Below are positions 1-64,000 of a stretch of 64,000 bases of DNA, piece by piece. The stretch is taken from assembly GCA_905160935.1 (NCBI GenBank), contig CAJHZI010000253.1, forward strand, positions 2,687,001 to 2,751,000. The letters are read 5' to 3'. Origin of the DNA: Enchytraeus crypticus. Its lineage: Eukaryota > Annelida > Clitellata > Enchytraeida > Enchytraeidae. A program made the translations under genes and the position numbers. Below the pieces are notes generated by a model. The model was not told where the DNA came from, did no database searches, and saw only the letters and a list, made by a program, of their open reading frames with translations. Position 1 is the first letter of the stretch. Every line of letters starts with the position of its first letter.

Positions 1-51
1 ATGACCTTACAATTGCTGCCTCAGCTTTCAAAATCGAAACTTAATCTTCTG
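1..51 (+). CDS. possible coding exon fragment at window edge
   Basis: Bases 1-51 form an open frame of 17 codons, starting M-T-L-Q-L-L-P-Q-L-S, followed directly at 52 by GTACGTGT, a strong donor-like sequence. It could be the 3' part of an exon whose gene lies to the left. The ATG at base 1 may be chance. I do not recognise the peptide, and no matching downstream exon was found on this strand. Confidence 0.2.
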
Positions 52-560
52 GTACGTGTTGTAGATTTTCATTATATCATTTCCTCAATAAAGTTTACGA
101 TACATTATAAAAGTTTGCAAGAAATCCGTGCCGAATAGTAATCTTGTTTTATCTACTTCATACAATGCGGCAGAAATACGTGGCAATAAAGCGGAGTTTG
201 CTTAATGAAATAAAGTTTTGGCTTAAATCCTACTATGAACGGTCACATCATCCATCCAGTTTTATGATTTAAGTGTGAATATAAATGAACATCATTTGAC
301 ACTAACTCCCCGCTTTATTAGCTGGTTTTCCAAGGGCTTGTCTCCGCGGCAAGTAGGTAAAATGTTTATGCTTGGATTTATAGGCTTAAATCTTCATTGA
401 TTCGACACTGTCACTACTTTATTTAAATTTAAAATTGATTTAAACATGTAAGACTATTGTTAGCAAAGTGATTGTATCCAGGTGGTTAACTAGATAGGGT
501 GTTATGCTCCCGTATTGATGGCCTGATTTTACTTGTATTAGAGTGCCTGTATTTGAATGT

Positions 561-792
561 TTGAATGGCTCAATAGCGTAGGGGTAACGTCATGAAGTTT
601 TAAATGACAGATCCTGAGGTGAATTGAACCCTCGTGGGTTCGAATCCCAGCTGCGCTGATCGGACAGTAAAATATCAGACATTCACTGGACTGGTTATAC
701 GGAAAATGGTCCAAATTACCCAACGGTTTAAACATGAGGTATTAAAAAGTGGTAGATATCAACGTAGTTGATTATTCACTATATTACGTGTT
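561..792 (+). mobile_element. SINE-B copy, tRNA-derived
   Basis: Near full-length member of a family found seven times here. The head has a tRNA-type A box (TAGCGTAGGGGT) and a B box (GGTTCGAATCC). The body contains CATTCACTGGACTGGTTA and the copy ends near GATAGATATCAACGTAGTTG. It lacks the tail shared by SINE-A and its relatives. The head is a SINE promoter, not a tRNA gene, because no foldable anticodon arm or acceptor stem is seen. Confidence 0.8.
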
Positions 793-1936
793 TTATTCTT
801 TGCGTTTTACTTAAGTACCGTTATGTTAATCGAAATATGTTGACTGCTACGCTGTGTGATATGTGAACAAGTAAATATAGGTTCGAATTCGAATCTCCCT
901 CAAACGATTATGGTGATTTGTTGAAATTCGTAATTGAAACTTTTATGCTTCTTTTAAATGGTTCTAAACATGTTCTCATAGAATCGTAACAGTGCCATTT
1001 ATACCTTCCTGCCAGAATAGTGTGCGCTAGTCTTAGAGGGAAACTCTCTAATAATTTGCTAGTCTGTAGGTCTTGTAATAGTTTTATTAACTACAAATAT
1101 AAATGCTAGTACTTATTTCCTGTGAAGGTCGGCTAGATTGAGCTCCTTGCGCCCTCTTTGATCGCCACAGGATTTAATGAATTAACTTGACGGTTCTGAT
1201 TTAAATAATTGATGTGATTTAAATGTTTGATACATTTATATTCATTGATATAATATTTGCATGATGTATCTGTATGCTGTGATTTCTTTCTTCTATTTTT
1301 ATTCTAATTAACTTACTCACTCACTCTGTCGATGCTTCAGCCTAGCGAAGGTTGAGTTAGATGCAAATAAGGAACCTGTATGAATAGTAGTAATTCGCTT
1401 ACATTTTCATAAAATTTGCACAAAGCTGCAGTTAGATGCTTATGTGTTTGCCCAATTTCGGTATATTTATCTCTGTAGTTAAAGTACACGTAGTATTTAC
1501 TGCAACTATCTAATATTTACTAATAATATCACAGAAGGCAATATATTGACCAAAGTAGTAAGAGGATTAATTAACCTATGCTACTCCTTTTGGGAAACAA
1601 AATGTCAAAGTTTTTGATCAAACATAATTTGCTCTTAAGATTCCAATAATTAATGCTACATTTGTACAGAATACATATAGATTACAATAGAATGGATTTT
1701 TAATTTTTAAAAATTATTTTATTTCACGAAAGTCAAATTATTAAATCTACAAAATAAACAAATAATTTTATTTTCAGATTCCATATTAAGAAGAATTAAT
1801 TTCATTTCACGAAAATTAGTTAGTAAATTAACCAAATAAAAAGTCTGAAATGGGGCAAAAACGTTGAAAACTCTGACGAATCCTTTTGAATAGCTCCTTG
1901 CGTGTAATGCTCGATATTACGTGTAGGTGAGAAACA

Positions 1937-2004
1937 ATAATAGAACTTTTATTGTGTATTTTTAAAGAATAATAGTCTTTAAAAATACACATTGATATTA
2001 TTGC
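1937..2004. repeat. fold-back hairpin, 15-bp perfect inner stem
   Basis: GTGTATTTTTAAAGA at 1954-1968 is exactly complementary to 1976-1990 across a 7-base loop. The pairing resumes imperfectly outwards (CAATAATA at 1937 against TATTATTG near 2004). It is AT-rich and may be a small fold-back element or a replication-slippage palindrome. Confidence 0.6.
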
Positions 2005-2639
2005 AAATAGTCAGAAGTCTGAAAGCTATAACATGTAGTATCAAGGATATTTTTATGCGTGCAAAGCACAAGGTTATGCCGTTGGACTAGTATTGTGACA
2101 ATGCAATTTGTTGTCAATTAGAACAGCTTCCTACGAACATCTTGGATGGGTTGTGCACGACTATCTGAGGATCTAGAAATAAATAATTCAGGTATTTTTA
2201 GATCGGAGCAAATGTATCTTAGACATAAATCAAGCAGAGCTTCAGACTCTGTTCGGAATAAAACAAGTAAAAAGACTAAGATCGTGTATTTTTAAATGGC
2301 ACTGCTATTCAAGTAGAGGTACATATATTTTTATGTTTATATTATTTATGTTTTCCTTGGATTTTGAGTCATATTTTTCATATAATTTTTCCAAAAGAAG
2401 ATTTCTAGATGATTTCGAGAGCGTTTCACAATCTTGTATCCAGTTCTATCTTTGATTGATTGATTGATTGATCATACACTTACCATGCTCAGCTATAATT
2501 GACAGCCGACTATAAGTTAAATAAGTAGCCTTCTTGATATACCAGCGGACATCCTGTTTTGGTGATTTGATTTTCTATGAGCGCAATGATGTATGCGCTC
2601 ATTATTGGGCTCAATTCATTATTGGGAGCACATCAAAAA

Positions 2640-2998
2640 TGAAACAGTACTTGAAGGGTTTGGAGAAAGAAATTAGATGAAATAGTTGCGGAAAAAGAGT
2701 AAGGTTGTTGGGTTACGTATTAAAAATGCCTGATGATAGATATACAAAGACTGGAATGAATTGGAAGACAAGTCAAGGAAAAGAGGAATACCTAAAAGTA
2801 CTTGGTTCAACACGATCAACAAAGATTTGAAAACTTTGAACATTTCATGGGAAGATGCTGTGAGGGTTGCTAAAGACAAAAAGAATGGAGGAATGTTGCC
2901 GCCCTATGTTCTCTTCAGACCGCAAGGGACAGATGATGATGATCATGATGATGATGATAATGATGATGATGATGATGATGATGATGGTGAACCCATTG
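2640..2998 (+). mobile_element. LINE-B, 3' end of a non-LTR retrotransposon (degraded)
   Basis: Broken frames encode the typical C-terminal tail of an endonuclease/reverse-transcriptase polyprotein: a G-(Y/H)-V-L-(K/R)-M-P-D-D-R stretch near 2710, then K-R-G-(R/I)-P-K-S-T-W, then S-W-E-D-A-V and A-K-D-K near 2870. Frames change between these parts and stops intervene. The copy ends in a (GAT)n tail. A second copy lies at 16810-17030 in the opposite orientation. The reverse transcriptase domain itself is absent (5' truncated). Confidence 0.7.
2931..2990 (+). repeat. (GAT)n microsatellite, LINE-B tail
   Basis: Nearly pure ATG/GAT triplets that form the 3' terminus of the LINE-B copy. They create spurious poly-Asp and poly-Met open frames. 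Confidence 0.9.
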
Positions 2999-3837
2999 TC
3001 ACTCCCGAGTGCAAATATTACTCCCGTCTCCGTGCAAACACTTGAACAGATTTTCCATTATTGTTGATTTTTATGAGTTACAAAGGAGAAAGTCTTACAT
3101 TATTTTAATATATAACCAAAAAATTAATGCAAATTTCCTAATTTATTGTTATGTAACACATCTAAGATTATAATTTGTAATTGGGAGCTAAGAACGCCAT
3201 TGAGAACTTAGTAAAATAATCATGCCTTTGATCTTGATGAGAATCGTTATTAGTTTAGGAGAAAAATGAGTAACGATGAAATGACACTTTGAGTAGGCAA
3301 GTCTATTAGTGTCTTCTATCTCATTTTAATTGTGTACATAACCTACAATGGAAAATATGAAGAAATTGTTATTGTATCTATCTATTCCAATAATATTTAC
3401 AAAACAGACGCATTATCTAATATTGTGCAACATAAAATAGGTTAAATATGTGTTTAATATAAAGTAATCAGCGGTATTTTGTACTCATGCATTACTCTTG
3501 TACAATTTGCACAAGTAACACGCGTAGGACTACATGTAAAATCCTGTTCGCTTTTATGCAAATCACATTAGACATAAAATAAAGGCTGAACACTTATATT
3601 GGTGAAATAACTTTTATTGCTGACACGTAATGTGTATCAAGTGAATATGGCTGAATTTCTGGGCAGAGTAAATCGTAAAATATACGATATATGCGACCTC
3701 TAACGTACCGATGCGTGACTTCTGCGCTCCAATGCTTTCCAAATCCACCCCACGGCTTTCATATGTCGAGTAACATTACTCAGTTACACGCCGTACACGG
3801 TTTTAGTTTGTTCCTTGAATATTTAAATTCAGGAAGT

Positions 3838-3963
3838 AAAAAGCTAAGATTAACGTCATTTTTCTCACGAAAGCGACGTCAGTGACGGGAGAGCCAGGAT
3901 TTGAACCCCGCACATACTGATGCGCGGTCGAGTATCTTACCGACTTCTCTACTAGCTCCAGCC
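3838..3963 (-). mobile_element. SINE-A copy, tRNA-derived
   Basis: Nearly full-length. Read on the minus strand, SINE-A has an A box (consensus TGGCGAAGTCGG), a B box (GGTTCAAATCC), then CCGTCACTGAC-(N)-ATCGCTTTCGAGTGAGGAAAC and a GACGTTAA-CTTAGCTTTACC tail. This copy keeps the B box and tail. Its A box is altered to TAGAGAAGTCGG. Confidence 0.85.
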
Positions 3964-4666
3964 TTATAGATACTCCTATGCTCTGTATAAGTGTATCTAC
4001 ACTTCACTTAGAATATAGGCTATTGTATGAAATTTGAACCAGTATATTAAAGTAGTGTCATATTGCTACCAGGATTTCTGCTATAAGATATTCAATATTT
4101 ATAGCTTAAGTTTTAACGACAATATTATATTCGTAATTTATCCTAAGAATAACTCTCAATATTCCGGATTATCAAAATAAAAGAGTGAATTTTAGTAGGC
4201 AAACAATGTAGAAGATAAATTTTTAAGCTAATCGTTGTTTTAAAAAGTATTTTTATGTATGTGTAATTGGTGGGTAAAGCTTATGAATATGTTATGTAGT
4301 GTAAGTATATCAAGAAATAAGAAGTAGCTATTTATGTGTATGTAAAGCATATTTTGTAAATGCATACGTAAATTGAATTACATACATGTGTATTATGAAA
4401 ACATCAATTTCTGAACAGTTTTTTCGCTCATTCTCATTTTGTTTCTTTCGGTAATTCTACGGATAGGTGAAGGGCAAAATGTAAACTATTGTAATCTAGG
4501 AATAATAGCTTCAAAACCTAATGAAAAATTGACGAATTGTAAGCCTTTATTACCTAGTAAATGCGCAAAGCAAATAACTAAATTCCTCAGTTAAAGCAAA
4601 TCGCAATAAAATCAATTATAAAATACGAACTAGAATTACTTATATCCATTCAAATAAAATACATGT

Positions 4667-4672
4667 TTTATT
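4667..4672 (-). terminator. candidate poly(A) signal for the receptor gene
   Basis: AATAAA on the minus strand about 130 bases after the stop codon at 4801. The position is plausible, but AT-rich sequence makes chance hits common. Confidence 0.4.
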
Positions 4673-4800
4673 TTATATTTTATAACTACGAGAAAAACCA
4701 TATTTTACGGTCAGATGTATTACATATTTAACTTTAAATAATCTGTTGCGGCATCAACACTTCTGCAATTTCATTTCTAAAGCGACAAATAAATTTAAAA

Positions 4801-7800
4801 TTAAATAAGAGAATTTTGTCTTGAAGAAAATCGATCATAAGTAGTAGCCATCGTTGTGAGGTTCTCATCAAAGCTACTACAAATTCCCGAACTTTCAAAG
4901 TTAATCGGAACCTGTAGACAATTTCCTCCGGTCCCTCCACCGAATCCGACGCTATTAGCCCCCTCCGACGGTGGCTGAATATTGAAGCACGGAATTCCGT
5001 CAGCTGCGGGGTAATTGGGGGCCCTCGTCGCCCCTGCTGACCCCCCGCCAGATACAGGCACTCCTGCACGATTGCCCCTTCGATTACTCGTGGCGGTACG
5101 CAATCGACGATAGACGTACAGTTTGATAGCTATGGAAGAGAGGTCTTTGCGAAGATTATCGTTTAGCCAGAAATAGAGAAGAGGGTTAACGCAAGAAGAC
5201 GCCATTGCGAATCCTTTCAGCGAAAGATCAACCACTTTGAAATGTCTGCCACTGACAGATGTGTGCGAGAATTCGGTTATGAGACTGAACAGATTCCACG
5301 GCAGCCAGCAGACGATGAAGTTTGCAACGATAGCTACTAGGATCCGGTTGGTCTTGTTCGACCGACGGGAAATTGTCCGCCTCGATTCGGCGCCGTTCCT
5401 CGGCGGATTAGTTTTTCCATTCGGTAAATTTTCTGCGTTCAGTCTCCTTGACATAAGCGGACTATTTAATCCGAAGCCAGCTGCTTTCTGGGAATCAGTC
5501 CTTTTGTGCTTAGCGGCTAGCTGCGACTGCTTTTGAGGTAAAGACAGCTGTCGACTCGGAGGACAAAGTAGATTAGTGCTGCAGATTGAGCTGCGCCCGT
5601 CTGATCTAACATTCACGCCCAACGACGAAGATTTACTGCGCTCTTCTGTAGAACTCGATCCCAAGTCCTTTGATGTGGGTCGTTGTTGAATGCTAAGGTT
5701 TGACAGGGAGCCTGAACTTACGGAATTTTCTCGTTTGATCGACTCGGGTTGACCCACGGCTACTGATAGCCTGGCCGGGGCTACGGCTGCACCGGTCGTG
5801 CGAGCCAGCAGGGAACTGGGGCACCTCCTGCGCCGAAGTCTGTTGTATATGAGCAGATAGAGAACAGTCGTGAGCGTCAGTGGAAGACAGAACTGGAAGA
5901 AGAAGGTGAAGGCCGTGTAGATGTGCCGTTCGGTGTCCGAGGGCCAGCGTTCAACGCACAGATCTTTCTTGAGTTGTAGAACGTTGTCGTCGATGACGTG
6001 CAGTGACGTATAGTACATGACAGGCGTCGCCATAGTGACAGAGACTGTGACGTTGAGGGCAATGAGTAGAAAGGCTTTACGAGCGGATAGTCTATCCCGT
6101 AGTGGCCATACTATCAGCCAGTACCTAAAATAATGTTAATTTAACAATTGTCAAGGAGTGAGATGTAACAATAACAATGTTATTTGTTAAATTGGTTAGA
6201 TATATCATTAAATTAGTGAAAAGAGAGAGAGAGAGAGTGAGAGAGAGAGAGTGAGATTGAGTGAGCGAATGAGTGAGTGTGCGAGTGAATGAGTGAGTAA
6301 ATGAGTGAGTGAGTGAGAGAGTGTGTGTGTGAGCGAGTGAATGAGTGAGTGAGTGCGAGAGTGAGTGTGCGAGTGAATGAGTGAGTAAATGAGTGCGTGA
6401 GTGAGAGAGTGTGTGTGTGAGCGAGTGAATGAGTGAGTGAGTGAGTGCGAGAGTGAGTGAGTGTGCGATTGAATGTGTGAGCGAGTGAATGAGTGAGGGA
6501 GGGAGGGAGGGAGAGAGGGTGGGAGGGAGGGAGGGAGGAGTTAGTGAAATTGTATTAATTCAAGCACTAGTATTTATTTCATTGCATACGCACTAAGCAA
6601 TCAAGTAGTATACAGGTACACCTTAATTCATCTATATATGAGTATTTAACTATCTATAAATCATACCAAATTAAAAATATAATGTGAAATAATTCGGCAA
6701 CAAAATAACTAAAAAGATATAGAAATAACAAGCTGACCTTGTCAAAACAAAAATTTGAAAAGCAAGTACATTACAAATCAAGAATTTTTTTAATTATTTG
6801 GAATATAATTAATTATTTAATTATTATTATTATTATTAATTATTTAATTATTTGGAATATAATTAATTATTTAATTATTATTATTATTATTATTAATTAT
6901 TTAATTATTTGGAATATAATTAATGAAGACTATGCGGAAATTAGCATTCATTCATTCTCAAGAATGCAATTACGCGCGTTGCTATGGTGACAGCACTGTC
7001 ATCTATCAAACTACCGCTACATGAAGGATCCGTGTGGAAAATTACCTGAGATCATGTGGACTTCAAAATGGGATAAAATTAAAAGAATATAATTTTAAAA
7101 TATTATTTGTCCAATCTTTGAGCCCGCATTTGCTGTCCAATTAATTTTTCAATTTTTCATTTTTGTTCACAAGTGTATGTCTTAGTTTGTTACTATTTTT
7201 AATTGAAAAGCCATAACATAACTCGCACAGTTTTACACAGATATCTAAGGTACACATACTGACACGGTTACGAATGTACCATTAATCGCATTTAAAATTT
7301 ACAGAAATTCCTAATAAAATGAGTAGAATTTTTTGGGTCCGTCATTGCTGCATTTCGCTAAGAAAATGTTAGGCCTACAAAATGATTTTTCCTTTTAATT
7401 TTATACATGTAAGCTTGCCCTAAACACAAGCAATTGTCTCTTAGCGTATTCCCATAATCATTTTCTATTCATCGCGGCAGAACTGCTTTCCAACGAAACG
7501 CTTTAGTCCCAAATCTCTCTGTACAGAGTGCAACCGTTCTCATATGTTCTTTGTGTGTGCTAAAATAATTTTTCATTCTTTTATTGTTCATATATCTAAT
7601 TCTGAGAAATAATATTTCATAAAAGTTTATTTAAATCAAAATTTTATTGTAAAATGCTAACTTAACTGTCCTCGCATGCTTCCGAACGAAATTGAAATCA
7701 GTTTAAATACATTTTATTTATTCATTTCTACAAACATTACTTAATTAATAAATTAACCAATCAGTCCACTAGTCTATGTATCAATCACTCATAACACAAC

Positions 7801-10800
7801 CAATTACTACTTGAATTGATCGATCGAACAGTTGTACGACTTGATTGATAGATTGATAGAAAATAAATAACATGCATGAAAGTGAAGTTATCAATTATGA
7901 TGATATCTATCACTTTCACGAGGATGTGTTTAATCCGTTAGGAAATTTATTCTCTTTTGCGTATTACCAGTCTTGTAAATGTCTTAGAATTTGCTCTCGG
8001 ATCAGCGCAGCTGCGTATCGAACCCACAAGAGTTTAATTCACCTCAGGATCTGTCATTTAAAACTTCATGACATTAACTAGAGTTCAATTCACCTCAGGA
8101 TCTGTCATTTATAACTTCATGACGTTACCTGACGCGCCTCAAACCACTGCACTATTTAGGCATTCATTTGATCTACTGATTGGTAAAGCACTTGGCTACG
8201 ACGTGTAGTCTATTTCTAACTATGACGAGTGGACAGGCAGGGACATCGATTTATCTTTATTGATTCTTGACATTTTAGCCTCGAAATCTATAAATAGACT
8301 TTCATATGACCTCTGTGTTACTGCATTTTTTAAAAGAATATTTCTACTACAATTCAACTAAACTACTGCTGCAAATATTGACTGGCTGGAGCCAGTGGCG
8401 AATTCGGTAAGATACTCGACCGCGGATCAGAAGGTGCGGGGTTCAAATCCTGGTGTCACCCGTCACTGATATCGCTTTTGAGTGAGGAAATTGACGTTAA
8501 CCTTAGCCGTACCAGCTTTTTAAGAATTAATGCTAGTTAACCTTTAGCTCAAGATTTCTGTATGAATTAAATGGTCTAGGTCAAACACTTGACCGCACCC
8601 ACCTATCCAGAGCTATGAGTAGTATGGTAACAGTGGAGAGATACATAGGGAGGGCGAAGGCAGAGAAGACCACTCGACACAGTAGGTCACCGAAGATCCA
8701 GCGGTCAGTCAGCTGGTAGTGGAGCTGCAGGGGCAGGTTGAACATGCACATACCCAGGTCGGACAAGGCGAGGTTGACGACGAATATGTTCGTCACGGTG
8801 TGCATTTTTGTTGAACTCGCGGCAACAAAGACAACGGCGCCGTTGCTCAGAACTCCTGCGTTACATAAATAGTATTGATATTTTGTGTAAACAAACAACC
8901 CACGAAACTCCTGAAGGCAAAGCTGAGACTCCCAAGTCAGAGAATATCTTAAGAGATACTGACGGTGCTTCACCCGCAGATTTTATTTTCTCTTTTTTAT
9001 TTTTTTTTTATTTTCTTGAAAATCACAATGACACCGTACACCAAGCATAGAATGACGTGAAAAAATGACGAGCAGGCCCGAAGGCTCTGACGCATACCCT
9101 CAAAGGCTACAATTAAATTAAAAACAGTTCACGATACAATAATTACAATTACTCAAATTCAAAATAATGATACATGTGAAAGTAGTAGATTTAGTTGTAA
9201 ATAAAGCTTTAAGATTAGTATCGACTGAGGCATGATAATAATTTACAAATAACCTTACGAATTAATGTTACAATTAAGTTACAACTTATTTTAACGTCAA
9301 ATTTTATAAACATACAATACTAAATATTATGAAGATTTAACATCCGTAATGTCACCTACGGGTGATATCAGGCCCTTCTCAAGCGGTGAATAACCTGAAA
9401 CAGCTCAAACTCCTCCGACTGTACTAGTTCTTCGCTCTTCTAGTACAAACCTTCTCATTCTACAAATCTTTATATCTGCCATGAGCAGACTCATCTTCAT
9501 GTTTCTCCTCCGACAATCTGAAACTCTCTGTCTCAAGATCTTCGATCTTGGAACTGTACTGGTACTTTCCTTGGAAAGATAAAAACCTATCTGTATGCCA
9601 GAGGTCTAAATTTTGACCCACTTAATTGTTTTGGATAATGGACTTGCACTGTTTGATCTCGCTTTCTCATGTGGTCTCTCTGTACTCAGTCGTCATCGTG
9701 TGATTTTTTAGCGCCTGATTGTGTCGGGTCTGCAAGAGACGTCCCTGACAGTGCCTTATGGCGAGAAAGCGGACGTTACATTCTTATTGATTGATCGATT
9801 GATTCTCTTTTTTGGTTGCTGTTTTTGTAGTCTTCGTTACTTTTTCTCCTTTTCCACTCCATGGTTATTTGTAATCACTGCCTTTTGTTGGCACATCGAT
9901 TGCAGCCGGGGATTTATAATAACCTTCCAACACCCTCGGGATTTTTTCTTTCACAGCTGTCAACACTCGTTCTTCCAAAGTGGTCGCCCCAAAGTACTAA
10001 CCACGTGTAACGTGGCTTTACTTCGTTCAATTGACGCGCAGCTTAACCGAATTGCGCTGAATCCACTCCATGATAAGAGTATTAGCTACTATACTGTATA
10101 TGTGCAGCTGTTTTAGTCTATAGATTCATCCATCATCTAACTACTCCCATGATAATTTACCAGGCTTTGATAAGTGAATTTGTAGCATAAATAGAAATTG
10201 TGCTGTAAATAATTCATCAGTGAAACAATGCAACGAGCTAAGATTGCAGCAGAAAATCTGGACCTTTACATCAATAAAAAGTAGAAGATAAGCAGATCGA
10301 TATAGGGTAGAAAATTAGTCCACCATTGAATTAACGTTATACCAAGTAATAAGTTTTATTATTATTTGTTATTATTTGCTGCAGACATGAACATTTATTT
10401 ATCTCATTAATTCTGAAAATTATTCAGTAGTTGATATAAACGCTCCTCTAGAGACATTGAAAATTCTCGGCACGTGATATGATTTGCTGATTCGTAATTC
10501 GACATTTCATTATTCATAAATGACTTGGTAAAATCAATCAATCAATTAATCAATTATAACACTTGTTACATAGAGGTCATAGGTTCTAATCCAGGCCGGA
10601 CCGTCTCTGACATTATCCCTTGTGATACTACACATGTTAAATTTAGATTTAGATTTTTAGATCTTACTCAGATATCTATTAAACATGAAAATTGAACATG
10701 TATCTATGAAACGTTTACATAATAAGTTATAATTTGCAGGCGACCAATTTTACAAGGTTCGTAAGTGGCCGAATAGTTAAAATTGAGGTTTAGATTCATA

Positions 10801-11259
10801 TCCGCTGTCTGCATGTGTCATAAAAGGCGACAAAGCACTAAGATCTAAACCAACGTCAGTAAGGGCATTAGATTTTTGAGTGCCTAGGCTCCAGAAATTA
10901 TTGCAAAACTTTCTCTATCCTGACCCTATTTCAACAGGGATTCAAAAAAGATGATGATGTTAATTAGGATTATATTCATTCTATTATGAGAGATTCTTAC
11001 CTACGGCTATGATAACGACGTAAAAGGAAATCATCACAGCTCGAACCACAGGTTGCTTGATCAAATCGTAATGCCAGTCCGATTTCGATTGAGTCCAATT
11101 TCGAATAATTTCCCTCTCCATTTCACGAAACATTTGGAAGCTGTATTCTGACAACCCATTTTCGTCGCCGATATCATCGTGTAGTCTCCGTAAATCACTG
11201 ACAGAATCGGTTGTTTGAATATTAAATCCATCAGATGAAATAGTTGAGAAATAATGCAT
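4801..11259 (-). CDS. NPY/NPF-like neuropeptide receptor (rhodopsin-class GPCR), 3 exons
   Basis: Exons 11259-11001, 8855-8603 and 6124-4801 join in phase (259+253+1324 nt) to a 611-aa protein. All junctions are GT-AG (donors GTAAGA and GTGGGT; acceptors GCAG and TTAG). Visible motifs: extracellular N-terminus with an N-W-T glycosylation site; TM1 spanning the first junction; N-L-A-L-S-D (D119) in TM2; W-I-F-G and C146 in loop 1; D-R-Y at 170-172, with Arg split by the second intron; C227 as disulfide partner; C-W-L-P at 443-446; N-P-L-L-Y at 484-488, followed by W-L-N-D-N. Loop 3 runs about residues 267-430, unusually long and rich in Ser and basic residues. The start is the first Met after an in-frame stop. 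W-x-F-G and the TM6/TM7 sequence place it with NPY/NPF/short-NPF/PrRP-like receptors that bind amidated peptides at the plasma membrane. The exact ligand cannot be read from sequence. Confidence 0.9.
6221..6540. repeat. GAGT/GAGA minisatellite in receptor intron 2
   Basis: About 320 bases of degenerate GAGT, GAGA, GAAT and GTGT units, ending in a GGGA run. It lies about 100 bases upstream of the exon-3 acceptor (minus-strand sense), where it reads as a pyrimidine-rich tract. Confidence 0.9.
6789..6924. repeat. tandem repeat, AT-only units
   Basis: A unit of about 60 bases containing TTATTTGGAATATAATTAA and an (ATT)n run occurs two and a half times in the second receptor intron. Confidence 0.85.
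7880..8150 (-). mobile_element. SINE-B copy with internal duplication
   Basis: Minus-strand SINE-B inside receptor intron 2. A segment of about 49 bases around the B-box side (containing CACCTCAGGATCTGTCATTT) is present twice in tandem at about 8029-8077 and 8081-8128. This makes the copy longer than its relatives. Confidence 0.8.
8383..8520 (+). mobile_element. SINE-A copy, full-length
   Basis: One of the best copies. It has GGCTGGAGCCAGTGGCGAAT at the head, B box GGTTCAAATCC, then GTGAGGAAATTGACGTTAA and the ACCAGC end. It lies in intron 2, just downstream (genomic minus sense) of receptor exon 2. Confidence 0.85.
8995..9112 (-). mobile_element. family C retroelement 3' end
   Basis: On the minus strand this reads GTATGCGTCAGAGCC, then GGGCCTGCTCGTC, then a CACGTC block and an A-rich AATAAAA end. 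The same order recurs at 55560-55695 (plus). It is probably the 3' UTR of a non-LTR element. Confidence 0.6.
9655..9807 (+). mobile_element. element D, short repeat with SINE-like tail
   Basis: Shares CGTCATCGTGTG, then GAC/GACGTCCCTGACA and GGCGAG-(A/G)A-(N)-CGGACGTTA followed by TTCTTATTGAT with 45000-45230. The GTCCCTGACA...GGACGTTA part resembles the SINE-A tail. Beyond it are ATTGATTGATCG-type repeats. Confidence 0.55.
9850..10075 (-). mobile_element. 5S-like SINE copy 1 (chimeric head)
   Basis: On the minus strand a tRNA-like part (CAGCGCAATTCGGTTAAGC) is followed by a stretch resembling the internal promoter of 5S rRNA: GAAGTAAAGC, GGTTAGTACTTTGGGGCGACC and GGAAGAACGAGTGTTG. A body ending near CCATGG follows. 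Two further copies are at 22690 and 36690. It lies in receptor intron 1. Confidence 0.7.
10560..10640 (+). mobile_element. SINE-F fragment
   Basis: A B-box-like GGTTCTAATCC is followed by CCGTCTCTGACATTATCCC, as in the longer copy at 33055. It lacks a clear A box and is truncated. Confidence 0.45.
10805..10965 (+). mobile_element. family E retroelement 3' end
   Basis: Contains AAAGCACTAAGATCTA, ACCAACGTCAG, GGGCATT, GCCTAGGCTCCAGAAATT and ends GGGATTCAAAAAAGATGATGATG. It matches 30320-30580 (minus) and the end of 63605-63680. Probably a LINE 3' UTR with a (GAT)n tail. It sits in receptor intron 1, just before exon 1. Confidence 0.6.
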
Positions 11260-11391
11260 AGTTTGATTACTAGATAAAGAATCTACGAAACTAGAAATAT
11301 CATTGACAAAACTTAATTAAAATAACATATGAATTAAGAGTGTCGACTTCAATTTTACTTTCTTTAGATTATTCTTGTATACACACACAAG

Positions 11392-11394
<3 letters not shown>

Positions 11395-11423
<29 letters not shown>

Positions 11424-11504
11424 CATGTATACATAATAATAAAAAATTATAATAATAGTAAAGGCTTATATATACACGATAATTGTCTATATATAATATA
11501 TATC

Positions 11505-11567
<63 letters not shown>

Positions 11568-11575
11568 TGTATATT
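11395..11575. repeat. (TA)n microsatellites
   Basis: Two long AT dinucleotide runs separated by about 80 bases, just upstream of the receptor start codon (gene is on the minus strand). Poly-Ile/Tyr reading frames here are artefacts. Confidence 0.9.
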
Positions 11576-11996
11576 TATATAAACTATACAGTTACTTGTA
11601 AACATATACTTTTATATAGAGGCCTATATAGCTTAATTTTATTGCGTTCATGTTAAATTCCATTTTTCATGCCATTAATAGCGATCCAAATTCTTTGATA
11701 ATTAATTAAATAATCACTCTAATCGTTTTATAATAGTTAACCACGCTAACCTCGTAAAAATTTTATTTTCACTAAATTATTCAAAGATTGAGAATTTATT
11801 AAAATCAGTTAGGATTACATTGCCACAATTAACTGCATAAAATCTCATTAATATGTGATATCGTGTTTGAAGAAATAAATTAAATTTAGCCGCGACTTAA
11901 TCATCGTTCTATTTATAATAGATTTACTTTCAATTTTTATTTCAGCTAGATTATTTCCTAAATTAATTAAAATTGTGTTAACATAACGTTAACGTG

Positions 11997-12135
11997 AGCT
12001 GAGCCGGTGGCTTATTTGGCAAGTTTTCGACAACAGATCAGTAGGTGCAGGGTTCAAATCCAGCGCTCTCCCCGTCACTGTCATACTATGCTATTTGAGT
12101 AGGAAACTGACATTAAACTTGGCCTTAACCTTAAT
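11997..12135 (+). mobile_element. SINE-A copy, diverged
   Basis: Recognised by GGGTTCAAATCC, CCCGTCACTGTCAT and GAGTAGGAAACTGACATTAA. The head is diverged (GAGCCGGTGGCTTATTTGGC). Confidence 0.75.
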
Positions 12136-12259
12136 ATTTCAGCGCATTGAATAATATTAAAAGCGTTTAGGTATTCTACTTCAGTAATATTAGTGTTTAA
12201 ATTAGCTATAAAAAAATTCGACCAGTACCGGAGAAAAACTGAATAAATTAACCGAGTAC

Positions 12260-12425
12260 GGTCACTCCCCTGTTGAGACCGGGACACTGAAGAATAGACC
12301 AATCATTTACTACACGTGTCGAAAGCATGTCATACTAAAGCAAGAAGGTCGAGGAAGGCTACGGGAACCACATAAAAGCCATATATTTCAAGTCATATTC
12401 TATTACTTATGCGTATTCGCCTTAT
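12260..12425 (+). mobile_element. R5 repeat copy
   Basis: Shares CACTGAAGAATAGACCA and GAGGAAGGCTACGGGAACC with two other sites (50275, 63810), in the same order. Unclassified, about 150-220 bases, with no open frame. Confidence 0.5.
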
Positions 12426-12635
12426 GTAACAGTTTCAGTAATTTATCTCTCTCTCTTTCTCCCTAGTATTTTGCCAAATGTCAGGTCCAGAGTAGGCCTA
12501 CATATTCATAAATCAGCTCTCATGTACCATGAGGAGCAGTTAGACTCCATACACGTTAATTTCTTTAAAAAGGCTTTGCCTGATCATATACATGTATAAG
12601 GCAAATCCCTTTTAAAACGTTTAGCAAAATAATAA

Positions 12636-12684
<49 letters not shown>

Positions 12685-12715
12685 AGAAACGCTGAACTGT
12701 TACATAAGGCGAATA
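12414..12715. repeat. inverted repeat around CT/GA microsatellites
   Basis: TATTCGCCTTATGTAACAGT at 12414 recurs as its complement ending at 12715. The match continues inwards through a (CT)n/(GA)n tract and a GTATTTTGCC-like segment (12469 against about 12622). The arms are about 70-100 bases and the GA tract on the right is expanded. Confidence 0.65.
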
Positions 12716-13081
12716 GTCAGAAGTTCAAGATAAGGAAGGAAGGCAATGGGAACCTTAGAAGTAACTTGTAAGTCAATGGTCATCAATATTTGCGTTAAAA
12801 ATCTAAATTTCTGATTACATCAGTATGCTGAATGATACAGAAATCTAAGAGTGATATTGTTATGTGAGAAGGAATAAAATTCTAGGCCAAAATGGAAGCC
12901 AGTTTCCTCCTTCAGAAGTATTTTAGTGACGGAGTGAGAACTGACCTAAACGTAGAATTGATCTGCAGTCAAACACCTAACCGATTACGCCATTCAATCA
13001 CCTCAAAGTTCTCACACACACACACACACATATACATATAGATTTATATATATATATATAATATATACACACACCTACACT

Positions 13082-13216
13082 TAATGCTAATAAGCTCATT
13101 TTAATATCAGTTTCCTCACTCGAACGCGACGTCGGTGACGGGCGAGCCCACGATTTGAACCTCGCACATACTGATCCGCTGTCGAATATCTTATCGACAT
13201 CTTCACTGGCTCCATT
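13082..13216 (-). mobile_element. SINE-A copy
   Basis: Clear head-to-tail match: GGGCGAGCCCACGATTTGAA contains the B-box complement and CACTGGCTCCA the head end. It abuts the (TA)n tract at 13228. Confidence 0.8.
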
Positions 13217-13223
13217 GGTAGTA

Positions 13224-13227
<4 letters not shown>

Positions 13228-13292
<65 letters not shown>
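13228..13292. repeat. (TA)n microsatellite
   Basis: Pure TA repeat of about 60 bases adjoining a SINE-A head. Confidence 0.9.
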
Positions 13293-13293
<1 letters not shown>

Positions 13294-13757
13294 CCAGCTT
13301 AAATCCAAGATTTTGATGTAGGAACTGAACCTACAAAGGAAGCGACAGTAGCGACGACTGTCCTACAAATATTATCAAGCTAATATTGTTTCTTTCTTTA
13401 TTTCATGTTGACTTTAACGTGATAATCACAGCTATCTATCAAGGTAGTATAGAATGAACGAGGAAATATAAAGTCTTCTCATGAAGGCTTCGACTTAGTC
13501 AAGTTTGGCTTCATTCATAATTGGAAAGATCAGAGCGACTCACACTGTTTAGCCTACCCTACCTGAGCTAAAGCGATTTAAAACACTTATAATATTATTA
13601 ATAATTTAAATATGTAACGTCTATTTCTTCATACACGGATAATGTCAGGAAGTCCCAAATCACATGTCACTAAAAATCGATTAATTCAAAAGATTTGAAA
13701 AAGCATGTGCCGTAGAGAAGGAAAAAAGTTCCTAAACAGTGACGGTCCGGTGATATT

Positions 13758-13845
13758 ATTGAAAGCTATATATTAACGTCAGTTTCATCATTCGAAAGAG
13801 ATATCAGTGACGGGCGAGCCCCGGATTTGAAGCCCGCAAATCATA
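13758..13845 (-). mobile_element. SINE-A copy, 5' truncated
   Basis: Tail and B-box side are present (AACGTCAGTTTCATCATTCG, GGGCGAGCCCCGGATTTGAA). The A-box half is missing. Confidence 0.75.
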
Positions 13846-14426
13846 TATATTTTTTGTTCCTCAGTTACTGATTAAGATTTTTGCGTTCTCTCAGATATCA
13901 TTGATATAGCCTAAACGATCATAATGCTTAATTATTGTTAAATAAAACGTACTATCAGATGCAGTATTGCATTAATTACAGCAGTGTGTTAATTTGTTTA
14001 AAAATAATATAGTTTTAAATGCAGCATGCTAAAAAATACAACATAGTATTAAATAAAGTATATACTATTAAATACAGTATTGTATTATTCATTTCATCAT
14101 AGTATTAAATACGACATTGTATTAATTTCATCATAGCATTTAATACAGCATAGTATTAGATGCGTGATGGCACTAGTTGAAGCATAGTATTCCATACGTT
14201 ACGAGTGTACTTGTTCGCTCAACTATTTCAACAAGTCCAGTGGAATGCTCGGACTCAATGCTCCAGCAGGATATCATATTGTGTCCGAGTTGCTGGGACA
14301 GAAGACAACACTTCGGTATAGAGTCCGGTTACTGGAGTTGATTAAGGAGAGATCCGCCTAGCTGTGCAATATAAAGCTACGATTAATAAATAGCCTTATG
14401 CATAATTGAAAATGATTCATCTAAAT

Positions 14427-14562
14427 AAAGCTTTTAAAGCTAATGTAACGTCAGTTTCCTCATTCGAAAGCGATGTCAGTGACGGGTGAGCCCAGGATTT
14501 GAACTCCCGCATACTGATCCGCGGTCGATTATCTTACCGTTATCGCCACTGGCTCCAGCCCG
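14427..14562 (-). mobile_element. SINE-A copy, full-length
   Basis: Contains AACGTCAGTTTCCTCATTCG, GAGCCCAGGATTTGAA and CGCCACTGGCTCCAGCC, so both ends are present. Confidence 0.85.
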
Positions 14563-14794
14563 ATTTATTAAAATTGATAAATGATTGAAAGGATTAAATT
14601 ATTGTAATTGATAAAAATGGAAATATTGGCATAATTCTTTTTGCAATCACGAATTTAAAAAATGTAGGAATGTTAGGAAGAAGACTCGGACAGCATTATT
14701 GGTCTATTTACTCTCATTGCCTCATACTATTTGATACGGACAATACTATATATTTGTATATAATATTGATATATCAATCCTCATTAGCTCATAA

Positions 14795-15045
14795 TTATAA
14801 TAACAATAATAATACCAATTAGATTGCTACAGTCATCAATGACAACATCGAGCACTATTGAGACAAAATCAAGCCGGAGAGCAAAAAGAAGGTCCAAAAA
14901 AAGGTGTAAATTCCAAAATTCAGAAAATCAGTCCAAAGTAAAGGGAATTAAAGAAAAGGACTTTAAGGCGCAGGTCTCAACTCACGGACACTGGATCGAA
15001 AAAGAGATGGAAAAGATTGGTCTTCAAATGCCTCATAGTATTTGA
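14795..15045 (+). mobile_element. R4 repeat copy
   Basis: Begins after an AATAATAA run with ATTAGATTGCTACAGTC and includes GAGCACTATTGAGACAAA, CAAAATTCAGAAAATCAGTC, AAAGTAAAGGGAATTAAAGA and CTCACGGACACTGGAT. About six copies exist in the window. An open frame of about 70 codons runs through this copy, with Lys-rich S-K-K-(R/K)-x-K-F-Q-N and K-G-I-K-E-K-D-F. Family unknown. Confidence 0.6.
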
Positions 15046-15177
15046 TCCAGACTCAAACAGAAGCTTTACGATCGGTTGGTTGCTGAAAATCTAATAGTCA
15101 TTAATTATATTTTGAGCAGAAAACAAAACTTCCACGCAAAATATTATCTTACTAAATTTTTTCGAAAAACGAAATGT

Positions 15178-15320
15178 AAGATCATCTTTCTACAAAAGCC
15201 TTTCGCTTCTACTTGTTCTAGATTTATTTCGCATCATTTTATAATTAATTTTAAGATCATCTTGTTACAAAAGCTTTTGCTTCTACGTCTTCTAGATTTA
15301 TTTCGAATCATATTATAATT
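15178..15320. repeat. 75-bp tandem duplication
   Basis: AAGATCATCTTTCTACAAAA at 15178 recurs as AAGATCATCTTGTTACAAAA at 15253. Both are followed by CTTCTAC and TCTAGATTTATTTCG. Two diverged copies. Confidence 0.8.
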
Positions 15321-16035
15321 TTTATGCGTAGGCCTATGTGTATTTTTAGAAAGACTGACACAAACTGATGAGAATTCTATCAGATTGTGAAACATGGCTA
15401 AGGGCTCAAAATGTGATGTCTGCATTGAAGTGTGCGGAGTGTCCAAAAACTTTAAATAGTTCCAGGTTCATTGGTAGCTCTAGGCCTTGGCTATTGCTTG
15501 TGTCCTATATTTAGGTTTTATTCGGTCAAGGTTACCGACAACTTCAGATAAGTTTAGACAGCAGCAATGGATGTTTAATTGGTCATTTCTTTAAAAGTTT
15601 TAATAACGAAATAAGATGCCGTTAACATATCAAAGGATCAATAGCAATTAGAATATTAGGAAGAACTAAAATTAATTACCTTAATTAATTCATTTAAAAA
15701 TTCATTTTAGTCGGATCTCCTGAAGTATTATGCAAATGAATATGCAATAAAAAGTAGGCATATAAATTTCAAACAAAAATTGTGTACATGCTTGTAAACA
15801 TTACATCGCATTGTCTTAAATGCTTTATGAAAATTTAATATTTGGTACCTATTTAATGTATTCCTTTTAATAATACTCTCATGTGATATTTTCTTTTTAA
15901 ATAAATGCGAAAATGAATACAAATGGATGAACGCTATGACTAGACCACTGAACTTCTATGTGCTTAGAAATAAAGAGGTAAACCGAGAAAAGTGGATACA
16001 CAAGTTGTAACAGAACTGACATTAGACAATGCACA

Positions 16036-16130
16036 CAGAGACAGAGACAGAGAGAGAAAGAGAGAGAAAGATAGAGAAAGATAGAGAAAGAGAGAGAGAG
16101 ATAGGGATAGAGAGAGAGAGAGAGAATGAG
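16036..16130. repeat. GA-rich microsatellite
   Basis: Imperfect AGAG, AGAC and GATA repeats. They give Ser/Leu-rich frames on the minus strand that are not genes. Confidence 0.85.
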
Positions 16131-16809
16131 AGAGCGAGAAAAAAGAAAGATATATTATGAGGGAGATCAATATATGTAAAAAATGCATAAATGAAATGGG
16201 TGATGCTCTCAAAAAACATATTAGGAGAATCGTGAAAAATATATGCCATTATTATTTAATAATAACATATATAGACTTTAAGTTCCTATCAAGAACCTGG
16301 CATTTAAATAAATAATAACTTCTATGCAAAACCCGTTGAGTAGACGCTAGTTAAATTAGCTGACAATTTGCTATAAATCTCAATGCGAATTTCAGCACCC
16401 CAACACTTCAACTAAACAGTAGCTTTGCTGCAGAAAATTTCTTATGATTTACGTTATTTTTAATATTTAATGAATCCCCGAGATGGAAGACTATTCCCTT
16501 TCGCGAGTTTACTGTTTTAAGCTCAATTGTGCGTAGCTCTCAGGTTACCAAGTACCGGGAGTTTTGAGGGAGGAGACCCTAGTTTAAAAATAAGTTTAGT
16601 TTCAAATTTCAACTGTAAGTTTTGCCCATTTAAAAATTAAGATTTTTCTTAAAGTTGAACGGCGGGACGATTTCAACTAATTTAATATGCTTAAATTTCT
16701 ATACAAGCATAACATCATCCGATAACAAAATGAGATTTAGAATGATCGTGAAATGATTATATTGAAATCTCGTGGGATCTAGTGTCGGGAGAACCGATAA
16801 GTGAATAAA

Positions 16810-17030
16810 ATCCTAGGCATCATCATAATCTGTTCCTAGCCTTCTGAACAGAACATGTGGCAGCAACATTCCTTCCTTCATTCATTTCTATCATCATCAA
16901 CCTTCGAAACATTTTCCCATCAAATGTACAATGCCCTCAAATCTCTGTTGATCCTGCTGAGTCAAGTATTCTTAGGTCTTCCTCTTTTCCTTTCCCTTGA
17001 TTTGGCTTCCAGTTAATTGCAATTTTCTAA
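16810..17030 (-). mobile_element. LINE-B 3' end, degraded
   Basis: The reverse complement aligns by eye with 2750-2950: AACTGGAAG, CAAGGGAAAGGAAAAGAGGA, CTTGACTCAGCAGGATCAAC and ACATGTTCTGTTCAGAAGGC correspond to the same order of blocks there. Stops and indels are frequent. It ends in GATGATG-type sequence. Confidence 0.65.
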
Positions 17031-17871
17031 GACATGCATAGAATAGTTGGAAAGTGAATAATTCGCTAAACCAAGTAAGGAACAATTAAATATTTAAACT
17101 AAAAGTGCTAGATATTATCTTGCATATTTATGATTCATTTCGCTGTTGGCCTAGTCTTACCTTTAGCCTTTAAGATAAACTTTAGGAGAAATAATTCATC
17201 ATCACACTTTCGAAATTGATGAATTCCTATGCAACGGTAATCCAATCCAGCTGGGTCCCTTTAGTGCCTATATACCGGACATGAAAGGACTCGAGACTCG
17301 CGCAAGCCAATCAACTTCATTTCCGGCAACCATTTTTTGCTTTTGCGCTAAAACTTCCCCGGGCTAAGTAATGGATAGCAGAGATAAATAATAAAACAAG
17401 GCGGTTTTCTTAAGTATCGTCTACGCTAACGCTCTTGCGCACTATATTTTTAACACAGCATCAAGAGAAGAAGCTTCAATCAACGCAGCATTTACTGCTC
17501 GATAGCGTCTCGATGTATCAGGTTTTATACAGTTTTAAGTACATTAAGAAGAATATTAAATGTTACCAGTGCAGTTTATTCTGTTTGTTGTTCTTCAAAA
17601 CGATAATGGGTCTTAGAAGTTAGCTGGAGATCATGAGTATATTGATGCAGAGATATTTTCATGACGAAATCAAGCCTATACTTATATAGCTATGGAGAGA
17701 TTTTTCCAGAGCGTTGAGTTACTATATTGAAGAGTGTTAACAGTGTAGAACTTCATTGCCATCAGGTTTTACTCCTAGTGTTTGGCTATCAAATATAGGC
17801 CTAAGTTGAGCTGTCTACATTTTAAGTAGCAAGTCTGCACGAATTTCTTACTTACAGTTATAGGCTAAAAG

Positions 17872-17975
17872 CTTAAGTCGAGTTTAACGTAAGTTTCCTG
17901 TCTAGAAAGGCCGTCAGTGACTTTAGGTCTTTGGATTTGAACCCCGCATCTACTGAGATACAGTCGGACAACTTA
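17872..17975 (-). mobile_element. SINE-A copy, degenerate
   Basis: Recognisable by TTTAACGTAAGTTTCCTG, GTCAGTGAC and GGATTTGAACCCCGCA. The head is mutated. Confidence 0.6.
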
Positions 17976-18199
17976 TTTCAACTTAATGAATAATAGTACC
18001 TTCACAGTCAATACTAAATCTGAATGAAATTGTTTTAATGGCATCGAACAGAAAATCACTGCAAGTCAGTCAATCAATGGTTTATCTTAATTAGATATGT
18101 CTGCTGTATCAGAGAGGTCAGATAGAATGGAGATGCAAAAAATTTACGAATGAGAAAATATACCAAATAATTCTTTAGCGAAAATTGCAGCGTTTATAT

Positions 18200-18202
18200 A
18201 CA

Positions 18203-18272
<70 letters not shown>

Positions 18273-18315
18273 CATATACTGTATATATAAGATATACTGT
18301 TTAAATATAAGCATA
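18200..18315. repeat. (TA)n microsatellite
   Basis: Long TA run followed by TACTGTATATA-type degenerate units. It immediately precedes a LINE-A fragment. Confidence 0.9.
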
Positions 18316-18334
18316 TACATGTATATATATTATA

Positions 18335-18547
18335 TTTGCGCGAAAATAGGCGGGGAAAGACTATTAAACGAGGTCATAGAAGGCAGAATGGAAGAAAACC
18401 GAGGCAGAGGAAGGCCGAGATTAGGAATGTTAGATGCTACACATATGAGTTAAAGACCCACTCATATGTGGACTTGAAGAGGAACGCGGAAGACAGAGAA
18501 GAGTGGAGGCGTTATACTTCATGAACCTGCCAGTAAGCAGTGTACTA

Positions 18548-18548
<1 letters not shown>
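18335..18548 (+). mobile_element. LINE-A 3' end, degraded
   Basis: Two frames carry the C-terminal tail of an endonuclease/reverse-transcriptase: E-V-I-E-G-R-M-E, then G-R-G-R-P-R-L-G-M-L-D, and after a frame change [21 protein letters not shown]. It ends at TGCCAGTAAGCAGTGTACTA and then runs straight into a (TA)n tract. Confidence 0.75.
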
Positions 18549-18615
<67 letters not shown>

Positions 18616-18675
18616 GTATATATATATCTATATATATATATACATGTATATACATGATGTATATACATGTATATA
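18549..18675. repeat. (TA)n microsatellite fused to LINE-A end
   Basis: Dinucleotide run beginning directly at the LINE-A 3' terminus, followed by TATACATG-type units. Confidence 0.9.
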
Positions 18676-19293
18676 GCAGTTTGTCCAGAATTTTTCCAGG
18701 AGGAAGGCAAGTTTTCAGTTCAAATCTCCTACAGTCAGACGTAGCCAATAGATCAAAATAATCCCAGGATTATCGACGTCTTTATTGTGTATAGAAGCGT
18801 ATATAAGATATGAAGCATATGCTGAAAATAATACAACCATGTATAATTAAAACAAGACCACTTAAGCTTCAAGATAGTAGAAAAACTTTATGTTAGAGTA
18901 CCAGGAAAGCAGGGGAGGTCGTTTTAGTTAGCAAGCCTTCATGCATTAACTCATACTAGACTAGCATTCAGGATTTCGATTATTTAGCTTCCTAGATTAA
19001 GTTTGGCCTTTCCATGCTACAAATCGCCATGAGTGACAGTAGCAATTCCCTTTGCATTGCTACTCGTGTTGTTTTTACATTTAACCACTGTAGAACGAAG
19101 CTTGACAATTTATTTTTAATATATAACGGTAACAGTGTTATATTTAGTAAGGTTGTATTTAAGAGATTTTAAGCTCTTAAATATAATTCGAAAATTATTA
19201 TAATCTTTTATTTTTGTGCAAAATTCAAATTCTAATCCATGTTTATCAGAAGTTTTCTGTTTATATATATACAGTACAGTATTTATACTTGTG

Positions 19294-19366
<73 letters not shown>

Positions 19367-19375
19367 TCATGTATG
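19294..19375. repeat. (TA)n microsatellite
   Basis: TA repeats with short interruptions. Open frames on both strands here are artefacts. Confidence 0.9.
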
Positions 19376-19984
19376 CATGTATATGCCACTAAACGTTTAC
19401 TTAGACGTTCTTAGTTCTTAGTTCTGTTGCCGTCTGCAAATAAGACTCTTAATAATTCTGTAGATGATTGGTCGCTATTCATGGAAAGACCAAAATTCCT
19501 TTGAGATGAAATGTTTGAGTGGAATTGACAAACAAATTCTCACCTATTTAAAGACTTATTTAAAGAAATAGGTCATTGTCTCCAAGATGATGTAGTGAAC
19601 TGTCGGGAGATGTCGTGGTTGCTGTAATTTAATATTGTACTCGCCGAAAAACTAAGTAAACACAAAATAATTCTTTGCATTCTCTCCAGCTAATCACTTG
19701 AATACGGCTTTTCACTATTTTGCAGAAATAATTGACCGAATAAATTTTTCAATTCTTCTTTTGGTAAACCGTAATTAGCTTATTTAGTTTCTGCTTTTAG
19801 TTCATCATATCGTTTTATGTGAATCAACAGTACAATAAAAATGTTGAGATTTTAAGATTGGCCTAAATGCCAAGATTCACTACTTCATCTGCTTTATATT
19901 TCCGGTACCAATGACATATCTCTTCCATTTGGACTCAAAATTAACTCCGATTTTATATCTTCAACACAGTAGCATTTACTCGGA

Positions 19985-20085
19985 ATGGCTAGGAGACAGT
20001 CCTGTTGAGTTTCGAACCGATGCCCTCATGCATTTCAGGCATGCTGTCCATTCGGCTATCCAACTGATACATTATACTTCACAAT
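19985..20085 (-). mobile_element. SINE-D, tRNA-like head
   Basis: The minus strand reads TAGCCGAATGGACAGCATGC (A-box-like), then GGGCATCGGTTCGAAACTC (B-box-like), with a longer spacer between them than in SINE-A. This resembles a tRNA with a variable arm. No acceptor stem pairs, so a functional tRNA is unlikely. Confidence 0.5.
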
Positions 20086-20972
20086 TAATGCTAAACTGTA
20101 CTATGTAATCTCTACATAGACTCCCGTAAACCGTCTAGATTTTTGATAAGCTTTACTGGTCCATATTTAATAGTTGCTGACAAGAGATTTTACGATCTAG
20201 TGGAGAGTTTGCTCTTTAAACTATTTCCTTTCGGAACCATCCAAATCTTATCTCTTGTTTGTTAGCAGTAATTCATTCGTTCTGCCAACAAACCATTTCC
20301 TCTCCCTGTCGAGAGGGTTCTTATAAAACTGGAGTGACGACTGATGTAGTCAAATGAAACATTATCCCGGTTTTGCATGTACGTGCAAAACATTGGTTAA
20401 GTAAAAATGCTATAAAGGCATATACTCTTTTTAGCCCCTACTTTTTGGAACTGTCTGACTCCTGATCTTCGCCCATGTTCTGCTGTTTGCACTTTTGTAG
20501 TAGGTTGACGACTTATCGACAAGTACTCCCACCATAGATTTTTATCATCTTACTTGACTTTTTATCACCGGACCGGTACCGTTTAGAATCCTTTTTCTTT
20601 CTTTTCAGCAATTGCTTTTTATATCGACAGTGGAAATTGATGGGAGACATCCTTATATCATCCTTGTATGAGGAAACGGACAATAAACCATTGTTATTGC
20701 TATTATTATTACATAGTCTTAATTCCATTCCGCTTTCGTATCATGGAGTATACTGGCTGTGACCATCCTGATTGAAAGTCGAAACCGCAATCTTGTCTAA
20801 AGATCAAGTACGCTACCGTCTACGCAATTTCAACCAGCATTTTAACACTAATCTGATTCTCTACAAAACTTTATATAGCGAACTTGAAGCATGTCAATAC
20901 GTTTTATTGATATTTTTTAAAAGTATTTTCCCGACACAGACTTTGGGTTTGGATTTAACAATGCAAACAGCA

Positions 20973-21120
20973 CAGTTGGAGTGCTGCTGTCGTCCATGAA
21001 AATATCGAACAGTCTGGAGACAAAACTAGCGGATGATCGAGAAAGGGTGTATAGTCCACCAAAAGGTACGAATTAAAAATTCTAGATACTTCGCAGTCCG
21101 AGAACTTTAAAACTCTATTG
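20973..21120 (+). mobile_element. R4 repeat copy, diverged
   Basis: GGAGTGCTGCTGTCGTCCATG, read as the block start and split by small changes later (GAGACAAAACTAGC), follows the order of the R4 family. Confidence 0.45.
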
Positions 21121-22689
21121 ATAGATTCTTAACAAATACCCCTCAATTATTATTGAGAAGTAGTTGTATAGTTTTCATAGATCTATAAATAACGCAATTT
21201 TTATTTTTAGGTATTGTAAGATCAAGGCTGTATTAGCAGGGGAGGGTGGGCTCAATCCCCGTGGCAGATATGTTCTTATTCTGAAGTTTCATCCCCAGTT
21301 TTAACCTAACCCAATAGTAAATCCCTGATGACCCTCCCAAGCAAGCCTTCGAGCCCCCCCAACAACCCCCCTTTAAAAATTGTTAAATACAACCCTGTGT
21401 AAGAGCAATCCAGCGGATTTAGCATCACTGATAGGACTGGTGCTTTAAGATCCTATTTCAATACAATCTCCATACAATAGCTGTCGGCACTATGGGGATT
21501 AGCTATGCTATGTCTATGCGAAAATGTGCCGCAGAAAAAAAAATAATTCTCTACCACATGTGTACATCTCGTTTCCATAAGGTAGACTTTTCATTTAGGA
21601 TTATCTCTTTCCTATCTGGGTGTACGTGTGGAGTACTCCAGGGTTGATTAAATTCACTGTTGTTCATCCATAAATATGTTTACAAGCCCTAAATGCAAAC
21701 AAGTCCTTTAATAATCCTATAGAGGCTGGTATTTTAGATAATTGTGGTTGTTGAAAATCTTTCGGCGTAATAAGCGTATTTGCTAAGCTAATGTCGGTCA
21801 TTGCTTCTTAATTCTATTTTATGGAATCATTGTAACAGCTCTATTCCTCTAAAATTGAAAAATAATCCAGTCGCGCTAATACCCATTTCGAAAGTTTTGT
21901 TAAATAATTTTCAATCGAAGTAACGCTTGTCAAAATTTTATTAATTATTTAAAAGAAATATCTGCTTTTTACAATTTTTATAAAAGATCGTTGCATATAC
22001 CGAAGTGTATGAACCTGCGCATCCTGTTTAAGATGGTGCTTATATGTTCTTCGTGAAAATTGTTGCCGAGCAGTCTCTATAAACGAAATTAGAAACAAAT
22101 AAATAGTTCAAACTTTAAAAAAATTTTATTAACATTTTTGCTTCTATAAAATACACAAGACTATCAATTTTCTATGATCACTTACAGAAGAATAAAATGC
22201 GTTACGCTAAAGTTTTGATATTTTGTTCTACATTTTAAGGCGTTATTTAAGACCCTCGTTCTCGCTCTGTGGTGATATGCCAAATGTTCAACTTTCCATT
22301 TGCAATGTGGTATTGCAGAACATTCAATCAGTTAATCCTATCAAAGGCTTGATATCTATACCTAACTTTTATAATATTATGTAATAGTATAGTATAACTA
22401 GTATAGTATAATCGTCCTTTGTTATATTGACCTGTATATGTCTGCAATAAAATATTTTGATTGGATTTGATTAAGCCTGATCATAATTATTATTAGAATA
22501 CTTCAGCTTGCGAATAACATAACCTCGTGGATATTTTCCCATTGCCTTCTTCAATATTTGCTAAGTCACCTCTGATAAAGTAGCATACTAAGCGCATAAT
22601 ATTTGTGTTGTATTTCATTTTTGTACTTTAGACAAAACATAACATAACATAACGGCACACTGGGTCAGGAAGCACAGATGTTTGTTTAA

Positions 22690-22925
22690 GACCCATTTCC
22701 TCCTTCCTCTCCATGGCTATTAGTAATCGTTGCCTTTTGATGGCGCATCAATTGCAGACGGCGCGGATTTAAGAATAACCTTCCATCTCCCTGGGATTTA
22801 TTCCTTCATAAGCTTTTACCAACACTCGGTCTTCCAAGGTGGTCACCCACAAAGTACTAACCGAGGTCGATGCAGCTTAACTTCAATAATTGACGCGCAA
22901 CTAAACCAAGTGCGCTAATCCCGCC
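22690..22925 (-). mobile_element. 5S-like SINE copy 2, best preserved
   Basis: On the minus strand: tRNA-like TTAGCGCACTTGGTTTAG, then GAAGTTAAGC (as in 5S box A), GGTTAGTACTT-(N)-GTGGGTGACCACC (intermediate element/box C region) and TTGGAAGACCGAGTGTTG. A body follows with CTGGGAGATGGAAGG-like blocks, ending at CCATGG and an A/G-rich end. The match to general eukaryotic 5S rRNA starts only at the GAAGTTAAGC block. Confidence 0.75.
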
Positions 22926-23245
22926 GTCAAAAGAAATTTGAAAAGTTCAACTTAAAACAGAACGTACTGACAAAGGCAAAAATGCAGCATAGGTTTGCAT
23001 TTGATATACCAACTCAGTCTGAGTTTCAGAATTTTCAGTGAAAAATCAACTATATGATTTCTGTATATTAAAGCAAATTTTCGCTTAAATGTCAGATATA
23101 CCAAACTTCCAACCACTTGTGCAAACCATATACTGTAGTAATATAATGCCCTACAGTATTAGTATCTAGGGCTCATCTAAGATTAGCCTATAATTAAAAT
23201 TATTTTGTAATTTTGGGAAGCTTAAAGCTTCCCACTGAATGGTGT

Positions 23246-23350
23246 AATAATAATAATAATAATAATGATAGTAATAATAATAATAATAATAGTAAAGGTT
23301 TAACGTCCGTTTTCTCATCCAGAGATGATGTCAGGGACGTCCCCACAGCA
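23246..23350 (-). mobile_element. SINE-G tail with (AAT)n
   Basis: An (AAT)n run, then AAAGGTTTAACGTCC, TTTTCTCATCC and GATGATGTCAGGGACGTCC. The minus-strand sense is GACGTCCCTGACATCATC...GGACGTTAAACC, the same tail as 51300 and 42655 and homologous to the SINE-A tail. Confidence 0.65.
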
Positions 23351-24101
23351 CATCACATACTGCAGCAGGTCTAAATATAGATTAATATCATATCCTACTG
23401 GCAGTTAAAACTATTTATACTTTTCCAGGCGGTATTTCAGCATCCAATGGTTCGAAGAATTCGAGTCTGAAATTGTCACAGGCTCAATGAAATGTGAGCA
23501 TTTTATGATCAAGTCCTGAAATCGATACTGGTATCGGAAACAATAGGACCCAAAGCGACAGAATCGACTTCTACGACAGTTTGTGAAGAGTCACCAAATG
23601 CAAAACCGTCCCATATAAAAAGCACTCTGTAAGACCCCGCGACGCAAAATCAATATTTAATTTATTTAATTAAAATTCCGATAGGCCTAAATTATATACA
23701 ATTGAAATGTGAAATAAACACTCTGTACGATATTGCAAAGCAATATTATTAACAGCAAGTTAGAAACTATACAGATTTAATTACTTGTTAGATATACATT
23801 TAATATGCATGAAATTTATTGCGATTTAGCATATAGTTTAGATTATGTATAGTGTTTAAGTTCAGATGTTATAGATATTAACGCTATACAATGACAGTAC
23901 ACTCATGTACACTTATGTTTTGTCTCCGTTTCTTCACAGATCGACTCCAACGACATTCGATAAATGCAGATCATACAGCCTAGTAAGAGCTTCCAGAATT
24001 GCAAACACGCTGAATACGAGACCAACAAAGCAATGTAGTTTCTTTTCTCATAGAAAGAATGCTGTAACACTCTGCAGATTTGTGTGTGTGTGTGTCGTGT
24101 A

Positions 24102-24236
24102 AAGCTGATAAAGCTAAGCTTAACGCCAGTTTAATCACTCGAAAGCGATGTCAGTGACGGGCGAGCCCAGGATTTGAACACACACATACTGATCCGCGGT
24201 CGAATATCTTACCGACTTCGCCACTGGCTCCAGCCA
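24102..24236 (-). mobile_element. SINE-A copy, full-length
   Basis: GTCAGTGACGGGCGAGCCC, GATTTGAACA and TTCGCCACTGGCTCCAGCC are all present. A short GT/GA run follows the head. Confidence 0.85.
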
Positions 24237-24474
24237 GTGGTGTGTGTGAGAGAGAGAGAGAAATATGTTTATATTTCCCAAAAATTTCAGGTATTTTGCG
24301 TGTTTGGTTTCGTTTCAATGTTCTCATTGAAACGAAATACACTGTTTCAGTGTTTTCATGAATGACTGTATGTATTTGCTACAGGGTGTATGAGCATGGG
24401 AGGATGAGGAGTGTCAACATTGCAAAATGCAGGTTTATCTGTTGCCGGATATGTGTTGCTAGTACATATAAAGC

Positions 24475-24665
24475 TGAGGAAGGCATTGGGGCCCATCTCG
24501 TCTAAAGCAGAATCTGCCAAGTATAATGGTATATCAAAAAGAATGTTATACATTGTAGATGATTCAAAGATCCACTCGTATGTGGACATGAAGAGGAAAA
24601 CGGAGATAGAGATGAGTGGAGGCGTTATATACCGTGGACCTGCCAGTAGGTAGTGCACTAAGCGA
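24475..24665 (+). mobile_element. LINE-A 3' end, degraded
   Basis: Matches the copy at 58440 (AATGGTATATCAAAAAGAAT), then encodes S-K-I-H-S-Y-V-D-M-K-R-K-T-E, and ends TGCCAGTAGGTAGTGCACTA. Frame breaks occur after the K-R-K-T-E block. Confidence 0.7.
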
Positions 24666-24814
24666 GAGATCCAGCTGCATTTCGCAAATCGAATTGCACT
24701 CCAGGAACATTCGAGCTAGCATCGAATCAAGCCCAGTAACAGCGCTGAAGTCGATGAAATCTTATTTTATTCCTTTACTTGCTGAATTAAATGTAAGTAA
24801 AGATATTAATAAGA

Positions 24815-25025
24815 GCAACAACAATTAGAATGCTACAGTCATCAATGACAACATTGAGCACTATTAAGACAAAATCAAGCCGGCGACAAAAAGGAAGGTC
24901 CAAAAACGGTGCAAATTCCAAAATCCAGATAATCAGTCCAAAGTAAAGGGAATTCAAGAAAAGGACTTTAAGGCGCAGGTCTCAACTCACGGACACTGGA
25001 TGGAAAAGAGAGATGGATAACCTTA
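24815..25025 (+). mobile_element. R4 repeat copy
   Basis: AATTAGAATGCTACAGTCAT, GAGCACTATTAAGACAAA, CTCAACTCACGGACACTGG and GGAAAAGAGAGATGG repeat the 14795 copy closely. Confidence 0.65.
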
Positions 25026-26324
25026 TGAGTAGACAAAGAAGGTACTATTAAATATATTTGAGCAGAGCTGCTTGAACATAGCGTAATTCAATATTTCTAA
25101 GAGTGTCTATTTGCTAAGAGAAGAACGACATTTCGAGTTTTGTCGAAGTTAATGTGATCTTACCTGGACATCACTTTCCTCAATTTGTACAATTATATTT
25201 AAGTGACAACGAGATTAAAACTGTAACTAGCCAGGTTATCAGAAGTTTTACAGAAGGAAGATCTTATTTTGAAAACAAAAATATAGGCGAATTTACAATT
25301 GTAATTATATATTACTAAATCTACATCGACATGGGCTAAGTAGGCCTAAATAGCTTCAAATTTATTTAAAATATAAGCTTCTTTAAATACAATATTACAT
25401 GCTAGATGTCAAATCTTGGCGATTATTTAGCAATCTCTAAACATAAGGCACAAATGACAGCAATTATAGTAAATGGCAATATCGGTGTAAACACTAAAAT
25501 ATCATAAAATTTTCAAATAATTAACATGAAATTCACAACAATTAACCAAAGCCTAAATATAACTAGAAAGGCACTTTGTACGGACTACTAAATTATTTAA
25601 AGAGCTACCAATCTATTGCCTAATAAGCGTTAGTCTGATTTGCAAGACACTTTATAAATCGCCAGAATAATATTACTGCGGGAACGAGAGTACACGTATC
25701 TCTGCATATATCAGGAGAGATAATACTGCACTCCGCACGAGCAAGAAACCCCCAACTCTGCTTTTGTCCGATCCCTAAAACAAAACAAATCGTTGTTACT
25801 CATTCGTTAATGTAAAACATATTGATGCTACTTGGAATGATTTCAGACAGAACCTAAATTGGAGAATAATTCACTCTTTAAGATGCGCTAAGAAAGCTTT
25901 CGCCTGCAGTTTGCATGAACAACTACCGGCACTGTATAGGAAATACTATTCAATTTTGAATGGACAAATTGAATTAGACCTAATTAATTGCACGATAGTA
26001 AATAAGTCAATAAATAGAAATTGAAATAAATAACTAAATTTCTAAAACGATACTTGTGATAAACTCCTCAATAAAATTGAGCTAAATTTAAAGTTAAAGT
26101 TGATTAGCAATGATTCCATTAAAATATATATGCCTACTTCAGTTGCCTCTTACGGGCACTTTCATAGGTCGGTTGATTCAATACATAATTTTCTCGAACC
26201 TACTCGACAAATTTTAATATGAGTCAATAGACCTATGCAGGGTTCCTAAAGTAAACAGAAGATGTATATTTCTGAAATAATGTACATGCAGATAAGCCAT
26301 GGACCTGTCCCTATAACACAAGAA

Positions 26325-26385
26325 GGTAGAGAAAGAGAGAGAGAGAGAATGAGTGAGAGAGAGGGAGAGGGAGAGGGAAGGGTAA
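26325..26385. repeat. (GA)n microsatellite
   Basis: GAGA and GGGAGA units about 500 bases downstream of the secreted-protein gene. Confidence 0.85.
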
Positions 26386-26659
26386 ATAAGCAACAAAAAT
26401 AATTTATTATGTTAAATTTTATTTAGTTAATTCAAACGTTGTGTATGGTATAAAGATGTTTAAAGCCTGACTATAAAAATCAATAGCATCACAACATAGG
26501 CCTACGTGTAATTTTTGATTTAACAGAAACTGAAGGTAAGAAGCTGAAATATTAAGAAATCTAGAGAAATGTGTAAACGCTTCAGAATCATACAGGTTGA
26601 AAGAAATACTGGACTTTGATAACGGTAACATTTTCTATACAATATCTTTATAGAAAAAT

Positions 26660-26665
26660 TTTATT
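26660..26665 (-). terminator. candidate poly(A) signal for the secreted-protein gene
   Basis: AATAAA on the minus strand about 230 bases after the stop at 26896. Reasonable but unproven. Confidence 0.35.
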
Positions 26666-26895
26666 AAATATTTAATTTATGCAAAAGATGGATTTTAATT
26701 GCCAAAACTATTCAATTTCTGCAGTTCAGAGTATCTTAAATACAAATATAATATTTAAAACTTCATCGTATATTTACCATACTAGGTATTCATACAATCT
26801 TCTAAAGAAGTAATATCGATATCAAGAACGATATGTAGATTCTTCTGATTTCATTATTTTCAAGTCGAAAATGACATTGAACTTAAACAAGAATA

Positions 26896-28275
26896 TCAAC
26901 TGCTTACACTGGTAGGTAAGGTGGTGCCGCATCTTTCATTGGAAGTATCAGACATACGACATATAGTTGTAGGCTGCAATATACCGCTAGTCATGCTACT
27001 ATTAGCGAAGGCAAGAAATTCACTACCATTGCAGTTTTCCAGCCCACCGTAAGGCTCGCATATTGCCAGAGACCGAAGCTCAATATTAAACCCTTCAACA
27101 TTAAAAATCGTTCCTTCTGAGACTAACCTAGCGAGACCAGAAAGCCTAGTCTCTAAATTATTGCTTGATTGATTGAAAGTGCAAGAATTCAGCATCACGT
27201 CTGATAGAAATAGTTGGACGTAGAAAGCGTCGAAATTATTTTTAAGATCGTCTGATGCATACGCGAACCAGTTCGTGTGAGCTTTAGCAGTCCATCTTAA
27301 TTGATCGCTTACTCTCAGCATTAGCAGCTCGGCTAAGGAATCGAGCGTGAAATTGACCCTCTGTGCAGATGTTTCGTCAATTCGAATTTTCGTCGCGATC
27401 TCCAAATACACTTCACGAGAAGAATTAGAAGCAAACATTATTCGTTCGCAGCTTTTTCTCGAAATCAGTTGATATTTTAATGCATTTGCAAATTGATTCT
27501 CCAAGAATGGATGCAATGCTTTTAGACTAAAAAATATCGCTGCAAAATCTGCACTCTCTAGTTCGCAAATTGTAAAACCGCTGTAAGATTTTTCATAGCA
27601 CAAAGTATGAATCTGAGATACGTTCTGCTCTAAACTTCCACAAAACTCAATATCGGTTGTAAAATTATTCGACGACAACGATTCAAGGCGTACTAATGAA
27701 GAGGTCTGTACCAGAATGCACTCAGCGACCCTTCCTAACCATTCTATTCCACACTGCGACGCTCCAAGACAACTTTGATTAATCGATCTACACACGGTCT
27801 CACCGAACCCTAGGGTATACTCTTGTCTGGCAGCACAGGGATAGTATTTCCTCAAACACCGCTCATACCACGTACAATCGTTTGGTGCGGGAACACGACA
27901 CTCCTCTGATAAACCAGTCGTTATATCCACTGAGCCATCCACATCACAGGAGCAATCCCTCTCCACCGCTCCTTCCTCCACGCCGTGTCTCTCCAGCATG
28001 CAGGGATAATAGCAGTAGCTGATCGAGTCACTGCAGCCCTGCTCTCCCAGCGACCTCTGGAGGATGTACTCGTACGAGGCACAGGTGGCGTACTGAGCGT
28101 GATTGTAGGTCCCTGAGTCCTGCAGGCATCTCGTTCCTCCTGCAGGTCCCACGTCCGGATCACAGTCCGACGAGGATGCTCCATGAAGATAGAGTCCTAG
28201 TGTTTGTAGAAACATAAGATAAAAGGAGCAACGATAGGACGATGTTATATGACGGCATTTTATTCCTCTTATCAT
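26896..28275 (-). CDS. secreted cysteine-rich glycoprotein, unknown function
   Basis: A single open frame of 459 codons with no internal intron. The ATG at 28275 is the first after an in-frame stop, and an AG acceptor-like site lies just upstream. The N-terminus has a hydrophobic segment (F-Y-L-M-F-L-Q-T-L-G-L-Y-L) compatible with a signal peptide; a shorter start at the internal Met is possible. The protein has 27 Cys and several N-x-S/T sites. A recognisable module is N-D-C-T-W-Y-E-R-C-L, then Y-Y-P-C, then Y-T-L-G-F-G-E-T-V-C and G-I-E-W-L-G-R-V-A-E-C. From memory, a D-C-x-W-Y-x-x-C-L-x-x-x-x-P-C pattern recurs in uncharacterised secreted proteins of marine invertebrates, but I cannot name it. 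No transmembrane helix follows. A GTAAGC just before the stop could be a donor, so the C-terminus is uncertain. Large size, even composition and Cys spacing support a real gene. Confidence 0.8.
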   Translation of the reverse strand: MIRGIKCRHITSSYRCSFYLMFLQTLGLYLHGASSSDCDPDVGPAGGTRCLQDSGTYNHAQYATCASYEYILQRSLGEQGCSDSISYCYYPCMLERHGVEEGAVERDCSCDVDGSVDITTGLSEECRVPAPNDCTWYERCLRKYYPCAARQEYTLGFGETVCRSINQSCLGASQCGIEWLGRVAECILVQTSSLVRLESLSSNNFTTDIEFCGSLEQNVSQIHTLCYEKSYSGFTICELESADFAAIFFSLKALHPFLENQFANALKYQLISRKSCERIMFASNSSREVYLEIATKIRIDETSAQRVNFTLDSLAELLMLRVSDQLRWTAKAHTNWFAYASDDLKNNFDAFYVQLFLSDVMLNSCTFNQSSNNLETRLSGLARLVSEGTIFNVEGFNIELRSLAICEPYGGLENCNGSEFLAFANSSMTSGILQPTTICRMSDTSNERCGTTLPTSVSS

Positions 28276-28298
28276 GATTAACTGGAATTAATATTAAA

Positions 28299-28329
28299 GA
28301 GGATGCTCCGTGAAGATAGAGAATTAGTG
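28299..28329 (-). repeat. duplicated signal-peptide segment upstream of the gene
   Basis: This 31-base block matches 28172-28202 inside the gene at 27 positions. On the minus strand it would encode L-I-L-Y-L-H-G-A-S-S, against L-G-L-Y-L-H-G-A-S-S in the gene. No usable donor or in-frame start is seen, so it looks like a relic. Confidence 0.65.
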
Positions 28330-28472
28330 AATGAGGGAAAGACGAAAGACTTCATCGACATAATTTATAGTTATACGATGGTCGCACATTATGCTACAAT
28401 GTTTTTATATACAGACAAGTTATACATTTTTGTATTGTAAGATTTACACTAATTTTTGTACATTTTTCTTTC

Positions 28473-28610
28473 GGCTGAAGCCAGTGGCGATGTCCATAAG
28501 TTATTCCACCGCGGATCAGTATGTGCGGGTTCAAATCTTGTGCTCGTACGTCACTGACATCGCTTTCGAGTGAGAAAACTGACGTTAGCATTAGCTTTCT
28601 TACCATTCTT
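28473..28610 (+). mobile_element. SINE-A copy, full-length
   Basis: GGCTGAAGCCAGTGGCGATG, GCGGGTTCAAATC, GTCACTGACATCGCTTTCG and GAGAAAACTGACGTTA are in order. Confidence 0.85.
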
Positions 28611-28947
28611 ATGCTTGATGCTAATTTATATATTATTAGTTTTGTCAGATATTTAGTACTATTGGTGTAGTTATTATGATACGGTACGTGTATGATATAC
28701 AAATATAGTCAGAACCAGAAGCTCTTATTTATTAAGACTTGAGCATGGCACACAATATATAGTTACTTGTATAAATGGATTCAGCTTCTACGTTTACTTT
28801 CTTCTGTAAATAAAGCCTATTTACCTACATGTATGAATAAGTAATTTCATTCGAAATATAATCTCATGCCATGGGGTACATTAAAACATTTGATTGACGA
28901 TAATGAGTGTAATAAGTAATAAATAACACCAATATAGTGACATAATT

Positions 28948-29132
28948 AACTATGTTAATATTCATCACTTGCAATACCACATGCTAAAGCCGCTAGACAA
29001 ATCATTCTATTTAATCCGTATAACGAGTCCTGTGAAAATCCGAGATTTTACGCTCTAACAACGCGGCTGGGAATCGAATCCACGAGAATTCAATTCACCT
29101 CAGGATCACATAACATTTCATGACGTTACCTG
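28948..29132 (-). mobile_element. SINE-B copy, diverged
   Basis: CGCGGCTGGGAATCGAATCC carries the B-box complement, followed by CAATTCACCTCAGGATC and TTCATGACGTTACC. The 3' body is shortened. Confidence 0.75.
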
Positions 29133-29782
29133 TATACTAAAAGTAGTTATGCCTATTTAATTATTATAACTTCATTAAATTGATTTAATCTAGCTAGTTT
29201 GAAGCCTGAAGCTTTCTTTCTATTAAAATTACGCTCAGTTTACTTTCTCAATCGCATAAAAGAAAGCAAACTTTGCTGCATTGCCCGTTTAAGGTTTTCA
29301 TTCTGTTTGCTTGAATGATTTGGTTACAAGTGGTCTTCATACTTTTTACAGAAAATGAGGAGAAGTTGTAGAGGAATTTTTTGAGAAGTTTAATTCTCAA
29401 TTAAATTCTATCTCTCAATACTTACTCACAGCCAATTTAAACCCAGTCATATTATTCACAGCCAACTAAACCCTCGTTTGAGTTTAAAGTAAAATATATT
29501 TTTTAATTATTTATTTAATAAAATAATTATTGATAAAGGATCACTGCATCGGTGATGGTAGGGTGAGAAAATAAAAGTTCTCGCGCAGACCTCTAATCAG
29601 CGGTTGAGCGACCCAAAACGAAAGGAACCTTTATTAAAAATTTTACTGTAGGCTTGCCTACACAAAATGGAGGCCAGAACTAGTTACCTAGTCGAGCGTT
29701 GTGATTACTAAGCAGGTGAAACCCTTGTTACGGGCTAAACACAGTAATATCATCACGAATATTTCATAAAAATTAATATATT

Positions 29783-29812
29783 TATTACGTGGAACTTGAA
29801 TTCCACGTAATA
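29783..29812. repeat. 12-bp perfect palindrome
   Basis: TATTACGTGGAA and its complement are separated by six bases. It is short and its function is not evident. Confidence 0.5.
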
Positions 29813-30319
29813 ATGCATTTAAACAAAAAGGAAGAAACAAAGTGCTCAGAATGTGGTAGAAACCAAATTTTATTTAATAAAAAATTAAGGACATTTCGAG
29901 TATTTGCACGTACTACGCACTGGTTCAGATTAAAAACAGGTGTTCTCTATGTGTATTTACACTACAGACTAAAATGCACTTCGTTATTTTGTTGCATGCT
30001 GAATAATTCAGTGCCAAGTAATTCAATGCAGACGGACTTAAAACTATTATACATGTAAATCATACTATATAGCTTGTCTTACTATCCAGGTTTAATATTT
30101 TAAATCGGTTAGAATTATCTAAATAAGACCATGATTTCTTAATTTCTAATTAAGATCCCAATTTCTTAATTTATGTTATGGTAAATATGCTAAAATATAG
30201 TACTATTTGAGTGACTGATTTTAAACCAAATTTACAGGAGAGGCTACAGATCATGGTGTTTAAATGACATATCTCTTGTGATACGAAAGTAAACGTTAAA
30301 CGGGGTCGCTGCAGAACAG

Positions 30320-30580
30320 CATCAGTCTTTTTCAGTCATCGTCATCCTCCCTTGAATCCCAATTTAACTGGGGTAGGGATAAAAATAGACAACCTCAAAT
30401 CCTCTCTGTCCTACACCACATCACCAGCCAATCCCCTATTTGAGACTTTTCCATTCGTTTAAATTTTTGTAGCAATTTCTGGAGCCTAGGCTCTCACCAA
30501 TCGAATGCCCATTCTGACGTTGGTATAGATCTTAGTGCTTTAGTTGCGTTCCACGACACCTGCAGTCACCGGTTGATCAA
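30320..30580 (-). mobile_element. family E retroelement 3' end, longest copy
   Basis: On the minus strand: AAAGCACTAAGATCTATACC, AACGTCAGAATGGGCATTCG, GCCTAGGCTCCAGAAATT, and a terminal GGGATTCAAGGGAGGATGAC. The first four blocks match 10805-10965. Confidence 0.65.
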
Positions 30581-30944
30581 TTCTTCAAACAACCCGGACA
30601 AATCACGGGGACAATCTTTTTCAGTCAAAGGCTGCAAACTGAAGCAAAGGTGAAAAATTACATACATTACAATACAAAAGAAGTATTAAATAATAAATGG
30701 AGAAATTAATTATAAAAACACAGGTAGTAAATTGAAGAAAAGATGAAAAATAACATTCATGAAATAAAAAAGAAATATTAATAATAGATGGAGAAAGATG
30801 TTCATGAGAGAACCATATCATTTTTAGATTTAAATTAAAATTTAAAAAGCCATTGCTCTTTAGCTTATTATTTTTGAACTCTTTCTGTAAAGTAGTCTCG
30901 AAGACTGATTTCGTCCATAACACTGCTATATAAGTTTTCGTTGT

Positions 30945-30987
30945 TAATAATGATGATGATGATGATAATAATAATAATAATAATAAT
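30945..30987. repeat. (ATG/ATA)n microsatellite
   Basis: GATGAT followed by AATAAT triplets immediately before the RLE-type LINE fragment. It could be the target-site flank or the tail of an older insertion. Confidence 0.85.
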
Positions 30988-31800
30988 AGGCGCGGCTGCT
31001 CGCAGTGTCAGCCTCCGTAGTGGAGACTGGATCAAGGCTTTACCAATCTCATCATGCGGCCTCCGTCTGGACGACGAAGCAGTCAGAGTCGCGGCCGGTC
31101 TTCGTCTGGGCACTACCTTATGTGAGCCACACAACTGCATTTGTGGTGTCTCAGTCAATGCGTTAGGCATTCACGGTGTCGTGCAAGCGTAGTGTCGGCA
31201 GAATCAGCAGACATCAGTTCATAAACGACTTGATCTGGCGCGCCCTGAGTCGAGCGAATATTCCAGCCATTAAAGAGCCCCTGGGATTGATCCGCACTGA
31301 TGGTAAACGTCCAGACGGTGTCTCAAAAATTCCATGGGCAGAGGGGAAGTGTGTTAGCTGGGACGTTACTGTTACGGACACTTTCTCAGTAAGCAATCTC
31401 GGCCTTTCTTGCGCTGCTGCTGGTGCTGCAACAGAGGCCGCGGCTAATAGGAAAACTCTGAAGTATGCCGAAATCTCTGGCAACTATACCTTCATGCCTA
31501 TGACGCCCAGCAACTCTCTCGCATCAGACTTTATTGACGAAATAGGCAGGAGGACCAGCGCCATTACTGGTGATAAGCGCGAAAAATCTTTTCTGTGGCA
31601 GCGACTGTCTATTACTCTCCAGCGATTCAATGCAGTCTGCTTCAGTGGCACTTTGGCTAAAGCGGCTTCCCAGAGTGCAGAGGAATTATTTTAATCGCTT
31701 TTTTAAAAACTTTTAATTAAATAAAGTCTCTTTTATCTTATATTTTTAGCCCAGGGCCCTTTACAGCCCAGGGCATTAAAAAAGTAATAATAATAAAATT
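30988..31800 (+). mobile_element. non-LTR retrotransposon 3' end with restriction-like-endonuclease-type region, frameshifted
   Basis: Two overlapping frames cover the C-terminus of a retrotransposon protein. The first (to about 31190) has a zinc-knuckle-like cluster C-I-C-G followed by H-G. The second (31176-31694) continues with S-C, S-R-H-Q-F-I-N-D, then G-K-R-P-D-G (near 31300), and K-C-V-S-W-D-V-T-V-T-D-T. A CCHC cluster, R-H, R-P-D and a following D-V are the layout of the RLE domain in R2/R4-type elements; that assignment is inference. One frame change near 31176 breaks the reading frame, and no reverse transcriptase domain precedes it. After the stop at 31694 come AATAAAG, a GCCCAGGG-containing 3' end and an (AAT)n tail. 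Confidence 0.75.
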
Positions 31801-31870
31801 AAAATAATAATAATAATAATAATAATTATTATTATTATTATTATTTTCATTATTATAACTATAATAATTT
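31783..31870. repeat. (AAT)n-(ATT)n palindromic microsatellite
   Basis: An AAT run switches to an ATT run, so the tract can fold back. It starts at the 3' end of the RLE-type LINE. Confidence 0.85.
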
Positions 31871-32283
31871 TAATAATATCAGTGAGTCCAATTATGCACA
31901 TTAATATTACTTTATGTCTTCAAATTTGACAAAAATCAGATTTTTTGCGTCGTCAATTGAGTGATGAAGAATTCTTCAATGCATAATATACTGTTTGCAC
32001 CACTGCTCCGGAACAGAGTTCACAATTTTTTACTTACACCCTTTTTCTCTTATACAGTGGTTAAGTGAAAATTGAGAGCTAGTGAAACGGTCACATTTTT
32101 CGGGCCCTCTTCCTTTAGGCCCCCCTATATGGGCCCTTAGTGGTGCCCATATTTGAAAATAATCCAGGTAGTCGGATTGTTCGAGTTCCCTCTCGTACCC
32201 CCCCCCTCCCCAACCTCCCTAATGCCCTTAAAACATATTTACATCTAGAAATTGCCATGGAAACAATGTAAATATAATTCCAC

Positions 32284-32345
32284 ATTTTTATCGTCAGGCC
32301 TATGGGGGGGGCCCGGGCCCCCTGGGCCCCCTGGGCCCCCTGGAT
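32284..32345. repeat. GC-rich GGGCCCCCT repeat
   Basis: Three to four units of CTGGGCCCC in otherwise AT-rich DNA, next to a GGGGGGG run. On the minus strand it gives Gly-Gly-Pro repeats. No longer gene context was found. Confidence 0.7.
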
Positions 32346-32412
32346 CTGACATTGGGTGAAGGCAATGAAAAATAATTGTTGATCGCAATATAATCTGATT
32401 AACACAGACAAG

Positions 32413-32553
32413 TATAGTACTATGATAGGACAATGAACTGAGATCAATGGGTCAAACAAAACCTATACATATTAATTTAGTTGTATAGTACAATGATAGG
32501 ACAATGAACCTAGATCAATGGGTCAAACAAAACCTATACATATTAATTTAGTT
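32413..32553. repeat. 71-bp tandem duplication
   Basis: TATAGTACTATGATAGGACA at 32413 and TATAGTACAATGATAGGACA at 32484 start two copies that are almost identical to the end (TATTAATTTAGTT), so this is a recent event. Confidence 0.9.
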
Positions 32554-33054
32554 TGGATTAACTTTGCGCGCTATTGTTCCTGTAGAAAGAAAAACTCTTG
32601 CTTTTTGTTCTTAACCCGAGCCACTTTATCGCTGTTATGCAATAATTAAAGCTGCTGCGTATCTGGTGCGTACTATGAAGAGAACAGGTAACAAGAACAA
32701 AGTTCTCAATTAGTTGCGTAGAATTATTTGAGTGTAGAAATTAGAGGCAGCTTATTGGCTTTATCTTCATCCTGCAAATAAAGAAGTCGTCTTTCTGACT
32801 GTCTGTCTGTCTGTCTGTATGTCTAACCAGGTTAAAACTGCTTTGGTTAAAGTTAATGCAATATTTCATGCAGCAATTTGGAGATTTAAAATACGAATAA
32901 AAAATAATAGTATTAATTAATTATTAATAGTTTGTTTGGTTATAAATGTTTACTTAAAGGTATCAGCACATTATACTACTCATCTATTGATGTTCAAGCT
33001 GATAAACAAGTTCAATTATAAGTGCCTATAATGTTATCCATCTAATTGGACCTG

Positions 33055-33200
33055 TGGGATGGCCGCAAGGATAAGAAGTTGTTCTGAAAAACATGACGTT
33101 ATGGGCTCCATTCACAACCGGACTATCTCTAACAATATCCCCTGTGATGGGGAAACAGACATTAAACTTGTCATTACAGCTTTACTGGCCTTACCGAACT
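33055..33200 (+). mobile_element. SINE-F copy
   Basis: A-box-like TGGCCGCAAGGATAAGA, a weak B box, then CTCTAACAATATCCCCTGTG and GGGGAAACAGACATTAAACTT. The last part is homologous to the SINE-A tail, but the head differs. Confidence 0.6.
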
Positions 33201-33514
33201 AAACGAGATAACGTTTTTCAAAGAAACTGTCGGACCTTGCAATTGTTGGAATTATATGTCTCTAATGACATCTGAAGGAAATTTAACTTTGCCCGGCACA
33301 GAACTTGATCATTTCTTTATTTTAGCGTCTATGCTGTCAGAGTCAGAGGAAGTGGATCAATTGTGTTTGTCCTTGTCGTCTCATTTACAGGACAGTAGGA
33401 GTCATTGTGCTCGCCTCGGCAGCATCATTTTTCTTTCGCGTCAATTATTTAGCTTACTTCCAGTTCTTGGATTTATCTGCAATTTCCGGTGGATGATGTG
33501 ACTTCTTATTTGTA

Positions 33515-33692
33515 GAGAGAATGAGAGAGAGAGAGAGAAATAGAGAGAGAGAGAGGATGGGTATGGTGGTATGGGAATTCAGAGATACAGGTAAGACAGA
33601 AAGACAGTCATGGATACAGACAGAGAAAGAGGAAAACGAGAGAGAAGAGATAGGCCTAGATACAGATTACTAAAGTAATCACTTGAGATTTT

Positions 33693-33756
<64 letters not shown>
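33515..33756. repeat. GA-rich and (TA)n microsatellites
   Basis: AGAG/AGAC-rich sequence at 33515-33660 and a pure TA run at about 33694-33756. Confidence 0.85.
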
Positions 33757-34310
33757 CACATATCGATTTATTCTGCACTTGTTTAAGCTTAACGATTTTT
33801 AACCTTTGAGTTCGCAGCTATGCTATTTTCGGCTCGGCCATCATTAGTGGAGCCTTCGAGCTCCTCAGTTCACAATACTGTCACAAAATGCTGTATGACA
33901 GAACCAATTAAAATACTGCCGATAAACTTAGAAGTTCGTTTATATATTACGGCAAAAAAGCCAAATTTTTTTCTATATTATGGCAAAAGCCTATACTATG
34001 GCAAAAATGATCAAATAGGGGTTCACGCTAGCAATTATTTCTGAAAATCGTCAACATTTCTTAATATTTGTGGACTTTAAAATAGCATTAAGAATAAATA
34101 ACAACACTTTAAGACTATTACTGTCTGAGTACACTCCTTATACATGCAATGGAGAAGACTGTGCATTCTTACTTCATAATACTGTTGAAATGCCATCTCC
34201 CAAGATGAAGCATCCAGCATTAATTCTCCGTAGATAATGTCGTGAGTCGATAGAATCAATCATTGCGAGGTACAGCTGATAGTTGTGATAAGGACTGATA
34301 AAGGGTGACT

Positions 34311-34387
34311 TATCAGGTAGATGATAGCGAAGATCATGACAGTCAGTCCAATAGACTGTCATACTCTTCGCTATCATCTACCTGATA
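34311..34387. repeat. long hairpin, 34-bp arms
   Basis: TATCAGGTAGATGATAGCGA at 34311 begins an arm of 34 bases that pairs with 34354-34387 with two mismatches, around a 9-base loop (34345-34353). The arms are of mixed base composition, so this is not an AT slippage product. Confidence 0.85.
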
Positions 34388-34436
34388 TCTATCATCTACT
34401 CTGTCCAATAGAGTGTCTAACATCATTGGTTAACCC

Positions 34437-34705
34437 TCAGTCATAGTCATAGTCATGGTTATAGTCATAGACATGTCACAGTCATAGTCATGGTTATAGC
34501 AATAGTTATAGTTATAGTCATAGTCATAGTAATAGTCACAGTCATAGTCATAGTCATAATCACAATCATAGTCATAGTCATAATCATAGTCATATTGTCA
34601 TATTGTCATATTCAACACATATTTTCATATTGTCATATTGTCATATTGTCATAGTCATAGTCATAATCATAGTCATAGTATTAGTCCTAGTCATTGTAGT
34701 AGTCA
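34437..34705. repeat. hexamer satellite, (CATAGT)n
   Basis: Degenerate TCATAG/TTATAG units over about 270 bases, with an inner block of TCATATTG repeats. Confidence 0.9.
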
Positions 34706-35504
34706 TGGAATGAGCCATAGCTTAGCTTTACTGGACTAAAAGCTGTTATTTGCCATCGTAAAGTCAATCAGTCTTTAATACAAAAGTTTTGAGACGATAT
34801 CAATGCTTACCAGTGTCAAACAACCATACTACGACATTTGTTAAGATCTAATTATGTTGTAATATTGATAATAAAGTCTTATTTTAAAATAAACCCTCGT
34901 TAACTACATTTTAAATGAAAACCAATGCGAATAAGATGAAAAATCACGAAAAAATAGTGAAAGAAACAACTAATAACCTGCTGTTATCTGCAAGAGATAT
35001 TTTTCATTATCTACTCGTTATTATCAATTTAAATTACTACAAATTTACTACAGATAGAAGCAAATTATATACACAAATTAAGTAAATAAAACAAAATCAT
35101 TAAGATTAATTAAAATATTTAACAAGTAAATGTAACCGGCTTGCCTAATGTAACAAACTGGAAGCATCATTCATCGTTTTCGCAGCTATTGCTGCAAGGA
35201 CAGCATGGGTCGGTCACAATTTTCTGCACATTACTAATGTATGACGTCGTCTCATTTGCCACGGATACATCGCTCTTTCTATCCTACATTTGTCATGGAC
35301 TGGAATCCAATTCCTATCGCCCCCGCATATGTTCCGTGTAAATGGAACTACCGGCACCAAGTGACGCTTCAATAAATCTGAAGAAGGGGTTGTCGGGTAG
35401 TCTAAAGTCGACATTTTAACAACTGCTGAAGTTTACACAAACGCTTATTAGTATAATACGAAACCTAATAAAATATAACTTTTACAGAAATTAACAAACA
35501 ATAA

Positions 35505-35660
35505 TGATAATAATTAGAGTTTTACTGTCGTCCATAACAACATCGGCAACTATTGAGAAAAGTCCATTAATCAGAGCCGGTTAGCAAAGGAAAAAAAAAA
35601 AAAAAAACGGTAAAACTATTCCGAAATCCAGAAAGAACAGTCCAAAGATAAGCTATCCTG
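35505..35660 (+). mobile_element. R4 repeat copy, diverged
   Basis: AATTAGAGTTTTACTGTCGT, CCATAACAACATCGGC and CAGAAAGAACAGTCCAAAGA follow the family order. A long A run is inserted. Confidence 0.5.
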
Positions 35661-36184
35661 AGACAGGTTTTGAGGTTTTCAAATTTTTAACACGAAGTTT
35701 TTCAACACAATCGTATGGCCTTTGATTCATTCGTCAACTGTTCTAGGTACATGTAGCTGTACTGGATGAAACTTGCTTTAGGCAATTTCATATTGCTGCC
35801 AGAAAATAAATTAATTAATATGTATTACCCCACAGTCCAACCTAATATAGTTGCTGTGAACCAAATTCAGCAGTCCCCTAATAAAAAAATCCACATATTG
35901 TTTAGGATGGATAAATCAGCTCTATACTGTCACTCACGTTCAGTGTCACAAGTCATCTGTTCTCACGCGGTAGTGCAATATTTCCTTTTGCCGCCGCGCG
36001 TTCAACTACAGAACAATAGCGCAAATATTATTTATACATCTTCTCAAGTATAGATGAGAACACATTTATTCTGCAGTGAACAGGAGCTTTCTCTAACTGA
36101 AAGGAAAACAGCGAGCATCAGATGAGCTCAGAATAAGAGTGTCTCGCAATAAGTGTCGTTAAAAGCGCATCAATTTCGTCTTAA

Positions 36185-36250
36185 TGTATGCGGAGTTCAA
36201 ATCCTGGGCTCGCCCGTCACTGACATCGCTTTCGAGTGAGGAAACTAACT
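36185..36250 (+). mobile_element. SINE-A copy, 5' truncated
   Basis: Starts in the B-box region (GAGTTCAAATCCTGGGCTCG), then GTCACTGACATCGCTTTCG and GTGAGGAAACTAAC. Confidence 0.8.
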
Positions 36251-36689
36251 TTTTCAGAAAAAGCAGGTTTTATCTTTCATAAATAATTATATTCGAATGT
36301 TTCGTTTTAAAGGCATAATACCAGTAAAATGAATCTTCTAGAAAATACATGTATATTAAGATAATTATTAATTTTCTTAATTTCTGTATTTATTTATACA
36401 TATTTTTCCATAACACAACAGATTTTGCACAATATATACACGCAGTATATTTTGTATTTTGACTTGTTCTACTTTAATAATAATTTAAAACATAGACTAA
36501 TAATAGTAACCTACTGGGTCAGAAAGCACTTCAATATTTGTTTTAAGACCAATTTTAGCTTAATGTTAACATTCGTTCAACTATGGTTGTCTGTGAAACG
36601 AGTATGGCCGAGATTCTTCTTAAAAATTTAATTCGGCCGACTGGCAGGTTCAATTCTGCCGACGATATTCATGGTAGTGAAGTGAAATG

Positions 36690-36875
36690 TTTTGGATGAT
36701 CTTGAGTTATTTACGATGGACCAAGGAAATATTGCTCGAATGGATCTAGGAGATTTTTTAGTCAAAGCTGTCAACACTTGGTCTTCCAAGGTCACCCATC
36801 CATGTACTAACCTGGCTCGACGCTTGGTTTATTGACGCGCAGCTAACCAATTATACTCTAAATCTCGCCTCCACA
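36690..36875 (-). mobile_element. 5S-like SINE copy 3
   Basis: On the minus strand: ATAATTGGTTAGCTGCGCGTC, split from AAGCGTCGAGCCAGGTTAGT, then ACATGGATGGGTGACC and TTGGAAGACCAAGTGTTGAC. GGATGGGTGACC is closer to true 5S rRNA than in the other copies. A few bases after GACC are missing. Confidence 0.7.
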
Positions 36876-38494
36876 CTTAAGATTAATTTAGGCAGTTTTA
36901 CATGTTCTGGCAGGCTATATTCAATCATTTACATGATTAATATGATCACAAGTAAACTTAATTTTAATGTATTTTGTTTGCCGATATCAAGGTAGAAATA
37001 AAATTACAAAACACGCCTATAATAAGCTAATCTAAAGTGTCACTTATTACGAGTAGGTACAATAATTGACTTTCACCAAACTACACATGCATAGATTTCA
37101 GTTTAAAATATTATGTAAAGATTTGCATACCTCATAAACTGGTAAAAATAACGAATACTAAAAATCGTGTAAATACGATTAAACTGTAAGACAAATTTTG
37201 CAGGTCTTAATTAGAACGCTTATATGGCTTTGTACTCAGAAATGCCAGTAATTCAATGATTTAGTAACTTTATTTACGAAAAGCCGGCTCTAATTAAACA
37301 TGATACGCACGTTGCTTCGACAATAATCTCAGGACAGTAAATATTGTACGGAGGTCAGATGTATAAAGCATCAAAGATTGCAAAGCTTAATTCCTTCCGA
37401 TCTTGGAGTCCATATTATTACCTCTGGACAATTTTCTAAGACGAGATGGAAATGACAATGCCAACAGCAGCATTTAGAATATCTACAAGTATTATAAGTT
37501 AATTGCATAAACTAAGGTATTGTAATAACTTTGCAAGAGTAGTGGAGTATCGCAGATCTACAATATCGTAGCTTACTAACTGACGGTTTATTAGTTTATT
37601 TGTTTTATTTTTTGCATCTTGACGTTCGCTTGCTGTGTGTTCAACTGTTCTTCTTTTCAATTTCTTTTGCATACGAGGATTGTTTCCCCGAAATAAATAC
37701 ATATTTTAAAAAAAACTTTACTTAAGTTTAAGAACTTAAAGTTAAAAACTTCAACTTTAAAAGTTAGAAACTTAAAAACTTAAATTTACGACGCAAAATG
37801 ACGACTCTCAAGTTGCGGTCGTGATATTAGGTTTATAGAGAAAGCGAAGCAGAGAGGCTATTCTTGAGTCGATGTATTTCCTGAGGGGGTAACGTCACGT
37901 CTGAAATTTATACACACGGATTAGAGAGTGTAGGAGGCTCATATCTCTGGGAGATTTCTTTTATTGAATCAAGCAGATTAAAAATCTATAACATTGTCAC
38001 TGAGCGAGAGCAGATTAAAAATCTATAACATTGCAACTGAGCGAGAGGTATCGAATATAGATTTAAACTATTTTAATAACGTAAAACTTGAGAAATTGAT
38101 GGAGGTTATTCGGCAAAATTTTTGCGGTTTTTATACTTGGTGAGTAATTTCTTGACAAACTTTTCTCACACCCTTGGGATATTCAGATTTGAATTTTACA
38201 TTATACAAGCGAACCAATAGGCTTCTCAGCACACTATACATATGAGTTTTGAAATAACTGTTCAAATTATATTATTATAATAAATTAGTTAAGTATTAAT
38301 AATTACAAGTAAGGATTTAATTATTTATTGAACACTTGTTAATTTTATCGTAAAAAAGAAATAAATTAAATGTTACTATAGCACTTATGAGTGATAAGGT
38401 CATACCGTCTTATTATACGTTTAAACATTCTGCGCACATGCCATTCTGTTTTATCGTAGGCTAGAAGATTTACAGATAGACAGGTAATAAATGT

Positions 38495-38722
38495 GATAAG
38501 AAATAGAAAGATAAGCTGGATAGAACATAATATAAAGGGGATGGTTTGCTAAAGGATACGATAGAAGGAAGAATGCATGGGAAAATAGTAATAGGAAAGA
38601 CCAAGGAATGATGGATGATCTGATAACAAATTCTTATATACAGATGAAAAGGAACGCTGAGGATATAATTGATTGAAAGAGTTCTACGCCATGAACCTGC
38701 CGTCAGGCAGTGCACTAGAAGA
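38495..38722 (+). mobile_element. LINE-A 3' end, degraded
   Basis: Encodes in pieces S-W-I-E-H-N-I, T-I-E-G-R-M and K-R-N-A-E-D, and ends TGCCGTCAGGCAGTGCACTA followed by an AGAAAAAG run. Confidence 0.65.
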
Positions 38723-40317
38723 AAAAGAAAAGAATTTCTATGCAAAAGTAGCGAGAAATTTATAGCAAAGTTAACAGCGAAACTCCAGTGCCGTGTTGCT
38801 ACAGAGATCTTCAGGAATAAGAAGTTAACTCGAGCTAAAGAAGAAAAAACTAGTGAATCGCCTGAGGAAACATTCATCGGTTTATTCTCATTAGTTAAAC
38901 ACACTGCAAACAAGTTCATATGCTTGGGACTCTGCGGGTAACGAAGCTAAATATTCGCTCATTATTGAAAGGCTTGCGGCCTTCACGTCCTCTCATAGGA
39001 CGCCCTCGACAACTATACATCTTCATGTCGATGCCGGGACCAGCTGGTCCCAGTGTGATATGGGAACACGGCGGCTTCCCTTAACATATAATTCCGTTTA
39101 CAACCACGTTTCGTATATGGACAAAGGCTTCCGTTGAGAAAGAACAATTTCGTTCGCAACAATAAAATGTTTGGGTGTAAGTAGATTACAAATGAACAGG
39201 TTCGTGTACTGCAGAGGAATATTTATAAGTGCACATGAAGGCTTAAATTAAAACTAACAATTAAACCTTAAAATTAAATAAGAAAATAACAATTTAGTCT
39301 GTAACACTTCGCAAACAAAAATTAATAAATATTGCACCGGTTTCGCAGTTCTGGATGAAATATGTTAAGTATGATTTTACTTCAACTGTTGAGGACAAAT
39401 TCACCTTTCAAACCGTATATCGATTAGACAGGCCTTCAACAAATTAGATGTCATCAAGGATGACAGTATCACTACGACTAAACTTCAATTACGATTTAGA
39501 ATGAGATATTGAAACTAAATTAAACTTGATAAGCGCCAATTTGATTTAAACTTGCAATACTGACAGTCGACCGTTCCGACAAAACACTGACAAATATTTG
39601 ACAACAGTCCATCCAAATCGCAAGATGCTACACTAATCATTAAAAGTTAAACAATCGTAAACTATATCGCAATCTAAATTAATTCTAAGAATTTAACTCC
39701 ATATAATCATCTAACCTTGCATGCCAAGGTATTCAAAATCTAACTCAATTTCTATGTATTTACTACATACTATATTATCAGGCAGAATAGCTCGAAAATA
39801 TATTTAAACTGAAATGAAATGAATTAATTAATACGAATTATTTTCTGAAAAACTTCGATAGTACTTTCCTAGTGTTTGGACGTAAGGTTATAATGTGTCT
39901 ACTGTCTACCATTACGTCATAAGCACAAGACTTCCTTTCAAGACGAATCGACATACTCGAGTTACCATCAGTGACTAGGTAAAGCGTATTACATCTTTCA
40001 CATCATAAAGCTGCTGGCTGATGTTACGAGAGAGGAACTGTTGAATTGAATACAATTTTCTGACAATTTAAGGTTGTAGTGTGTTTAACGTCAAGGTTCC
40101 GAAACATAAGGCTTCTCTTCAAGACGACTCGACATACTCGAGCTAACGTCACAAAGATTAAGGTAATAGTAAGTTACTGGCAAGTCACTGGTATGTAACT
40201 TATCATCAAGAGGTTCATTCTTATATTTGACAGATATGATATAATTCATACAATTCATAATGTGTATATTCATCCCCATTCTCACGTCGACATAATTTAA
40301 AATTATCACCTTCCAAT

Positions 40318-43300
40318 TTATGTTAATTTCGGAAACAACTTAAGGGTATTTTGATATATAATACTTGACGCTTCTTCTACTGAAATGTTTTTAATTTTAC
40401 AGATTTCTTCCAAAGAAATTCTTATATTTGCCGGTTCGTTTCTCTCCTGAAAGTAGAACAAATATTAAAATCTGAGAAACTGCGCATATTAGTTCGTAAT
40501 ATACTATAATATTTTAAAACATACTTTAGATATGAGTGTGATACATGTAAGCAGCAGAGCACTTAACAAGTCTATCAAATATAGCAAGCATGAATATATA
40601 TATAAGACAGATACTAACCTGTAGAATTTATCTTAAATCGTTAGTGTGATAGAGTTTAAATATACTCTTTGCGCCTTGTTCTGGATTATTTGTTTATTAA
40701 AAAATCAATAGACTAAAACAGTAATAAAAGAAAATCAAAATAGCTGCATGATATGATCATGATCTGAAAAGTCAAGCACACTTGTAATCGTTTCATATAG
40801 TGCATCATTGTACCGTGCGCAATACAACCATCTAGCATCCTACTATGTTATGCATAATAGGAAAAAACGAGTCAAAATATTCTTAGGCATAAATTTCATT
40901 ACGAATTGGAAGGAAGGAGTGTGTAATTGAACTGAATTATAGACCGCAGTGGTTAAAGCGATCGAGAGCGAATTGACAGGTCCGTGGTTCGATTCCCGTT
41001 ACTTCACGACTTTTACACACTTTTCAAAAATGCGATGTAGGAAAACGGAGTTGAAATATTGGCTGCGTACATTTCAAGTGGTAGCTGTTCATATTATTTC
41101 GGCAGCTAGATTGATCCAATAGTGTTCAACATGAGGAGAGAGAGATAGAATTCTAATAACAAAAGTCTAGTTTAACGTCAGTTTCATGTCCCAAATCAAA
41201 TCTCTTTTTCTCATATTTGTTATTTCATTCTCTTGTTTACTCTGTTCTATGATTATAGGTTGCTATGTTCTCTGCGTTTGCTATGTTTGCATATTGTGTT
41301 CTGTCGAGAAAGAAAAATAAAAAATAAAAAATGCGAGCACTAGATTTGTATCCTGCACTGACCCGCAGCTGTCAGAAATACAACGGATCTCTTTCAGTGC
41401 AGATACATATCGGCACACCTCTTCAGATACAGTGAACATCAGCTCAAGTGCCTAATTGCGCAAACACTAAAAAGTACTTATTTCAGATTTCCGTTAGAAA
41501 ATTTTGAAAAATACTGTAAGCTAAATATTCTTGCATAGAAAACTGAGTAGTAAAGACGAAAGTAATTGTCAAACCATTTTATTTGGTCCGAGGGCAGGAG
41601 AGTCTGTCTCAAGTAGAATTCTGTCAATTGGTAAAGCCTTAACTAGACGAACTTTCTGAAATTAAAATTCAAAAAAATTAGATAAATTAATCGACATATT
41701 AGAGTCTCTCTATCTCTCTCTGTCTGTCTCTCTCTCTCTCTCTGTTCTGCCAAGTGAGAGATCCTATTTATACATTCTTACTCACACGCCGTTTTAAAGA
41801 GCACTCCATCGATCAATGAATTATTCGCTTCACGCCTTATCCATACCTTAATGTAGCCCATACATTGGGAATAACGTTGTTTCTCAGGTAGTTTCAGTCT
41901 CCTTCCTCCGTTCTTGTTCAGTGGCCTCTTACGACACGTGCAGTTTTTGGTTGGTCGGTTCTTCAGTCTCCCGGATAAAATACGGGAAGCATTAAATAAA
42001 TATTACAGTATTACATTGAAATCTATAATAAATTAAAAATTAAAAATTCGATAACTACAATGCCCATGTCTCAAACAACTCAATGCGAAAAATAAATGAC
42101 AATTTATCTGCAAATTTTTGAGAACGTATTTTCTGGATTTTGGAATTTAGTCCGTTTTGGACCTTCTTTTTGCTCACCGTCTAGGATTTGCCTCAATTGT
42201 GGTCAATGTTGTCATTGAAGACAGTAGCACTTTAATTGTTGTTGTTATTGAAATATTAATACTGTCATTAATTTATTAGTACAATAGTCTCAACACTCAG
42301 TGAAAGAATTATTTAGATGCTTCATTTTTCAGTCATAATTCATATTTCATTTATGAAAATTCCTAAAGCTCATCTACCATTTCAATCGCAGACGTATGAT
42401 AATAAGATTGAACGATTAGTGGAATAGAATATCACAGTGAAAGAGGCCCATATACGAGTCTAGATAAAGACAATTTAAAGAGGCAAAGCAATAAAACCAA
42501 ATTCAATAGAAGTCTATAAAATTTATTTGCATGCTTAATATGATTAGAATTATGTAAGCACAGAATTGATCATCGTGTTCTGCAAGATAATTTAAATTTC
42601 TATCCAATAAAGAATATATAACAAGAGCTATACATCTTTCAGCATTTGAAAATCGGTTAGAGTGAATTGGTCTGTAGTGATGTGTGCTGTGAGGATGTCC
42701 CTGACATCATACACGGACGAGGAAACTGACGTTAAACCTTATTATTTAAAAAGGCCAAAACCAAAATATTAACCTAATAAAACTGAAAGACAACGAATAG
42801 CAAGCGTCTGAACAGGTTATTTTACAATAACCATTTTTGTACACCATCGTGCTTTTCTCAAAGTAAAATGAGCAATAAAGTAATAGCAGGCAGAGATTTA
42901 TTTTTATTATAATAGCAGAAAATTTATTTTTTAACTCCTTAACGTCCCTATCCTCACCTAAGTATGACGATAGGCCGTCAACAACAATTATTCATTAATC
43001 AGCCTTTACAGTAATGTGCTGTGAGAAAATAAAAGGTTAACTGTGAGGTTAATGTGAAATAAACGATTAACTAGTCGATTTTAGAAAGAAGATCACAAGA
43101 ATTTAAAAAGAGAAGTTACTAACTTGTTCACTGTGGAGGACACACGGAGGAATGGAGAAATAGTATCCACACTGGACGCCCTCTAACGCCACTGACGGCT
43201 TCCCGTCGAATGCGTGCATCACAACATTGCGAGCGCCTGCGTCGATAAATTATAATGTCTAAATAGCTCAATGCCTTAATCTTGAATGTCTCAATAGAGT

Positions 43301-46300
43301 AGAGGTAACATCATGAAGTTTTAAATGAGAGATCCTGAGGTGAATAGAACCCTCGTGGATTTGAATCTCAGCCACGCTGACCTGAGAGTAAATTCTCGGA
43401 CATTCACTGGACTGTTTACACGAAAAATAGAATAAATTGCCTAAAGGTTGAAACTTGTGATATTAAAAGTGATAGATATCAACATAGTTGATCATTTAAC
43501 TATAGAGCGCGTTTACTTTACGTTACTGAGTGTAGAGAGTCTCATAAAATAATATCGCTAATTATCTAATTGCGTAAGGAGTACTTAGGGTGAAAATGTA
43601 GAAATATTTCCATTCATGGTGGTAGATGACAAATTAACTATCTCTCTCTCTTTCTCTCTCTCTCTCAGTGCACTGTCCACTGGCAGGTCCATGGTATATA
43701 ACGCTTCCGCTCCTCTCTGTCTTCCGTTTTCCTGGTTGTGATCACATATGAGTGGATCTTTAAAGAGAGAATTCCAGAGTTAAACTGAGGAGCACTTAGC
43801 TATAGTTGAATTAATACAATAGAAGTATACCGTACGATTTAATAAATGTGTCTTGTTTAAAATAACAGTGTAAATAATAAACAAGAGAGGAATACTTTAA
43901 AAGTAAATATTATTCCATGAACGTAAAAATATTAAAAAAACACTATATATCTTTATCAATTACCTTAAAATGTTCGTATATCAAGTATCTACCATCCAAT
44001 CAATAAACTGATCAATAGTAACACAGTCTTCGATAAAGACATGTAGAGTTACAAGTGCCACAGAGAAAGAATGTTCACATGTATAGAAAGAGAGTAAATA
44101 CATAATGCACGGTATAATGCAAACAAGTAAATTACCTGAACTCTTCAATAAACTAATCGTTGGCCTTCCAGCAGATCTTGAGTGAACGTTTCTGAAGAAC
44201 ACATTACATTTCTATTAACTTATACGTATTCTTATACTATGCTTATATTTATAATTAGAGATGAGGACAAGTTAGTTAAAATGTTACCTATTAAACGCTT
44301 AGTTTAGTTACACGAAAACTTGACCTGCTTCTCCTTTGCTAACAGCTACAGTTACTATCTATCTGTATGAAAGAATAATGTGTTACGACTACGGATAATT
44401 AAGATATTTTACCTTTCATAGCCAACTGTTAAAGGCCTATTCTATAACTCTAGACTAACAGAGCAAGAAATGCAAAGCTCTGTTTAATTTCTTGACAAAA
44501 GTGCGTATAATCTCGCATTCCAAAGTTCACTGTGAGAATAGTCAATGAGTATTTTGTGGAAAGACACAGTAGACTTTATATGGCGGTTTTACAAATTAGA
44601 AAAATCTTAAAAGTAAGTTAAAACGGTAGTTTACTAGTTCAAAAGACTTAACTGATCTTTTTAATTAGTGCATAGCTCATCTTATAAAACTTAGAAATAA
44701 GGGTCTATGTACTTACAACGGTAAATCATACTGGTCAGAGATCTTCACCTAATACACAGCAAATAATAAACACAATATCTATTAGAGTCACTAATCAGAA
44801 TTAAATTAATACATAAATACAACTAAAACTTATAAAATTCAAGACACGCATAGCCTACAACTACCGAAATGCTACATCGACATTTCTGCTCCAACATTAT
44901 GGAATTTCCTGCCAGAATATCTACGTAAATGTATTAGTATTGTAGTACTCAATACTATAATTGTAATGTATTAGAAGATTTTGTAAATGTATTAGTACTT
45001 CACGGAGCGAGACAAAACTCCGTTAATTTTCTTCCTAGGTCAGTATTCCGACCCTCCTGCCTCCGAAAATGGACTTTGACTGTTCTGATCTCGGTTTTAT
45101 TTTACTCGATCGTCATCGTGTGGTGCGTTGACGTCTGCTGATGCAGAGTCTGCATGATACGTCCCTGACATTGCCCTATGGCGAGGAACCGGACGTTAAT
45201 TTCTTATTGATATATCGATTGATTCCAAAATCATAAAGCACAAGCAGAATAGGTATAATATGAACTGTACTCGGATTAATATACATCAAAAACTATTTAG
45301 TCAATCTAGGATAGAATTTTCAACAACGAGGAGAGAAGACGACTAAATGACATACAATGTAAGTAAACATGCATTATTGTGAAATGATCAACTACGTTGA
45401 TATCTATCACGTTTTAATACCACATGTTTAAACCTGGAGGCAATTTAGTCCATTTTCCATATAAACAGTCCAGTGAATGTCTGACATTTTACTCTCAGAT
45501 CAGCGCGGCTGGGATTCGAACCCACGAGAGTTCAATTCATCTCAGGTTCTGTAATTTAAAACTTCATAACGTTAACCCTACGCTATTGAGACATACAATG
45601 TATTACAGCAGTGACACTTTGCTACATGATTAAAAATAATACGATAACAATAATTGTAATTCTAAATTGTATGCGAGAGTCAAAGAAGATATCCGGATGA
45701 AAACTTTCCAGCAGAGTACTATCACAGTCAATAGGATTCACTTAAAAATTTAACCGAAACATTTCCCCAAACATTTGGAACTAAAGATTATTTATTTGAT
45801 GAAAACAATATATTCCAAATACAGTGTGAGTGTGTGACATTAGTAGGCCAAAGTTGTCCTTTACTATATAATAATTGTTACTAAATTTGAGCAACAGATG
45901 TAAATATTAACAGCTAACTAAACCAATGTGAAACTAATTTCTATAAGAATAATAAGCATCATTTGAACAGCAGAAGAGATCAGCAGTAAGATGTCGTTAC
46001 TGTTGAGAAAAGGAACAATAAATATCGACCAAATCTAATACAGTCAGACAACAACGACCCTAAAGGTTCGGGTCTTCATTAGGAGCCGAACGGAACCATA
46101 AAAATGATGTAGGAACTTTACAGCGTGCAGCTGATTCTAAACTGATTTAAAGACAGTTTCCGAGAAGGAATGTGCGACAGAAAGTACGGAAATGATGGCG
46201 CGGAAAATAGAGAATAACACTGACAGCTGTCCATTACAATATATTATTATAGTATCTCAAGAACAATAACTATAACAGACGCTAAATACTTTAAATTCGT

Positions 46301-46816
46301 TATGGCATAACATAATATAACATAAAAACAATTAGAGTGCTACTGTCGTTCATGATAAAATGGAGCACTATTGGCACAAATCCAAGCCGATGAGCAAAAA
46401 GAAGGTTCAAAACGATGCACATTTCAAAATCCAGAAAATCAGTCCAAAGATAAAGGGAATTAAAAAAAGGAGATTTACGTTCTGGTCGCAACTCATGGAC
46501 ACTGGAGGGAAAAGAGAGATTGAAAAGGTAGGTCTTCAACTGCCTATAGAATTACTCAAAGGAATTGACCGGGTCAATGCAAAATATACTAAACGTACAC
46601 CGCACATATCGCATGACTAAGAACGATTACAGAATGGCAGTGAGAAATCACTTCAGAAGCATAATAAAGGTTATATTATCAATTTTCTTATTTATTTATT
46701 TAAATCTTTATTATGTGATCCTAAGTAAAAGAGAAAACAGACTATGTCTAGGAATATAGAACTTGGCTCGATCCCTCATTTAGCACAACTTTGGAGAGAA
46801 AGCGAGAGAGAGAGAG

Positions 46817-46855
<39 letters not shown>

Positions 46856-49800
46856 GAGAGCGAGAATAGAAAGCAGAATTAAACTGAAATTGAATTCATT
46901 TTGGAATAAAACAGAAAGAATCAGAGACAAAACTAATATACAAATCGACGTTCCGTTTCTAGGACAATTTGGGATAAATGTTGCTCAAAATACTTCACTA
47001 TCGTCCAGTAAATCCTCATACGCAGTCTTCCATTGTGACGTCGCAACGACCGTGGAGCACCCAAGGGCCCAATTCAGCACGAAACATCACGTTTTCATCA
47101 GGTTACCGCACAATGGCGGTGGGTTCAAAATAATTTCAAGGGGAAGAAAGATAGGCTAGCAACAACAGTAATATTCAATCTTAAATAGCTATGAGTCTGG
47201 GCCAGCGTAAAGCACCGAAATCAAGATTACTTGGTCATTCAAAAGTCATGGACTTATGAAGTTATGATTATGATTTAAGGTCACGGTTAAGTTCCGATAT
47301 CATAGACATGATCAAAGGCCAGAGGTCATGATCAGAGGTCATGATCAGAGGTCAGAGGTCATGATCATGAATTGAGGTCAACATTAGGATTCGAGGTCAT
47401 GATCATAAATCGAGATCAGGATTATAATAATTATAATAAAGCTGGTAAAGCTTAAGTTAACGTCAGTTTTCTCACTCGAAAGCGATGTCAGTGACGGGCG
47501 AGCCCAGGATTTGAACCCGCACCTACTGATCCGCGGTCGAATATCTTACCGACTTCGCCACTGGCTCCAGCCAGTGAATAATAATAATTATTTATATAGT
47601 TATTAATATTATTATTAATATTAATATAATTTTTTTTAATTGCCCTGGGCTAAAAAATAAGATAAAATAAAGACTTTATTTAATTAAAAGAAAGATGAAA
47701 AAATATTTAAAATAAGTTCCTCTATGCTCTGGGTGGCCGCATTCGCCAATGTGCCACGAATTATGCTATTATTATTACTATTATTATTATTATTATTATT
47801 ATTATCATAATCATCATTATTATTGCGCCAAGCACTGGTTAATGCCTGAGGTAATAGTTAAGATTTGAAGGTCACTGTCATGAATTGAGGCCATGGACTC
47901 AAGGTCATAACTCTCGAAGTCCTAGTCATGATCCAGATGTCAGGACGAAGATTCAAATCGATGTTCTAGACTCTACGGGGCTTTTGACACACGAGGAGGT
48001 TGAGTCGCTTACTCAAACTCTTTGTTCGTCATGGCTGACGGTAGCATTCTGTGTTCGACAGACTCATCAACAGCACACGTAAGCTCCGGACTACATAAAG
48101 CTGGTAAAGCTAAGGTTAACGTCAGTTTCCTCACTCAAAAGCGATGTCAGTGACGGGCTAGGATTTTTACCCCGCACCTACTGATCAGCGGTCGAGTATC
48201 TTACCGACTTCGCACAAAAGAAACATATCCAAGCGTGTACAGTCACTGCACGCTGAGCAGTTTTTAAAATAGTTGTAGCCTTGATGGGAATACACGCCGA
48301 TAGCCGATAGGCCTGCATGTCCTTATTTCAGGTAGATTTGTCATAATGTAGAATGTTTTGTGAATTCGTGAACATCAAATTTATTTATCTATATATTTTA
48401 AACGTTAGAAGAATTTAGAAATGAATTCTTTTTTGCCGACTGCTTAAACAAGCTTAAACTCATTTTGGTTACCTTAGGAAGAGTTGGAGTAGGAATATGT
48501 ACCTTGGACATGCCAAGAGGCCATTAGGCAGAACATTATGGAGAGAGAGAGAGGAAGACTTTTAGTAGGAATATGTACCTTGGACATGCCAAGAGGCCAT
48601 TAGGCAGAACATTATGGAAAGAGAGAGAGATAGAGAGAGAGAGAAGAGAGAGAGGAAAATCTGAGAAACGCCCGAGTCCATGGAATCATCGCTGATGTCA
48701 CAAGCAGGACTCTACCGAACTCCACGTCCTCCCAAACATCGAGCATTGATGACCAAGCGCGACACGGAAGTGCTAAAAAGTCATGACTTCCTTCTCGAAC
48801 AACTTAGGACAACGAGAAAGAACTGCAGCCGCCCCCCCCCGCATACAATTACAGAGCTTACAGAGCAAACTGGACAAATTAGTTTTTAATTTAACTTACT
48901 TCTCTAACAACGGCTCTGATGAAAACTGGTGTACCAAGTCCAAAACTCTTGTACTTAATTACAGAAAAAGAAACAATTCATGCATAAATTAAAGTTCTGA
49001 TCTGAGAATTACGTGATTCTGGAAATATAACGCTATCCAGTGTGTGTTAGACTATTTCTCAGTTAATATTTCTCCTTTAATTGTACTTTTTCTTCTGTGA
49101 CTTTTTTTCTTCTGTATAGGAATTATATAACAGAAATATTTTATAATCTTACCATTTCCTGTAGAACCAGACGTTGTGATTCCTTGCATGCGTCAGATTT
49201 ACAATAGCGAGGAGTAAAGTCAAGACCAACCTATAAATAGAAACAAACAGTAAAATCCCTAAAACCCAAACAGTTTCAATACTAGTTGTCTATTAGACTA
49301 CTATAAAGAATATTTTGCTGGAATGTGCCCAACGTAAAGTCGAAATCAATCTCTAAACAACCAACAGTAATTATGCAACAAGTAAGGTCAAACAAATACA
49401 TAGAGATGATAGTATATAAAAAACTAATTTTATACAATTGCCAAATGATAACATTAAGTACAAAAGACGTGGAGCTATAATTTAGAGGCAACTGCAGATA
49501 AGTGTATTTTCTTTACTACCTACAATGACTCAAAATATCAATATAAGGAAATTTTAAAAATTATTCCCTTTGCACTGTAACACATACTACAATTCAATGT
49601 CAGTATGATAAGAAAAAACATTAAATGAAAAAAATTCAGTAAATCAAAGAATTTATTAATTCTTGATTCTTTCAAAGTTAAGGATATTTGACAAAAAGCC
49701 TTGTGGCGCAGTGGTAGAGAGCTCGAGTTTTGAATCAAAGGTCGCGGGTTTCATCCTACGTAGCGACGTGGGATTTTTTCTTCCAGGTGACGAATAAAAG

Positions 49801-51504
49801 CCTAATCGTGTACACTTGGTGGTGTCATGTCGATGGAAAGCCGACCTAAATGTTCCGTTTCCTACCTAGACCCCTCCATGTCGACCCCGATAGGGATTTA
49901 CGGCATGCTAAAATGAAGTTTTTTAAGGATATTTGCTAAAACTGCAACCACCAAAATCAACGACATATTCCACAGGATAAAAATAATAATAATTACACGT
50001 AGATTAAGTAAATATCTAACAATGAAACTTTTTACTTTACAATTATGAATTTATGCAAATCTAAACAGTTACTTACTACTGGAAATCTACGTCAACACAA
50101 TCACTAACTATAACACTTTAATAATATATTCAAATGGAATTCATGAATCTGACCTCTCCAATACAAACAAGTCTATCATTGTACTTTTCTATCCAAGGCT
50201 TCAAGTCATCTAAATCCTACAAATGCAATTAGGAGTCAATTATTAGTAATAATAATAAAAATTCCCCGTGTTGTGCTCGGGTGTGGTTGGACCACTGCAG
50301 AATAGGGCAACTCCAAACAATCTTAGTAAAAGGCGACTAAAGGCAGGAGCTGAGGAAGGCAAGAGGGGACCCACCTCACCATGAAATATTTTCCCCCAGA
50401 ATTAAATGGTAATAATCCACCTAACTGAGGAAGGCAACGGGAAACCACCTCAGCAGCCATACTTTTCCCAAGCTATAGGCTACATAAGGTATGAATAAGG
50501 CATAGACTTTGTGAAGGGATTAACTTGTTGATCTAAGGAGTGCTCTTATGGAGCAAGAAAACAGACTTTGAGTATGAATATGTACCTTGAACCTGCCACC
50601 TGGCAGCGCACTGAAGAATAATAAAAAATATTAAAAGAAATAATTAATTTAAAAAAAAATAATAATAACAGTAATAACAATTGCTACTGTTATTATTGTG
50701 ATGATATTAATAATAATAAACATACATTAATTACAAACAAGTAATAACTGGAAAATAAAAATCATATAGTGATCATATATTGCTTGAATCATTTTCATCA
50801 GCAACTAAAAAATTAACATAAGAATCTGCAAAATTGTTATTATATTATTATAATGGTAAATTGAACACATGCTCAATTAATTCATGAATATACTTATTAA
50901 ATAGATACTAAGAGGAGCAGTAATACAAATAACTGCTAATTATAGTTAGTTTTGCCCATCTCTGAATATACTGACTATGATCAGTACATTCAGAGATGGG
51001 CAAAACTAACTATACACTGTGTTTGACAGAAAAATGAGATCCCATACAGTGATAATCTGATGATCAAATAAAACTCTGAATGCATGGCAGAAAAAAATGT
51101 ACCAAATGACAATCCTTTGCTAAAAATCAGGAAAGAACCTATAGATTACAATTGCTAAGTATATACTTTCTTAAATTAAAGTATATATTTTTTAGCCCTT
51201 GTAGTTAGTTCTTTCTGATCATTAGCCACATAATCTAGTACACTGTGTACTACAAAATATAAAATAGCAATAATTATCACAAGTACAAAACAATGTACAA
51301 GAAATAATAAAGGTTTAACGTCCATTTCCTCATACAAGGATGATGTCAGGGACGTCATATACACTTGTACACCGCCGTATGAAATTACATAAAATTAATA
51401 ATAGAGTAATCATTAACCTTCTCAGAAACGCTTGTAGCTTCACCGGTATCATCTCCCTGAAAAGACATTTAAATTAAATATAAAATTACCGGTAAATATA
51501 CCTC

Positions 51505-51601
<97 letters not shown>

Positions 51602-51613
51602 GATATGTACATG

Positions 51614-51657
<44 letters not shown>

Positions 51658-54124
51658 TTATTATAGAAATTGTTGGAAGTTATTATTAAATATATTATTA
51701 TAATATTATTCTTGTTATAATTATTACTATTATTATTATTATTATTATTATTATGCAACACAAGCACTTATAGGTAGGTAATTAGTTAAGTCAGAGAAGT
51801 AGGCAGGTGGTAGACATTAAGTACTTTAGGAAACATCAATTTAAAGATATCTTAAATACCTGAACAGGATGGACCCCAAAACCTGCATAGAGGTAGTTTG
51901 GCCATCTACAAGAACAATACAATAATTAATGAAAAATGCTATCAACAATTCTCAAGAAAAATTCATTGATCTATTTTTAAATCATGATGGCAAATCAAAT
52001 AGTACATATAAACTAAATTAGTCAACATCAAATAAATATTACAAATTATCATGTCTTTATAGTTAATGTTATTATTTTACGAAATGGCCATTTTCCATCT
52101 ATACTATTATGTTTATTGGTTATATGTATATGATTATTATATATTTATGTTGTGATTTACAATTTAAAAGTAAAATAAGGTAAACAATTTATGCTGCAAA
52201 CATTTTACTGTAAAAGCTAAATTCATATGAAGCAAACAGAACTGTCAAATCAAATCTTTATCATATCAAATGCTGAAAGCAAGACAACAGCTGCTATATC
52301 TAAGTAACAGCTGCAGCAACTAATCAACAGCTGCAGCAATGAGACAACAGCTGGAGTATCTAAGTAACAGCTGCAGCAAATAAGCAATAACTGTAGTTAC
52401 TAAACGCTACAAGATATCTAATATTTCAGAGAAAATCAGCAATTTAAATAACTATGTTAAATAATGGAAGTACCAACCTATCCACCAATGAAATAATTCT
52501 TTCACAGTCTGACGCATTTTCAGACACAACTACAATCTTTTTGACATTAGCCTGAAACCAAAAAAAGTAAATAATTCTGTATTAATTTTAGATACACCAA
52601 CCACATTAAAGCACTCAAATTTGTTTAATTCCAATATTAACATACCCTAACGTAAGGTAACTGCGATACTTATCACAGTTTTGCAAAGTTTTTAGATATT
52701 ATAGTTGTGCACAATTTTACAAATTCGTTCAAGTACCTCTCTTGCTCTTGTTAGTGTTCCAGTAAGTGGCAGGTACTAGGACACATTCATACTCAGTGTT
52801 AACTCTCAAGCTCTCTAAAGATAACAAACTTCACAGATCAACTATCGTGTTCAATAAGACCTTTGCAAATCTAAATTGAGCCTCTAGAATAGAAAACAAA
52901 GAGGACTCATGAAGTGGTTTATCAATGCCTCACTCAGCTCTTGCTTAGTTACCTCTTACAATATGTGCAGTTAAAGGTAGATCTATTCCTTAATGAGGCG
53001 GAGACAATAATTGCATTTTATATTAGACAAAGGTAATTATATAATATAAAATATTCAATGCATGTCAGTTCTATATTATTTACAAATATTTATTAAATAT
53101 TAAATATAGATATAATATATTGCACATACACATATACACAATGTTACCTAATCAGCATAGATACTCAATTTTAATCAATTTCTCATGGATTTATAATACA
53201 TAATAATACCTGCTTTGATTTTTGCAGAACTTCATCAAGATCCTACATAGTAAAGTTAAACTTTATTAGAGACACTTAAAAATGAAAATTTAAAAACAGT
53301 TAATTTACTACAGGACACTATTTTCAACTGTGCACTTCAATTTCATATATATTTAAATTACACCAGAGTCTTGACCTATAAGCTTGACACCAGAGTCTTG
53401 ATCAATAATCTAGACACCATAGTCTTGACAAATATTCTTGACACCAAAGTTTTAATTAACATTCCTGACCCCATAGTCTTGAGTAAATTTCCTGACACCA
53501 CAATCTTGACTAATATTCTTGTCACTACAGACAAGCAAGTAGGAAGGTTGTCTGACTGTGAATCAATTTCAATTTCAAAAACCGGTTTCAGGATTCAAAT
53601 ACCGTGCTCACTCCATACTGACATGCCTTCGAGACAAGAAACTGACGTTAAAATTCAGCCTAAAGTTAACAGTTCGCTTAAAATCTCTAGCGACCTTAAG
53701 TTTAACCTGTAGACAATTATTTCAACAAGTCCTGAGTAAATCTATTTTACAAATGATATTGAAATGTCACAACACAGTAAATGCATTTTAATTTCCATAT
53801 TTAAATATGGCATTAAAAAATGATAGATATCATCTTGGATTTATTCATTGTGATGAGCATTTAACCTGTTTTGATTCAGATAGGGAATATTGCAGCTAGC
53901 ACCAGTTTAAGAATAAGCACTTATCACCTCAGAGTTTATTGCGTTTGTGACACAAATCCAGACCTCACAACCCTGAGGAAAGGTTCACAGCTTCATAAGA
54001 TAGATAGATAGATAGATAGAGAGAGAGTGAGAGAGAGAGAGAGAGAGGGAGTGAGAGAGAGAGTACAAACCTCTGTAAACTTTGCATCATATATATGAGT
54101 ATGTACGTCAATGAAACCTTCCAT
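40318..54124 (-). CDS. TATDN3: TATDN3, TatD-family metal-dependent hydrolase, 12 exons
   Basis: Exons: 54124-54071, 53242-53210, 52551-52478, 51905-51860, 51456-51418, 50216-50154, 49230-49153, 44748-44717, 44191-44136, 43236-43124, 41655-41575, 40446-40318. They total 798 nt, are in phase throughout with GT-AG junctions, and give 265 aa (vertebrate TATDN3 about 274). TatD-type metal ligands are present: H8-x-H10, E103 in C-I-G-E-V-G-L-D-F, H143 in [11 protein letters not shown]166 in H-A-F-D-G, and D214 in [15 protein letters not shown] is at 64-69. [10 protein letters not shown] and the V-E-E...L-F-P-K-L C-terminus are TATDN3-specific as remembered. The fold is a TIM barrel with probable DNase or related hydrolase activity; the physiological substrate is not settled. 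It is divergent to ICA1. Introns hold many repeats but no broken exon was seen. Confidence 0.95.
40928..41012 (+). mobile_element. SINE-E, tRNA-like
   Basis: TAGACCGCAGTGGTTAAAGC (A-box-like) and GGTCCGTGGTTCGATTCCC (B-box-like), about 30 bases apart as in a tRNA. Stems do not pair well. It lies in TATDN3 intron 11. Confidence 0.5.
42100..42260 (-). mobile_element. R4 repeat copy
   Basis: On the minus strand: AATTAAAGTGCTACTGTC, GAGCAAAAAGAAGGTCC and CCAAAATCCAGAAAATACG follow the family order. It lies in TATDN3 intron 10. Confidence 0.55.
42655..42750 (+). mobile_element. SINE-G copy
   Basis: GAGGATGTCCCTGACATCAT, then GACGAGGAAACTGACGTTAA and ACCTTATTATT. The plus-strand tail is homologous to SINE-A, but the upstream head is not. 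Confidence 0.65.
43270..43510 (+). mobile_element. SINE-B copy
   Basis: TCAATAGAGTAGAGGTAACA, ATGAAGTTTTAAATGAGAGA, GGACATTCACTGGACTG and GATAGATATCAACATAGTTG in order. It lies in intron 9, next to TATDN3 exon 10. Confidence 0.85.
43640..43770 (-). mobile_element. LINE-A 3' end with (TC)n
   Basis: A (TC)n run, then CAGTGCACTGTCCACTGGCA and GGTCCATGGTATATAACGC; the complement of the I-H-S-Y block follows (ACATATGAGTGGATCTTTAA). On the element strand, the microsatellite is again attached to the 3' terminus. Confidence 0.7.
45000..45230 (+). mobile_element. element D copy, longer
   Basis: CGATCGTCATCGTGTGGTGC, ACGTCCCTGACATTGCCC, GGCGAGGAACCGGACGTTAA and TTCTTATTGATATATCGATT match 9655-9807. 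It also contains an upstream GACAAAACTCCGTTAATTTT part. Confidence 0.55.
45386..45594 (-). mobile_element. SINE-B copy
   Basis: CGCGGCTGGGATTCGAACCC, CAATTCATCTCAGGTTCTG and TTCATAACGTTAACCCTACG on the plus strand are the complement of the head. The body is complete. It lies in TATDN3 intron 7. Confidence 0.85.
46325..46565 (+). mobile_element. R4 repeat copy
   Basis: AATTAGAGTGCTACTGTCGT, GGAGCACTATTGGCACAAA, CAAAATCCAGAAAATCAGTC and ACTCATGGACACTGGAGGGA. An open frame with S-K-K-K-V-Q and I-K-G-I-K-K-R-R-F spans it, comparable to that in 14795. Confidence 0.6.
46790..46865. repeat. (GA)n microsatellite
   Basis: AGAG run with few interruptions. It produces a spurious Arg-Glu repeat frame extending to 47159. 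Confidence 0.85.
47312..47412. repeat. AGGTCA-bearing tandem repeat
   Basis: Units of AGGTCATGATCAG, including AGGTCAGAGGTCA at 47349-47361 (a DR1 spacing of nuclear-receptor half-sites) and at least four further AGGTCA copies. It lies in TATDN3 intron 7. A regulatory role is unproven, since the unit may only be a minisatellite. Confidence 0.75.
47439..47576 (-). mobile_element. SINE-A copy, full-length
   Basis: GCTGGTAAAGCTTAAGTTAA, GTGACGGGCGAGCCCAGG, TTTGAACCCGC and CTTCGCCACTGGCTCCAGCC. Close to consensus. An ATT-rich tract separates it from the LINE fragment at 47638. Confidence 0.9.
47638..47764 (-). mobile_element. RLE-type LINE, terminal fragment
   Basis: On the minus strand: CGTGGCACATTGGCGAATGC, CACCCAGAGCATAGAGGAAC, then AATTAAATAAAGTCTTTA and TAGCCCAGGGCAATT. 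This equals the last codons and 3' UTR of the 30988 copy. The boundary lies in ATT-rich DNA. Confidence 0.75.
48097..48213 (-). mobile_element. SINE-A copy, head truncated
   Basis: AAGCTGGTAAAGCTAAGGTT, GTCAGTTTCCTCACTC and CGGTCGAGTATCTTACCGAC are present. The terminal CTGGCTCCAGCC is missing and the B box is mutated. Confidence 0.8.
48285..48400 (+). mobile_element. possible family C retroelement end
   Basis: GGCCTGCATGTCCTTATTTC resembles the GGCCTGTATGTCCCTTTTTC block at 55560. The remainder is weak. Confidence 0.35.
48485..48660. repeat. duplicated LINE-like tail with GA tracts
   Basis: TAGGAATATGTACCTTGGAC and CATTAGGCAGAACATTATGG occur twice in tandem, each followed by (GA)n. The sequence is like the terminal part of the LINE-A/50555 fragment. 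Confidence 0.7.
49692..49925 (+). mobile_element. SINE-C, tRNA-derived
   Basis: TTGTGGCGCAGTGGTAGAGA (A box) and GGTCGCGGGTTTCATCC (B box, one change) are followed by about 165 bases including CCTAGACCCCTCCATGTCG. Single copy here, in TATDN3 intron 6. The CCA-side stem is absent, so it is not a tRNA gene. Confidence 0.6.
50275..50510 (+). mobile_element. R5 repeat copy
   Basis: ACCACTGCAGAATAGGGC, CTGAGGAAGGCAACGGGAAA and GCTATAGGCTACATAAGGTA follow the R5 order. It lies in TATDN3 intron 5. Confidence 0.55.
50555..50620 (+). mobile_element. LINE-like tail fragment
   Basis: GAGTATGAATATGTACCTTG, then AACCTGCCACCTGGCAGCGC and ACTGAAG, followed by an AATAAT run. It shares the CCTGCC...GCAG(T/C)GCACT signature of LINE-A ends. 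Confidence 0.5.
50941..51014. repeat. long hairpin, 34-bp arms
   Basis: TATAGTTAGTTTTGCCCATC begins an arm of 34 bases at 50941-50974 that pairs with 50981-51014 with one mismatch, around a 6-base loop. It lies in TATDN3 intron 5. Confidence 0.9.
51300..51375 (-). mobile_element. SINE-G tail
   Basis: AATAATAAAGGTTTAACGTC and CATTTCCTCATACAAGGATG, then ATGTCAGGGACGTCAT. Same tail as 23246. Confidence 0.65.
51505..51755. repeat. (TA)n and (ATT)n microsatellites
   Basis: Three TA runs, then an ATT run to 51755, all within TATDN3 intron 4, just after exon 4. Confidence 0.9.
52288..52373. repeat. 20-bp minisatellite with CAGCTG in each unit
   Basis: CAGCTG occurs at 52288, 52308, 52328, 52348 and 52368, exactly 20 bases apart; a degenerate sixth (TAACTG) is at 52388. 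The unit is roughly AACAGCTGCAGCAA plus a variable ATCTAAGTA-type part. It lies in TATDN3 intron 3. CAGCTG is an E-box core for bHLH proteins; whether it is used is unknown. Confidence 0.85.
53361..53522 (+). repeat. 27-bp minisatellite, six units
   Basis: CACCAGAGTCTTGACCTATA starts unit 1; later units vary (CACCATAGTCTTGAC). The unit length is a multiple of three, which keeps a 113-codon frame open. It lies in TATDN3 intron 1. Confidence 0.85.
54000..54065. repeat. GATA/GA microsatellite beside exon 1
   Basis: TAGATAGA units followed by GAGA. It ends a few bases from the TATDN3 exon 1 donor at 54070. Confidence 0.85.
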
Positions 54125-54311
54125 AGTGTAAAGCGTAATCACTCAAACAATTTATAACAATGTCTCGTATAGTAGTAGTTAACAAACTTGATTAAACTAC
54201 ACTAAAATAACTGTAGAATTAATATTAAAATAACAGATATAGATTTAAATCCTACGCAAAAGGTTCAGCTAGGAAACAACATTCAAAAATAGAGTGCAGC
54301 TTTCATTAACA

Positions 54312-54545
54312 ATGAATCTAAATAGCGTAGGGGTAACGTCATGAAGTTTTAAATGACGAATCCTGAGGTGATTTGAATCCTCGTGGGTTCGAATCCCAGC
54401 CGCGCTGATCTGAGAGTAAAATCTCGGACATTCACTGGACTGGTTATACGGAAAATGGTCTAAATTGCCTAACGGATTAAACATGTGGTTTTAAAAGTGA
54501 TAGATATCAACATAGTTGATTATTCACTATAATGCGTGTTTACTT
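54312..54545 (+). mobile_element. SINE-B copy in TATDN3 upstream region
   Basis: TAGCGTAGGGGTAACGTC, GTGGGTTCGAATCCC, CATTCACTGGACTGGTTA and GATAGATATCAACATAGTTG are intact. It is the best SINE-B copy. Confidence 0.9.
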
Positions 54546-55559
54546 TTTTAAGTGCAATCTTTTTAATTGAGTGCATTCAAATTTGTTAAGACCGTTTCAA
54601 ATCTAATAAATCCGCAACTTACAAAACTTCATGCCGTTGCGAAACGTGTTTGTTTACAAATAAATAGTGGGTTGGGCAAATCCAGGCATCTATCGAGCGT
54701 AGTGATCTCAGAATGTGTTTATAATAATTTTTAAGAAGTTAAAAAATAACTCATATGAAATGTTCCTAATTCAGAAATAAAAATAATTTAATTTTAATTT
54801 TCAACTGCGTTCAAAAAGTTTGAAAAGTTCGAAGTCTGATATGAGAGCTATATTTTCAAGACCTGATATAAGTTTTTATTTTAGTGAAGGGCCCTTGGAT
54901 GAGTTTGGCTACAGCTGTTAGATATTTGTTTACATTATAATTAGTATGATAAAATAATTTATATCTTAAATTAATTCTAAAATATATGTTAGAATCAATT
55001 TTAAACTGGATAAAAATATTACACTAATAGTATTTTATATTATATATTATATAATATAAAATATATATATATATATTTTATATTATATATTCCGTAATTA
55101 ATTCTAGTAATATATAAATTCTGACAGAAATAAATATCAGGAATATAATTATCCCAGTGATTGCTTATTAATATGTCAGGTTAAAATTGTGAATGAATTT
55201 AGAATCTGCTTGCAGGAATGAAGGAGTGGAGTTTAGGTAAAAAGTAGACTCAAAAAAAAACTTTGTATCGAGATTAAATGAATTAACGCAAACTGAAACA
55301 TTAACTTAAGTGGCAATAAAAACACACTAAAGAGGAAACCATGCTTAACCCTTTCAGCACTGCCATTATTTTCTAAATGAGCTCTTAAATACTATCATGT
55401 ATTTCTTAAGTAGCTTTTAAATATTGAGATATTTTGATTTTGCACGATTTCGTTTTTTCCACATAAATTTTTAATAAAATACTACTGTAAAATTTAATAA
55501 AATCACTAAGGCATCAATTTAAGTATATTTATGCTAATTTATTAACATTACATTCCTTA

Positions 55560-55695
55560 TATAATATAAAATGGGCATACGTCAGAGCCGTTGGGCCTGT
55601 ATGTCCCTTTTTCACGTCGCTTCTAAATGTTATATTGTTTATTTGCAATTTCCTGAAAATAAAAGCTATCTATCTATCTATCTAGTAGGATTGTG
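55560..55695 (+). mobile_element. family C retroelement 3' end
   Basis: GGCATACGTCAGAGCCGTTG, GGCCTGTATGTCCCTTTTTC, CACGTC and CCTGAAAATAAAAGC, ending in (TATC)n. Same order as 8995-9112. Confidence 0.6.
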
Positions 55696-55916
55696 CTAGT
55701 CATCAAATAAATACTCTGTATTCATTAAATATGTATTAAATAGCTTATAAAGATAAGTACTTACTAAATACTTTGAATTCTTTGATGTGAAGTGTAGAGA
55801 TTTTTAGTTTACAGTGCAAATTGAGTCATATTTCCTGAGGGATTAACATTATCTACGGTAGATTTTTTATTCTAGATAGCAGCTGTTGAAGCTTCATTAT
55901 TATTTAGTTTTCCACT

Positions 55917-60720
<4,804 letters not shown>

Positions 60721-61307
60721 TGCTGAGAACTGCAACTGCCGATTGATTAGCCTAGTCAGTAACATACTTGGCGGTTAAGGAGTGGATCAGTGGTTCAATT
60801 CTCAGCGTGATCTGTGTAAAACTACAGCTAGAATCTACTGTTAAGAATCTTATTCCAATTAACCAAGCAGCTAATGTCGATTACTAAGATCTCAGTTTGT
60901 TTATAATATCATTTTGTTTTACTATATATTGCATTGTAATGAATTTGTTGATGCTATTTATGTAAATGTATTACTGAGTTTGCTAATGAAACTGAATTGA
61001 CTAGAAATTAATTCTTGTGAATCTGTACCTAATTAATTGCATAGCATTCATACATTCATTAAATGTATTGTTGGCATACATGTACGTACGGCATAATTAT
61101 ATGTGTAATATTGCATATTTATAACATACATACGATGATTTGAAATAATCTCATTAATTTCATTGCAGTAATTGACTTGTAATTAATTTCATATAAAATT
61201 AATTACATAGAATTTTATATTTAATTTTCACATAAAGTAAAGTCATGGCTTTACAAATTTTTTAAACTTTGATATCAATTAAACTATTAGTTGAGTTATA
61301 ATTGGAC

Positions 61308-61480
61308 ATCGCCACTGGCTGGAGCCAGTGCCGATGTCGGTAAGATATTCAACTGCGGATCAGTATATGCGGAGTTAAAAAATTGCATTTTAATTATTAT
61401 GGCATTACTGGGCTCGCCGTCACTAACATCGCTTTCGAGTGAGGAAACGGACGTTAACTTTAGCTTTTTTTAGCTTTGCT
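61308..61480 (+). mobile_element. SINE-A copy with internal insertion
   Basis: GGCTGGAGCCAGTGCCGATG, then GCGGAGTTAAAAAATTGC with about 30 extra AT-rich bases at the B box, then TGGGCTCGCC, ATCGCTTTCGAGTGAGGAAA and CGGACGTTAA. Confidence 0.85.
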
Positions 61481-61941
61481 TTTAATGCCGCCATTTAAAA
61501 TTAACCTTCTAAGGTCTTTGACTGGTAGGTAGTTAGTAATAATTAGAATTTATTTTTATGGAGCCCTAATATACTATACATTCCAGCAATTGCTGATGAG
61601 TTTCTACATTTTATTGCATTATTGTTTTAAAAGCACTAATCAAATTTCGTATCGTCGTCTTTACTTGAGTCTTGGCATTTATAATTTTATTTTTAAGCTA
61701 TATGTTTATTGCATTGGTATTGGCTGACCTTTAGCTGGCATTATGTACTTCTGTCAAAAATCATGATATGTTAATAGTATAAATTCTTTATTGTGTGAAT
61801 ATTGTGTATATGTGAATGTTCCTTGTGTTACTTGTGGCAAGTTACCTACTTATACATGTGCAGAATTTCTGGTATTTAAGGATGTGCAGAATTTGCGATT
61901 TTCATAGTTTATAAAATGGTATTATTCCTCGTTTATTTTGA

Positions 61942-61947
61942 AATAAA
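61942..61947 (+). terminator. candidate poly(A) signal for ICA1
   Basis: AATAAA about 1.2 kb after the ICA1 stop. It is the clearest hexamer in this stretch, but only position supports it. Confidence 0.3.
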
Positions 61948-62709
61948 TTGTCTTATATTTTGTTGTTAATTTGATGTTGTAATATTGTACTCCTGCGTGT
62001 AATATGTTAATTAAGTATGGACAAGTTAATTTTTCATTTATCAAATAGACTAATGGATATAATGTTTGGTATTTATGAAAGCTTGTCATAGTAAATACAT
62101 GTATATGCATAATAACCAAATTTACATAATCTTCAAAATTTCTCATCTTCTCACTGGTTTGTAATTACTATGTTCCCAAATATTTGTTAAAGCGCTATGC
62201 GGTTTCTATTGCTGTTAGTTTTCTTTATCAAATAAGAATTCTAATTGTGAAATAGTAGCCATATTTATTAGATTGATGGAGGTGTTTAAATGTCAAGTTA
62301 ATTCTCTGTTTTTTTTTTTTTTTTCGCTCTTACATAGTTTTGTTCTTACGTTATACTATGATCATGGAAGTTTAATAACCCTTTATTGCACTGGAAAATT
62401 TTAAACGTACAAATACTAACAGGACTTGTAAATTATCAACATGTAAAATTAGATTTTCTTCGTTAAATAATATTTATAATTGTATGGATATGTTGTCGTG
62501 GACCTATACCTCTCAGCATTTTATACTTTAAATTTATTTTTTGTACTCTGGTTTAATTCTTTAGGCCTATATGACATGCGTACGTGATTTCAGTTCTCAC
62601 AGTTCTTCATCCTTGATTTAGCGCTACTTTTCCTTGTAATTGAACGCAAATTTAATCATGAAAATTCTTTTACCAAAAACTTCAACTAATTATTTGTCTT
62701 GTTCGTCCT

Positions 62710-62815
62710 TCTCGGACATTCACTGGACTGGTTACACGGAAAATGGACTAACAGTTTAAACATGTGCTTTTAAGAGTGATAGATATCAACATGGTTAATG
62801 ATTTCACTGTACTGT
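62710..62815 (+). mobile_element. SINE-B 3' fragment
   Basis: TCTCGGACATTCACTGGACT, GTTACACGGAAAATGG and GATAGATATCAACATGGTTA. The tRNA-like head is absent. Confidence 0.8.
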
Positions 62816-62928
62816 TGTTACGTTTTTTACCATCAGGGTTATTATCTGGTATGACTCAATAGGTGACTGATTGTTTCTATAAGAATTTGTGTGCGAAGTG
62901 AGGATCAGCTCTTTATTGTGTTATGCAA

Positions 62929-62929
<1 letters not shown>

Positions 62930-62966
<37 letters not shown>

Positions 62967-63345
62967 GTGCACTGCCTACTGACAGGTCCATGGTATATAA
63001 CGCCTCCACTCTTCTCTGTCTTCCACTTTCCACTTCATGTCTACATATGAGTGGGTCTTTAAATCATCTAACATACCTAATCTCGGCCTGCCTCTGCCTC
63101 TTTTTCCTTCCATTCTGCCTTCAATAACCTCTTTTAATAGACTTTTCTCACTTAGAATGTGTCCTATCCAACTCTTTTTCCTATTTCTTAATACATTTAT
63201 CTCTCCAGAACTTCCTCATTGTAACCTTTTGAGTCCGGCTAATCCTCTCCATTATTCTCCTAATTCACATATCCAATGCCTCTAGTTTCCTAATATCTTC
63301 CTTTCTTAAGGTCCATGGAAATATATTTTGACAGATGGTTTTCCT
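62930..63345 (-). mobile_element. LINE-A 3' end, longest copy
   Basis: On the minus strand it covers K-V-T-M-R-K, W-I-G-H-I-L-S, L-L-K-E-V-I-E-G-R-M-E-G-K-R-G-R-G-R-P-R-L-G-M-L-D-D-L, and after a shift the H-S-Y-V-D region, ending TGTCAGTAGGCAGTGCACTA and a (GA)n run at 62935-62963. Stops interrupt it, and the reverse transcriptase core is missing. Confidence 0.75.
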
Positions 63346-63604
63346 TAGCGCTGATCAGTCGTTTCTTAATCGCTTTGTATGTCAAAGCGCGGTTTTTATA
63401 CTGTTGGTTTATTATAATACAGCCGTATTCTTATGTGTTAAAATTTTAATTGTAAATTTATACTACTTTATCTGGATTTTGTACCTAATCTAATCAAATC
63501 AAATCATTCAATAAACATAAATAATGTAGCGAAACATATCTAATCGTAAATGGCTAATAAAATGCATTCAAATTCTAAATAAATTCTTGTTAGTAGTAAT
63601 TATA

Positions 63605-63680
63605 CTATGGAAAAAGGTCTATTCGTACCCCAACCCTATTTAAAATGAGATTCAAGGGAAGATAATGATGAGTTGTAGTC
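63605..63680 (+). mobile_element. family E end fragment
   Basis: ACCCCAACCCTATTTAAAAT, then GAGATTCAAGGGAAGATAAT and GATGAG. It corresponds to the last part of 10805-10965. Confidence 0.5.
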
Positions 63681-63809
63681 ATACTAATAAGTAATAAACA
63701 ATTACTTTTTTACGTTATTTATTTATTTATTTAATTATTACTACAATAATAAGTAGAGGACCCCCTTTATAAGATCTTCTGGAAAATTTAGCATTTGTTT
63801 AGATTTGTT

Positions 63810-63995
63810 AGCAATGTAGAGCCCAGACCCTGAAGAATAGACCATCTCTTTGCTACTCTTGACTTTAAGTGACAGCTAAGAATTAGTTTAGGAAGACAAT
63901 AAGAAACTACCTAAAAAATTCTGTTATTATTCCAAGCTGAAGGCTACCGTCAATCATGATAACTACGAGCACAATGAGACTAATACCAAGATGTT
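63810..63995 (+). mobile_element. R5 repeat copy, diverged
   Basis: CCCTGAAGAATAGACCATCT, TTTAGGAAGACAATAAGAAA and ATTCCAAGCTGAAGGCTACC follow the R5 order. It may extend past the window edge. Confidence 0.5.
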
Positions 63996-64000
63996 GAGCA

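Follow-up and report, generated by a model that had tools for sequence, protein, structure and literature searches.

Three elements on the minus strand of a 64,000-nucleotide stretch of the Enchytraeus crypticus genome (hereafter the window) are SINEs that share a head of about 135 nt, and we consider it probable – at odds of roughly three in four – that this head is composite, with a tRNA-derived A-box segment joined to the 5S rRNA internal control region. An earlier note on this DNA described three minus-strand copies of a SINE in which a tRNA A-box-like part is followed by 5S promoter blocks. The order and the strand are borne out and the head is indeed common to all three, but the copies (c1, c2 and c3) are members of three subfamilies and not copies of one SINE.

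Three elements and their subfamilies

All three copies are present in the window, and their extents were set from the subfamily consensuses. Their features are:

9807..10071, minus strand: c1, type-2 subfamily, lacking the 3′-terminal ~48 nt of a consensus of ~312 nt
9961..10036, minus strand: c1 5S-derived internal control region (box A, IE, box C), by local alignment to Drosophila 5S 36-113
10039..10071, minus strand: c1 tRNA-like head (A box/D-arm region), type-2 consensus 1-33
22654..22928, minus strand: c2, full-length type-1 SINE of 275 nt, plus a GTTAT tail
22634..22698, minus strand: c2 3′ tail, a TGGGTC/GACCCA stem-loop and (GTTAT)n, an end common to 40 compared copies with slight variants
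22820..22901, minus strand: c2 5S-derived internal control region (5S 31-113), by 5S comparison
22896..22928, minus strand: c2 tRNA-like head, type-1 consensus 1-33
36553..36869, minus strand: c3, type-3 subfamily, whose body is unlike that of the other two, by consensus match
36764..36833, minus strand: c3 5S-derived region, with IE and box C kept and box A mostly deleted, by 5S comparison
36845..36869, minus strand: c3 tRNA-like head, by type-3 consensus
36513..36555, minus strand: tail adjoining c3, 43 nt with 81% identity to the c2 tail (E 6e-5)

An nhmmer model built from the three copies recovers them at E-values of 2.5e-71, 2.2e-68 and 2.6e-53, and the next best match in the window has an E-value of only 6.5. 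Over 232 nt, c1 and c2 share 78% identity, and c3 can be aligned to them by blastn only across the first ~90-118 nt. Copy c2 is 97.5% identical to type-1 consensus positions 1-275, c1 (10064-9807) is 86.3% identical to type-2 positions 8-264, and c3 is 77.8% identical to type-3 positions 1-318. The low-coordinate (3′) ends first proposed for the elements did not reach far enough in c2 and c3, and were a little short in c1 too. An insertion in the middle of c3 was ruled out, as the same body recurs in its relatives. Across the whole window there is no Rfam match at the gathering score and no tRNA call by ARAGORN in its bacterial setting; viral contigs gave zero matches to the 5S-region or body patterns, and phages searched with c1 also gave zero matches.

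The host genome (524 Mb) contains many relatives of each subfamily. The proposed search for more copies yielded 2438, 4188 and 1259 first-look candidates for types 1, 2 and 3 (counts not deduplicated between queries), from which 40 were scored per subfamily, and the scored copies are spread over many contigs. Type 1 (c2) is 275 nt followed by (GTTAT)n, type 2 (c1) is ~312 nt followed by an A-rich stretch, and type 3 (c3) is ~320 nt with a different body. The 40 type-1 copies, a best-hit sample with a mean divergence of 1.5%, start at or within 1-2 bases of GACGGCGGGATT and end in GTGTGCC and (GTTAT)n with slight variants. A fixed 5′ end with a simple-repeat or A-rich 3′ end is found for types 1 and 2; no common 3′ end of type 3 was found among the compared loci. 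Since the three subfamilies differ in their 3′ parts, the expectation of a single common 3′ end fails. A junction pattern of the type-2 kind has 369 exact genomic matches, against 0 for a reversed control. The elements are thus short (under about 500 nt), dispersed and multi-copy, as is usual for SINEs, and by sequence they carry an internal Pol III promoter from a small RNA gene, the 5S box A-IE-C.

Composition of the head

The 5S half of the head is solid. Against manually entered human and Drosophila 5S sequences, c1, c2 and c3 score 23-37, far ahead of the best of 1020 window tiles not overlapping any copy, which scores 17; the 5S-like blocks claimed for them are therefore real. The c3 region scores 30-31 against Drosophila and human 5S. 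Rfam 5S matches amount to 23.3 bits for c2 (22814-22931), 16.9 for c1 (9955-10042) and 14.7 for c3, none of which reaches the gathering cut-off of 38. The comparison with the species' own 5S, which had been recommended, succeeds: host 5S genes match the type-3 consensus at 86.6% over 67 nt (E 1.7e-17). All three subfamily consensuses carry 5S ~31/36-113. The body had been called 5S-rRNA-like as a whole; this holds for the control region, but only these ~80 nt derive from 5S and the rest of the body does not. A difference between host 5S and the SINEs at GGTTAG was ruled out, GGTTAG being present in 12 of 13 motif matches among fetched, partly overlapping host 5S loci; the gene read first turned out to be a variant. 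In the host 5S arrays, those spacers that were inspected hold a degenerate 5S copy.

Such spacer copies would fit a view of the three elements as non-mobile relics, or pseudogenes, of a 5S gene cluster. The thousands of first-look candidates, the scattering of scored copies over many contigs, the fixed ends and the non-5S body and tail all speak against this, and we regard it as scarcely credible.

Upstream of the 5S part, the head begins with a tRNA-like A-box segment of ~25-33 nt. The tRNA part is short, comprising the A box and D-loop region, and was scored against a manually entered set of tRNA sequences. In the type-3 consensus the TRGCNNAGYNGG A box is exact, and none of 3000 shuffles equals the tRNA score of 18. 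The type-2 consensus scores 14 (Met/Asn; p 0.023) and the type-1 consensus 13 (Ile; p 0.028), each with one mismatch to TRGCNNAGYNGG. Taken by themselves, the c1 and c2 heads give p-values of 0.02 and 0.056 and the c3 head is decayed (p 0.28); one individual type-2 copy, in L016, reaches 16 (Met; p 0.0035). Of 5816 window 44-mers, six score at least 18, all in two other tRNA-SINE-like repeat families, and 124 and 56 score as high as the type-1 and type-2 heads, respectively; the 5S-derived stretch 67-110 of type 2 likewise scores 14 (His). Host tRNAs, represented by Thr, Lys, Arg, Ala, Cys and His only, score lower, with a best of 12 for type 3. The B box is absent from all three consensuses (best match 3-4 mismatches of 11), so that the A box and B box pair of a SINE2 element is not found. 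In the type-3 alignment the head columns rank with the least conserved, and 3 of 18 rows (L105, L112, L117) have no recognisable head; the exact type-3 A box therefore reflects the majority among decayed copies. The tRNA-like start noted earlier is thus supported by these comparisons mainly through the consensus of the oldest subfamily, type 3, and the signal in the younger types 1 and 2 is marginal. The tRNA/5S junction is ambiguous by ~10-20 nt, and the scores single out no parent isoacceptor.

A plain 5S-derived SINE (SINE3) would account for the same head if its first 45 nt were a diverged 5S 5′ half that looks tRNA-like by chance or promoter convergence. The marginal tRNA support in types 1 and 2 agrees with this, as does the distance to 5S box A, ~45 nt from the element 5′ end and ~48 nt from the 5S gene start. 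Lepidopteran SINE3 elements and the Ajax element are also described, in the part of the source available (Kojima, PMC10886601), as keeping the promoter boxes while diverging upstream. However, the 5S-derived promoter region is found in all three consensuses and a 5S-derived 5′ end is not: similarity to 5S 1-47 is undetectable (p 0.92 for type 1, 0.44 and 0.37 for the others). Moreover, resemblance to tRNA is strongest in the oldest subfamily, whereas 5S divergence with tRNA convergence predicts the reverse trend. We consider a plain SINE3 origin improbable, and favour the composite head.

In a composite head, TFIIIA and TFIIIC would occupy the box A-IE-box C region of 5S origin, possibly with help from the tRNA-type A box, and would direct Pol III to initiate at the first nucleotide of the element. 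A tRNA-type A box upstream of a complete 5S control region might then constitute a hybrid type 2/type 1 Pol III promoter starting at the first base, a portable cassette in front of no fewer than three distinct 3′ parts, which we put forward tentatively.

Mobility and exchange of modules

TSD-like repeats scoring at least 8 flank 9 of 40 type-1 copies, compared with 2.5% of 400 permuted pairs, in a test whose downstream stretch was shortened and whose search range was changed after a first look at ten copies; several of the nine (L025, L046, L047) sit in simple repeats. The expected target-site duplications are thus in excess in type 1, but not in type 2 (1 of 18 at the same score), and the signal is not significant for the window copies. 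A candidate duplication at c1 (AGACTA..AAACAGC) was ruled out because its downstream half belongs to the type-2 tail. Common ends, 1.5% divergence and TSD-like repeats above chance among the 40 type-1 copies support retrotransposition of type-1 elements. Together with the host 5S match and the additional copies, the type-1 excess supports the earlier reading of a retrotransposed chimera.

A TRIM element of the Ajax kind (TRIMp3), whose LTRs had captured a 5S promoter, could present a similar picture, the Ajax LTRs holding the same 5S boxes and a diverged upstream part according to the available text (PMC10886601). The elements described here nevertheless have 3′ microsatellite or A-rich tails, and their TSD-like repeats vary in length and are not a fixed 5 bp; an LTR origin is very unlikely.

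The type-1 consensus tail folds at -13.1 kcal/mol (a value with no shuffled control). This tail is matched at four of nine tail loci, and at three of those four tRNA-like heads are discernible by eye. The tail adjoining c3 has 10 genomic matches, itself included, and 17 other type-3 loci have no match to the type-1 tail; it is either the 3′ module of c3 itself or a truncated SINE lying directly against it. The type-3 body occurs without the 5S part at three loci (L121-L123), two of which (L122 and L123) have tRNA-like heads, that of L123 scoring 16 against tRNAs. As the type-1 tail and type-3 body recur on tRNA-headed SINEs, modules were exchanged between 5S-bearing and tRNA-headed SINEs.

In a variant of the composite-head explanation, the A box was captured from a resident tRNA SINE and not from a tRNA gene, by exchange of the HaSE1/HaSE3 type. 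The sharing of a tail or body between types 1 and 3 and tRNA-headed SINEs would be expected from this, yet the heads of four such SINE copies score only 5-10 against the consensus heads, for which the best tRNAs score 13-18; we think this source doubtful, if conceivable.

Whichever the source, the composite element would run from a ~25-33-nt tRNA-derived 5′ end through 5S ~31/36-113 and a short linker to interchangeable bodies and 3′ tails. Template switching between tRNA (or tRNA-SINE) RNA and 5S RNA probably produced the head, and subsequent switches probably exchanged bodies and tails. LINE machinery would recognise the 3′ tail – the stem-loop and (GTTAT)n in type 1, the A-rich end in type 2 – and reverse-transcribe the SINE RNA at a nicked target.

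Relation to known elements

In AmnSINE1 the 5S part precedes the tRNA part. The elements described here resemble AmnSINE1 and the Deu-SINEs in combining 5S and tRNA parts, but have the opposite, tRNA-like-then-5S order. A review, in the portion available, lists AmnSINE1 with a 5S head. The available descriptions of SINE3 elements (zebrafish SINE3, SINE3-1_TC, HaSE3/PxSE4/PxSE5) share with ours the 5S box A/IE/box C near the 5′ end, a non-5S body and a LINE-type 3′ tail. These heads are described as 5S-derived, whereas here, comparing by description only, a tRNA-like A box replaces the 5S 5′ half. From excerpts, HaSE3 has its body and tail in common with a tRNA SINE (PMC3272025), and the 5S-headed PxSE4 is resembled by a tRNA-headed SINE (PMC8010984).

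Ajax, as far as described (PMC10886601), is likewise an invertebrate mobile element with 5S box A-IE-C and a non-5S upstream part, but is an LTR element, whereas ours end in a microsatellite or A-rich tail. Fruit-bat SINEs may include a tRNA and 5S composite. The mammalian MEG SINEs of fruit bats, going by a title cited in PMC3272025, are 5S- and tRNA-derived, so that both RNA sources occur among the SINEs of one genome, as here. In titles and abstract openings, outside Repbase and SINEBase, no SINE is described as tRNA-then-5S. The tRNA-like-then-5S head would be a new form of the known SINE3 and composite SINEs, set apart from SINE3 by these descriptions.

Published hosts of 5S-derived SINEs, among the partial texts surveyed, are vertebrates, a beetle, moths and butterflies, and an Aspergillus fungus. 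According to Kapitonov and Jurka, as cited in the available part of PMC3272025, 5S-derived SINEs are weakly expressed, the 5S promoter needing upstream signals. If so, a 5′ tRNA A box would be a natural remedy, an idea that the abundant young copies make testable. The occurrence of the same head on three 3′ parts, among which bodies and tails recur on tRNA SINEs, is a clear case of modular SINE evolution.

Window elements and their 5S-derived part

At the places where an earlier note had described three copies of one SINE, three related elements are found, all on the minus strand; they have a common head, but represent three subfamilies (types 1, 2 and 3) with differing bodies and tails. Over 232 nt, c1 and c2 share 78% identity, and c3 can be aligned to them over its first part only. 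The 3′ end of c1 is missing where a copy of another repeat, family J, adjoins.

9807-~10071, minus: c1, type 2 copy
22654-22928, minus: c2, type 1 copy
36553-36869, minus: c3, type 3 copy
9634-9805 and 45065-45225: family J repeat, the first copy abutting the truncated 3′ end of c1
562-801, 7869-8129, 28918-29130, 43283-43504, 45361-45598 and 54313-54549: family A, interspersed repeat
3836-3963, 8376-8529, 13082-13214, 14426-14560, 24100-24240, 28473-28605, 47437-47576, 48096-48213, 57069-57203, 60399-60538 and 61312-61477: family B, ~140-nt repeat
Between 4804 and 8982, minus: rhodopsin-type receptor pieces
31167-31694, plus: open frame of 175 aa containing the motif RTDGKRPDG...PW
55908-59770, plus: islet cell autoantigen 1-like gene; Arfaptin and ICA69 C-terminal domains in its open frames

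Family A is probably a tRNA-headed SINE family, three copies having tRNA-Thr-like stretches that are among the best tRNA matches of the window, and family B is probably another SINE family, with many copies in 64 kb: its tRNA-like stretches resemble Cys, Trp and other tRNAs, and the A box is exact at 24223 and 47560. The window has genes of animal type (Arfaptin/ICA69 and rhodopsin-type receptor domains) and belongs to a host assembly of 524 Mb in 802 contigs. The 175-aa frame has no Pfam match at E 0.001, and its motif is one known from retroelement-derived invertebrate proteins.

The 5S match comprises box A, IE and box C, with box A mostly gone from c3. Against human and Drosophila 5S references, c1-c3 score 23-37, and the best non-overlapping tile of 1020 cut from the window scores 17. 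The Rfam 5S model gives 23.3 bits for c2, 16.9 for c1 and 14.7 for c3, none reaching the gathering score of 38; absence of the 5′ part of 5S from the copies would account for such scores. Comparison with the species' own 5S, a check proposed in the earlier note, aligns the type 3 consensus at 86.6% over 67 nt (E 1.7e-17). Positions 31-113, 36-121 and 30-121 of host 5S are aligned in types 1, 2 and 3, with 5S scores of 43, 43 and 54, type 3 being the highest. All 47 host 5S matches scored were over the cut-off. The ~910-bp 5S rDNA units apparently contain one intact 5S gene and, in the spacer, a degenerate 5S copy (positions 1028-1150 of fetched locus L048, with weaker similar matches in L049-L053).

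Subfamilies in the host genome

The earlier note had also proposed looking for further copies, target-site duplications and a common 3′ end. First-look candidates number 2438, 4188 and 1259 for types 1, 2 and 3, with 40 scored for each. Those of type 1 are 95-100% identical, and from a 275-nt consensus built of 39 fetched loci of the 40 scored plus c2, copies diverge by 1.5% on average, the sampling favouring close ones. The 40 copies begin with GACGGCGGGATT, exact or shifted by one or two bases; at the other end GTGTGCC leads into GTTAT repeats, with small differences between copies. Repeats resembling target-site duplications (score at least 8) flank 9/40 type 1 copies versus 2.5% of 400 permuted pairs, although three of the nine (L025, L046, L047) have a simple-repeat setting. 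TTTT is absent from the type 1 consensus, which is weak evidence because 19% of 230-nt window stretches also lack it. In two of the 40 copies (L024 and L017) a short 5′-terminal segment of the element is duplicated at the start, as if reverse transcription had restarted or switched template near its finish. At L016, a type 1 copy is followed in the 3′ flank by a short GTTATGTTT stretch and then a type 2 copy in the same orientation.

Type 2, sampled from 20 fetched of 39 scored loci other than c1, is ~312 nt long with an A-rich tail; target-site duplications are not enriched, with a score of at least 8 in 1/18 rows after a filter removed 4/22. Type 3 copies – 20 fetched of 39 scored loci other than c3 – are old and decayed. 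Their final consensus has 18 rows including c3, leaving out three body-only rows (L121-L123), and the head is unrecognisable in three rows (L105, L112, L117). No common 3′ end was found among the type 3 copies compared, and the three types do not end alike.

Origin of the tRNA-like head

We consider the elements to be SINEs in which a tRNA-derived A-box segment is fused to a 5S control region, with a probability of about three in four. Alternatively, they could be plain SINE3 elements in which the 5′ 45 nt is a diverged 5S 5′ half, resembling tRNA by chance or convergence, which we regard as unlikely. No resemblance to 5S 1-47 is seen in the ~42-45 nt upstream of 5S box A (p 0.92, 0.44 and 0.37 for types 1, 2 and 3). 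Among 21 reference tRNAs, the highest-scoring match reaches 13 (Ile, p 0.028) for type 1, 14 (Met/Asn, p 0.023) for type 2 and 18 (Ile, 0/3000 shuffles as good) for type 3, and the consensus A box TRGCNNAGYNGG has 1, 1 and 0 mismatches. The tRNA-like start that had been proposed is thus clearest in type 3 and marginal in types 1 and 2; individual copies give p 0.02 (c1), 0.056 (c2), 0.28 (c3) and 0.0035 (type 2 copy at L016).

Some checks weaken the tRNA reading: a type 2 stretch within the 5S part likewise reaches 14 (His), a score of 13 is attained by 124 of the window's 5816 44-mers and one of 14 by 56, and the host tRNAs compared, those for Thr, Lys, Arg, Ala, Cys and His, do not exceed 12 when matched to type 3. 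Others strengthen it: a score of 18 is reached by only six 44-mers, all in families A and B, which look like tRNA SINEs. Short matches such as GGTT or CGTC on both sides blur the tRNA/5S junction. Real descent from tRNA and 5S predicts that resemblance to each should be greatest in the oldest subfamily, as is seen. Weak conservation of the type 3 head columns keeps us from placing the fusion higher or the plain SINE3 lower.

Shared modules, relatives and copy number

AmnSINE1 is a chimera of 5S then tRNA, and tRNA/5S composites may occur in fruit bats. Published accounts describe 5S-derived SINEs in vertebrates and some insects (PMC7245038; PMC8466645) and in an Aspergillus fungus (PMC5063351), and Ajax TRIMs of nemerteans with the same 5S boxes and a diverged upstream part (PMC10886601).

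Types 1-3 have in common the head, 5S part and short linker, up to about nt 135. L121-L123 contain the type 3 body without the 5S part, with tRNA-like heads by eye in L122 and L123 (the latter scoring 16 against tRNAs). The type 1 tail is matched in 4/9 fetched tail loci (L124-L127), three with tRNA-like heads by eye (scores 18, 15 and 14). These matches indicate that the type 1 tail and type 3 body are also used by tRNA-headed SINEs, for which HaSE3/HaSE1 of moths offer a parallel (PMC3272025). An 81% version of the type 1 tail adjoins c3; since the tail has no match in 17 other type 3 loci, it may belong to an abutting element.

One further copy each was present in 4/30 fetched tRNA loci, some overlapping. 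A 25-nt junction pattern, suited to type 2 and similar older copies but not to the type 1 consensus, has 369 exact genomic matches versus 0 for its reversed control. Extrapolation from three per 64 kb would give ~25,000 genomic copies, with very wide error. The 5S-type control region would serve to recruit Pol III, possibly aided by the tRNA-type A box, and the RNA would be copied by the machinery of a putative LINE recognising the 3′ tail.
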